64,000 nucleotides of DNA, taken from NCBI GenBank assembly GCA_021234155.1, contig JAJEKV010000001.1:16685491-16749490 (forward strand), read 5' to 3'. The position numbers and the translations under genes are program-made. Numbering within the stretch: position 1 is the first letter of the stretch; the number at the start of each line of letters is the position of its first letter. The DNA comes from Isoetes taiwanensis (Eukaryota > Streptophyta > Lycopodiopsida > Isoetales > Isoetaceae). Shown piece by piece: positions 1-64,000 of this stretch. The notes under the pieces are model-generated. The model was not told where the DNA came from. It ran no database searches and saw only the letters and a program-made list of their open reading frames with translations.

Positions 1-108
1 CGCCAATGGAGTTCTAACCTTCATCCTATTATATCCCCCTCCCCTCTCTCCAAAACCTAAAATTGAATTCAAATTCACAAAGTTAATTATACTACTATAG
101 TATAAAAA

Positions 109-136
109 CTAGTTATGGTGCCCATCGTTGATGGGC
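109..136 (-). mobile_element. Helitron 3' terminus (minus strand)
   Basis: Read on the minus strand, a 7-bp stem with an AAC loop (GCCCATC-AAC-GATGGGC, 136-120) is followed after 7 nt by CTAG (112-109) and then a T. A short hairpin 7-12 nt before CTRR-T is the known Helitron 3' end. Two plus-strand copies near 4.0 and 7.0 kb use the same stem length and loop. The body would extend to higher coordinates; I did not find the 5' TC end. Confidence 0.6.
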
Positions 137-2161
137 TGGGCTTGTTGGATTTATAGGGTTAGGTATCTGGACCTTCCTTGCTTGTGGGCTTTCTCAGCCC
201 AAATGGACTCAAAAGATAGAGCTAGGGGTGATCTCCTACTTGCTCCTAGAGTTGCTTAGGACCGTGATTAGAGAAAAATGTGCCAACACGAATGTCAAAG
301 CTCCTCGCACCTAAGAGAGCACCTTATGGCCCCTAAAGTATGAGGCTTTGCTTGTACTAACTTCATGCATTGCATTTTTAATCTCGCACTTGTTGCATGT
401 GTAAATCATATCCCTTTAAATTTGTAGATTGAAAATTGGCATTGAAGATGAGTTCATAAGGGCACTGCAATTTTGCACGATTTACATCATTATCTAATAT
501 GTTTGGAATGATACTTCTATCTATACATGGTTCTTACTTTAAGCTTCAAGTTGGTTAAGGCCACTCACATGAAGTTGTTGCAATATCTTCCAACAACTTC
601 TCCAAAAGGGCATGTTGATTTCAAACAAATCATATCATATGCATGTCCAAATCATACCTAAGAGAACACCTTAGTTAGACTATGCCAAAAGGGTTTTTCG
701 TCTTGCTATTCGAGTCACAAATATCGAAGTACAATAATAAGCGCTAATTTTTTATAAAACTGTTCATCTCCTCCTCTTATTGCATATTATATTGATATTT
801 GATTGGGATGTTGATGGTTATGTCTATCAATGTATAACTTCAGTTGTGTTGTTAGAACATAGTGTTAAAGCTTACTTTCTAATGAAAAGCTACTTCTTAT
901 GCATTCTGTAATAGTTTATCAACTCAAATCGAAATGCCAATTTTCAACCCACATATTCAAAGGAATAGGTTTACGCATGCAACCAGTGCAAGATAAAATA
1001 AAAAAAAAAAAAAGGTGCAAGATTTAAAAATACGTCTAGATGTATGAAGTTAGTCCTCATACTGCTAGATATATGGGGGCCTTAATGCTAACCCTTTTGG
1101 CGCCGAGGTTGACTCCCATCGCTATTTGCACCGCCCAATCTCTTGCTGTGCACAATATTGGGAGCCGAAATGACTCCCATCCCTATTTGCATCATCCAAT
1201 TACTTTCCACGTACGCCACAATATTTAATTTGCCACATTAACTAAAGCATTTCACACATGAGGCTCAAATTTTTGCTGGGGAGAGGTAACATGTGCTTAA
1301 AATTAAAAGAAAAAACTATAACTACAACACCTCTGCAAATCCAAGGGTTGTATTGTATATTCCCATTTGGATGTATTCTTTAATAAACACATTGTAGTTG
1401 CAAGTTTGAGTGGAGGCTTCGATGGGTCTATTGCAGAAACACACTTGGGCAACACTTGGTCTGTGAAATGATGGTAAGAATGAAACAATGATCGTAAGAA
1501 TGAAACACCTACTTTTTTCAATGTAGTCTTCATGCAGGGGCATATCTAAAGATCATACCAGTTCATAAAAATCATCTGTAGCTGCAAGAATAACCATAAA
1601 GTTGTAAATCTTGAATAGTTCCAACAAAATAAAATACTGACAACCAAGCCATTCTCAATGATGCACATAGTCCTAAATACTTTCCGTTTATATTTTTCAA
1701 GCACAACTTATTGTATTTAATGTATGGATCATTTGTTCTCAACGTTATATGCAGCCTCCACCATATAGATTTCTCTATAGCAATTTTAAGTGCAGAACCA
1801 AGCTCCTTAACCCTCCTCATGGTAAACTTATGGATTCCTGGATGGTAGATGTCAAAGCAGCTAATGGGCCTCTACAGCAAATAAAGTTTTCTAGAATCAT
1901 CAAAAACTATTGTTAAGGTGGTTTGCATAATAGCTTCCTCTTCTAGTGATGGATCCGCCACTATATATTGCTTATACAGAGCGCATGTGAGAGAATAGGG
2001 CACTACATCCCGTGTGCCTGTGTGTCTCTTGGAAAACAATTACCAGCAAGGCTATCTGTTAAGCATACAATGTTAATCGCTTTTTAACAAAAAAGGGGAA
2101 GAAGCTCATTCAGATCTTACATTGTCGGATCAAGCTACACAGATGTGCTCCATGCTATGCT
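137..2161. other. No gene recognised
   Basis: This is AT-rich DNA without a convincing coding region. It holds an A-run near 1000-1014 and short open frames on both strands (for example 1040-1228 plus and 1572-1820 minus) that show no recognisable motif. It may be the body of the minus-strand Helitron that ends at 109. Confidence 0.5.
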
Positions 2162-2371
2162 ATGCTATGAATAATATCTGTCCACCAATTGTAGATTTGC
2201 CAGCATCTGCAGGTCAACAAATGAAATGCTTAAATGAAATTACTTCCTTAATATAGACCACAGTATACTTACCAACATGCCCAATAAAAACAACATTTAA
2301 GTGTTTCAATTCATCGGGTTCTTCAATCAGCTCTTTGCATGATGGCTCAGCTGGATCATCAGAAGGATCAT
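2162..2371 (-). pseudogene. eRF3/GSPT1-like release-factor GTPase, two-exon fragment
   Basis: Two exons read on the minus strand. Exon 2371-2273 starts after a TAG acceptor, encodes an acidic stretch ending PDELKHLNVVFIGHV, and stops at a GTAAGT donor. The next exon begins after TGACCTGCAG at 2206 and continues DAGKSTIGGQILF. Spliced together they give the G1/P-loop GHVDAGKST with the HLNVVFIGHV lead typical of eRF3, the GTPase that works with eRF1 in translation termination; HBS1 and EF-1alpha usually read differently here. After GGQILF the frame falls into a TATGC repeat (about 2150-2170), and the switch regions and the rest of the GTPase are absent. A further possible exon (2497-2421, about ELAASALQDLNIDSYTG, after a TTTCAG acceptor) lies upstream. 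Its position between Helitron ends suggests a captured fragment. Family identity is strong; functionality is unlikely. Confidence 0.7.
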
Positions 2372-2547
2372 CTATAAATGCAGCCAAAATATAAGTCTAA
2401 TGCTTCTGATGAGCAAGAGGATTAGCAGGTTAAATTTGCACCAGTATAAGAATCGATATTTAAATCTTGCAGCGCTGATGCTGCCAGCTCCACATCTGAA
2501 ATCCGCAAACATAAGTTATGTTTACCAGACAACTCATGACAAAATCC

Positions 2548-3504
2548 TCAAGGGACATAATCTTCTAGATATGCTCTTTCAAGCAAAGCAGCAATTGCTG
2601 CATCTACCTGCGAAGATTTCAAGCGTTTTGTTTCCATAATTTCTATCTTACTTTCTGCACAAACGATGTCATTGGTACGTTTCTCCAAATTTGAATCTTC
2701 TTGGTTGCTCCTGTGTATCTTGCCAGAAGTATAACAAAGGGCTTGCGCTGATAAAATAACACAAAATTTTACTAACTCAAGCACCAGAGCTCTCGCTTGA
2801 GGAGGATGGTACAATATGCATAATATACACAGCAGCCAGCTTAAACATTCATGAAAGAAAATGTGGATGCTTTCAGACTTTCTGGTAAGGTGGGCAGGAG
2901 ACGTGCATTCCGTCACATGTTTTTGTAAATCAGACTTAATTGAATTCAGAGCTTCTTTATGGGCAACATGAAAAAGAAGTCTGAGAAGCACAAATACCTG
3001 TTGTGCTAAAGTCGAATCCAAAACTATTCCATAGGAAGGAGAGTTTATAAGAAGCCAATCCGTGACCTTATTTTTATCTATATTCTTCAAATTTTACACC
3101 GCTTTAACTAATGGGAATGATGAAGAAACCGTTGACAGATCTTTCCAAGCCAAAACGTTTTTCTCTAGCATCCACAATTCCGATGGAAGCAGACTTTTTT
3201 CTAACCACTCTGCCCTCCCGTTTACAGGATCTGGTTGGCCGTATCTTACCTCATCAAGAGCATGTTCAACACTTCCTGTATCACTTATCTCATCACTTAT
3301 ACACTTCGGCATCCTAAATGAATTGCATGGAGGCCTAATATTGTAAGAAGCTTCCTGGACAACCGCTGGGGCATCTTCATAAAAGAACCAACTGCCCAGA
3401 TTGATCTGGTTAGGGTTATGAATTGGACCTGCAGTTTTAACTTCGTCCCCTCGATCTGGATTGAGCTTAGAAGTATTTGTGGGCGGCAGTAGCAGACCCG
3501 CCAA
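2548..3504 (-). pseudogene. Unrecognised protein, one in-frame stop
   Basis: A minus-strand coding frame of about 318 codons is broken by a single TAA at 3096-3094. The two halves are in the same frame: the upstream part ends SSSFPLVKAV and the downstream part resumes NLKNIDKNKVTDWLL. The gap is too short to be an intron. The upstream half is rich in P, N and acidic residues and contains AEWLEKSLLPSELW. The downstream half is mostly helical and hydrophobic, with a Cys-rich stretch (CLSWLLCILCILYH), and ends KSSQVDAAIAALLERAYLED. I do not recognise the family. It lies just upstream, in the same orientation, of the eRF3-like fragment, so the two may be pieces of one captured segment or unrelated neighbours. 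The single stop could also mark a recent pseudogene or a base error. Confidence 0.4.
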
Positions 3505-3975
3505 GGATTTGCAACCGAGCCCTGCCCTGCCCTTGCCCTGGAAATCAAAATCAAGGACCGTCCAAAATTTTAAGTGAAATCTGGGCCGTCGAAAATTTTA
3601 GGGTTTTATGCACGACATAACACTAAAACTTTATAATAAAGGATAAAGGATGAAATTAATTGTCCTTCATCCTCTTTCCACTCCACTATACCAAGTCCAA
3701 TGTAACCAAAGCTTGATAATGCTGGACAAAACTTACTAGCCATATATATTTACTTCATATATTCACCCAATAACTAAGATGAAAAGGCCAAAACAAGTCA
3801 ATATATAAAATGAGACTACCCCAAATTTATGCACCTCTATATTTATACAAGTCAAAGAGAAAGTACATACGACTTCTAGAAGAAGCAATAACTAATTATT
3901 CAAATACAAGAAGAGGTAGCATCATCTGCAAAAGCAAGAAGTTAAGTTCATTTTCTAGAATAGAACTGTATCTAT
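3505..3975. other. No gene recognised; Helitron 3' interior
   Basis: AT-rich sequence leading to the Helitron hairpin at 3976. I see no convincing coding region. Confidence 0.4.
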
Positions 3976-4004
3976 GCCCGGCAACGTCGGGCACCCGTTA
4001 CTAG
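3976..4004 (+). mobile_element. Helitron 3' terminus
   Basis: Stem GCCCGGC (3976-3982), loop AAC, stem GTCGGGC (3986-3992, one G-T pair), 8 nt, then CTAG at 4001-4004 followed by T. This is the canonical Helitron 3' end. The same TATGCCCGGCAACG block recurs at 6975. The insertion would extend leftward and could include the gene fragments at 2162-3504; the 5' TC end was not located. Confidence 0.7.
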
Positions 4005-4177
4005 TATTAATTAAAACCCAAGTATGCTAAATTATTCATAATATGTTAACTAATCCTATTGTTTAAATTCGGTTTTTCCATCAAGTGGAAAAGTTTTTGG
4101 ATCTTTTTTTTCAGGTTGGTTTTCAAAGGTTTTAGAGATTTTAGCTGTTGGCAAAAGTTTCCGGCAGCTTAGCAGGG

Positions 4178-4349
4178 TCTGTTGGAGGAGGCCTTGAAAC
4201 TGTTTCTACAAATGCCACAACTGGATGTGGTATCATCTACTGCCATGATGTCAGCTTATGGCCAAAGTGGCCAGTTGAGGAGACCATTCAGCTCTTTCAT
4301 TATCTATCTGCTGAAGGTATTTCACCACATTTGCCATCTTTATTGATGC
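4178..4349 (+). pseudogene. PPR (PLS-class) protein fragment with frameshift
   Basis: One frame reads EEALKLFLQMPQLDVVSS followed by TAMMSAYGQSGQ, which matches the consensus of a plant organellar PPR repeat (AxxLFxxMPxxDVVSWTAMIxAYxQxG). A shift then brings the adjoining frame, QLFHYLSAEGISP, which is the end of the same repeat (EALxLFxxMxxxGxxP). About one and a half repeats survive, with Trp replaced by Ser in VVSW and no start or C-terminal E/DYW domain. Intact members bind organelle RNA for editing or processing. The copy is dead, lying beside a Helitron end. Confidence 0.72.
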
Positions 4350-6977
4350 ATGCACCGCCTTGGCCGAAGGAAAAAGTTGGCTGTTTATTTCGAATTTTTC
4401 AGGTTTGAACAAGCTCAGGGCTCCAAATATTTGAGCGAAAATATATGGAGCACATATGTTTGCCTATTCCATATCATGATTGCTCATACTCTGCATTTTC
4501 TATGGTGTTGTAACAGGTCGTGTACTTAGCCCGAGTAGATCCTGGATTATCTAAGCTCTATATCATAACATGAGCTCTTATCGGGATTGTTTTTTATTAG
4601 CTGGGGAAGCGAATTGGCTAGGACAAGGTCAGAATGGGCAGTTAAATGGCCTCCACACTTCATAATCCAAAAGTTTAGCATTCTTTTTTTCTTAGGGTAT
4701 GAGTTTAACACTCTTGCAAATCACGGCATTGATGACAACATTTTATTGTATTTATATCTTGATTATATTTCGCAATGATTTTATCTCTTCACAGTGGCTA
4801 TTGCTTGATGCAGAAATATGCAAATCTGAAACATCTCTTTAAATAGTGGAGTTTAGATTCTTAGAGGTCTACTTTTGAATAACCTCCGAGGTTGAGGAAA
4901 CGTGAATAAAGTATTTACCTTTTATTTGCAGAGTGCTCAAGTTGTACTTGCAGCTTTGACCTGACGTTTGACTAATAAGCATTTTGAAGAGTTCCATGGC
5001 TTCTATTGAGGTATTTAAATCTTTTTACCACTATTGGAATTTGTAAGAAGCAGCAGTAGTTATTGTTGTTATGTTCTTTGTTTAATCACTATGTTCATAA
5101 GTGTCTATTTATTTAAATGTTTGCTACTGTGAACATGACATTGGATGTATTATGTGCCTAAAGGTAGAATAAAATGCTACTCCCACAGATCTTGAAGATA
5201 TGACATTATTGTTATAGGATACATAGACAGAAAAACCATGTTATACATAAGCAAAAGTGGCATTTCATGTTTTGGAAGATTGCTTCATGCTGCCCAGGAC
5301 ATTGAGGAGACATATGGAAGCTTTCTTGCCCCAGTTTATGTCTTGCCATATCAAATTAAAAGTAGTTAAATAGTTTTACTTAACGCAGCATTGCGCATTT
5401 ATTATTTTCTTCAACATGAAAATCAGTTTTTGCCTTACCACTTAGCACTGATGTGTGATGGAGATGATGCCTTGAATTCTGAATCCAATGTTGAGTCTGA
5501 TGTTAGCAACATGGATTCTGATACGTACTTCAATAAAAAGACAAATTTGGGCTCCCTGTGTATACAAGGTACAAATTGTTCCTTATCTGCATTACTATTC
5601 ATGTGCAAGAGCAAATTGTTATTTTTCCATCGTATGATCCTATGACACTAGAGAGCTTGGCATAATCGTCTGTAAGATATGTCTTTGTTAGCTGTTAGCC
5701 TATACTCATTGGCACTGTTGTACGGCCACACCATGTCAGATGATGTTCAACAATCGCAGACAAGTAACATGTTTTTCGATTGTCATAGGTGGTGTTTCAA
5801 ACATGGTCGCGGGGCCCTTACTGGGTGAGTCACTTGAGAGGTTTCCTAACTAGATGAAATGTCTTCAGTTGCCCTACAATTTCTTGCTATTGGATTGGCT
5901 ATAAATTCTCTTACCATTATGAAGTTTTTTATAGTAGCTATTAATTTTAGTATAAATTAAACCCATTCCAAACACATACAGCACTGAAGACAAAGACATT
6001 GCAGACACATGCAACACGTGTCATTATGTGAACCTTAACACGGACATGAAGTAGTTATAGAAAAGTGGAGTCGATAGCTCTTAGGAAAGAGTTCCTACTA
6101 AAATTTAATGTAAGACATGAAATATACACAGGAGCAAATCTATGGACACCTTAAAAATTATGGCATACAATTGCAATAAATCTAATCCAACCTGGGCTAG
6201 AGCAAAGCAACTCAAAATACGAGTTTCCACAAAGTCTGTGTTTCTACTCATTCATCACAATATAGAAATCTTTATATCTCAATATAATTTACATTTCCTC
6301 CACCAGATACCAATTTGATGACATGTCGTTCAGTTTCTCTTAAAGCTCGGAAATGCTATGGAGTGACATCTTTAAGAGCAGGTTCACATGATAAAGTAGG
6401 TTCACCAATTAAGCGTTGATAGTGTAATCTATGTTCTTCTGATATAGAATGTTCCATGACATTTTATTTTAACTCTGGCCATTGGCATTTGTAATTTATA
6501 TAATTATGCATTTCACATCATAGTACCTTCAATAAACTGGCAGAGTATGCTAGATGTGTCAATTCTTCTTGACATTTGTATTCTATCCCTTTCTTCATGG
6601 CCATGCCAAAGACCCTTTGCTCATGACGATGTTGAAGATTGACAATGCACTTCATACTCCCACATACACTCACACCTCCCTTCCCTTTTAGGATCATGTC
6701 AAATACAGAAATTACAAATCCAACTAATTATCCAAAATGCAACAAGACAAATATAAGGAATGAGGTTCAAATCTCACAAATGTTTCAATTTTAAAACCAA
6801 CCCCATCCCCCACCCAAACAAAAAAAAAAAAAAAACAAAAAAAAAACAAAATCGTAAATTATATACCACTACCAAATAGTTTTCATTGTAAGCATCAAAC
6901 TAACAATGTCACAATGTACAACACATTGGACGACTCCATGCTAAGGATGGGTACGTAATGCACATATATTTATTTAT
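4350..6977. other. Gene-poor AT-rich DNA; short open frames only
   Basis: No recognisable gene. A plus-strand open frame at 5391-5645 has an acidic, Ser/Asp-rich middle (DALNSESNVESDVSNMDSD) and could be a stray exon, but I see no splice context that supports it. A and A/C runs occur at about 6820-6850. The right end is the interior of the Helitron that ends at 7006. Confidence 0.4.
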
Positions 6978-7006
6978 GCCCGGCAACGCCGGGCCTCCAT
7001 TACTAG
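6978..7006 (+). mobile_element. Helitron 3' terminus
   Basis: A perfect 7-bp stem GCCCGGC (6978-6984), AAC loop and GCCGGGC (6988-6994), then 8 nt and CTAG at 7003-7006 followed by T. It shares TTAT/TCTATGCCCGGCAACG and ATTACTAG/GTTACTAG with the copy ending at 4004, so both belong to one family. The 5' end was not found. Confidence 0.72.
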
Positions 7007-9026
7007 TTGTTAATAATTTAGTTTAAAGGGTGCCACCTGGTCCAAATCGATTTGGCAAGGTAAAGCTACTAAGTTTGGGTCACCCCCAATTTGCCCAAAT
7101 TCGAATTGGAGCCAATTGGAGAGGGAGGAGGAGCTTATTCAACCTGTAGAGCATAGAGGACTTAAGAGATGGGAGATCTAGCTCAGATACCAGTTAGTAG
7201 GCTTTGTTAGCTTGAGATTCTAGGTAGAGATTAACCCTTGGTTGTTTAGATAGATGATTAATCTCTTATTGATGCTCTATTTAAAGTTATGAATGGATTT
7301 ATGAATTATGGTAGATCTTCTGTTGCACCTCTTATGCTTGTGGGATTACGGGGGGGTAGAGACCTAAAGGCTATGTTGAAATAGAGATGCTCCTAGCTAG
7401 AATCCCTTAAATCCCATTAAATGCGGCATGTGCACAAGAGCCCATCTGGCTGTGGAGGTTATGATATGATTGAGCACCAGATAACGAACACTATGGTGAA
7501 GTGGAGGTGGAGCCTTGCTGAGGGCTCCTATAGTGTGCTAGGCTTATAGTCGGTCACTGCGTGGGGGTCGGGTATGGGTCTGACACCGCATGGGTTGCAG
7601 GTACCGTCTGGAGGGATGCCCTGGGCTCATTAGGTGTGGTGAGCCGACCTATAGATTTAGGGGGGTAAGTCGAGTACGGGTGTGTGGGCGCCAGTGGTGC
7701 CACGATCCTCTAGCCACCCATGGAACCATGGTGCTCCAGGAAGGAACTTTTCCCATTCCTGCCTCATTGAACTAGGGAGATGCAAGAGTAGTCTCAAAAG
7801 GTAATTCGATGAGATTACATCTCCGGAAGGCCACAATCATGCCATAGCATGTTTCAGCCTAGCTGTAAAGTGTGCACATGAGGGGCAGATGGAGTGGACT
7901 ATTGTAGCCATTGTTCTTTGCCAGCCAACGTCTGTTGTTATCCGGAGGCCCTGACTATCAATTGACCCTCTTGGAGTCTGAGCCTGGGATATAGAACCTT
8001 CATTCTTGATGCATTTCGTACATGTATTATTATTATATGATGTTTTCTTGATGATGGATGGACCACCCTTTGTGATAATATATTATTGATTTATATTGTT
8101 GTCAGGTGTTAACATATATGTATGCTTTTGCTATATAGGATTCCCATAGAAGGTGTGGGACGAATGACACCTCCGTGTCCTTCACTGGGACACTTGCCCA
8201 TCACAAGTGGTCCGAGTCAGACGGTAGGCCTTTCCTTGGTGATGGAATCGCCATGGGAGGGGAATTTCCCATATTTATACGACGGGAGCATCGTATAGAT
8301 TCGAGGAGCGTCACAGTCTTACAACACTTGACTATGCACATATGGCTAAATTATAATAACTAAAAGAAAGAAGATGCTTACTCTTTTCCTTTTGTGTCCT
8401 TTTATACTTATTTCTTCTTTTTCAAGAAGGCACATGGAAGAAACAGAGAATCTATGCCTTTTTTATATCATAACAAGATTGAGTTTTTGTTTATAGACCC
8501 TCAAGAAATATGAGTAGGAAATATATTTCTATGAGCAAGACAAGAATAACTCTCTGTATATGTCGTAAATCTATTTCTTTACAATGCTACATGTTAGATG
8601 ATAAACAAGACTACTTGTCAGCTTCTCACCGTTAAACTCAAAGAAGCCTAGCAGCCATGACTATGCTGCCAGACAGTGCATTCCAACTACCTTCTTTGGA
8701 TAACAGTAGTCATCAATACAAGGATTTCTGTCTAAACATTTTTGTATCCTTAATGACTACCTATTGCATGAATATTTTTCAAGTCCAGTTGACAAACCAT
8801 CACATAGCTCTCCATGTAGTATGAAAAGCAATTGTTTTGTTCTGGTCTTACATGCAAAGCTAAGTAAGACTCCTGATCACCTTTTGATATGGATAGGAAA
8901 CCGTCTCTAATATTTCTTATGGATGAGTATTTCAGATTAGCAATGCAATGTCTCTAATAACAAGATAACCTCTAAGATGCCGCATGGATGATAAACCCAT
9001 AAGCTCATTGCACAATATAGCTCCAA
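7007..9026. other. No gene recognised
   Basis: A moderately GC-richer block (about 7430-7760 and 8150-8330) carries open frames at 7590-7775 and 8175-8363 without recognisable motifs. It may be decayed retroelement DNA. No RNA gene was seen. Confidence 0.35.
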
Positions 9027-9366
9027 ATGTTCTCACAAAGCCATCATTTTAATACCTCTTTGCAGAACTATAAGGGTTCTTATTCAAAAGAGCTTCTTTC
9101 GAACGTGGTTGTAGTTGTGCAGTGTTCAATGGATCCTCCTCCTCTGCAGTTGCAAATTGTATATTGGCATTACTATTTGAGGAACTCGGTATTGTTCAGA
9201 TTCTCCTTATCAAGAAGACATGCACCTTTACCTTTTCAACCTTTGCCTAATATGGCATACACATGTATAAATACTGATCTCATATTGAATAAAGTTTCAT
9301 CTTGTTTTATGGGCAAAGAGTTGCATTCATAAGCTCCTCTTTGCTACGTTCTTCCCATTCTTAACA
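9027..9366 (+). mobile_element. Copia-type 5' LTR, 3' part
   Basis: The segment has the order expected at the end of an LTR: a TATA-like TATAAATA at 9266-9273, an AATAAA signal at 9288-9293 and a terminal CA at 9365-9366. The primer-binding site follows immediately. The LTR start is uncertain (a TG at about 9030 is possible) and I see no matching 3' LTR downstream. Confidence 0.5.
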
Positions 9367-10330
9367 TGGTATCAAAGCCAAATTCTTCGACCACAACCTT
9401 TCTTGGCCTCACTGGAACGAAGACACTCTGTGTGTTCTCTGATCTGGCTTTACTGTATGGAAGCTAAAAATGGAGCTAGGTATTGGAAAGTGATAAGCTT
9501 TTTAATTATGTGACTGGTAAGATCCCAGTTCCAACACAACCTTTGTCCCTAGGGGATTCACCTAAATGTATCTTGGATATGGCATCTGCATTCCTAGGGT
9601 CAGGCAAAACCCCCTTATCATATGCAGAAAACTGGCTTGATATCCCCTTATAATACAACTAGACAAGTGAAATAAATGGTAAATACCCCTTATTATAAGT
9701 ATAAGTACGAAATAGGCAATAACAAATCCCTTAATGTACACTCAAATGGTTTATACGCATAACACAAGTGAATCCCCCTTGCCTTTGTCAAGTGTTGGAC
9801 TGTTGGATACTAGCAGAGCTAAGTATGATACGAGTGTAATTTTTTTTATGTTTTTTTCAAAACATTAAAAAAGTTTTTTCTTTTGAAGAATATTCAAATA
9901 TTCCCCTCGGTTGTGACAATTATATTTTAATCAAAATGCTAGAAGGCATATATATTCAATACAACATTTTTAAAATCACGGAATGAATATAATATCACAC
10001 ATGCCTACAACTTTACATGCCTGGATTCGGACAGGTTGGTTTATGGGACATGTATGGCATTGGCTATTCCATTCTTGGCTTCTAAATTGTTAAAGACATC
10101 TCGTACTGTTCTACCGGACGCATCCTGTTTACTAAATCCACCCCAGAACCAAGTCCAGTAGTGGACATCTTGAATATGTCATCTTTCATTCTCATCATCA
10201 TCAAAAAGAAGATACCATGAAAGTACTAGCATCTGTGTTTCAAAGACAAAATTTGAGAAAAAATAGAGAACATTTAACCAAAGATTGTCCTTTGATCAAG
10301 GGTTTATGCTTTAAGCTCCCGCTCTATTGA
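9367..10330 (+). pseudogene. Copia retrotransposon PBS and decayed gag
   Basis: TGGTATCAAAGCC at 9367-9379 matches, with one change, the initiator-Met tRNA primer-binding site (TGGTATCAGAGCC) of plant Copia elements. Downstream, frame pieces read TVWKLKMEL, then after a shift LESDKLFNYVTGKIPVP (about 9487-9535), which is the start of a Copia gag (WKxKMexxLexxxLxxyVxG). At 10271-10303 HLTKDCPLIKG resembles the end of a gag zinc knuckle (GHxxxDCP). No integrase or reverse transcriptase is visible, so the element is truncated and dead. Confidence 0.55.
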
Positions 10331-12541
10331 TTTTATTTGTCAATTCCCAAGGAAAATTCACAATTCGAATTATTGCATTGCAAGTGGCCACAACAATGTG
10401 CTAATTTACACAGTCGGAAAAGTTAGAAATAGATGTAGTCATACTACAATGAGGATTCAGATTCTATTCCAATCATGACATGGGCTTCGAACATCTCTTT
10501 TCACTTGGTAGTTCATAGATTATAGTATCATTGTAAGATCTCGCAAATGGTTCACCCTTACAGACTTCCCTACCTCTACTGCCCAACTCTTCAGCTTACT
10601 ATTACTACCATTTGTGATCAAGTGCTCGAACATCGACATTTTTAGAAGAGTCCAAAAATTTTTAGAATAGAGCATGATGGAGAATTGAAACTTTTGAGGG
10701 TACCGGTGACAATTATACTGAACCAAATTCTCTATCAACCACATAAACTCCATTATTGTTAGGCTTAACCACATATAATAAGGAGTCATCGTCACTCTCC
10801 TCTGACACTTGTTGCGACATCATACTACCAAATTGAAAATCAAAACAAAGTAGAACAAGTTTGTTACTATGCAATTAACATTAGATGCAATTAACTGTTG
10901 TTTACCTGGAGAAGTCAAGCTAAGTAGCACCAGTTATTCTTCTATTTAGGGGCACCATGTTGTTGTCGATAGTATATTCCTGTCTAAGTTTAGTTGTGCT
11001 CTATGATCATTTTTGGTTGCTCGAAGGGCAAACCCTTGCTTGGGTGTTGGGCTGGAAGAATATTTTGGATTTACCATCAGTATTACTTGATTTACCATCA
11101 GTATTTTTGGATTTACCATCAGTGTTGGGTTTACCATCAGTATTACTTGATGCGAAGCAACTGCCCAGGGCTCCATTGATTTGCATTATCTTGCTTTAGC
11201 AAGCCATCGCACCGTCGAGACTTGAAGCAGAGTTGCAGCCGACACTGGAATGCCCTCTCTTATGCATCCAGGTAACAGCCATGGATGCAACTGTTTAAGC
11301 TGCCACAACTCTGCCACAACTCTGGTCGATTTTTGAGCTTATGTCCCAATTCTGGCCTCTAACGTTGGTCGTGGATGCAACTCCTCTTGCACAACTGCTA
11401 GCAATTGCATCACATGTCTTGTTTGCAGTTGCAATGACCATCCAAATGCTTCTACTCCAATATCCAGTTCTGGCAGGTCAGCTCGCAGAAGTGAATGAAC
11501 AGCAGAGGCAGGAGCAAGAATGGAAGTTTTGTCGGGCAACACATTGCGAAAGCACATTATTTTATGCTAGTTTACAAGGGGACCGTACCAATGCCTCGAC
11601 TATTCTTCTTTTCTTAGACAATGTAGATAAACAATGGTAAGTGTCACTATCATAAACCATATTGCACATTACTTGTATTATTTTGTTTTGTTGACATCTT
11701 TAGACAAAATATATCTTTTGAAAAGCATCCAAGGTTAGATCAGTGGTACACATTTTATTATTTTACTTTGTTGAGACAAAACTAAAGTTTTGTGGGCAAA
11801 TAACAAAAAATATCGGTCTACACCTGATGCAAATCCACCGGATGCTCTGCTTTTAGATCTTCAATCTCATAGTGGTTGTGGCGCTACTAGGGAATAGCAC
11901 TATTCCTATGACAGGTTGTAAGTTTATTTTCTGCCTTTCACGATCGTAAATTTTCATAGATCGTCTTTTCTGCAATGAATGATATGGGAATGACACCTTT
12001 GCCATATTTTTACAAAGACAAAATGCTTAAATGAGGGGATGGCACAGTACCTTGTTCTTTCTAAAGACTTATCACCTTTTTTTTTTTTCCTTTGCAAGAG
12101 GGAACGATCGTTCCCTTTGCTTTCCTCAATATTTTATTCGAAATATTTGTGTCCCTTTGCAAGGGAACAAAACATTTTCTCAAGTTGTTTGTTTGATGTT
12201 ACTTTGCAAAGATGGTGAAGAGCATGAATTTGCTAGGAGTAGCAAACAATATGGCCCTCAAACATATGCAGATTCCTTTGAACTTGCAAATGCCATAGTC
12301 TACTTTATAGTCATTGTTCTAGTCAAAAGAAGAACAATGGCTACAAAGCAGACCACTGCATTAGATTGAATTCTGCATTAGATGCAGTAGTCTATGTGCT
12401 ATTCGGCAGTATTTCTTGTGCTAGCTATTAATTTGCATGATCTACACGTTCAGTTAACTGATAAACATTTTTCAAAAATGCACAGAATTAAGCTTAACAA
12501 GTAGTTTGCATATGTGGAAGCAGTTGCACCATCTGTTTATG
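10331..12541. other. No gene recognised; short open frames
   Basis: Low-complexity AT-rich DNA with open frames at 10520-10795 (-), 11341-11640 (+, about 99 codons, VDATPLAQLLAIASHVLF) and 12031-12369 (+). None shows a family motif or clear splice sites. These could be remnants of the 5' exons of the gene that carries the G-patch exon at 56.6 kb, but I cannot support that from sequence. Confidence 0.3.
11069..11141. repeat. Short tandem repeat, about 21 bp, four copies
   Basis: TTTACCATCAGT recurs four times with spacings of about 21, 21 and 18 bp. All spacings are multiples of three, and the minus strand reads a repeated LMVNP/ILMVN peptide. It could be a coding minisatellite or chance slippage. 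Confidence 0.7.
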
Positions 12542-12579
12542 CTGGGGATTAGTCTATCCCAGTATAGACTAATCCCCAG
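12542..12579. repeat. Perfect 16-bp inverted repeat, 6-nt loop
   Basis: The left arm CTGGGGATTAGTCTAT (12542-12557) and right arm ATAGACTAATCCCCAG (12564-12579) are exact reverse complements around CCCAGT. A partial third copy (CCCCAGTATAG / TTGGGGTTAGACTAT) follows to about 12605. It would form a strong hairpin. I see no coding gene next to it whose terminator it could be. Confidence 0.85.
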
Positions 12580-13558
12580 TATAGTGTATGTTGGGGTTAG
12601 ACTATGGCTTGTTTTTTTAGCATTTGAGCGTCATAGAATGTTGTTAAGAATCCAGGAGTTATCCTTGTCTTAAAAATGGCACATGTTCTTGGGGAGTTAC
12701 AGACCTCTCATGGCGGACATTACTCCCAATCTTATTTTATCTAAGTTCTTGTGTAAGACTGCTCCTTATAGGCAAATCTAAGTTCCTTGTTTTAGATCAA
12801 AATTCTATATCATATGTAAATTTGTTTCTTCTTTCGCTTCAATGAGTTTTTTCTCCAATTTGCTATGTGGTTCACATTGTAGACTTTTTGACAAGTATAG
12901 GTTCTATGGTTGAGGCATGTGCACTCAAATGTTTGCACTGCTATACAGCGGATTTCGATCTTGATATTTGTCATGTGGTTAACACCCAACAAATATCAAC
13001 ATTCAACAAGTCCTAAGAAGCCTTTAGCAGATGGAGTACCTTCTACGCAGCTTGATGGGGGATGAGGAGGTCATCGCAGATGTGATTGCCTCTACGGGGG
13101 CATTGGTCTCTTGGTTATGTTGAAGGTACATTCTTGTAGCCAGCACCCACTAGCAAATGCTTTTGGTCCATTCTTTACCTCATGCAGGGTGCCAATTTAG
13201 GATACTCAGGGTCGCCAACTCTTCCAACTTCTTAATGGCCTCTTTCCCTCTACTCTTCCCCATACTCATTGTTCCTCATGGACTCTCTGTCCTGTATGTA
13301 CCATTACCACGTTACTTGAACATTTCATTTCTTACTACACATTTCTCTGGGAGGTTAATTCAAACCTTTCAGAGTTAAATTCTCAAGCTTGCTTATTAAT
13401 GTTATTGTTTTAAATTATCTTTGTCTCATAAAAGATGTCCCCTGAAAAAATGCTTTCAAAACGTACAACAGTCCACCTTATAATATCAACATTCTTAAGA
13501 AGAAGCCGCTACATTTACCTGCAACACTTCTATGTGTTTTATTCAGGTTTCACAGATG
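12580..13558. other. Left host flank of the CACTA element
   Basis: AT-rich, cleanly assembled DNA. A short frame at about 13030-13125 (MEYLLRSLMGDEEVIADV) and another at 13157-13378 are unrecognised. The flank ends TTCAGGTTTCACAGATGATA, which continues naturally into the right flank at 56521 (ATAGTAAAG). Confidence 0.35.
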
Positions 13559-13569
13559 ATAAATACGAA

Positions 13570-14790
13570 ACTACAAGGGATCGTCGACGTCCAACGACGT
13601 CGCGTCGTCGATGAACGTCGGATCGTCGTCGTTGATCGACGACATCGTCGTTCAACGACGACAACGTCGTTTCGACGTCGTTCAACGGCGGTCATTAGGG
13701 CCGGCGTGTCGGTTTGCTGCGTGGCATGGGTGCTTCCGCCAAAGGCTGGCGGGCACAACGTGTCAAAACACGCGTCGCTAACGTCGTTCAACGGCGTTTC
13801 CGCAGCCCGTCGTCGCCCGTCATGCGTGGAAATGGGCGATTGCCAAAGCTGGCGGCCTGCGTGTCAAGACAGCGCCCGGCGTCTTGCGTCGTTGAACGGC
13901 GTTACTGCTTGGCCCGGCGTGTCCGCGTCACGCTAGCGTGGCATGGTCTTTGATGCCAAAATTTGGCTTTGCACTGGCGTGTCAAGAACCGCGTCGGCTT
14001 AAACGTCGTTTAACGGCGTGACCTGAAGGAATTTTTTTTTTTTTTTTTTTTTTTTTTTGCCAAATAAAACCCTAACCCTAACCCTAACCCTACATCCACG
14101 TTATAAGTGGATCCATCGATGAAATGCTTGTTATTCTTATTTTTGAGTGTTCTTCCCTATCTTGCTATAATGGTCCGTGGGTTGAAGACCACCTTCCGCG
14201 ATATGTTCCTTCTAGCGGTAATCCTCCTCCTCCAAGGGAAGACAACTCCGGCAACCCCCGCTTCTCCCGTGAGAACCCTCCCTTCACCATCGTGGCAAAG
14301 ATGAGTGAAAAGGAGCTTCGATTGCACTAACATCCGGCGTTCCATGCGGGAACGCGGCGGTAGAATGGCTCCAGAGCCAAACAAAGAAAAACGACATTAA
14401 TGGTGCGGATAATGATGCAAATGGTTGCATCAAACATCCCACGTCCTCGGGATGGACATAAGTAATGTATAAGCTTTTTTTATGAATGGAAACAATAAGT
14501 TTTTATCTATTTGTGTTGTCGTTGTATAAGCTTATTTTATGAATGGGAACAATCGGTATTTTTATTTATTTGTATTATTTGTATTGTATGTTGTTTTACG
14601 TTATGTTAAACAATCCGCGGTTGGTCGTTTAAACGGCGTTATGATCATTTGGCGTCGTTAAGCGGCGTCATGATCATCGGCGTGGCATCGAGGCGGCATC
14701 GGCGATGTGGCATGCCTAGGTATCGGGGCGGCGTCGGCTTGGCGTCGTTAAACGGCGTCACCGCGGGCGTCGATAAACGGCGTCAAATAT
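13570..14790. repeat. Left CACTA subterminal repeats
   Basis: The near-palindromic motif CGTCGTTnAACGGCG or CGTCGTTCAACGACG recurs at about 13584, 13643, 13675, 13783, 13887, 14004, 14628, 14653, 14742 and 14769, in otherwise AT-rich surroundings. Subterminal arrays of short motifs bind the CACTA TNPA-type protein in the known En/Spm element. The cluster is split by a stretch (about 14100-14460) with coding-like composition. Confidence 0.75.
14032..14091. repeat. T27 run and four telomere-like AACCCT units
   Basis: Twenty-seven T (14032-14058) are followed by four AACCCT repeats (14068-14091). The unit is the 6-bp TTAGGG type, not the usual plant TTTAGGG. Four units are too few to call an interstitial telomere; a telo-box-like promoter element is equally possible. 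Confidence 0.6.
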
Positions 14791-14954
14791 GGCGGGAACC
14801 CGGCCTTTCGGGTTATTTACTTGTTATTTTCACTTTCGTTTGTTTGGGATTTTTTTTTGCGCGTGGGTCTTCATAAGGTAAGATCTACGCTTTAATCTTT
14901 GTGTTAGAGTTAAACACCTCCAAATGCTAATAGATTAGAAGATTGAATCTTGAA

Positions 14955-16880
14955 AGTATGTTAAAAACTTGAGGGATGCATGATCAAAGTGCTTGGTGGG
15001 TTCCATCCCGAGAATGGAGAAGACTAAATGTATCGGGTTTATGCACCTCGAGCGAAGTTTCAATCTTCATAGATTACAAAAGATTTGAAAGGTTGCGTAA
15101 ATATAAAGGTCTTGATTGGAAGACTCCATTTCAAATGGAAGGGACTAGATGTATCGGGTTCGGGGCACCCTTCAATCAAATGCTTTCTAAATATCATAAG
15201 CGTTGTATGAATCTGAATCTTAAGAATATACATTTGATAAAATCATGAAAAAACATGGATATTTATAATTATTATATTATTACATGGTTTTTATTAATAT
15301 TTTTATTGTTTACTAGAAAAACAACATGGATGACGTCGAAGGAATTTGAGCGTAAAGTGAATGAAAGCTTTGAGAAAGTTACATGGCGACTTGCGCAAGA
15401 ATGTTACCCCAACAATTGCCACAAATAGTCCAATTAGACCCGTGGACCTAGTCTTCCCTAGAGGCTTTGGGGTGGTGTGCATGAAATGAATGCATGCCGA
15501 TGTATGTACCATAAACATGTTTGAATGATTAGTTAACTTTATATCTTGATGTTACTTTTTTTGCGGTTGTACTTGACCAGAGCGGTTATATTGCAATTGT
15601 TCGATGTGCAAAGGACAAATAAAGCGGATGAGAAAAGGCTGTCCTCGACCATGTTGAAAATATGGTGAATGCGGAATAAAATCCGGTGCTCGGGCCGCAC
15701 ATGTGGGGTATTCCAACGAGGTATAATACCGAATCTTATGAACTCGAATCAACTACTCTCATGTACTTGAATCGATGTCTTAACTTAGTTTGCTTGTATT
15801 TTGTTAGGAAGAAATTGAGAATGAAGTGAGCTCGAAAAAAGTATATAGATTTTGGGGTTATGTTGTCATTGGAAGTAGATGATGTTGATACTATGAATGC
15901 GTTCATAGAAAACCCTACAAAAAGAAAGCCATCAACTTTCTCAAAGAGTATCCCATTCACGTGATAGAACTTCGTCGTGCAATGGCCGTTGCCAAGATTG
16001 GAGGGAATGACAATGTTCATCAAAATTGGAATGTACTAGATCATGTCGAAGAAAATAATCTTCCACCTTCACTAGTCCATTTGGTCCAACCCTTCTGAGA
16101 TAAAGATCGTAAGAAATTCAATGCATGGCCTAGAGGCAAGCCAATTATTTATGGGGAGCAATTTACATATTGGGGTAGGCGTACATGATTAAAAAATAGT
16201 GGGGTCCCGGTGCTTTGGCACAGGATTATATATATTATGACTAGTGTGAAAGTCAAAGATGGTATGCATTGTTCCTTTAATGCCATATGTAGGTCCTGAA
16301 TATAACTTCGGACACTTGGCATAAATTGAGTAAGCATCGATGGCGCATGCTCATCTATGGCCTAAATTCAAATGCACGAACAATATCCAAGCCCGTGACT
16401 ACGCAAAGCTTCACATATATTGATGGTCGTCCTCGGTTGCATGGAAACCTTGCTTGCTTTTATTAATAGCTCTATCGAGAATCCTGAAGCTACCAATTGT
16501 GAATTTGTCGAGGCAAACAAAGACCAAGAAGATTTTTTTAGCCGTAAAATTGGCGGAGATATATCATGGTTTATGCTATAAAAACTTTGTGTATTGGTGA
16601 TGAATTGTTCATTGAATATGAATACGGTAGACCAATACCGGAGGTCCTTTGATGATGTACTCAAATTACTCATATAATTTTTTGTCGGAATGCACCATTT
16701 TTCTTCTTCTTCTTGAATTCTTCTTCTTCTTCTCTTGGAATGAGATTGCACATATTGAAGATAAATGTGTATTATATCTTCAATATATGCTTTGATTATG
16801 ACATAAAATTTTATATTTAGATTCGTTATTAAATGCTTAAAATTTAACAAACCACGGGCTCTCAATGTATGTATCAATCA
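14955..16880 (+). pseudogene. Degenerate coding region between left terminus and TNP2
   Basis: Fragmentary plus-strand frames suggest a broken element gene. At 14976-15248 a 90-codon frame contains two related blocks, WWVPSREWRRLNVSGLC and DWKTPFQMEGTRCIGFG. At about 15810-16085 pieces read SSKKVYRFWGYVVIGSR, FLKEYPIHVIELRRAMAVAK and HQNWNVLDHVEENNLPPSL in shifting frames. I do not recognise these as TNPA, Ulp1 or another known CACTA companion. The frequent frame changes may be sequencing error, so a longer protein could hide here. The 5' block resembles coding-like repeats at 51.48 kb. Confidence 0.35.
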
Positions 16881-16899
16881 CGCATATATTTACGTTTAA

Positions 16900-18660
16900 T
16901 CGGCGTCTGCGGGGTAGGCAAGTGGATATAAGACCACATCAAAGCGTCTTGAATTGGCGACATCAAAAGTCATTGCGGATAGCGAAATTAGAATACATTG
17001 AAGCGGTATGGTACAAACATGGGCACAACGCATAATGAAGAGTACAATGATGAAGATGAGCGAATACGATGATGAAGATGATGACAATACCCCTATGGGC
17101 GACTTCATGGAAGTTGAGGAACCCATAGCCGACATGTTAGATGCATTTGGCCCAATCTTCGACAACGACCTAGATGGCGATATAAATACTCCTAACGATG
17201 GTCATGAAGATCACGTTTTTATTGGAGGAGGCGCATAAAGCATTATATCCGGTGCAAGCATATCTAGATTGGCGACATCTTTATTGATATTAAACCTTCA
17301 AAGCCAAATTCAAATGGAGCAATGCGGTTATTCGACTTTGTTAGAGTAAAGTACAATTGCAATCACTTGACTTATTGAATTTGTAGTTGAATGTATCGTA
17401 AAAGGTCTATTTTATACGAGGTTATTGCAAGAAAAATACTCCCACAAAGGGAACACTATGCCCAAAAGTCGCCTTTGAAATAAAAAATATATTGGCGGCC
17501 TCTTTGGTTTAGGCTACCATAAGATTCAACTTGTCCAAATGATTGCATGGTATATTATCCTGATGACATCTACAAGAACACGAAACATGCCCTAAATGTG
17601 GTGCCTCTAGGTACAATCACGGATGCCAAGGAAAGACCGTCCCCGATGAAGGTGGTTAAGCTACTTTCCATTGATCCCTCGCGCCAAGGCTATTGTTTCG
17701 ATGTGAATCTCTAGCCGCTCATGGGTTGGTGTGCATAATGCGTCGGTGACAATGTACTCCGCGCATGGTTAGTGGCTGCAAGCAATGGAAGCATATTGAT
17801 GAAACATGGCGAATTTGGAAGAGAGCCCGCGAAATCTCAGTTAGGGTTGGCAACGGATGGTGTTAATCCTTATGGGCGTCAATCAGCCCGCGTGGTCAAC
17901 TTGGCGGTGGTGTTGATCAACTATAATTTACCACCGTGGTTACTCATGAAGACTAGCCATTTAATGGTAGTACTATTAGTTCGGGGACCGAAGAAGCGGG
18001 AAAGTCTAGATCCATATCGAAAATAGTTATTGATGAGCTTTTGACATTGTGGAGTGAAGGTATTGAAGTTTCACGATGTCTCAAGAGAACTTTCGTCTTT
18101 GAGCGAAGATTTACCTTGAGACAATCTTAATGTGGACAACGGCGATTGGCCTGGTTTGTATGAACTCTCACGGACTCCAAAATTAATGCGGATATGCGGC
18201 ATGTCACTTGTGTGGGTTTGAACAGTTGAACTCTCGCCGGGTCAAGCGGCATTGCATAAAATGTCTATGCAAACTTCAAGAGATATCGCCAATGGAAAAT
18301 GGACTTCGATACGTAGGTCCAAGAGAAAAACATTGCGAAGAGCCTCCCAAAAGGTTGACAATGAGAGATTGGGGTAACATGTGGGATCTTGCAAAGGAAA
18401 TAAGGTTAAGGGAATGAAGTGGAAAGCATCCTTCTTCCTTCTACCCTATTGGACGAAATTGAAGATCCATCATCTTCTTGATCCCATGCACATCTTTAAA
18501 AAACGTTTGGCGTCTATTTGGAAGCATGTCACCGGACGTAAGGACACGAGATCATGACACGAGAAGATCTACAAGAAGGCGGATCAAAATCTAAAGCATG
18601 GTTAAATGTCGAAGAAGGAATAAGGCCACAAGTGGATTGGATCGTGCCTAGAATATGTAG
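16900..18660 (+). pseudogene. CACTA TNP2 transposase, N-terminal and core part
   Basis: TNP2-type transposases excise and insert CACTA elements in the nucleus. Visible in order on the + strand, through several frames: YIEAVWYKHGHNA (about 16990-17030), the end of a transposase-associated domain; an acidic linker with DDNTPMGDFMEVEEPIADML; a zinc-ribbon piece CPKCGASRYNHGC (17588-17626); LGLATDGVNPYG (17841-17876); NYNLPPWLLMKTSHLM (about 17919-17966), followed by GPKK; WSEGIEVS (about 18050); a YVGPREKH piece corresponding to YMGHRRFL; and FFLPYWTKLKIHHLLDPMHI (about 18435-18495), then FKN. The order and spacing fit Transposase_21/TNP2. Frameshifts and stops occur every 50-150 bp. Given nanopore-type noise in this region, the true copy may be more intact than it looks. 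Confidence 0.85.
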
Positions 18661-20558
18661 CATAATAACGGGGGTTTCCTTTGTATTTTTATGCGCTTTT
18701 CACTAAGGTTTTGCTATGATTTTGTGGTGTATTTCAATTGATGTACTAATCGTACATCTAGAGTCTTGATCACGCTTTCATTATTTTTATGGCACTTAGA
18801 CAATGGTTTATCCCCTCAAAAATAAAAAATTTCTAACATGGCATGCAAGGCTCGAGAGCTTTACTTTAGGGTTCTCCTAAAATGATTAGGGTAAATCGTG
18901 CCCTCCCAAATCGTCTGTCACGTTCTTACCGTGCGCTCGTGTGGCAATTTCACAATGGCGAGAACCATGGAGGGATTGGATGGCGAAGCGATTTTTTCTG
19001 GGTGCTTCAGTGGCAATTTAAATGGCGCGAAACCATGGAGGGGATTGGGCCCGGCTGGCGATTTTCCATGGTTGTAGTAATGCTCTTATGCAAAGTGGCT
19101 GAAAGCTTCCAATTCGGTGTAAGAAGGTACATGGTTTCTTCTCGAGCAATCATTCATCCTCCAAGAATGGCCTATCTTTTAAAAGCGTAATGCTGGACCT
19201 GCCCGTCATGCATTGGATCACGATTGGATCTGTTGTAGACGTTGTAGGCCTCTGTTGTTTTACCCTCTTCACATTATTCATACCTTCCTAAATATCTGAC
19301 AATGGTTGAAGCATGTTTTCTCTGATTCTCTTAACTCTTTCGATGGATGTTGTCAAAGAATCTGAGTTTCGAGGTTTGCGTTTGGCCATTTTTCCAATAA
19401 TTGATTTAGGGATAATGGAAGCAAGGCTCTATGAGCTTTGAATAATCCGAATACTTTGTGAAATCAGCAAAGCTCTCCAACCTGCTTGCTTGCCTCTCCG
19501 ATTGCACATAAACCGCCTCTTCCCAAGGATAATGTATTCTCAAATAAGCATTAAGACCTTTGGCAAGCACCTTTAGAAGCGTTTCTTCAGTACAAGAACA
19601 AAATCTTCAACGTTACGCAATTGATTGGTTGCGCTGATGTCTTCTTGCTTAAGCTGATCTAAATCATTTTTAGCTCGGTTCCACCACTTAGACCGAACTC
19701 AACACAAAGGTTTCAAAATCTCCCTCCCAGACAATCCATGCAAATCAATACAACAGCCACTCCATTACATCACTAGGCGAGGTAATTCATCCTTAGGATA
19801 CTTGTTGTCTTGACCGCACCTCGGATAATAGCATGTGGAAGTGTTGTCTTCAAGTTCATGGCAGCGGCAAGAGCAGTTTGTGTCCTCTTCTTTGGATTGC
19901 TTTCCATGAGCACATAGAGTTAGCTTAAAATGTTTTCATGATCATGAACAGTTAGGAGGTCCTTGAAGAGGGCGGCTTATAAATTTATGTAGCCAAGAAG
20001 GCGGGAATCCATGGCCTAGATATCATGCTAAACACTTACATAATTTGTTGTAGGTCGAATGAAGTTCTTGAGTCTTCTTCAAGGTACCGCGCATAGATAG
20101 AACATCTTGGTTGACCAGCGAGAGAAATTCATAGATCCTTGAAGAAGAGAAGCTTCTTATGCAAGCAAGGAGAGGATGAAGAAGCGATGGAAGAAGTTTG
20201 GAAGAAGTTTGGCGAGCTTCGCCCTTTGTTGAAGCGATGCATATTGTGCAACTCCTGCCCGACTTTTGTAATGATTTTCATCAAAGACCATACTAATCCG
20301 GTTGGCCATGCTTAACACAAAACATTGCATGCACATGTGAAAGCACCTTGTAAGGTCCGCGAGAACCTATTATATTAACTATGTTCTCTACTTTTTTCAT
20401 AAATTAAGATTGTATATTTGATTCGGAGATTTGAATAGTTTTCCATAAACAAGGTGCCCAATTGTAGATAATCTTTGCTACACATATTGCTACATATGCG
20501 TTATATTCTCACGCCTCATTTTTTTTTTTATGGCCCGAAGGACAAAAAAAATTTTAGT
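18661..20558. other. TNP2 intron with possible gag-like debris
   Basis: The transposase reading is interrupted between about 18.66 and 21.0 kb, consistent with an intron or insertion. Minus-strand pieces at 19.4-19.75 kb (NQLRNVEDFVL, then AYLRIHYPWEEAVYVQSERQ) faintly resemble a retrotransposon gag, but I cannot confirm it. Plus-strand 18882-19190 contains a short internal repeat (TGGCGATTTT / GGCAATTT blocks). Confidence 0.3.
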
Positions 20559-20563
20559 ATAAT

Positions 20564-20998
20564 AACCAACACATAACTACCATTGACATTAATAAATATA
20601 ACCATTGGAACCAACACATTTAAATTAAAATCCCCTTAAACCCCCTTTGGTTTGGGTGCATATTCACCACGGGGGGGCGTGGGGCGCGAGAGCCCTCATA
20701 ATTGTATTTTTTGCGTCTGAAATCAACACCATATAGTATTAGGTTGAAATCTTATAGTATTTTGCGAATCTTGTTATACGATTATAGCAAATCTTGTACT
20801 TGCATACCCCACAAATGAGGAACTTTTCGTGCGGTGTAGATTAAGGAATATGGAGGAATATGCCAATCCGGCGACTCTCGATGCCGGAGTCACCCCGTGT
20901 GAATATGCACCCAAACCAAAGGGGTTTAGAGGGGATTTTAAATTAAATGTGTTTGTTCAATGGTTATATTTATTAATGTCAATAGTTATGTGTTGGTT
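20564..20998. mobile_element. Fold-back MITE, about 435 bp, in the transposase intron
   Basis: The left arm from AACCAACACATAACTA (20564) and the right arm ending TAGTTATGTGTTGGTT (20998) are reverse complements over about 130 bp, with a few mismatches and indels. They include CCCCTTTGGTTTGGGTGCAT and TGACATTAATAAATATAACC. ATAAT flanks both ends (20559-20563 and 20999-21003) as a possible 5-bp target duplication. There is no coding capacity. It was inserted just before the next transposase exon. Confidence 0.75.
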
Positions 20999-21005
20999 AT
21001 AATGT

Positions 21006-21578
21006 TCGGCGATCAAGGCAATAAAGACTCCGACGGGATATATGCATTCGTTGCGTAATTGTTTCTCTAGCGAAGGGAGTTAAGCGGGTTGAAATCTCAT
21101 GATTGGCATAAGATGTTGCGGTTTGTTATGCCTATTGTTACAACGAGGGGTAGATCTGGAAGAAATTCCACTACATGCAATATGTCTCCTATCGAGTTTT
21201 CGAGGTTAAATGCAGTTTAGAAAACACTTTCGATCTTGAACTCTCACTTAACTTTTTCTTTCTTTAATGATATTTAGATGGATTACAAGGAAGGAGATGC
21301 CGACAAATGAAATTCGGACATGCGAACTAAGATTAGTTGAGGCATGTTGTATGCTAGAAAAGAATTCCCAACAAGTTTTACGGACATACAAACTCACTTA
21401 CTAGTGCATTTAGTGGGCGAAGTAGAGCTACTTGAGGCACAACAAATCCTAGATGGATGTTTTTATAGAACGCTTTTTAAGGTCCTCAAGGACTTCGTGC
21501 GTCGTCAAGGCAAGGCCAGGGTTGGTTGCATGGGGGTTGGTTGCTTGAGAGTCATTATTCTATGTCACTTGAGTTCTT
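21006..21578 (+). pseudogene. CACTA transposase C-terminal part with DUF4218, truncated by the array
   Basis: Downstream of the MITE the transposase resumes: AIKTPTGYMHSLRNCF (about 21008-21056), then GLKSHDWHKMLRFVMPI (about 21082-21132), the hallmark KSHDWH region at the end of TNP2. From about 21299 comes DUF4218: EFPTSFTDIQTHLLVHLVGE, VELLEAQQ, and FKVLKDFVRRQGKAR, which corresponds to the family pattern of a HLxxHLVxE core followed by LKxfVRxxARPEGS. The last recognisable residues (about SLEFL) lie at 21566-21579. The satellite starts at 21581, so the gene is cut within or just after DUF4218. I found no convincing continuation right of the array. Confidence 0.8.
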
Positions 21579-21955
21579 GGTTCTAATGCTAACCCTTTGA
21601 CCTAGACCTTCTCCAAAAATTCGAAAAATGGGCGTGTCTTTGGAGATGAATTAGGGATCGGTGGCAAAAATCGGAATTTATTTTCGTGCAATGCATTAAT
21701 TCGAATTTAATGGATGTGTTGCCCACTTTGCCAAAGCGCCCCCGACTTCTAATTGCCACATGGAGGGAGGACAGGTCAAACTCCGTTCGTCGGTTCCCCG
21801 CCGCTATCGTTCTCCGATGCGGCTTCACGGCCCGCGTTCCAAGCACCAACGGACTAGGACTCGGCCCCAAAACGTAAACCCTTCTAGAGCACGGCAGCTC
21901 AGGGGTTTCGTTTGAACCCTCTCCTTGTCCGGTCGGCGGGACCCTAGCGGCGTGT

Positions 21956-22890
21956 CTTGAAGTGGAGTTGGGGTGTTGGCCTTGAGCGGACCCTAAAATC
22001 CCTCAGGGAGGCTTGCTTTCCCCAAATTTCCTCTCCCTAAGGCCACGGGAAGAGCGGGCGACCTCCCCTCTCGGGAACCACGATTTGGCTCGCCAATGGA
22101 CTCGAAACGTTGACATTGCTCACGGAAACCAAGTTAGTGGCGAAGACCCGGCCCCAACTCAAACCCTTCAAAGAGCTCACTTCCATCCCACGGGGTTTTC
22201 ACGTTTGGCCTAGGATGTGCATGGGATCTTGTCGACTTTCGCCATGTCTTTCCTTCTGGAGTTGGGGTGGTGGCGGCTCCCTTGGACACTAAAATCCCTC
22301 AGAAAGGCTGCTTGCCCCTAATTTCCTCTCCCCAAGGCCACCGGGAAGGGCGGGCAGTCACCTTTCACACAAAGGCGTTTTGGAGCAGCGATTTGGCTCC
22401 TCAATGGACCTTCCCGAGGGGCATTGCCACATGGATCAAGTTGGATAGTGGCCGAAGACCGGGGACTCGGCCCCAAAGCGTAAACCCCCTTCTAGAGGCA
22501 CGGCAAAGCCCACGGGGTTTCACGTTTGGGAGAACCCTCTCCTTGTCCCGGTCGGCGGGACTTTCACATGTCTTGAAGTGGAGTTGGGGTGTTGGCCTTG
22601 AGGCGGGACACTAAAATCCCCTCCAGGGCTGCTTGCCCTAGACCCTCTCCCCAATTGGCCACTTTGGGAAGGGCGGGCAACCTCCCCTCACGGAACGCAA
22701 TTTTAATTTCTTCCAATGGACTCGAGGAATGCCGGCCGGTTCTACCACAGGGGATCAAAGGCCCAAACTGGCCCGAAGACCCCTTGCTCAGGGACTCGGC
22801 CCCCAAAGCGTAAACCCTTCTAGGCACGGCCACCCACGGGGTTTCGTTTGGGAGCCCTCTCCTTGTCGGTCGGTTTGGACCTTCATGTGT
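21956..22890 (+). repeat. Three short (300-320 bp) derived monomers at the left edge
   Basis: CTTGAAGTGGAGTTGGGG or its variant recurs at 21956, 22256, 22572 and 22891 before the regular spacing of about 1.1 kb begins (next 23969). In the last two short units the sequence jumps from GTGGC-GAAGACC directly to GACTCGGCCCCAAAGCG, dropping about 790 bp of the full monomer. The first short unit has a different, mixed join near 22140-22215. Confidence 0.8.
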
Positions 22891-25800
22891 CTTGAAGTGG
22901 AGTTGGGGTGTTGGCCTTGAGCGGACCCTAAAATCCCTCAGGAGGCTGCTTGCCCCAAATTTCCTCTCCCCAAGGCCACAGGGGCCCGGACGGGCGACCT
23001 CCCTCTCGGAATCGCGTCGACTCTGCCAATGGACTCGAGCGTCGACATTGCCACAGGGACCAAGTTAGTGGCAGAAGACCACGAACTCAAAAGCGCCAAA
23101 GTAGCTCACTTCCATCACACTGTGGTCAATTGGCCTAGGATGTGCATCGCGGGGATCTTGTCGTGGAGGCGTGAGTGTTTCCTTCTTTTAAAACGGCCGT
23201 GTAACTTGCTCCCTAGGGTAATTTAAATTATTCGGGCGATTTGGGAGTCTATTTGCCATTCGGAACATCCCGTGCGACGACAAAACGATCGCCCGGTTTC
23301 TACAAAGTAGACATCGGGGCCCCATGCGGTTTGACAAGTTCTCGGGACCGATCACGGAATCTTTTGGACCTTCGAAGAGGGGCCCTGACGGAGGATCCAA
23401 CGGTCGGATAGGGGGCGGGCTCGGGGAGGTGGTCGTTAAATCTCGACCCGGGGAAGCTGCCGGGAAGGGCTGCCTCGGGAACTTTTGGATCCGCCTCACG
23501 GGGTCAGGACTCTCCCCTCTTGTGAGGGATCCCCAAGGTCCTGGCCTCGTTTGACTTGGGGAAGGGTGCGGCTGGTTTGCCACAGCGGGCTGCCCGGCCG
23601 TTCTAATCTTAACCCTTTGACCTAGACCTTCTCCAGAAATTCGAAAATTGGGCGTGTCTTTGGAGATGAATTAGGGATCCGCTGGCAAAAAGAAATTTAT
23701 TTTAGGTGCAATGCATTAATTGAATTCTGAATGTCTTGCCAGCCAAAAAGCCCCCGACTTCTACGCCGGGAGGAGGAAAGGCCCAAACTCCGCTCCGTCG
23801 GTTCCCCTTGCTCCGGTATTCACCGGAAAGCTCTTCCGGCCCGGTCCCAAGTGCAACAGACCCGGGACTGGGGCCCCAAAGCGTAAACCCTTCTAGAGCA
23901 CGGCAGCCCACGGGGTTTCGTTTGGGAGGCCCTCTCCCTTGTCGGTCGGCGGGGACCTTGCGGAGTGTCTTGAAGTGGGGTTGGGGTGTTGGCCTTGCGG
24001 CCTGGACCCTAAAATCCCTCGGGGCTGCTTGCCCCAAATTTCCTCTCCCCAAGGCCACAGGGGCCGGGCGAGGCGACCTCCCTCTCCCAGAATCAGCGAT
24101 CGACTCTGCCAATGGACTCGAGCGTCGACATTGCCACAGGGGACCAAGTTCGTGGCGGAAGACCACCGAACTCCAAGAAGCGCCAAAGTAGCTCACTTCC
24201 ATCACACTTTCGTAGTCAATTGGCCTAGGATGTGCATGCGGGATCTCTCTTGTCGTGGAGGCGTGAGTGTTTTCCTTCTTCGCCAAAACCGGCCGTGTAA
24301 TTTGCTCCCTAGGGTAATTTAAGCCATTCCGGACGATTTGGCGGGGTCTATTTGCCATTCGGAGCATCCCGGTGCCCGCGACAAAAAGCGATCGCGGTTT
24401 CTACAAAGGCCCCGACATCGGGCGCCCGCGGTTTGACAAGTTCTCCCGGGGCCGATCTGGAATCTTTTGGACCTTCAGAAGAGGGCCCCACGAGCGGAGG
24501 ATCAGCGGTCCGGATAGGGGGCCGGGGCTCGGGGAGGGTGGTCATTAAGCGTCGCGACCAGGGGCTTGGCGCCGGGAAGGGCTGCCTCGGGGAACTTTTG
24601 GATCAGCCTCACGGGGTCAGGACTCTCCCCTCTTGTGAGGGATCCCTGCAAGGTCTGGCCTCGTTTGACTTGGGGAAGGGTGCCAGGCTCGGTTGCCACG
24701 GGCTGCCCGGCCGTTCTAATCTAACCCTTTGACCTAGACCTTCTCAAAAAATTCGAAAAAATTGGGCCGTGTCTTTGGAGATGAATTAGGGATCCATGGC
24801 AAAAACCGGAATTTATTTTAGTGCAATGCATTAATTGCGAATTCACGAATGTCTTGCCCTTTGCAAAAAGCCCCAGACTTCTACTTGCCACATCGGGAGG
24901 AGGAAAGGCCCAAACTCCGCTCGTCGGTTCCCCTTGCTCCATTCTTCTCTTTGCTTCCGGCCGGGTCCCAAGTGCAACAAGCCGGACTCGGCCCCCAAAG
25001 CGTAAACCCTTCTAGGCACGGCAGCCCGCGGGGTTTGCGTTTGGAGCCCTCTCCTTGTCAATCGGGGGGACCTTTGCCCGTGTCTTGAAGTGGAGTTGGG
25101 GTGTTGGCCTTGCCTTGGACCCTAAAATCCCTCCGGGAGGCTGCTTGCCCCAAATTTCCTCTCCCCAGGCCACGGGGCCGGGCCAGGCGACCTCCCTCTC
25201 TCGGGAATCGCGATCGACTCGCCAATGGACTCGAGCGTCGACATTGCCACAGGGGACCAAGTTCCGTGGCCAGAAGACCACCCGAACTCCAAAGCGCCAA
25301 AGTAGCTCACTTCCATCACACTCGTGATCAATTGGCCTAGGATGTGCATGCGGGGATCTTGTCGTGGAGGCGTGAGTGTTTCCTTCTTTAAAAACCGGCC
25401 GTGTAACTTGCTCCCTAGGGTAATTTACATGCCATTCGGACGATTTGGCGGGGTCTATTTGCCATTCGGAGCATCCCGGTGCCCGCGACAAAAGCAGTCT
25501 TGCGGTTTCTACAAAGGCCGACATCGGGGCGCCCGCGGTTTGACAAAGTTCTCCCGGACCCGATCTGGAATCTTTTGGACCTTCAGAAGGGGCCACGAGC
25601 GGAGGATCAGCGGTGGGATAGGGGCAGGGCTCGGGGAGGTGGTCATGGCGTCAAAGCCAGGAAGGGGGCCCGGAAGAGCTGCCTCGAGAACTTTTGGATC
25701 CAGCCTCACGGGGTCAGGACTCTCCCCTCTTGTGAGGATCCCTGCAGGTCCTGGCCTCGTTTGACTTGGGGAAGGGTGCCAGGCTTCGGTTGCCACAGCG

Positions 25801-28800
25801 GGCTGCCCGACCCGTTCTATCTTAACCCTTTGACCTAGACCTTCTCAGAAAATTCGAAAATTGGGCGTGTCTTTGGGAGATGAATTAGGGATCCCGGCAA
25901 AAAGCGAATTTATTTTAGGTGCAATGCATTAATTGCGAATTCTGAATGTCTTGCCAGCTGCAAAAGCCCCCCGACTTCTACTTGCCACATCCGGAGGAGG
26001 AAAGGCCCAAACTCCATTCCGTCGGTTCCCCTTGCTCCGTATTCTCCATTTTGCTTCTACCGGCCCGGTCCCAAGTGCAGCAGACCGGGGACTTCGGCCC
26101 CAAAGCGTAAACCCTTCTAGAGCACGGCAGCCCACGGGGTTTCGTTTGGAGGCCCCTCTCCTTGTCCGGTCGGTAGGGACCTTGCTGCAGGTGTCTTGAA
26201 GTGGAGTTGGGGTGTTGGCCTTGGAGGCGCGGACCCTAAAATCCCTCCGGAGGCTGCTTGCCCCAAATTTCCTCTCCCAAGGCCACGAGGGGCCGGGAGG
26301 CGACCTCCCCTCTCAGGAATGCGCGATCTGACTCTGCCAATGGACTCAAGCGTCGACATTGCCACAGGGGACCAAGTTCCGTGGCGAACCACCCGAACTC
26401 CAAGCGCCAAAGTAGCTCACTTCCATCACACTTTCGTAGTCAATGGCCTAGGATGTGCATGCGGGATCTTGTCGTGGAGGCGTGAGTGTTTCCTTCTTCA
26501 TAAAACCCATTCAGGTGTAACTTGCTCCCTAGGGTAATTTACCGATTCCGGACGATTTGGCGGGGTCTATTGCCATTAGGAACATCCCGGTGCCCGCGAC
26601 AAAAGCAGTCTTACGGTTTCTACAAAGCCGAGGCTCCCGGGGCCCATGGTTTGACAAGTTCTCGGACCCGATCTGGAATCTTTTGGACCTTCGAAGAAGG
26701 GCCCACGAGCGGAGGATCAACGGTGGGATAGGGGAGCCGGGCTCTCGGGAGGGTGGTCATTAAGCGTCACGACCAGGGGCGCTGCCGCGAGGAAGAGCTG
26801 CCTCGGGGGAACTTTTGGATCCAGCCTCACGGGGTCAGGACTCTCCCCTCTTGTGAGGGGATCCACCGCAAGGTCACGGCCTCGTTTGACTTGGGGAAGG
26901 GTGCGGCTTCGGTTGCCCAGCGGGCTGCCCGCCGTTCCTATCTCTAACCCTTTGACCTAGACCTTCTCAGAAAATTCCGAAAAGTGGGCGTGTCTTTGGA
27001 GATGAATTAGGGATCCCATTTGTGGCAGAATTTATTTTAGGTGCAATGCATTAATTGCGAATTCTGAATGTCTTGCCACTTTGCAAAAGCCCGCTTCTAC
27101 TTGCCACATCGGGGAGGAAAGGCCCAAACTCCAGCTTCATTCGGTTCCCCTTGCTCCCGTATTCTCGGTTGGCTGCTTCGGCCGGGGTCCCAAGTGCAGC
27201 AGGACCGGGGACTTCGGCCCCAAAGCGTAAACCCTTCTAGAGCACGGCAGCCCACGGGGTTTGCGTTTGGGAGGCCCTCTCCTTGTCCGGTCAGTAGGGA
27301 CCTTGCTTGTAGTGTCTTGAAGTGGAGTTGGGGTGTTGGCCTTGAGCCTTGGACCCTAAAATCCCTCCGGAGCTGCTTGCCCCAAATTTCCTCTCCCCAA
27401 GGCCACGGGGCCGGGCGGGCGACCTCCCTCTCAGGAATCAGCGATCGACTCTGCCAATGGACTCGAGAGCGTCGACATTGCCACTGGGACCAAGTTAGTG
27501 GCGGAAGACCACCCGAACTCAAGAAGCGCCAAAGTAGCTCACTTCCATCACACTCGTAGTCAATTGGCCTAGGATGTGCATGCGGGATCTTGGGTGGGTG
27601 AGTGTTTCCTTCTTTTTGTAAAACGGCCAGTGTAACTTGCTCCCTAGGGTAATTTAGCCATTCGGACGATTTGGCGGGGATCTATTTTGCCATTCAGGAG
27701 CATCCCCGGTGCGACGACAAAGCATTGCGGTTTCTACAAGGCCCGACATCCAGGGGCGCCCAGGGTTTGACAAGTTCTCCCGGGACCGTCGGAATCTTTT
27801 GGACCTTCGAAAGGGCCCTGAGCGGAGGATCAACGGGGATAGGGGCCTCGGGAGGTGGTCATTAAGCGTCTCGGCCAGGGGGCTGCCGGAAGAGGGCCTC
27901 GGGGAACTTTTGGATCCAGCCTCTGGAGTGGGACTCTCCCCCTCTTGTGAGGATCCCTCCAGGTCTGGCCTCGTTTGACTTGGGGAAGGGTGCGGCTCGG
28001 TTGCCACCTGCGGGCTGCCCCGGCCGTTCCTAATCTTAACCCTTTGACCTAGACCTTCTCAGAAAATTCGAAAATTGGGCGTGTCTTTGGAGATGAATTA
28101 GGGATCCCGGCAAAAACGAATTTATTTTTATGCAATGCATTAATTAAATTCTGAATGTCTTGCCCTTTGCAAAAGCCCCCGACTTCTACTTGCCACATCG
28201 GGGAGGAGGAGGGGCCCAAACTCCGCTCCGTCCGGTTCCCCTTGCTCCGTATTCTCCATTTGCTTTTGCCGGCCGGGTCCCAAGTGCAGGAGGGCCGGGG
28301 ACTGGGCCCCAAAAGCGTAAACCCTTCTGAGCACGGCAGCCCACGGGGTTTACGTTTGAGAGGCCCCTCTCCTTGTCGGTCGGCGGGACCTTGCGGAGTG
28401 TCTTAGTGGAGTTGGGGTGTTGGCCTTGGCCTTGGACCCTAAAATCCCTCGGGCTGCTTGCCCCAAATTTCCTCTCCCCAAGGCCCCACGGGCCGGACGA
28501 GGCGACCTCCCCTCTCGAATGGCGATCGACTCTGCCAATGGACTCGGAATCATTGACATTGCCACGGGGACCAGGATTCCAGTGGCCGAAGACCACCCGA
28601 ACTCCAAGAAGCCAAAGTAGCTCACTTCCATCACACTCGTAGTCAATTGGCCTAGGATGTGCATGCGGGGATCTTGTCGTGGAGGAAGTGTTTCCTTCTT
28701 CAAAAACCGACCGTGTAACTTGCTCCCCTAGGGTAATTTAATTTCATTCGGGACGATTTAGGCGAGGGTCTATTGCCATTAGAGACATCCCAGGTGCGAG

Positions 28801-29298
28801 ACGACAAAAGCGGTCTCGGGTTTCTGGTAAACATCCCAGGCGCCCAGCCCGGTTTGACAAGTTCTCCCGGACCGATCTGGAATCTTTTGGACCTTCCCGA
28901 AGAGGGCCCACTGAGCGGAGGATCCAGCGGTCAGGATAGGGGAGGCGGGCTCCAGGAGGTGGTCGATGCGTCGACCAGGGGAGGCTGGTTGCCCGGGAAA
29001 AGGAGCTGCCTGGGAACTTTTTGGATCCGCCTCCTCGGGTGGGACTCTCCCCCCTCTTGTGAGGATCCCTCCAAAGGTCGGCCTCGTTGTGGCAGGGGAA
29101 GGGTGCGGCTTCGGTTGCCACACAGCGGGCTGCCTGAGCCGTTCTAATGCTAACCCCTTTGACCCTAGACCTTCTCCGAAAATTCCGAAGAATTGGGCGT
29201 GTGCTTTGGAGATGGATTAGGGATCAGCAAAAAACCGGAATTTATTTTTCGTGCAATGCATTAATTGAATTCACGAATGTCTTGCCCTTTAAAGCCCC

Positions 29299-29398
29299 NN
29301 NNNNNNNNNNNNNNNNNNNNNNNNNNNNNNNNNNNNNNNNNNNNNNNNNNNNNNNNNNNNNNNNNNNNNNNNNNNNNNNNNNNNNNNNNNNNNNNNNN
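29299..29398. other. Assembly gap, 100 N
   Basis: Exactly 100 N, the conventional unknown-size gap. The sequence on both sides is in the same monomer phase (AAAGCCCC before, CGACTTCTACTTGCC after), so either nothing or a whole number of monomers is missing. Confidence 0.98.
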
Positions 29399-32300
29399 CG
29401 ACTTCTACTTGCCCACATAGGGAGGAGGAAAGGCCCAAACTCGCTCGTCCAGGAGTTCCCTTTGCTCGTGTTCACCATTTAGCGCTTCGGCGGGTCCCAG
29501 GTGCGGGGCCGGTTCGGCCCCAGCGTACGTAAACCGCTTCTAGGCACGGCGTACGGGGTTTTGCGTTTGAGGAAGAGGCCCTCTCCTTGTCAGTCGGCGG
29601 GACGCTGGCAGCGTGTCTTGAAGATGGAGTTGGGGTGTTGGCGTGACTGGCGGACCCTAAATCCCCTCCGTTTAGCGCCCAATTTCCTCTCCCAAGGCCA
29701 CGGGGCGGTGGGCGACCTCCCCTCACCGAGATGGCGATAAAATGCGCGGTAGTTTCCGAGCGTGGAGCATTGCCACAGGGACCAAGTTAAAAGTGGCCAG
29801 AAGACCACCCGGAGACTCAAGAAGCGCCAAAGTAGCTCGCTTCCATCACACTCGTAGTCAATTGGCCTAGGATGTGCATGGGGATACTGTCGTGGAGGGA
29901 AAGACGTGATTGTTCCTTCCTTCGCAAAACCGACCATTGTAACTTGCTCCCTAGGAGGTAATTTCGCCATTCTGGGCTTGGGGCAGGGTCTGGCCCGCAT
30001 TCCGGGCATCCCTGACAAACGACAAAGCGATCGCGTTTCTACAAAGACATCGGGGCGCCCATGGTTTGACAAGTTCTCCCCGGGACGTCTGGAATCTTTT
30101 GGACCTTCGAAGGGCCCGCGGCAGGAGGATCAGCAGGTGGGGATGGGGAGCCGGGCTCGGGGAGGGTGGTCATTAGCGTGCAGCCCGAGGCAGGAAAGGG
30201 CACGCAGGGAACTTTGAGTCCATACTCACGGGGTCAGGACTCTCCCCTCTTGTGAGGGGATCCCTCAAGGTCTGGCCTGCGGCTTGGGGAAGGGGTGCAG
30301 TGGGGACACAGGCTGGAAGCCGTTCCATCACTAACCCTTTGACCTAGACAGCTTCTCAGAAAATTCAGTAGGTAGGTGTCTTTGGAGATAGATGGGATCA
30401 GCTGGCCATAGGAATTTGTTTTGTTGTCATTAATTGCAATTCTGAATGTCTTACCCACTGCAAAAGCCCCCGACTTCTACTTGCCACATGCGGGGAGGAG
30501 GGGAAGGCCCAAACTCGCTCCGTCGATTCCACTTGCTTAAAAGTATTCTACCAGTACCTTTGCTTTCTGGCCAGGTCCAGAGTGCAGAACCCGAGTTCGG
30601 CCCCAAAGCGTGAAACCCTTCACAGAGCACGGCAGCCCACGGGGTTGCGTTTGAGGCCTCTCCTTGGTCGGTAGGGACTAGCAGCGTGTCTTGAAGTGGG
30701 TTAGGTGTTGGCCTTGAGGCTTGGACCTAAATCCTAGGAGGCTGCCCTTTAAAATTTCCCTCTCCCACAATTACAGGGGCCGGGCCAGGCGACCTCGCTC
30801 TCGGGTCGCCCGATGACTCGCAATGGACTCCGAGCGTGAGCATTGCCACTGGGGACCGAGGCCCGGTGGCGAGAGGATGCAGAGCTCCAGAGCGCCCAAA
30901 GTAGCTCACTTCCATCACACTCGTAGTCAATTGTGGCTAAGTTATTGCATGCGGGATCTTTGGAAAGTGGAGTGAGTGTTGTTTCCTTCTTTGCTTGAAA
31001 ACCGATATTGCATTGCTCCCCTAGGGTAATTCCATTCCAGGACGATTTAGTAGGTGTGCCCCAGGAATCTGGGCATTCATGAGCCGGGTTCCCTGGGCCC
31101 GGGCAGCTCCGGGGCCTTGTGATTTGACAAGTTCTCAGGACGATCTGGAATCTTTGGACAGCCTAGAAGGGAGGGCCTGAGCGGAGGATCCCTTGGGTCC
31201 GGACAGGAGGGCTCAGGAAGGAGGAGACCGGGCCGTGCTTGTCACGACCAGGGGGAAGCGGCCCGAGAAGAGGCACCTGGGAACTTTTAGATCCCGCCTC
31301 ACTGGGAGTCAGGACTCTCTCCCTGCCCAGCCACAGGGGATCCTCCCGAGTCCCCGGCTCGTTCCGGCAGGGAAGGGGTGCGATTTCGGTTGCCCGCCCG
31401 GGGCTGCCCGACCGTTCTAATAACGCTGACCTAAGACGCTACCAGAAAATTCCGAAGAAATTGGGCGTGTCGCGGAGATGAATTAGGATCCGTGGCAAAA
31501 AGCGAGATTTATTTTGGGTACGGCCATTAATTAAATTTCTGATGTGCTTACCCTTTACCAGCGCCCACGACTTCCTACTTGCCGCCGGAGGAGGAAGGCT
31601 AAACTCCCGCTCCATCCGGTTCCACTTGCTCGATATTCACCATTTGGCTGCTTCGGCCAGTCCCAGGGTGCAGCAGGGCAGGACTCACGGCCCAAAGCGT
31701 CAGAAGCCAGCCTACAGAGGCACGGCAGCCCGCGGGGTTCGTTGGAGGCCCTCTCCTTGTCGGTCGGCGGGACGCCCGTGTGCTTGAAGAGTGGAGTTGG
31801 AATTGTTTGGCGGAGGCGGACCTAAAATCCCCTCTCCGAGGCCTGCTTGCCCAAATTTCCTCCCCAAGGCCACAGGGAACCGGGGCCAGGCCTGGCTCTC
31901 TCGCCGAATCGCTGATCTGACTCTGCCATGGACTCCAGAGGCGTCGGCCCATTTGCCCTGAGGGACCAAGTTCCGTGGCAGACCACCCGAACTCCAAGAA
32001 GCGCCAAAGTAGCTCACTTCCATCACACTGCAGTAGTCCATTGGCCTAGGATGTGCATGCGAGGATATGCGTGGAAGTGAGTGTGTTTCCTTCTTTACAT
32101 AAAACCGGCCAGATACGACTTGCTCTAAGGGTAATTTAAGCCATTCAGGACCCGATTTGGCGGGGATTTCTGTTGCCATTCAGGAGCATCCAGGTGCCGA
32201 CGACAAAACTGATGGGTTTCTACAAAGTATTGCTTGTGGGCATCCGGGGCCGCCCAGCGGTTTGACAAAGTTCAGGACGATCTTGCGGACCTTCGAAGAG

Positions 32301-35300
32301 GGCCCACGAGCGAGGAGGATCCAGCGATTGAGATAGGGGGCTTCACGGGCCAGGAGTGAGGCCAGTGCTGCGGCCGGGGCTTGTTGCCGAGGGAAAAGGA
32401 GCTGCCTCGGGGAACTTTTTAGATCCAGCCTCACGGGGAGTCGGGAACTCTCCCTCTTGTGAGGATCCTCAAGGTCACGGCCTCGTTTGACTTGGGGAAA
32501 GTGCCCGGCTTCGGTTGCCTGGCGGGCTGCCACGACATTATCACTAACCCTGCTTTGGCCTAGACCTTCTCAGAAAATTCGAAGAATTGCCAAGGCAGGT
32601 GTCTTTGAAGGAGATGAATTAGGGATCCCGGCAAAAGCCGAATTTATTTACCGTTTGAAAATGCGCATTAATTGCGAATTCTACGAATGTCTTACCCGCT
32701 ATAGCGCCCGACTGCACCACATGGGAGGAGGAAAATTTGGCTTCAAAGCTCGATGGAGTTCCCTTGCTCATTATTCTCGAGGTAGCGCGCTACCGGCCGG
32801 TCCCAAGTGCAGCAGGGCCGGGGACTGCGGCCCCAAAGCGTGAAAGCCCTTCAGAGCACGCGGCAACCCGCGGGGTTTACACCGTTTGGTGAGCCCTCTC
32901 CCTTGGCGGTCAGGCGGGACCTTAGCGCCCGTGTCGCAGAGATGAGTTGGGGTGTTGGCAGGCGCGAGACCCTGGCTCCCTCCGGGCTGCTTGCCCAAAT
33001 TTCCCTCCCAAGGCCACGGGGACGGGCCAGGCGACCTCCATCTCACGGTCGCGTCGACTGCGCCAATGGACTCGAGCGTCGACGTACGCCGGGATAATAG
33101 CCAAGTTCAGGTGGCGAGGAAGACCGCGCAGAACTCAAGCGCTGAAGTAGCTCACTTCCATCACACTGCGTGGTCCGATTGGCCTAGGATATTGCATCGC
33201 GGGGATCAACATGCCGTGGGCGTGAGTGTTTCCTTCTTTACATAAAACCGGCGGAGTGTAACTTTATGCAAGGGTAATTTAAGCCATTCGAGAGACCCAT
33301 TTGAGGGTCTATTTGCCATTCGGGCATCCCGATACTTGGGAAGCGACAAGCAGTCACGGTTTCTCTGGTAGACATCGGGGCCCGTGGTTTGACAAGTTCT
33401 CTGGGCCAGGTCACGGAATCTTTTGGACCTTCGAGAGGCCTGAGCGGAGGGATCAGCAGTCCGGATAGAGGAGCGGGCCTAGGGAGGGTGGTCGTGGCGT
33501 GTCTGACCCGGAGGCCCGGCGCGAGGGAAGAGCGCCTGCAGGGAACTTTTTGGATCAGCCTCTCTGGGGTCGGGACTCTCCCCTCTTGTGAGGATCACAC
33601 CCAAGGAGTCAGCCTCGTTTGACTTGGGGAAGGGTGCGGCTCGGTTGCCCACCTTGAGGCTGCCCGGCCCGGATTCCTATCACTAACCCTTTGACCTAGA
33701 CCTTCTCGAAAATTCGAAGGGTAAGAGTAGTGTCTTGGAGATGAATTAGGGATCCATTTGGCAAAAAGCCCAGAATTTATTTTAGTGCAATGCATTAATT
33801 GAATTCTGAGAATGTCTTGCCAGCGCAAAAGCCCCCGACTTCACCCACATCGGGGAGGAGGAAAGGCCAGCTCATGGGCCAGTTCCCTTGCTTTCGAGTA
33901 TTCTAGAACTGCTTCGGCCAGTCCCAGGGTACCTTGAACCCGGGACTTCATTTTAAAGCGTAAACCCTTACAGAGCACGGCAGCCCACCCGGGGTTTGCA
34001 CGTTTGGAGGCCCCCCCTCCTTGTGTCAAATTCGGCGGGACTAGCGTGTCTTGAAGTGGAGTTGGGGTGGTGGCCTTGACGGACCCTAAAATCCCCTCGG
34101 GAAGTGCTTGCCCCAAATTTCCTCTCCCAAGGCCACGGGGGCCGGACGAGGCGACCCCTCGGGGTCGCGATCTGACTCGCGGCGGACTCGAGCGTCGACT
34201 GCCACAGGGACCCAAGGATTCGTGGCGGAAGACCACCCGAACTCAAGAAGCGCCAAAGTAGCACAAGCACTTCCATCACACTTTCGTAGTCAATTTGGCC
34301 TAGGATGTGCATGCGGGGATCGCATGCGTGGAGGCGTGAAGTGTTTTCCTTTCCTTCGCCAAAACCGGCCCAGGTGTAACGCCCTTAGGGTAATTTTAGC
34401 CATTACGAGACGATTTGTGAGGGGTCTATTCTCGACCAGGAGCATCCCCAGGTGCCCGAACTGACAAAGCAGTCGCGGTTTCTACAAAGTAGACATCCCG
34501 GGGCCAGCGGTTTGACAAATTCTCGGGGCCGTCTACGGAATCTTTGGACCTTCTAGAAGAGGGGCTGACGGAGGAGGGATCAGGGATGAGGCCCGGGCTC
34601 AGGAGAGTGGTCGTGCTTGTCTCCGGCCAGGGGCCGAGAAGAGGCTGCCTGGGAACTTTTAGATCCCGCCTCTGAGATGGGACTCTCCCCTCTTGGCGAG
34701 GATCCCTCGAGTCTGGCCTCGTTTGACTTGGGGAGGGTGCATTTCGGTTTATACCAGCGAGCACGGCAGATTCTATCACTAACCCTTTGACCTAGACCTT
34801 CTCGAAAGTTCGAAATTGGGCCGTGTGCTGGGTGAATTAGGGATCCCGCTGGCAAAAACCGGAATTCGTGCAATGCATTAATTGCAGGTTACGATGTCTT
34901 GCCGCACAAAGCGCCCCCGACTTCGCGCACATCGGGAGGAGGAAGGGCCCAACTCCGCTCCGTCAGTTCCCTTGCTCCGTATTCTCCGGCAACAGCTACC
35001 GGCCAGGTCCCAGTGCAGCAGACCGGGGACTGCGGCCCCAAAGCAAACCCTTCTAGAGGCACGGCGCCCGGGGTTTTCGTTTGGAGAACCTCTCCTTGTC
35101 GGTCCGGCGGGACAGCTAGCAGGTGTCTTGAAGTGGAGTTGGGGTGTTGGCCTTGAGCGCGGACCTAAATCCCTCGGGGCCCTTGCCCCAAATTTCCCTC
35201 TCCCAGGCCAAGGGACCCGGATGAGGCGACCTCAAGCTCTCGAGAATCGCGTCGACTCACGCCAATGGACTCGAGCGTCCGACATTGCCCACAAGGGACC

Positions 35301-38300
35301 AGGATTCCGTGGCGAGGCCGAACTCAAAGAAGCGCCAAGTAGCTCACTTCCATCACCTCGTAGTCAATTGGCCCTGGATGTGCATGCGGGATCTTGTCGT
35401 GGAGGCGTGGTGTTTCCGCCTAACTACCGCCAAAACCGGCCAGGTCTGACTTGCTCCCTAGGGTAATTTAAGCCATTCCGGACCCCGATTTGGGGTCTAT
35501 TTGCCATTCCGGGAGCATCCCCGTGCGAGAGCGACAAAGCAGTCTGCGGTTTCTCTGGCCAGAGCCTTGAAGGGGCGCCCACATGGTTTGACAAGTTCTC
35601 GGGACCCGATCTGGAATCTTTTGGACCTTCAGAAGGGGGGCCCGGCCCACAGGCGGAGGGATCCCAGCGGTGGGATGGGGGGCCCAGGGCTCGGGGAGGA
35701 GTGGTCGTAAGCGTCTGCGACCAGGGGGCTGGCTGCCGAAGAGGCGCCCACCGGGGAACTTTTTTGAATCAGCCTCACAGGGGTCAGGACTCTCCCTCTT
35801 GAGGGGATCCCTCCAGGTCTGGCCTCGTTTGACTTGGGGGAAGGGGTGCCCGGCTCGGTTGCCACAGGGCTGCCGGCCGTTCTAATACTAACCTTTGACC
35901 TAGACGCTTCTCGAAAATTCGAAAAATTGGGCGTGTCAGGATGAATTAGGGATCCGTACGTAAAGCGAATTTATTTGCGTGCAATGCATTAATTGCGAAT
36001 TCTGGAGAATGTCGCTGCCAGCACTTAAGCCCCAGACTTCTACTTGCCCTTCCGGAGGAGGGGAAAGGCCCAAACTCGCTCCGTCGGTTCCTTGCTCCGT
36101 GACTACCGGTACAGCGCTACCGGCCGGGTCCCAAATTACACCTTGGAGCCGGAGTTCGGCCCCAAAACGTAAACGCTACAGGGGAGGCACGGCAACCCAC
36201 GGGGTTTCACGTTTGGAGAGCTCCCTTATGGTCGGCCGGGACCTTTAGGTATCTTGAAGATGAGTTAAGGGTGTTGGCGGCGAGGCCAGCGGACCCTAAA
36301 ATCCCTCGGGCTGCTTTAAATTTCCCTCTCCCAAGGCCACGAAAGGGGACGGGGCGGGCGACCTCCGGGTCGCGTCATTTCGCCAATGGACTCGGAGAAC
36401 GTCGACATTGCCACGGGGACCAAGTTAGTGGCGGAAGACCACCCGAACTCCAAGAAGCGCCAAAGTAGCTCACTTCCATCACACTCGTAGTGTCAATTGG
36501 CCTAGGATATTGCATCGCGAGGATCTTGTCGTGGAAGCGTGATGTGTTCCCTTCTTCATAAAACCGAAATGATCGACTTGCTCCCTAAGGGTAATTTATT
36601 CATTAGGGACGATTTGGTCTATTGCCATTAGGAGCATCCCCAGGTGCCCGAGCGATAAAACGTGCCCCGGTTTCTACAGAAGTGACATCGGGGCGCCCAG
36701 CGGTTTTGACAAAGGGTTACTCCGGTGGGAATCTGGAATCGCACGGACGCTTCCCGAAGGGGCCACGAGCGGAGGATCCAGCAGTCGGATAGGGGAGCGG
36801 GCTGGGAGGAGTGTCGTGGCGTGCGAGCCAGGGGGGCCCGAGGAAGAGGCTGCCTGGGGGAACTTTTGAATCACGCCTCACGGGGGTCCGGGACTCTACT
36901 CCCCTCTTGTGAGGATCCTCCCGGAGTCGGCACCTCGTTTGACTTGGGAAGGGGTGCAGCTGGTTGCCTGGCGAGGGCTGCCCAGGCAGATTCTATCTTA
37001 ACCCTTTGACCTAGACCTTCTCAGAAAATTCGAAGAATTGGGCGTGTCTTTGGAGATGAATTAGGGATCGGCTTAAAAACCGAATTTATTACCCCGTTGC
37101 AATGCATTAATTCGCGAAGATTCTGAATGTCTTGCCATACCAAAAGCCCCAGAGCTTCTACTTGCCACATCGGGGAGGAGAAGGCCAAACTTCCGCTCAG
37201 GTAGTTCCCCTTACTTTCCGTGTTCTCAGGCTGGCGCCTGGGCGGGTTGGAGTGCAGCGAGACCGGGACTCGGCCCCAAAGTAAGCCCTTCTAGAGCACG
37301 GCAGCCCACGGGGTTTCGTTTAGGAGGCTTCGCGCTCGGTCAGTAGGGACCTTGCCCGGAGTGTCTTGAGAGATGGAGTTGGGGTGTTGGCCCGGCAGGC
37401 GGACCCTAAAATCCCTCCCGGGCTGCTTGCCCCAAATTTCCTCTCCCAAGGCCACGGGGCCAGGGCCAGGCGACCTAAGCTCTCCGGGAATCAGCGATCC
37501 CGACTCTGCCAATGGACTCGAGCGGTCGACATTTACAGGGGACCAAGTTCCGTGGCGAAGACCACCGGGAACTCCAAGAAGCGCCAAAGTAGCTCACTTC
37601 CATCACACTTTCATTAGTCAATTGGCTAGGATGTGCATCGCGGGATCTCGTCGTGGAGAGCGTGGAGATGTTCCCGCTACTTTACAAAACCGTAGTCAAC
37701 TTGCTCCCTAGGGTAATTTACCAGCCATTCAGGACGATTTAGCGGGGTCTATTACCGATAGAACATCCGGAATGCCCGACGACAAAAGCAGTCGCGGTTT
37801 CTTTCGGTCAGGCATCGGGCGGCCAGCCGGTTTGACAAGTTCTCGGACTGATCACGGAATCTTTGGACCTTCGAAGAGGGGCCACGGCGGAGGATCAACG
37901 GTCGGATAGGGGAGCGGGCTCCGGGAGGTGGTCATTGGCGATGCGGCCCCGAGGCCTTACCGAGGAAGGGCTGCCTCGAGGAGCTTTGGATCGCCTCACG
38001 GGGTGGGACTCTCCCCTCTTGTGGGGATCCACGCAGGTCGGCCTGGTTTGACTTGGGAAGGGTGCGGCTCGGTTGCTTACTGGCGGGCTGCCCGTGGATT
38101 CCTATCTTAACCAACTGACCTAGACCTTCTCAGAAATTGAAAATTGGGCCGTGTGCTGGAGATGAATTAGGGATCCGGCAAAAGCCGAATTTTATTTTCG
38201 TGCAATACATTAATTATTCTTGAATTCACGAATGTCTTGCAAAAGCCCCGACTTCTGCTTGCCACATCGGGAGGAGGAAGGCCCAAACTCGCTCAGGTCG

Positions 38301-38663
38301 GTTCCCCTTGCTCGATATTCTCATTGGCGCTATAGAGCCCGGTCCCAAGTGCAGCGAGACCCGGACTTCGGCCCCAAAGCGTAAGCCTTCACAGAGCGGC
38401 AGCCCACGGGTTTTACGTTTGGGAGGCCCTCCTTGTCAGTGTGGGACTGTAGGTGTCTTGAGAGTGGAGTTGGAATTATTTGGCGGGCCCTTGACCCTAA
38501 AATCCCCTCAGGAGGCTGCTTTGCCCCATTTCCCTCTCCCAAGGCCTGAGGGGCCGGGCCAGGCGCTCCGGAGGAATCGCGTCGACTCTGCCAATGGACT
38601 CGAGAGCGTCGACATTGCCACAGGGACCAAGTTCAGAGTGGCAGAAGACCACCCGAACTCCAA

Positions 38664-38805
38664 GTCCATTGTCCTTCCATCCAGTTATTCTTTGGTCCGG
38701 TGTTTCCATATTTCCATAAACCATTGAGATCCTTCAATTCCATTCCGGGATCATTTTCCGTTCCCGTCCCGGGTCCCGCCATTTGTTCCATTCAGTCACC
38801 CTTGG
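38664..38805. repeat. Foreign segment in one monomer
   Basis: In this monomer the usual run of about 245 bp from AGAAGCGCCAAAGTAGC to the AGTCGCGG block is replaced by about 142 bp of unrelated pyrimidine-rich sequence (starting TCCATTGTCCTTCCATCC). The monomer is correspondingly about 105 bp short (38110 to 39115). Normal sequence resumes at TTTCTGGTGAAGCATCCGGG. Confidence 0.75.
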
Positions 38806-41800
38806 GAGTTTCTGGTGAAGCATCCGGGCCCATGGTTTGGCAGGATTCTCGGGGCCCGTCTGGAATCTTTTGGACCTTCTAGAAGAGGGGCCTGACGGAG
38901 GATCAGCGGTGGATAAGGGGGCGGGAAGGAGTGGTCGTGCGTCGGCCGAGGCGCTGCGAGGGAAAGAGTGCCGGGAACTTTTGGATCCCCGCCCATCACG
39001 GGGTCCGGGACTCTCCCCCTCACTTGTGAGGATCCCTCCAAGGTCGGCCTGCGTTTGACTTGGGGAAGGGTGCGGCTGGGTTGCCACAGCGGGCTGCCCG
39101 ACGTTCTAGCTCTTAACCAGCAGCCCTGGAGCCTTCTCAAAGGGTAATTCGAAAGGGTGGGCGTGTGCTGGAGATGAATTAGGGATCCCGGCAGCCAAAA
39201 ACCCGGAATTTATTTCGTGCATGCATTAATTGCAATTCACGAATGTCTTGCCACCAAAGCGCCCCCGACTTCTACTTGCCACGCCGGGGAGGAGGAAAGG
39301 CCCAAACTCGCTCACGAGTCAGTTCCCCGCTGCTTGCTCCGTATTCACCGAGGCTGCGCCACCGGCCAGGTCCCAGTGCAACCAGACCAGGACTGCGGCC
39401 CCAAACATGTAAACCCTTCTGAGCACGGCAGCCCGCGGGGTTTGCGTTTCGGAGGCCCTCTCGCCCCCGGGCCGGCGGGACCTTGCGGCGCGTGTCTTGA
39501 AGGTGGGTGGGGTGTGGCCTTGAGCCTTGGACCCTAAACCTCCGGTGCTGCTTGCCCCAAATTTCCTCTCCCCCAAGGCCGAGGGACCCGGTTGAGGCGA
39601 CCTCCCTCTCTGAGTCAGCGATCGGCTACGCCAATGGACCAGGCGTCGACATTGCCACAGGGACCCAGGATTACAAAGTGGCTTGAAGACCACCCGAACT
39701 CAAGAAGCGCCAAAGTAGCTCACTTCCATCACACTTTCAGTAGTCCCGGTGGCCTAGGATGTGCATGCGGGGATCGCCCGTAGGTGGAGGCGTGGAGATG
39801 TTTCAGCCTTCTTCGCCAAAACCGGCCAGATCTAACTTGCTCCCCTAGGGTGAATTTAGCTATTCAGGACCCCGATTTAAGGAGTCTGCCATTCACGGGA
39901 GCATCCTGGGTGCGAGCGACAAAGCTTGATGCTTGCGGTTTCTGGTAGACATCGGGGCCGCCCAGCGGTTTAGCAAGGATTCTCAGGACCCGATCTGGAA
40001 TCTTTTGGACCTTCACAGAAGAGGGAGCCTGAGCGGAGGATCCAGCAGTGGGATAGGGGCCCAGACTCAGGAGGAGTGGTCGTGCCCGTCTGACCCAGCC
40101 ACAGGGGGCGGCCCGGGAAGAGGCGCCTCGGGGAGCTTTTGAATCCAGCCTCACGGGTGGGACTCTCCCCTCTTGTGAGGGATCCCTCCAAGGTCTGGCC
40201 CCTGGTTTGACTTGAAAGAAGGGGAAGGAGTGGTGCAGCTCGGGTGCCACTGCTTGAGGCTGCCCGGCCGTTCTATCTTAACCGCTGACCCACCGGGCCT
40301 TCTCCGAAAATTAGAAGGGTAGGTAGGTGTCTTTGGAGATGAATTAGGGATCGGCGGCAAAAAGCAGGAATTTATTTTACGTGCAATGCATTAATTTAAA
40401 TTCTGAATGTCTTGCCACCCTTTACCAGCCCGACTTCTACTTGCCCACGCCGGAGGAGGAAAGGCCCGAGCCTAAAGCTCCGTCCGGTTCCCCTTTGCTT
40501 TCCAGAGTATTCGGTACTGGCGCTTCTCGGCGAGGTCCCAAAGTGCAGCGGACCGGTTCATTTAAAACGTAAACCCTTCACAGAGCACGGCAGCCCACGA
40601 GGGGTTTCGTTTGGGAGGCCCTCTCGCCCTGTCGGTCCGGTAGGACGCTGGCGGGTGTCTTGTGAAGTGGAGTTGGGGTGTTGGCCGGGCCTTGGACCCA
40701 CAAAATCCTCAGGGCTGCTTGCTAAATTTCCTCTCCCAGGCCACAGGGAGACGGTGCGAGGGCGACCTCAGCTCTCGGGTCGCTGATCGACTGCCAATGG
40801 ACTCGGAGAGCGATGGAGCATTGCCCCAGGGGACCAAGTTAAAGTGGCGGAAGACCACCCGAACTCCAAGAAGCGCCAAAGTAGCTCACTTCCATCACAC
40901 TCGTAGTCAATTAGCTAGGATGTGCATGCGGGATCTTGTCGTGGAGGCGTGAGTGTTGTTTCCCTTCTTCGCCAAAACCGGTGATCTAACTTGCTCCCTA
41001 GGAGGTATTTAGCCATTCCGGACGATTTGGCAGTCTATTGCCATTCGGAGCATCCGGTGCGAGCGACAAAAGCTTGATGCTTGGTTCTACAGAGTCAGAC
41101 ATCGGGGCCCTTTGACAAGTTCTCCTGGGACCCGATCACGGAGTCTTTTGGACCTCGAAGAGGGGCCTGACGGAGGATCAGCGGTGGGATAGGCAGGGCT
41201 CGGGGAGGAGCAGGTCGTGGCGATGCCCGTGAGGCCCGGCTGCCCAGGAAGAGGCTGCCTGGGAACTTTTGGATCCCTAGCCTCACGGGGTGGACTCTCC
41301 CCTCTTGTGAGGATCCACCTGCAGAGTCCTAGCCCCTCGTTTGACTTGAGGGAAGGTGCAGCTGGTTGCCCTGTGGCAGAAATTTTGCTTAGGCAAATTA
41401 CATCTTAACAGCTGGCTGAACCTTCTCGAAAATTCCGAGAATTGGGCCGTGTCTTTGGAGATGAATTAGGGATCCGTGGCAAGGAATTTATTTTTGCCGT
41501 TAATCGTTAATTGCGAATTCTGAATGTGCTACCCTTTGCAAAGCCCCCGACTTCTACTTGCCACATCAGGGAGGGAGAAAGGTGAAACTTCCGCTCGTCA
41601 GTTCCCCTTGCTCACATACAATTACAGGCTGCGCTTCGGCCAGTCGAAGTGCAGCAGGGCCGGGACTTCGGCCCCAAAGCGTAAGCCAGCTTCTAGGCAC
41701 GGCAGCCCGCTGGGGTTCGTTTGGGAGGCCCTCTCCCTTGTCAGATTGGCCGGGGACGCTTGGCGTGTCTTGAAGTATGGGATTGGGGTGTTGGCCTTGG

Positions 41801-44800
41801 TAGCCGGACCCTAAAATCCCTCAGCACACCCCAAATTTCCTCTCCCAAGGCCACGAGGGGCCGGGCCGAGGCGACCTCCGGCTCTCGGAGTCGCGTCCCG
41901 ACTGCCAATGGACCGAGCGTGCGACATTGCCACAGGGGACCAAGTTAAAAGTGGCGAGGAAGACCACCCAGAACTCCAAGAGCCAAAGTAGCTCACTTCC
42001 ATCACACTCGTAGTCAATTGGCCTAGGATGTGCATGCGGGGATATATGCGTGGAGGCGTGTGAAGTGTTTCCCGCTTTCTTTAAAACAGCCAGTCTAACT
42101 TGCTCCCTAGGGTAATTTAGCCATTCGGTTGATTTGGCGGGAATCTGTTACCATTAGAATCCCAGGATGCGAGCGACAAAGCGATCTTGAGTTTTACCTA
42201 CCAAGAGGTAGACATCGGGGCGCCCAGCGGTTTTAGCAAGTTCTCGGACCCGATCTGGGAATCTTTGGACCTTCCAGAAGGGCCCCTGAGCCGGAGGATC
42301 CAGCAGTGGGATAAGGGGCTGGGGCTCACGGAGGGTGGTCTCGTCCATGTCCCAAACCCAGGGGGAGGCCGGCCCGAGGAAGAGGCTGCCTCGGGGAGCA
42401 GGATCCACGCCTCCTGGGGTCCGGACTCTCCCCTCTTGGCTGGGATCTCCCAAAGGTCCCTGGCACTCGTTTGACTTGGGGAAGGGTGCCGAAGCTCAGT
42501 TGCCCTGCAGCGGAGCTGCTGACGGTCTAATCTTAACCCTTTGACCTAGACCTTCCGAAAATTCCCGAAAGAATTGGGCCATATTGCTGGAGATGAATTA
42601 GGGATCCAGCTGGCCGAAGCGGAATTTATTTTAGTGCAATGCATTGTTAGAATTTCACGAATGTCTTGCCCTTTACAAAGCCCAGGCCTACTGCCCACAT
42701 GAGGAGGAGGAAAAGGTAAACTCATCAAAAATTGAGTTCCCCTTGCTTTCCGGTATTCACAGAACGCTGCTTCTCGGCCCAGGAGTCCCAAGTGCAACCG
42801 GACCGGGACTGGGCCCCAAAGCGTAAACCCTTCTAGAAATTTTGGCAGCCCACCCGGGGTTTACTGCGTTTAGGAGGCCCTCTCCCAATGGGGTCGGCCG
42901 GGACCTTCTTGTAGGTGTCTTGAAGATGAGTTGGGGTGTTGGCGGACCCCTAAAATCCCTCGGTGCTTGCCCCAATTTCCTCTCCCCAAGGCCTGAGGGG
43001 CCCGGGCCGAGGCTGACCTCCCCCTCTCACGAGGTCCTTGACTCTGCCAATGGACTCGAGCGTCGACATTGCCACAGGGACCAAGTTAAGTGGCCAGAGA
43101 CCACCAAGACTCCAAGAAGCGCCAAAGTGGCTCACTTCCATCACCTCGTAGTCAATTGGCCTAGGATGTGCATGGGATCTCTTTATGGAGTGGAGGCGTG
43201 AAGTGTTTCAGCCCTACTAGCAAAACCCGGCCAGTCTAACTTGCTCACAGGTAATTCCCATGCATTAGGAACCCGATTTGGCGAGGTCTATTTGCCATTC
43301 CAGGAGCATCCCGGTGCGAGCGACCATGATCACGGGGTTTCTACAAAGGCATCCCGGGGCCTTCCCGTTTGATAGTTCCTACAGGACCCGATGGAATCTT
43401 TGGACCTTCGAGGCCACGAGCGAGGAGAGATCAGCAGTGGGATAGAGGCCCAGGAGCTCAGGGAGGTGGTCGATAGCGTCACGACCCGGCGGGGAAGCCT
43501 TGGCCTGAGGAAGAGCACCTCGGGGAACTTTTGAGATCCCGCCTCACAGGGGTCAGGACTCTCCCTGCCGCTGAGAGGGATCACACGCAAGATCTGGCCT
43601 CGTTTGACTTGGGGAGGGTGCATTTCGGTACGCCACCTGTGAGAACACCCCTGAAGCCCAGTTCTAATGCTAACCCTGACCTAGACCTTCTCAGAATTAG
43701 AAATTAGGTAGTGTCTTTGGAGATGAATTAAAGGATACGGCAAAAGCCCGGGAATTTATTTTAGATTACACGGTGCATTAATTGGAATTTAGAATCATAC
43801 TTAGCACCAAAAAATTTTAGACTTCTACGCACGCCGAGGGAGGAGGAAAGGGGCCCAAACTTCAGCTCGTCGGTTCCCTTGCTCAGTATTCTCGACTGTT
43901 TGCACTTCTGGTGGGAGTCCCAAGTTACCTTGAGACCCGGGACTTCGGCCCCAAAGCGTAAACCCTTCTAGAGGCACGGCAGCCCGGGGTTTGGAACAGG
44001 AGGCTCCCTCTCCCCTTGTCGGTCCCGGCCGGGGACCTTGTGAGTGTCTTGAAGATGGAGTTGGGGGTGTTGGCCTTGAGCGGGCCTAAAATCCCACTGG
44101 GGCTGCTTTGTTTCCTCTCCCGAGGCCACGGGGGCCGGACGGCTGACCTCCCTCTCCGGTCAGCGATCTGACTGCGCCAATGGACTCGAGAGCATTCATT
44201 GCCACAGGGACCAAGTTAGTGGCAGAAGACCCACCAGACACCCAAAGAAGCGCCAAAGTAGCTCACTTCCATCCCTTTCAAGTAGTCAATTGGCCTAGGA
44301 TGTGCATCGCGAGGGATAATAGGTGGAGGCGTGGTATTTCCGCTTCTTTGCGCCAAAACCGGTAGTCTAGCATCTAGGACATTTCGCCATTCGACGATTT
44401 GGCGAGGTCTATTTGCCATTCGGAGCATCGGTGCGAGCGACAAAAGCAGAGTACGGTTTCTACAAAGCCGGAGCATCGGGGGCGCCCAGCGGTTGCGACA
44501 AGTTCTCAGGACCCGATCGGAATCTTTTGGACCTTCCGAAGAGGGGCCACGAGCGGAGGATCAGCGGTGGGATAGGGGCGGGGCGCTCGGAGGTGGTCAT
44601 TAAGCGATGCGACCGGGGAAGCCTTGTACCCGGAAGGGGGCTGCCTCGGGGAACTTTGGATCCGCCTCACGAGTCCTGGGACTCTCCCCTAACGTGAGGG
44701 ATCACAGGGTTTGGCCTCGCGTTTGACTTGGGGAAGGGTGCGGCTGGTTTACAGCGAGAGTGCGCTGGCGGCCGGATTCTATGCTAACCTTTGACCTAGA

Positions 44801-45756
44801 CCCAGCTACTCGAAAATTCCGAAAAGTGGGCCGTGTCTTTGGGGAGATGGGAGCTAGGAGTCGTGGCAAAACGAATTTATTTTTAGGTGCAATGCATTAA
44901 TTGCGAATTCTGAATGTCTTGCCAACTGCCAGCGCCCCAGAACTTCTACTTGCCACATCGGGGAGGAGGAAGGCCCAAGCTTCCATCCGTCCGGTTCCCT
45001 TGCTTTCAAGTATTCACCGAGAACGACTTCGGCCAGGTCCCAGGGTGCAGCGGACGGGACTTCGGCCCCAAAGCATTAAGCCAGCTACAGAGGCACGGCA
45101 GCTACGGGGTTTTGCGTTTGGGAGGCCCTCTCCTTGTGAGACCGGCGGGACCTTGCCCGTTGTCTTGAGTAGGTTGGGGTGTTGTTGGCAGCGAGGCGGA
45201 CCTAAAATCCCCTCGGAGGCTGCTTGCCCAAATTTCCCTCTCCCCAAGGCCGGGGCCGGACGAGGCGACCTCAAGCTCTCGGTCAGCGTCGACTCACGCC
45301 AATGGACTGGAAACGTCGACATTGCCACAGGGGACCAAGTTCCGTGGCGAGGAAGACCACCCGAACTCAGAAGCGCCAAAGTAGCTCGCTTTTACATCAC
45401 CTCGTAATCCGATTGGCCTAGGATGTGCATGCGGGATCTTGTCGTGGTGAGTGTTTCGCTGCTAGCAAAACCGGCCCAGTCTAACTTGCTCCCTAGGGTA
45501 ATTTCGCCATTCGGACCCGGTTGGCGGGGTCTGTTGCCCATTCGGAGCATCCCGGTGCGAGCGACAAAAGCAGTCACGGTTTCTACAAGAGCCTTCGGGG
45601 CCCGTAGGACAGCAAGTTCTCTAGGACACGTCTGGAATCTTTTGGACCTTCCGAAGGGGCCCACGAGCGGAGGATCCGCGGTCGGATAGGGGCGGGCTCG
45701 GGAAGGTGGTCGTGAAAGCGTGCGGCCAGGGGGCTTGTGCGCGAGGAAGAGGGGGT

Positions 45757-46335
45757 NNNNNNNNNNNNNNNNNNNNNNNNNNNNNNNNNNNNNNNNNNNN
45801 NNNNNNNNNNNNNNNNNNNNNNNNNNNNNNNNNNNNNNNNNNNNNNNNNNNNNNNNNNNNNNNNNNNNNNNNNNNNNNNNNNNNNNNNNNNNNNNNNNNN
45901 NNNNNNNNNNNNNNNNNNNNNNNNNNNNNNNNNNNNNNNNNNNNNNNNNNNNNNNNNNNNNNNNNNNNNNNNNNNNNNNNNNNNNNNNNNNNNNNNNNNN
46001 NNNNNNNNNNNNNNNNNNNNNNNNNNNNNNNNNNNNNNNNNNNNNNNNNNNNNNNNNNNNNNNNNNNNNNNNNNNNNNNNNNNNNNNNNNNNNNNNNNNN
46101 NNNNNNNNNNNNNNNNNNNNNNNNNNNNNNNNNNNNNNNNNNNNNNNNNNNNNNNNNNNNNNNNNNNNNNNNNNNNNNNNNNNNNNNNNNNNNNNNNNNN
46201 NNNNNNNNNNNNNNNNNNNNNNNNNNNNNNNNNNNNNNNNNNNNNNNNNNNNNNNNNNNNNNNNNNNNNNNNNNNNNNNNNNNNNNNNNNNNNNNNNNNN
46301 NNNNNNNNNNNNNNNNNNNNNNNNNNNNNNNNNNN
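45757..46335. other. Assembly gap, 579 N
   Basis: A sized gap inside the array. The landmark spacing across it (44786 to 47298, 2512 bp) is about 290 bp more than two monomers, so the N run is probably too long by that amount or hides a rearrangement. Confidence 0.98.
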
Positions 46336-46343
46336 TTGGTATG

Positions 46344-46365
46344 CTTCGTTCAGTTACGTATTGCT
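46344..46365 (+). other. Oxford Nanopore adapter remnant
   Basis: Eight bases after the N gap the sequence contains CTTCGTTCAGTTACGTATTG followed by CT, an exact 22-base match to the end of the standard nanopore ligation adapter. The monomer begins at once after it (TTCTCGGAGGAGGAAAGGCCC). This is technical sequence, not plant DNA. Confidence 0.92.
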
Positions 46366-48663
46366 TTCTCGGAGGAGGAAAGGCCCAAACTCCATCCGTC
46401 CCGATTCCCCTTTGCTGCGTATTCTCGGCTTATAGCTGCCGGCGGGTCCCAGTGCAACAGACCCGGGGACTTCGGCCCCAAAACGTAAACCCAGCTAGAG
46501 CTGGCAGCCTGGCGGGGTTTTACGTTTAGGAGGCCTCTCCTTGTCCGGTCAGTAGGGACCTTAGCGCGTGTCTTGGAAGATGGAGTTGGGGTGTTGGCCT
46601 TGAGCCTTGGACCCTAAATCCCCTCCGGAGGCTGCTTTTAAATTTCCTCTCACGGGCCACAGGGGCCGGACGGGCGACCTCCCTCGAATCGCTGATCGAC
46701 TCGCCAATGGACTGGAGCGTCGACATTGCCACCAGGGACCAAGTTAAAGTGGCGGGAAGACCACCCGAACTCCAAGAGCGCCAGTAGCTCACTTCCATCA
46801 CGCACCAAGTAGTGGGTTAACAGGATGGCGAAATGCGGGGATCATGCGTGGAGGCATTGAGTGTTTCGCTACTTAAAAGCCAGGCGTCTGCTTGCTCCCT
46901 AGGGTAATTTAGCCATTCAGGACTGATTTGGCGGGGTCTATTTGCCATTCCGGAGCATCCAGGTGCGACGACAAAGCAGTCTGCGGTTTCTACAAAGGCC
47001 CATCCCAGGGGCCGGTTGACAAGTTCTCGGGACCGTCGGAATCTTTTGGACCTTCGAAGAGGGGCCTGAGCGGAGGATCAGCGGTCGGATAGAGGCCCAG
47101 GAGCTCACGGGAGAGTGGTCGATAGCGTCGCGACCCAGGGAGGCCGAGGAAGAGTGCTTGCCGGGAACTTTGGATCAGCCTCACGGGGTCAGGACTCTCC
47201 CTTGTAGGGGATCCACGGAGTCAGCCTCGTTTGACTTGGGGAAGGTGCGGCTCGGCTGCCACCGCAGCAGAGGCTGCCCAGGCCGTTCTAATGCCCCAAC
47301 CCTTTGACTGAGCCTTCTCAGAAGATTAGAAGGGGTGGTGTCTTTGGAGATGAATTAGGGATCATTGTAAAAGCGAGATTTATTTTCGTCGCGATGCATT
47401 AATTGCGAATTCTGGTGTCTTACCCTTTACCAGCCCGGCTTCTACTTGCCACATCGGGGAGGAGGAAAGGCCCAAACTCCGCTCCGTCGGTTCCCTTGCT
47501 CATTATTCTCGGCTGCTTCGGCCGGGTCGGTATGAGACCGGGGACTCGGCCCCAAAGCGTAAACCCTTCTAGAGGCACGGCAGCCCACGGGGTTTCGTTT
47601 GGGAGGCTCTCTCCTTATCGGTCAGTAGGGACCTTTAGTGTCTTGAAGATGGAGTTGGTGTTGGCCTTGAAGCGGACCCTAAAATCCCTCCGGTGTTTAG
47701 CGCCCCAAATTTCCTCTCCCCAAGGCCTGCAGGGACGGACGGTGACCTCCCTCTCTGGGAATCGCTGATCGACTCTGCCAATGGACTCGAGCGTCGACAT
47801 TGCTACAGGGACCAAGTTCGTGTGAAGACCACGAACTCAAGAAGCCAAAGTAGCTCACTTCCATCACCTCGTGAATCCCGATTGGCCTAGGATGTGCATG
47901 GGATCTTGTATCGTGGAGGCGTGAGTGTTTCCTTCTTCATAAAGCCGTAGTGTAACTTGCTCCTAAGTGAATTTGCCATTCAGGACGATTTGGCGGGGTC
48001 TATTTGCCATTCCGGAGCATCCGGTGCCCGGCGACAAAACAGTCTTGGTTTCTACAAAGGCGTAGACATCGGGGCCCAGCGGTTTGACAAGTTCTCGGGA
48101 CCCGATCTGGAATCTTTTGGACCCAACCCTAAGAAGAGGGGCCTGAGCGGAGGAATCCAGCGGTCGGATAGGGAGCCGGCTCGGGAGGTGGTCGATGCGT
48201 GCAGCCACGAGGGCGCTGCCGGGGAAGAGCGCCTCGGGGAACTTTTGGATCCGCTCACGAGATGGGACTCTCCACCTCTTGTGAGGGATCACGCAAAGGT
48301 CAGCTCGTTTGACTTGGGGAAGGTGCATTTCGTTTGCCACAGCGGGCTGCCCGGCCGTTCATCACTAACCCTTTATTTTCGTTATTCTCCGAAAATTCCG
48401 AAGATTGGAATTATTGCTGGAGATGGATTAGGGATCGGCCAAAAGCGAGATTTATTTTTACGTGCAATGCATTAATTGCGAATTCTGAATATCTTGCCAC
48501 TGCCAAAGCCCCGGAGCTTCTGCTTGCCACATGGAGGAGAAGGCCCAAACTCCGCTCGCGTCGGTTCCCCTTGCTCGTATTCACCGAACGGCAGCACCAC
48601 CGGCCAGTCCAAATTACAGCGGACGGGACCATTTAAAGCAGTAAACCCTTCTAGAGCACGGCA

Positions 48664-50379
48664 ACAAATTAATTGCCGTGGCGGTCACATTCATATGGAC
48701 TCATTATGGAGTTAATGCGAGTGAATATCGAACTCAAAATTCAAGGTGAGGCGTCGTTGAACCAAGTGTAATCCAAAACCCTTAGCGTTAATCTATGAAG
48801 AGGTACGCAGCCATATATCGAAGTTGTATGTGATCATGCTGCAGTATGGCAAATCAAAGAAGCTCTTCTTGCAGCTTGCATGGTGTAGCTGGGCATGCCT
48901 TGTGTAGATTGTATCGCGGAAGAGCAACTTTGGTGAGCCATATGTTTTGCCTTCCCTTTCTGATCATGGTGAAGTGATTGGCAAGCGGTTTAGTATGAAA
49001 GTATGCAAGTGAAGCTCAATGGTGCACAAGTCGGTTTATTCTAAAGTGGATGAATGTGAGGATGGAGAGAAATCTAAGTGGATAGATAAAGAAGGATAGA
49101 TAAAATACATAAGTAAATCATTGCCAATAGTGCTCCATTATTATACGCTCGGATGTGTTAGTTCATTGGAAGCAATACCCCAGAATCATTATCTGAGTTG
49201 CCTCCTCCCCATCATCATTTCCATTTTGATGCAATTCCCCAACTATCATTCTCCACGTTCCTTGTTATACGTATCATTGTTACCAACTAGCATCATGTTG
49301 GTTCCTCCCCATCGATATTCCGAGTTTCAATGATGTTCAATGCTTTAAAATCTGACTAAAGGGCCACGAGAACATTTCTATGCATTCTACCTCGAGAAAG
49401 ACTGATCTCTATCTTTATTAATGGTTTGATTCCTTTTTATATGTAGTTCTGAAGGAAGATGCAATGCATACTTATCTTGAGGAGGATGTTTTGCAGGGCG
49501 TTTAACAAAGCTGTTTTACATCGAGACGTTGGAGTTGTTAATCGATTAATAGTTCCTCCCGTAATATAAATGATGATTACTTGACAGATGTGGCGAGAAT
49601 TAATGCCAAGGTAACTCACTTGGTACCTTAATGGCTCCCACTGTTCATTGGTGAAGACTTACTTTGGCATAGTGTGGAGGATATAATCACGATGTTATGT
49701 CGATGGAATTTCGTCGTGGTCTTCCAAAGGTCGGGGCCAGCGCTATATTATCTTTGGAATGGATGTGTCACATGGGCCCCATTCTGCGTCAAATTCACCA
49801 TCAATTGCAATTGTAAAGTTGAGCTGTGTGTGCACTTGACATTTCAAATTTCATTCATTGAATTTCTATTTTAACTTGCGGTGATGGGCTCTGGTTAATA
49901 GCGATATCGAGTTTAGCCGCGGGTCAAAACACAATCCGAAAATGTGGAAACTATGAATCGTTGTCTGAAAAGAACCTTACGAGGCATGATTAAGTAACAT
50001 AAATAACTTTTCAATCGATATTGAAAAGGATAATTAACTTTGCTTGTAGGGGAATTGTTGAAAGGGTTTGCGAGGCTCGGTAAGTATAGGAACAAAGCAG
50101 GTTGCCTCACGGCTTGTTGTTGTATTCAGGTTCCTACCTTATGGCTATATATGTAAGTTCTCTCGGCTTTCGGGTTCAATTTTAATAGAATTTTATTGTA
50201 TTGTGGACTTGAAGGGGATGGTGTCCGTGATCGGTTGCAAGTGTTCTTAATGTAGGGTTAGCAGCTTAATCACGAAATGGTGTTAATGCGAGATGTTGGT
50301 TTAGAAATGCGATTTTGAAATGTTTAATAAATTGATTTTTGCAGGAGATGATGATGTTTAAAGGGCCGCGTGGGTTGCA
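48664..50379 (+). other. CACTA interior right of the array, degenerate coding pieces
   Basis: Plus-strand pieces read PSLSDHGEVIGKRFSMKVCK, KVDECEDGEKSKWIDKEG (about 49030-49100), then DVLKEDAMHTYLEEDVLQGV (about 49444-49505) and NDDYLTDVARINAKVTHLVP (about 49568-49630). None is a motif I can name, and none obviously continues the DUF4218 protein. One CGTCGTTGAACC copy of the subterminal motif lies at about 48753. Confidence 0.35.
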
Positions 50380-50465
50380 ACACAAAGAGCGTGCGTTATA
50401 GGCGTCGTTTAGCGGCTATGGCCGGGCGTGGTTAAACGACCTCACTGACGTCGTTCAGCGACATA
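50380..50465. repeat. Internal subterminal-repeat cluster
   Basis: Copies CGTCGTTTAGCGGC (50401), CGTGGTTAAACGACC (50433) and CGTCGTTCAGCGACA (50451) match the terminal motif of the element. A GC-richer leader (CGGCTTTTTAGCGCCCTAG) follows, as it does after the left-end cluster. This may be the end of a second related CACTA element or a promoter-side repeat. Confidence 0.6.
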
Positions 50466-50937
50466 CGTAACTTTTTATCGAGGAAAACAGAGCCGGCTTT
50501 TTAGCGCCCTAGTTTTGGTTCCTGGCGGTGGAGGGCGTTTTAAATGCGATTTTTTGGTAGCGAGGATCATCCTTGCGGTCCTTTCAAGCTTCAAGCAAGC
50601 ATCAAAAGGTATTTCCATTTGGATCGATAAGCTCTATTTTTTAAGATTAGGCTTGTTGTTTGATAGATTTAGGGCTTCTTGTTTTCTTGTTTGTTTTTCA
50701 ATCCATCCCATTTCTATCCTCCTCTTCTTTCCATCCTTGTTTTTCTTCAATCCATTTAGCCTCTTATTGAAGTATGAATCGAATCCTCCTCCTTCTTCTT
50801 CAATGATCTTCCAATCATTGGTTTCTTCCTTCCTAATCTTCCGTTCTTCCAATCTTCTATTCATTTCTTCTTCTTCTAGCTTCTTCTTCTTCACCACTTT
50901 CTCATTCTATTCAATCTTTCTTTCCTATCTCCACTTT
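50466..50937 (+). other. T/C-rich leader
   Basis: Strongly pyrimidine-rich sequence. The open frame through it and the TTC run is a low-complexity artefact (poly-Ser), not a credible protein. Confidence 0.5.
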
Positions 50938-51047
50938 TCTTCTTCTTCTTCTTCTTCTTCTTCTTCTTCTTCTTCTTCTTCTTCTTCTTCTTCTTCTTCT
51001 TCTTCTTCTTCTTCTTCTTCTTCTTCTTCTTCTTCTTCTTCTTCTTC
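50938..51047. repeat. (TTC)n microsatellite, about 36 units
   Basis: Uninterrupted TTC repeats over about 110 bp, with a second short run at about 51057-51078. The surroundings are also TTC/TTCC-rich. Confidence 0.97.
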
Positions 51048-51479
51048 ATTTGTACCTTCTTCTTCTTCTTCTTCTTCATACATTTTTTCCATGGAAGGGC
51101 GTGGTGAAAACCGAGGCCCATTCTTCCTCTATTTTTATTACAAGAAGGGGCGTCGTTGAAAGCGAGGCCTTCTTTTATATTCTTCCTTTTTTTTTATTTT
51201 CATTTTTACATGTCAATATATAGTTCTTTTTAATTAACAATGTAAATAGTTTAATGTCGATAGTCTTTCCAGCGTGAGATAGATCTTTTTTGTTTTTATT
51301 TATTTCTTTATTTATGTAAGTTTTCTAATTATTGAATGCCTTTATTTTTTTGCATATACCACTAATAATAACAAAATCATTAAGCTCTTGGAAATCGATT
51401 TTACTACATTTCGAAGACATTCTAGGTAAGAATTTGAGTTTGAGTGGGAGAATAAAATTTTAATGTTTTATTTAGGTTA

Positions 51480-51870
51480 AAAAACTTGGGGAGACTGGAC
51501 AAAGGGCATGAGTAAATCCTTTGAGTGGAAGACTAGGTGTTCGGGGTCAAATCACCCAGATTCTCTTAATTTTATTGATTAATGTATTTAGTTTAGAAAA
51601 ATTAGGGGAGACTTGGACAGCAAAGGGCATGAGTAGAGCTCGCCTTAGTGGAAGACTAGGTGTTCAGGTCCAAGCTCCACTTGGATTCTCTTAATAATTT
51701 TATTGATTAATGTATTTAGTTTAGAAAAATTTGGGAGACTTGGACAAAGGCATGAGTAAACAAAGCGAGTGGAGAAGACTAGGTGTTAGAGGTCCAAGCT
51801 CCTGCTCTCCCTATCTGTTTATTTTTTATTAATATATATCAATAAATAGAAATCTTCTGTGGGATTGGAC
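51480..51870 (+). repeat. Coding-like tandem repeat, about 120-130 bp, three copies plus a partial
   Basis: TTGGGGAGACTGGACAAAGG or its variant recurs at about 51487, 51604 and 51729, with a partial at about 51862. Each copy goes on through GGCATGAGT, GTGGAAGACTAGGTGTTC and TTCTCTTAA plus ATTTTATTGATTAATGTATT. The first copy translates as WGDWTKGMSKSFEWKTRCSG, close to the DWKTPF..MEGTRCIGFG block at 15.1 kb, so these look like amplified exons of the element. Confidence 0.75.
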
Positions 51871-53077
51871 AAAGGGCTGAGGGTTTTGAAAAATTGCATT
51901 GTGTTTGCAGTTTCCTAGTTTAAGAATGTTGTTTTAAAGATGTTAGGGATGTCGAAGAAACAGAGTGTGGAGTGGTTAGAGCAGAAAAAAGAATTTAAAT
52001 AGTTGGTTTTAAAAAAAAATTAAAAGGGGAAACTAACTCTTAAGAAGTAGGTAAGATTCATAATGAAGGTTTGAAAAAGTCACAAAAGCAAGATTAACTG
52101 AATCTAAATTGGTTTGTAGGTATGGCCCCATTTGTGAAGACACTAATGATTAGTGAGATTAGGTATGGTCATAAAATGAGATATGTGCTATGAAAGTCGG
52201 CCAGGAGATGCAAGCCCCAGTCAGCGTGCCGACCATTTTGTGGGGCCAATTGAAAAGGAAGTGCCAATTTGAGTGCTTTAAAAATGGCCCAGTCAAGAAG
52301 AAATGTTGATTTCTCTCATGACACACATGTAAAGCCAATGATTGGAAACCCCATGGATGGCCCGAAGACATGTTTGAAGCATTGGTCTTGACTTAAAGAT
52401 CCCAATCTCGCAGGAGCTGCATTAATGTCCAGGAATGGGTGGCTTCATGGAATTCCTCAAAGCCGGCGTTTAGCGGATGCAAAGAACATCATTGCGGATC
52501 TCAATGCACGTCGGTTGGAGGTAATTAAAATGCTTTGCATCGAGCTCTAGTGAGGCAAGGTATAAGCCCACTTTTCTTTGGAGAATCCATGAACACATCA
52601 ATCTTTGTTGATCCCATGCATTAGAGGCCCGTGGATGTAATCGCCTTATTGAGGAGAAACCAACACGCCCTTGCAGTATCAAATCCAAGATCAGCGGAAC
52701 ACAACCTTCAGATGATGAGCTATCTGAGTGGATGGGTTTTCAAGGGCAAAGTAGAGGCGTGAGATGGCTCAAAGATACATGCAGCTTCAAGAGCATCTGC
52801 TTCTAGCTACATCCATTGGACTTGCATATGAAGTTGCTGGCTCTAGTAGGGATACCATAGGGCCAATGGTGATTCTACACTCATGAGATGGAAGACACTT
52901 GCACACTTGTTTGACTATTTACCTAATAACTTATGCGTTTTAGAAGATGGTCGATACAGTGCCTAGGCCAAGAGAAAGAACTGACAAACACATAGAAACG
53001 AACTTAGAGGCAAAATCAAGTTGCCATCGCCCATTATGTTCGGAGATAGCTCTTGCCCTAGCGGAAGGTGTCGTTAG
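51871..53077. other. CACTA interior, no gene recognised
   Basis: Plus-strand pieces such as QAPVSVPTILWGQLKRKCQF and ALVRQGISPLFFGESMNT suggest former coding sequence, interrupted by stops and shifts. No family is recognisable. Confidence 0.3.
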
Positions 53078-53690
53078 AGATCCACAAAAAAGGCCACTTC
53101 ACTCACTTGCAAAAGCTTAATTGCAGAGTCAAATTACATTTTGATGATGAGTACCAAAATGTGTGGGTGGCCATTAATTGATGGGACAATCACGATTCAT
53201 TTTCATGAAATTAGATCCCTTGTTGGAATGTCGGTACTTACTTTGGGATGGACAAGCAAAATATCCATGGTTAGAGGAAGCGTGTTTGAAATCAAGGATG
53301 ATGATACGTGTATGGGGAGACCACGAAATTCATGATGTCTATGCATTGGGATATATTTATGAGATGCTTCTGGATTTAAATTACGAAGCTATCGACGAAT
53401 GGAGTGGTTTAATAATAACAACAATGCAATGGATTAATCCAACCCTTATGTACCAAGCGATGTCTTGACAAGTTGGAGGAGCAAAACAAGAATGATGTGC
53501 CCTGCATTGAAGGCGTATTCTCATCGACCCAAAGCTTAAAGTTGGTATTTGAAGCCTTACAAAGTGTTGGAATATCTTTACCATGGTTGTGAGGCAAAGG
53601 AAACTGACACATGAAGTGCTGGATGCCTTGGGATGTCTCAAAATTGTTGTTGTGCAACTCAAATAATGAATACAATATTGTATATCTTGC
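53078..53690 (+). pseudogene. Unknown protein fragment, weakly kinase-like
   Basis: The most protein-like stretch right of the array. Frames give EIALALAEGVVRDPQKRPLH (about 53041-53105), YLLWDGQAKYPWLEEACL, then HDVYALGYIYEML (53331-53369), DEWSGLIITTMQWINPTLMY, and after a shift PAIEGVFSSTQSLKLVFEAL (about 53500-53560). DVYALGYIYEML resembles protein-kinase subdomain IX (DVYAxGxxxxEML), and ALALAEGV the helix before the catalytic loop. I see no HRD or DFG motif. It could be a captured kinase fragment or an unrelated element gene. Confidence 0.25.
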
Positions 53691-55594
53691 CATGTTTAAG
53701 GTATTAAATTTTTTTTAATTGTCTAATAACCAAATATATAAAAGACACTTTTAATTATTCAAATCCAATGTTTTTGTAATGAACTTCCCATGTTGCTAAC
53801 ATTTGTTGCTTTCCTACTATGTTATTCATACGCCTCCATATAAATAACTTGCAAGTTTTTTGCACATCCAGCAACCATGGGATCTTGACACGATGGCATA
53901 TCTATTGTTCCTGGCACTACTTCTCATCGTGGCTTGGCTTGTATGTGTGACCCTAAACACGCAAGGCCTTTAAAATGAGAAGTTAGTGGGTCGGGTTGCT
54001 TCATACCATAGCCACCTCCACATTGTGTGGTTGGTATGGATTTTTCTAGGATAAAATGTAAGTTAACCATTTATTTTTAACGTTCTAATGTTTTAAATGT
54101 AAGTGTAAAATCACGGTTCGCGTCCTTCTTTTCACATGCATAATGTTGATGCGATGCATTAGTTGTAAAATGGATCTTCTTCTCACCACCACTTGCTTGA
54201 AGAGGCGGAAAAGGACCCTCGCATCCGGTGAGGAAGAGCGAAAGGCGAGGAACTCTAGAGGATATCAACTGGCGATAACCTGAAGATAGGTGGAATGCCT
54301 TGCAATTCCGGGATGTCGCCTTGAAATGGAGATTATGGCAGCGGTACATTAGAATACAAAGTAGAGGCGGAAGTGCAGCCCATGACCCTCCTGCGTCATA
54401 GCTCATACACTCCTTGAGATTCAATCTTGGGCCCGTTCCTAGAGCAGGGGAGAATGAACCCACGAAGGAAGCGTAGAAGCGAGTAGTTTACGTCGAGGTG
54501 GACCTAATTCCTCTTGACTCACATTTTAAAAGATTGTGCACCACGCACCACCTCCCACGAAGGCATCTCTTTCCAATATGAGTGAGTTTCATCTTGAATT
54601 ATGCCTTTTTGTTCACTAACACATATTCATATATTTAATTAGGTATGTTGAGTGTAGTAGCGAAGTTCTTGCGTATGCAGCCTGCCCAGAGATGGCGGTA
54701 ATTTTTTGGAAAGATGGCTAATAATGTCTGATAAGCGTTGCCATAGCGTCCCTGAGAATTGAATGGAACTCGGGGAGCTGTGATGAGGGAAAAGAGAGGA
54801 TCAAGGGAGATTTTAGAAAGCGAGAATATCCAGAGGCTCAAATTAGGGAGAGATCTCATGGAGGGAGGTTTGTTCAAAGCGAGGGAGTGCGTATATTAAA
54901 TCCACGGGGTATTAGGCTCTTTGGTTCTTCATTATAACCTCATTGTATATATTTTATTTATATTTTAAATTGTCGGAAGGCTGACTGAAAGCTCTTGCCA
55001 AAGCTCTGAGGAGTCCAGATAAATTAGCCGCAGCCTATCACAGTTGACTAATGAGGCATTTCAAAGTACATCATCTCTCCCATGAGTGGTATAATTAGAT
55101 GATGCCATGTGGACCTAAGTCCTTGTATTGCATTGTGATGTTTGAAGGCCAACATATTATCAAAGAAAGGGGAAGCTAGAACAAAAGCGTGACTGGGCCA
55201 GTCACAATGACAAGCAAGTGGCGACCATAGTGCCAATAAAGGCTGAATGCGGGTTGGCTTCTGGATGCGCTATTTGTAAGTATAAATTTGGTTTATAATG
55301 GAGTTCTCGAGTTGAACTAACATTAGTTTTGGTGCTCATTCTCACTAAGTCATTTCTTTGGTGCATTTTAAGATGAGCGAAAGACCTTCAAACAAAGTGA
55401 TCATCACGGCCATCAGCGTCACATGCTTCTTGGCGTGAAAGGGGGATGAAGTGTGTATCATTCATTACGGAGAATAATTATTTGTGACTACAATGAACTA
55501 ATTGTTGCGATACAATATAATGCGAGGTAAATGAAAATGAAAGCCAATGAAGAAGAAGAAGGAAACTAACAACTAAAGACTGTATATTTTGTAA
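53691..55594. other. CACTA interior, no gene recognised
   Basis: A GC-richer part at 54.17-54.5 kb has a 128-codon minus-strand frame and plus-strand pieces of similar quality; neither shows a family motif. The rest is AT-rich. Confidence 0.3.
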
Positions 55595-55990
55595 TGTGCA
55601 AATTACATTATGAAATATATTAGTGGATTCAATTTAAATTTTATGCTTTGTTCTTATTATTTGTGATTTTTTGTTATGTTAATTTTATATGATTCTATTT
55701 TTATTCTTAGATTTATTAAACATTTAATTACATATTAAACAATAATGCTTATCTACCATTAATATAATTTAATCAATATTTGTTTCTATTTTTTCCAATT
55801 TTAAATTTTTTAAAAATATTTATTCTCGATTTATTTTTGTTCATATTTAATATTTATTAATACTAGTAATATTATTGATAATATTAATATTAATAAATAT
55901 TACTAAATATTTATTTATATTAAATATTGTTAATTTTAGCGAATATAGATATTAAGCTGTCGGATTAAATCATATTGAATAAATAAATAT
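55595..55990. other. Extremely AT-rich spacer
   Basis: About 400 bp of nearly pure A/T with many small palindromes (for example AATATTATTGATAATATTAA). It ends abruptly at the GC-rich right subterminal repeats. Confidence 0.85.
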
Positions 55991-55998
55991 TTTTATCA

Positions 55999-56520
55999 AA
56001 ATTCATGTCGTCGGTGAACTTGGCGTTATGTAATGGCCGCCCGCGTCGTGGCGTCGTTGAACAACGTTATGCTGCGTGTGCCGGGCAATGACGGTGCGGC
56101 CGACTTGTGAGGAGCCGAGGTGCGATACGCCCGACGCGTCGTTGAGCGGCGATTTCACCTTAGCGGCGACCAACGTCGGCCCTTCTGTACGCGCCAGTGG
56201 GCAGGACATGATGGCTGATACTTTTCGTTGAGCAGCGTTGCAGTCTTGCCCGCATGACCGGCCGTGATCACTTTAGCAGCGATGCCAGCGTGGTACGACC
56301 CGTAATAATGCTATAGCGGCGTTGAGCGGCGTCATATAAATTAAACAAAGGCGCCCGGTTGCGGTAGCGTATAAAAAGCGACGCATAAAGCGTCGTTTAT
56401 CCGGCTTCCGACGTCGAAATAGGCGTCGTTGCTCGGCGTTTTGGCGTCGATCATCGGCGATGCAAAAGCGGCGTCTGGGTGTCGTAATAGGCATCGTAAC
56501 GGGGCTTTGGTTTTGTAGTG
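55999..56520. repeat. Right CACTA subterminal repeats and terminus
   Basis: The motif CGTCGTTGAACAACG / CGTCGTTGAGCGGCG recurs at about 56051, 56137, 56225, 56321, 56391, 56426 and 56447. The cluster ends GGGGCTTTGGTTTTGTAGTG at 56520, the inverted CACTACAAAACC terminus. ATA follows. Confidence 0.8.
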
Positions 56521-56593
56521 ATAGTAAAGTGAGTTAAAAGAGAGAAAGAAGTTGAAGGAGGGCCGGAAAACTGATGGAAAGGCTGACATTTAG

Positions 56594-56669
56594 TTGAAGG
56601 ACTCAATTCAGCAGCCATCGCCTAATATTGGATATAAAATGCTTCAACAAATGGGTTGTCATCGAGGCG
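56594..56669 (+). CDS. G-patch domain exon (host gene, partial)
   Basis: After a likely acceptor (GACATTTAG, ending 56593) the frame reads LKDSIQQPSPNIGYKMLQQM followed by GCHRG. IGYKMLQQMG is the start of a G-patch (IGxKxLxxMGWxxGxGLG), a glycine-rich motif of RNA-processing proteins that activate DEAH helicases. The expected Trp is Cys here, and the GLG part is not readable in the same frame, perhaps a one-base error or the exon end. A possible later exon reads DGSTNPAKRKFVTHR before GTAAGC (about 56905-56945). The 5' exons should lie left of the CACTA element but were not recognised. Confidence 0.5.
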
Positions 56670-58129
56670 ATATCATTTGAAGTCGTAGGAGCGGTTATCT
56701 ATGTAGATGGTACATTGAAAGGATGCAAAAAAAAGTTAGCGGCAAAGGCTGATGTAGTTTCGGGGAGAAAACAAAGTGTTCTTGGAAAAATAAAAGTGGT
56801 TATTCAATATTAAAAGCAACAAATGCCTTGTTGCGGTTCAAAGAGATCCATTTGGAAGATAGTGAAAAGATCTCAATAGAATAATAAGAAGTAGTATGGC
56901 GATGGCAGTACAAATCCGGCAAAGAGGAAGTTTGTGACACATCGGGTAAGCACAAAATTATGAATTCATACGCCTTTCACGTATATCCATATGGAAATAA
57001 ACATTTCAACTTTGACCAATGGCCAGGATGCTAGTAGAGCTACTTACAAAGGTATGCAACAAGTTTACCTCTTGCCTATCTTGTGGATGCCATGTATGTG
57101 ATATGATACACAGCATTTTCAGAACCTCTTTGTCCTAACTTGCATTTTACCGCGGTATGAATGCTGCTAAAACTTTGGCCAATTTCTGTCAGTGCGGAAG
57201 AAGATGCACATTGAAGGCAAGAAAAATGGAAATAATGGTTGAAGGAGAATCACATCGGCTCCATTATGCTGCGTGGCTAATCAAAGGCGCACCATCACTA
57301 TGTAGTAGCATGATATGGAGGAAGAATGTGTCTTACGGCCTTGCACCAAATCCTTGAAACCCCTTGTTTGCTAGCTTCGAATTCTTCTATTTTTTAGACT
57401 CTGCATGGCCAAGCCTATTATATGCAACTAATAGAACATTAATAGAAATCCGGTTCAATATATCTGGAACATTAAAAGGGATGCAAACATCACAAGCTCA
57501 TCTGCGTCATCTTCATGTACACATATCTGAATAGGTACCATAACTATAAAAAGACATCGGCTTTTGCTTCCCTCTCAATTCTTTAGTCTTTGCTCTGCAA
57601 TATGCCCCTCTACATTGTGGGATACAAAAAAAATATGAAGAGAATTTACAAGCGGAAAAGTATATACTTCTTAATGTCATCCTATGGTTTTCAGTTAGGG
57701 TACTTTGATATGCCATTTTTGATGAAACCGTCACATGGATTCTTATAAACTGGATAACATGGTTTAAGACCTTGGCGGCAGAAGCTCATTACCGTTTTGC
57801 AATTTCTTACATTTTATGTTCTTTGCATTTTACTGGGGGGTAAAACCTTAGAGTTCTATGTATATGATCAATTCCGCATATCCTAGCGGTGATGTGCAAT
57901 AACAAGTAGCAGGGCCTGGAACAACAAAGCGATTATGCAATTTGAATTACGTATGGGTAGTATATGATCATAGCGAGGATCTGTTTCTCTTTTGTTGGCG
58001 AAATAGGTGAGAGGAATAGTTGATGCAATGTGTGTGCATCGAGGTCTTACCATGATGTTGTCTTGATCATGTGAAATGCTGATGAAATCATGTTTTCTAA
58101 CTCATCTTTGCGGAAATCACATGACTAAT
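56670..58129. other. Downstream of the G-patch exon, no clear gene
   Basis: Short frames only, for example 57157-57357 (+, AKTLANFCQCGRRCTLKARK). These may be exons of the G-patch gene, but no splice model is convincing. Confidence 0.3.
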
Positions 58130-58418
58130 GACGAGGGAAGCAACTCGATAGATTGACGGCCCAGTTGTGAACTTGCATCACGGATGAAGGCATGACATGA
58201 TCTCTTGCATCAACTATTGAATCAAAAGACAATTTGCACGATATAACTTTGGACCTCTACTCCATTATATGCGGCGAGGAAACAACTCAGTAAAATTGAT
58301 CAAGCCTAGATTGTGAACTTGCATCCACCCGGATGAAGAAGGCATGACATGATCTCTTGCATCAACTATTGAATCAAAAGGCGGTTACTGATATAACTTT
58401 GGACCTCTACTCCATTAT
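58130..58418. repeat. Tandem duplication, about 145 bp, two copies
   Basis: The block from GAGGAAACAACTC or GAGGGAAGCAACTC, through GTGAACTTGCATC and GGCATGACATGATCTCTTGC, to GGACCTCTACTCCATTATAT occurs at about 58130-58273 and again at 58274-58418. Confidence 0.85.
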
Positions 58419-59721
58419 ATATTAACACATTTGTCGTTAGCACAAGATTAGCACCAAAACTTAACTTGTTATTGGGATTCGAATGCGCTACTGCACATAT
58501 AGGCTCTAATAGCATTTTAAGCCTTGGCTGAGCACAAAGAATCGTAGAATCTTTACGGATGCTCGCAGGCGCATTGTATTTCCCGGCGACCTTGCAGGCG
58601 CAAACCACAAACTCCTTTACTTGCCAAAATGCAAATAGGTGGGTCTTCAACAAGATATATTCAGGACTCAATTTTGGATTTCAACATGACCATAAAAGTA
58701 GAAGAGTAAAAAGTTTGTAGTATCTTCTTGTAGTTGCTATTCCGCGTTGTTTGGCATTAAAGTGATCGGTTACTCTCTGCCAATGCGTGATAAATCACGA
58801 GAAGATGGTCCTCCTATCGATTCTACCATCTCCAAGTTAATCATATGTATTGTCTAAATTTGAAAAATCTTTACAAGGTTTCGTCTAGTTAGTATGTCTA
58901 AGATTGCAACACATGTTAATCTTTTGCTTCCATCCTTGTTCTGAATATTCCAAAGCTATTTTGTATTTGTCCATCAACCCTAGATTTTACCCAAAATATA
59001 ATTAAAAGAAGCGATTTCTACAACGTGAATGTTCTCGGGGCATAAACATGAAATACTTATTCCCAAAATTTTGTAGCAACTTACAATTTGTTTCAAATAT
59101 CAAAATCCTTACAACAGGCGTGAGTGCATGATACAAGTTTAGCATTGACAACATGGTACGCCTCTGAATTGCAGCATGCCATACCTCACGAAAAGTAATT
59201 GCCAAAATGTATATATCTAAAAAGTGGTAATGCTTTCCATCATAATTAAACAAATATTAGCCGACATTCAATTTGTGTTTTGTAATCATTATTTACTTGT
59301 CTTTTGGAATAAACACCTACCACATTAGCTTAAATCCCATCAACCAACAAAAATGGTGTATTGAAAAATAGTTTATTACAACAGGATTCTTAGTCCTGCT
59401 TAGGCATTGAGGCGTGAGTATACTTTGTCTCCGCGTCGTCAAAGTAGAACCACATAATGAGTATATATACTAGAGCTCACGGAAAAGGATCATGTGAAAA
59501 ATTGAGGCAACTGACTTTGCCTCTGATATCATCATAAGGCTATGCTACAAATTTCCAAAGCAATGAGGCACTTGCAATTTACGGACCTAATATCTGTGAG
59601 ACTTGAAACGAATTGAGAAAATATAAAAAACAAGTCATTTTGCTCCTCTCCAAAGGAATATATAGGCACTTATAAGCAGGGCTTGTAAATGAATGTAGGA
59701 TCTACAAACTCGTTTGCCAGA
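58419..59721. other. No gene recognised
   Basis: AT-rich. A 101-codon minus-strand frame (58366-58671) and an 83-codon one (59002-59253) have no recognised motif. Confidence 0.35.
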
Positions 59722-60101
59722 ATATAATAGAAGTCTAATTTAATTTAAATATTGAGTCGTCAGATATGGTGGGGGGTTTGAAATAGAAATTTTGATTCCA
59801 AACAGTTTCATTTAAGCCACTCCGCCCACAAGAAACTAGACGACAACCCTCTATGCACTTTCATTAATAAAAAGTTAGTGGTGGCGAAGCATTTATGAAT
59901 GGACTTTTTCGAGAAGGCAGGGATCTCTGGCTCATTGTAAGAATATAGTAGGGGTCTAATTTAATTTAAATATTGAGTCGTCAGATATTTTGATTCCAAA
60001 CAGTTTCATTTAAGCCACTCCACCCACAAGAAACTAGAGGACACCCCTCTATGCACTTTCATTAATAAAAAGTTAGTGGTGGCGAAGCATTTATGAATGA
60101 A
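59722..60101. repeat. Direct duplication, about 165-185 bp, two copies
   Basis: The segment from GAATATAATAGAAGTCTAAT to GTGGCGAAGCATTTATGAAT (59722-59907) is repeated at 59938-60101 with about 95% identity, apart from a deletion of about 22 bp in the second copy after CGTCAGATAT. About 30 bp separate the copies. Confidence 0.9.
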
Positions 60102-62792
60102 ACTTTTCCAAGAAAGAAGTTTTCTTTTTTAATTGCGTGAGACCGTAGCTTTCGATAGAGGTAGGATGAAGGTGGGGCCGATGCATGCCAATTCCTCTAA
60201 GTCAGGGGAACTTTCTAGGATTCGGAGTTGAAGCTACTTGATGGGATTCAGAATCTTCTTAGAATCTTAGGATTTTACGAAATCTATATAATTTAAGGGA
60301 ATCTAGGAGAATCTTCATAGGATCTTTAAAAATCTGGAGGAATCTCAATATATGCATGTAATATACATTAGAAGTTAGTGTAGACCTTCCTGTAATCCTA
60401 ACTAGAACCAGACAAAAGCAGCTCTTGAAACCTAGTAGAATAATTTCAAGAAACAAACACAAACAAACAAAAGAAGCTCTTGAACCCTATTGTAATGATT
60501 TCAAAAAAACAAACAGTAGAACCATACAAAAGAAATTGTTTTACCAAGTAAAATAACTTGTTTATATACCTCTTCAATTTCAAATAGGAATCCTTAGTGT
60601 CCTTAATCGGTCTTCTTAACACTCTCTCGGGAATGAAATCTTGAACCCGGATCTTAAGACTATCTCGGGATTGAAATCTTGAACCCCAATGGTAGAGACG
60701 TAGCAGGTCCAAACATAAATCAGACCATCTCCTTGAAGAGTAAGTACTTGATGCTCTTTAGGATAATGGAGATTGCTACGATTGAATACAATCTGGGGGG
60801 GATAATTGTCGTGATAAGTGGCTCAAAACGGAGACGATAACCACCACCCTGCCCAAAGGTTGGAACTTCATGGTGGGAAACAGAACCAGATGAAGGATCA
60901 ATATTTCATGGATGCACACGTTCAGAGTTCCAAGGTTCAGCAAAACTTAATCAGAGATATCTCTCGAGAATTGTTATATGGCCTTGCCACTATTCCAACC
61001 AGAAATACGAATAAAAGAACAGACTAATTAGTCCATGGCAAGTTCTGTAACTGATCTCGTGTGCTGATAGAGGACAAATTTGAACCTGAACCTGCCACGC
61101 ATCTAACAGATCCAAGTTAATGCTCGTACCGATATAGAATTTATAGGATCCTGAATATCTGAATTGGCTGACCCATTTGTCTAATATGTGCTGTTTCTAT
61201 GCAGTGTGAGACAAATGTTTTAAAGCTCTATTCTGCAGAAGACAATGGTTCAAATCTTTACATGAAAAACAAACTGGGCTTGATAACAAGGGTTCACATT
61301 TTGCATGTTAGTGACATAACAAGACCAAATGGTAAATAGACCTCTTCCTTGAGGCATGAATGTCACTTCATTGTCCAAATGTTTTCCCTGCATTGTCCAA
61401 GAGATCCTGATAGTATACACATCACCCAGACATCGCTCTATTCCCTTTAAATCAACATACGTAAATCGGAGATTTAATAAGCTTTGACTTTAATCCTTCC
61501 CTTAGACTTCCCTTGCAGAAGAATTCTTCTACAGTAATATACTTAAGAAATAGTTAATTCCCTGTAGGTGGATACTGCACGGTCTGCTGATTTCTACTGT
61601 TGTGTATGAAGCTAAGGCAGCTGTTGCAAGTATTCGCCAGCACTTCCCCGCCTCCAACCACCAACCATCCTAAATGTCAAAAGAATGACATGTGTTTAGA
61701 TGTAGCATAACATTGGGAGGGGAAAAACGCGTGGACCCCAAATACAATGTTTTTGACAGCCGACTTTTTAAATTTAACTAATGGGTGTAATTACAGCCAT
61801 GTCCAAATGCATAAATTGAAGGAACAATTGTGCAAAATAATGCATTAACTCTTTTACAAAATATATAAATGAAAACATACCCAGTCCTTTTTCTTTCCTT
61901 AGCCCTCAATTCCACAAGTCAATCCTGTATATAAGTTCCACCAAAGCATCCTGCATGTTCTATGGGTATCTTTAAGTAGTCACAAATATTATTCATAAGA
62001 AATATTACCCAACCCGCTTACTTGTCCAGATGATTTTGCCCTTGAAAATGCTAGGGACACCTTAGCCATTTAAATACGGACTGCAGTTTCTGGTACTTTA
62101 TCAGAAAGTTTCACCTACACATAGAAAAAGACGGCAACTCCATGATGTCCTGAGATTTACAGTTAAGTAACCCTGTGATCAGAAATATGTTAACTACTAA
62201 TCATATGCTGGATCAAGCAAGCCAGAAATATAATCAAACATGCGTCGCCTCCGTTGCCATTCGCGGCCAAATAACGAAGGAAAGCTATGTGATAACATCC
62301 GATCATGTTTCAACAGCCTCAAAAAGTATTAACGCTGATAACATTACTTCGAAAAGGACTAACAATATCAACATTACTGCTCTATAGGCTTTCTAACTGC
62401 TTTCCATTAATAAAACAGTGAACCTTCCATTGTTAAACCATTACATGGTTTTAATAAAGGCGTCCAACAAACCATAAGAATACAGAATAATACCTGAATA
62501 TTATGTCTAACATAAAAACTGGAGATAATACTGAAACTGGATGCCAAGCATAAGGGATGGGTGTGGGTCATTCCAAGAGGGATGCAGAAGGCCTGGATTT
62601 TTTACAGCTTTCCATCTGTATCAAATTGAACGTTTTGACCTCCATCATGACAGTTTCCTGAGTCCACCTTTTGGTAATTGTTACAACAATGATAGCAGCC
62701 GCTATGTACTTTGTCTTGTAATTTTATAAACAAGGAATAAAAAACTTTTTAACTTCCGAAAAAAAAACATAGAATCAATAATCAGACTACAA
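60102..62792. other. No clear gene; small local repeats
   Basis: Two short duplications are visible: AGCTCTTGAA..CCTA with AATTTCAA/GATTTCAA and AAACAAAC blocks (about 60418 and 60475), and CTCGGGAATGAAATCTTGAACCC (about 60624 and 60665). Parts of 61.5-62.7 kb may hold further exons of the minus-strand Tim17/22/23-type gene (for example ILATAALASYTTVEISRP read on the minus strand near 61.6 kb), unproven. Confidence 0.35.
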
Positions 62793-63565
62793 GATTGAGT
62801 GCTTGGCAAACTGGACGAGAGCCAAATGTTATCACTCATATAGTTCTGTAGTTTGCACTGCCCACTTGAGAAATTATAGGTTGAACATAACAATCCACCA
62901 AGTTTGGCTGCAGATGCAAATCTCAAAACAAAACTCTGATTGAACTGCCCAACCAAGAATACGTATGTTCAGCAATAATCTAATAAATTTAATAGCTTGT
63001 TCAAGAAATTACCCATCCAATCAAGGAAAAAAGTTACGTATATTTCAAAGCTCCTTACATTTCATTACAAACATTTAACAGTTGGGTGCAAACAGATTTC
63101 TCCACTTTTAATCCATAAAGTTTAAAGTATTACTCATTTAGACACAATTTCAGCATACCTTCTTTAACTGCATCATAAGAACCCATGAAAAGCCCCCATG
63201 CAATGCCTGCCTGCATAAGAAAAAGTTGTAATATATAAGCAATGATCGTAATATATTTCATTTTACATCTTCCGCTAACTTAGCTTTGTGAGATGAGTAG
63301 CCTATTAAATATATCAACAGCAGAATTTATTCTGGGTTTGGAAGCAAAACTCAGATTTGCTTCAAAATTTCGTATAAGTACATGACGTTAATGCATGAAA
63401 ATAAGCTGCAAACAGTAAGCTTGAACCTATTTTAGACACTCATCTATTCACGGAAAATTAGATAAAAGAAAAGTAACATACCATGCCCATTCGAACAAAG
63501 GCATCCACTGCCCTGGACTCACATGGCGGCCCAATGTCGTATATGGACGCCCTGGAAGCCGCCAT
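62793..63565 (-). CDS. Tim17/Tim22/Tim23 (PRAT) family protein, 5' exons
   Basis: Exon 1 (63565-63482, 28 codons) starts MAASRASIYDIGPPCESRAV and ends VRMGM at a GTATGT donor, phase 0. Exon 2 (63210-63159) follows TTATGCAG and reads AGIAWGLFMGSYDAVKE, ending GAAG at GTATGC. A later block (about 62945-62793) reads FNQSFVLRFASAAKLGGLLC, then STYNFSSGQCKLQNYMSDNI. The small-residue transmembrane segment WGLFMGSYDAVKEG, then KLGGLLCxxYxFxS before a polar xDNxW stretch, fits the PRAT family of membrane import or transport proteins of mitochondria and plastids. The exon 2-3 phase does not join directly, so a short exon may be missing. 3' exons are not identified. Family call moderate; subtype unknown. 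Confidence 0.5.
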
Positions 63566-64000
63566 AACTGCGAAAGTCTATCCTCTGTTACAGAGGGTTT
63601 TGATGACAAAGGATGCTGACGTCATTGCTTACCTGTCGCACAAAAATACGCCCATGTTTACATTTTACAACTCTCCCTTTCATGAGGTCCATGGTTTCAT
63701 GAGGTCCCATGGTACAGTAACATTTGCATTAACGTAACTTTCAAGACCCTGAAATTTCCTAAGTTTCTGTGGGCCTTTTTTTTAGGGAAACTTGTGCCAC
63801 CAGTTTCTGGTATGTATTTTGAAGCGCCACCAAGTTTCCATTACTACCGCTATGCTATACCAAGGAAATTAAGGCCATAGTTTCCCAAAATTACAAATAA
63901 GCATACCAAATTCATAGCCATAAAATTACAGCCAAAATTACAAATAAATTACGAAACCTAAAATTATACTTAAGTTTTGATTACAATGCCAAATAGTGAT
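63566..64000. other. Upstream region of the PRAT-type gene
   Basis: Presumed 5' UTR and promoter side of the minus-strand gene. A tandem GGACCTCATGAAACCATGGA / GGACCTCATGAAAGG duplication lies at about 63680-63710. No other gene is seen up to the window end. Confidence 0.4.

Follow-up and report, generated by a model that had tools for sequence, protein, structure and literature searches.

A CACTA-type element of Isoetes taiwanensis with an internal tandem array of a 1.1-kb monomer

It is an open question by what routes satellites come to occupy new places in a genome and whether mobile elements transport them. The question is raised here by a CACTA-type element that contains a long tandem array. 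CACTA elements move by cut and paste, the transposase recognizing the element ends. The window, i.e. the whole stretch of 64,000 nucleotides that was analysed, comprises positions 16,685,491–16,749,490 of contig C907 in a genome assembly of 1.66 Gb (1,110 contigs). The locus is best explained, with a probability of roughly 0.7, by a multi-copy CACTA (EnSpm) family that was spread by transposition and whose embedded array varies in length.

Extent, termini and transposase of the element

According to the sequence reading the element spans ~13,569 to 56,520, about 43 kb (Table 1). The right terminus, TTGTAGTG, has its last base at 56,520. The left terminus reads AACTACAAGGG from 13,569, which equals CACTACAAGGG with an A replacing the first C. 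Terminal inverted repeats starting with CACTA are thus present, with a mismatch of the left one (AACTACAA) at its first base. Elsewhere in the genome, 24 of the 40 main matches to the left end begin exactly at 13,570, and the family form of the left terminal inverted repeat is probably CACTACAA. Subterminal repeats occur at both ends. The 15-base motif CGTCGTTNANCRRCG has ten matches on the plus strand of the window, all of them near the element ends (eight at 13,627–14,743 and two at 56,052–56,137). Its 7-base core CGTCGTT is less specific (17 matches, four of them interior at 48,752–51,151). The GC content of the subterminal ends is ~57%; that of the element interior is mostly 33–47%. The right terminus, the subterminal motifs at both ends and the right boundary are as described in the sequence-only reading, while its left boundary at 13,562 is moved to 13,569. 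A 3-bp target-site duplication is absent at the window element, CGA preceding the left end and ATA following the right end. An old or miscalled element copy could lose this duplication.

Table 1. Features of the element and its array in the window.
Feature	Position	Strand	Basis or remark
Left terminal inverted repeat AACTACAA	13569..13576	+	sequence reading; start at 13,570 in 24/40 main left matches
Left subterminal region, CGTCGTT-N-A-N-C-RR-CG repeats	13570..14800	+	motif reading; 867 first-look candidates genome-wide, 40 scored
Degenerate TNP2-type transposase gene, short broken frames	16090..21580	+	piecewise tblastn with open frames of 8 other loci of the same genome
Transposase_21 (PF02992), TNP2 fragment	17739..18023	+	Pfam, E 1.2e-18
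DUF4218 (PF13960) fragment, stops at array edge	21341..21583	+	Pfam, E 8.5e-5, 22.8 bits, below the 27-bit curated cut-off
Tandem array, ~1.1-kb GC-rich monomer, head-to-tail	21580..48663 (right edge approximate)	+	monomer matching
Array left edge: truncated first monomer, then short monomers restarting at about monomer position 962	21580..22919	+	similar pattern in both C1037 arrays
Assembly gap, 100 N	29299..29398	.	N run inside array
Array stretch, copies with long private branches	29399..48600	+	consensus divergence and tree
Assembly gap, 579 N	45757..46335	.	N run inside array
Right part of element	48660..56000	+	pieces of it also occur at C1037 and C1027
Right subterminal region and right terminus TTGTAGTG	56000..56520	+	same terminus also read at C1037

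A Pfam scan of ten fragments gave a plausible match in two of them, PF02992 and DUF4218; ten other fragments of the window had no match at E up to 0.1. The TNP2-type transposase is thereby identified by PF02992, but its frames are broken and the gene is not intact. The TNP2/DUF4218 assignment of the sequence-only reading holds for TNP2, the DUF4218 match being weak. Rfam gave no match across the window at gathering thresholds, and hence no known structured RNA or rRNA is present there.

The similarity to the other TNP2 genes of the genome ends at the array edge (21,580). With the open frames of eight other TNP2 loci, tblastn found no match between 18,652 and 21,012 and, right of the array, none better than E 0.27. 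The 285-aa frame of locus L002 aligns by residues 4–102 only. Since the similarity stops at the array edge and does not resume significantly to its right, the array sits at the 3′ end of the recognizable transposase and not between two halves, and the transposase of the window copy looks truncated. The proposal that the array lies inside the transposase gene, in the sense of a split, is not supported.

The array and its counterparts elsewhere in the genome

The array contains 20 copies longer than 950 bp and additional partial ones, equivalent to ~24.6 monomer lengths. Single monomer matches reach E 0 and are hence above chance. Owing to the two N runs, the assembled length and copy number are not true measured values. 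Of the about 24 copies and 27 kb assigned to the array from sequence alone, the ~1.1-kb monomer and its head-to-tail arrangement are confirmed, while the size is not firm.

A genome-wide search with the monomer produced 4,873 first-look candidates, of which two were scored. Both were fetched and read, and they contain three arrays together. Locus C1037 has two monomer arrays (8.4 and 8.8 kb, no N) within a tandem duplication of ~20.8 kb, and locus C1027 has one of ~25 kb that runs into a long N stretch. Including the window, four long head-to-tail arrays of one monomer are thus present (about 8–27 kb, the window array being gapped and the C1027 array cut by N), as expected for a satellite.

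The arrays start at monomer position 662–666 in both C1037 arrays versus 692–695 in the window. A restart of short monomers at position 959–968 is common to all six short copies, two in each of the window and C1037 arrays. The left break of these short monomers is clean in C1037 (147–162); in the window it is unclean (61 and 120), with unaligned bases preceding the restart. The left edges of the window and C1037 arrays are read as homologous. On the right side, the window flank 48,658–49,115 recurs ~0.3 kb right of both C1037 arrays with 85% identity, a repeated flank piece intervening between array and flank. The left flank of the C1037 arrays is different from that of the window and has no transposase match. 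The junction of transposase and array was read at the window only; the C1027 array meets N instead.

The sequence-only reading had named, as a refutation, a monomer found only as an independent locus with the join confined to one chimeric contig. The right side goes against such a join, the array and the right-hand sequence being found together twice at C1037; the left junction was read at the window. The monomer does occur in arrays at other loci, two at C1037 and one at C1027, as seen in the two scored of the 4,873 candidates.

The two flanks were also searched for independently of the array. The left end (13,540–14,800) has 867 first-look candidates and the right flank (48,660–50,900) has 653; 40 were scored for each. 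Among the scored matches, 15 places, the window included, have a left and a right part no more than 100 kb apart on the same contig, always in one order and strand. No pair in another order or strand was found among them. The start of the right flank varies, with 26 of 41 main matches beginning at 48,730 and eight, including the window, at 48,660. These common ends are those of a repeated family. The pairing used the flank right of the array, and the right terminus itself was read at the window and C1037.

The spacing from left to right in the 15 pairs ranges from 7.8 to 52.9 kb, with ~8.1 kb expected without the array. The excess amounts to −0.3 kb at C1031 and to 3.5, 3.7, 6.5, 8.9, 9.0, 10.2, 10.4, 12.2, 13.3, 20.7, 20.8, 23.4, 27.1 (window) and 44.9 kb (C60) at the remaining places. 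The interval was read through at the window, and the other 14 are known by their coordinates. From these coordinates the extra spacing would correspond to the array; it could instead represent other insertions or gaps. C1031 is counted as an array-free copy on the same basis. Array length thus appears to vary between element copies. If many of them carry the same array at different lengths, they may serve as natural replicates for array growth and loss.

Divergence of the monomers

The later window copies, past the first gap, diverge from the consensus by ~24–37%, whereas five full earlier copies diverge by ~12–16%. In the tree the later copies have long private branches. The quality of the window array drops at the first gap, and the poor stretch of the C1027 array is on the side of the long N run. 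The window stretch 29,399–48,600 is probably low-quality sequence.

The differences between element copies are centred on CG, which is the most frequently differing of the 16 dinucleotides in all three comparisons. Indels make up 44–61% of the difference events in these comparisons (329/541, 135/307 and 312/660), and transitions and transversions are about equally frequent. Between the first and the second copy at C1037 there are 36 events in 201 bases at CG versus 8 in 367 bases at distances above 15 bases from it. Indels and transversions at CG are not accounted for by decay of methylated cytosines. The CG-centred pattern therefore points to a noisy-read assembly that was polished too little and in which methylated sites were miscalled, and the monomer divergence is probably in good part assembly error. 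Two observations count against miscalling as a complete explanation. The CG effect is weak in the shortest of 11 comparisons (window versus C1037, 458 bases, 0.189 versus 0.129), and one poor C1037 copy (75%) has no adjoining gap.

CpG deamination was considered as the main cause of divergence and is thought unlikely, since indels and transversions at CG are clearly raised. C>T changes are not raised at CpG either in 14 later copies (78/1,029 versus 263/3,157 at non-CpG) or in the first five (14/377 versus 42/1,160). G>A changes are modestly raised in the later copies (150/1,037 versus 385/3,456) and hardly in the first ones (25/377 versus 78/1,251).

A real old subfamily behind the poor copies is thought less likely in view of the long private branches. 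The poor C1027 copies have a common short branch (support 0.998). At positions where both of two later window copies depart from the consensus, agreement between them is slightly commoner than disagreement (3,222 versus 2,911). Because of these two findings, a real component or a shared systematic error remains in the poor copies. An age of the array cannot be read from divergence that is probably in part assembly error, and such an estimate was rejected. In a noisy assembly such arrays can seem more divergent than they are, and dating from the assembly would mislead here.

The six monomers of the first C1037 array (A1) group as one clade (support 1.0), and the eight good-quality monomers of C1027 as another (support 0.956). 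Monomers of the window and of the second C1037 array form no clades of their own in this tree. The two clades are as would be expected from homogenization within arrays after dispersal.

Origin and spread of the array

Apart from 25 bp at the array's own edge, the remainder of the element contains no match to the monomer; a 15-bp match (E 0.27) falls outside the element. Two of the longest frames of the monomer consensus have no Pfam match at E up to 10. These results favour capture of the monomer over duplication of element sequence, short of proof, and capture followed by expansion seems at least as likely as expansion from element sequence. Of the earlier view that the array expanded inside the element, one element with the array inside is retained, and an expansion from element sequence seems no more likely than a capture.

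An array that arose when a segment of the element itself was tandemly duplicated, the source being since lost or changed, is unlikely; as an account of origin it would be compatible with the transposed family. It would fit the start of the array exactly where the recognizable transposase ends and coding sequence is missing, as well as the GC-rich subterminal ends. Beyond the 25 bp at the array edge, however, the monomer is unlike the rest of the element, its consensus frames lack a Pfam match and its GC content (~57%) differs from that of the element interior.

Pairing of the left and right parts in the same order at 15 places, and the array followed by the right flank twice at C1037, support one element with the array inside. 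It is quite unlikely that a CACTA element, or two pieces, was joined by chance to an older independent satellite block, either by invasion or by a single capture. Such a block would account for a monomer unrelated to the rest of the element, and the 4,873 monomer candidates (two scored) compared with 867 and 653 for the flanks leave room for free-standing arrays. The 15 pairs argue against it, as does the array at C1037, which meets the same right-hand element sequence twice and has a similar left edge. For a single capture to be seen repeatedly, it would have to have spread afterwards, as in the main reading. An assembly artefact is decidedly improbable. Noisy long reads would have been mis-joined or over-extended in the repeat, so that the 27-kb length and perhaps the join are unreal. 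The two gaps inside the window array, the onset of poor quality at the first of them and toward the long N run at C1027, and the CG-centred differences are in line with this. Yet array and right flank recur on the N-free contig C1037, and the poor copy found there without a gap shows that poor copies are not purely a gap effect.

For the multi-copy family spread by transposition, the likeliest course is as follows. A GC-rich sequence of ~1.1 kb would have come to lie just downstream of the DUF4218 region and become a tandem array. The family would then have spread with the array already inside, as cargo. In each copy the array would have grown or shrunk, most simply through unequal exchange or through slippage in replication or in gap repair after excision. 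The window copy would now be immobile alone and would need the transposase of another copy. A wider claim is possible but doubtful, namely that a large CACTA family is the main carrier of a kilobase-scale satellite in this genome. Nearly every copy would then have the array in one and the same position, with a length between zero and about 45 kb, and the satellite would exist mainly through transposon dispersal. If so, insertions of a single defined element would allow array birth, growth and loss to be compared.

That mobile elements of other kinds contain satellite arrays is well documented (reviews PMC12628747, PMC9659126). Short arrays dispersed in Ogre elements of Lathyrus sativus gave rise to satellites, sometimes by expansion to long arrays (PMC7004042). 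They resemble the window element in having tandem arrays inside mobile elements and differ in the host, an LTR retrotransposon instead of a cut-and-paste element. Cg_HINE elements of Crassostrea gigas contain ~165-bp repeats, with cluster averages of up to about 5 per array and a longest array of 29.3 (PMC7492417). As in the window family, non-autonomous DNA transposons whose flanks are defined carry central satellite-like repeats in varying number and are spread through a genome. Their class, Helentron, is of the rolling-circle type, unlike CACTA. The CficCl-61-40 satellite of Chenopodium is tnp2-derived, a ~40-bp tnp2 fragment being the start monomer (PMC7320549). In both cases a satellite array seems to start at a CACTA transposase, but the window monomer has no similarity to the transposase region of its element.

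The closest counterpart in these accounts is the Jozin CACTA of Chenopodium quinoa, in which a captured satellite array lies downstream of the coding sequence and which is reported from elements on four scaffolds (PMC8978399). A 171-bp monomer forms an array of 5.55 kb (32.5 monomers) in an element of 16.5 kb (PMC8978399). As described there, Jozin and the window element have in common near-complete CACTA ends, a TNP2 transposase and an internal satellite array on the 3′ side. The window element differs in its 1.1-kb monomer, its gapped array of ~27 kb, its length of ~43 kb and the position of the array at a truncated transposase edge. An array 3′ of the coding sequence was found in the one element read through; its repetition among members may be reflected in the two C1037 arrays, which lack a transposase, and in the spacings. 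Searches of open-access papers, mostly at the level of titles and the beginnings of abstracts, did not turn up a CACTA element with a 1.1-kb satellite. With Jozin, satellite-bearing CACTA elements are already known; judged by that account, the window element is larger, and it is notable for the size of its monomer, the length of its array and its apparent copy number.

Array loci elsewhere in the genome

Two other contigs, C1037 and C1027, carry arrays of the same monomer. The stretch of C1037 that was read (L029–L032) contains a tandem duplication of ~20.8 kb, which includes the array and its right flank. The two copies are 92% alike across 10.5 kb. On C1027, the array is adjoined by ~6.9 kb of N, which reaches the end of the stretch read (L042) and is either an assembly gap or sequence that was withheld. 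In the element copies that were compared, the differences cluster at CG and indels make up 44–61%. This pattern probably reflects uncorrected base-calling error in methylated repeats.

Composition of the element ends

The left subterminal region contains a telomere-like run, (AACCCT)4, with a run of 27 T a little ahead of it. In the right part of the element, a long microsatellite of TTC units is followed by 2.7 tandem copies of a ~123-bp unit. Sequence resembling these stretches is present at the related loci on C1037 and C1027. Immediately interior to the right subterminal region, the element is strongly AT-rich (17% GC).

Open frames outside the element

Two open frames of 181 and 167 aa lie side by side outside the element. 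A Pfam scan of both frames gave no match at E up to 0.1. They may be part of a host gene.

Positions of the features in the window and on the related contigs
Feature	Sequence	Positions	Strand
Open frames (181 and 167 aa)	window	2,551–3,597	-
(AACCCT)4 run	window	14,068–14,092	
TTC microsatellite	window	50,937–51,077	
~123-bp tandem repeat	window	51,469–51,802	
AT-rich stretch	window	55,501–56,000	
Stretch with tandem duplication (L029–L032)	C1037	13,770,001–13,810,000	
N run (L042)	C1027	8,153,069–8,160,000
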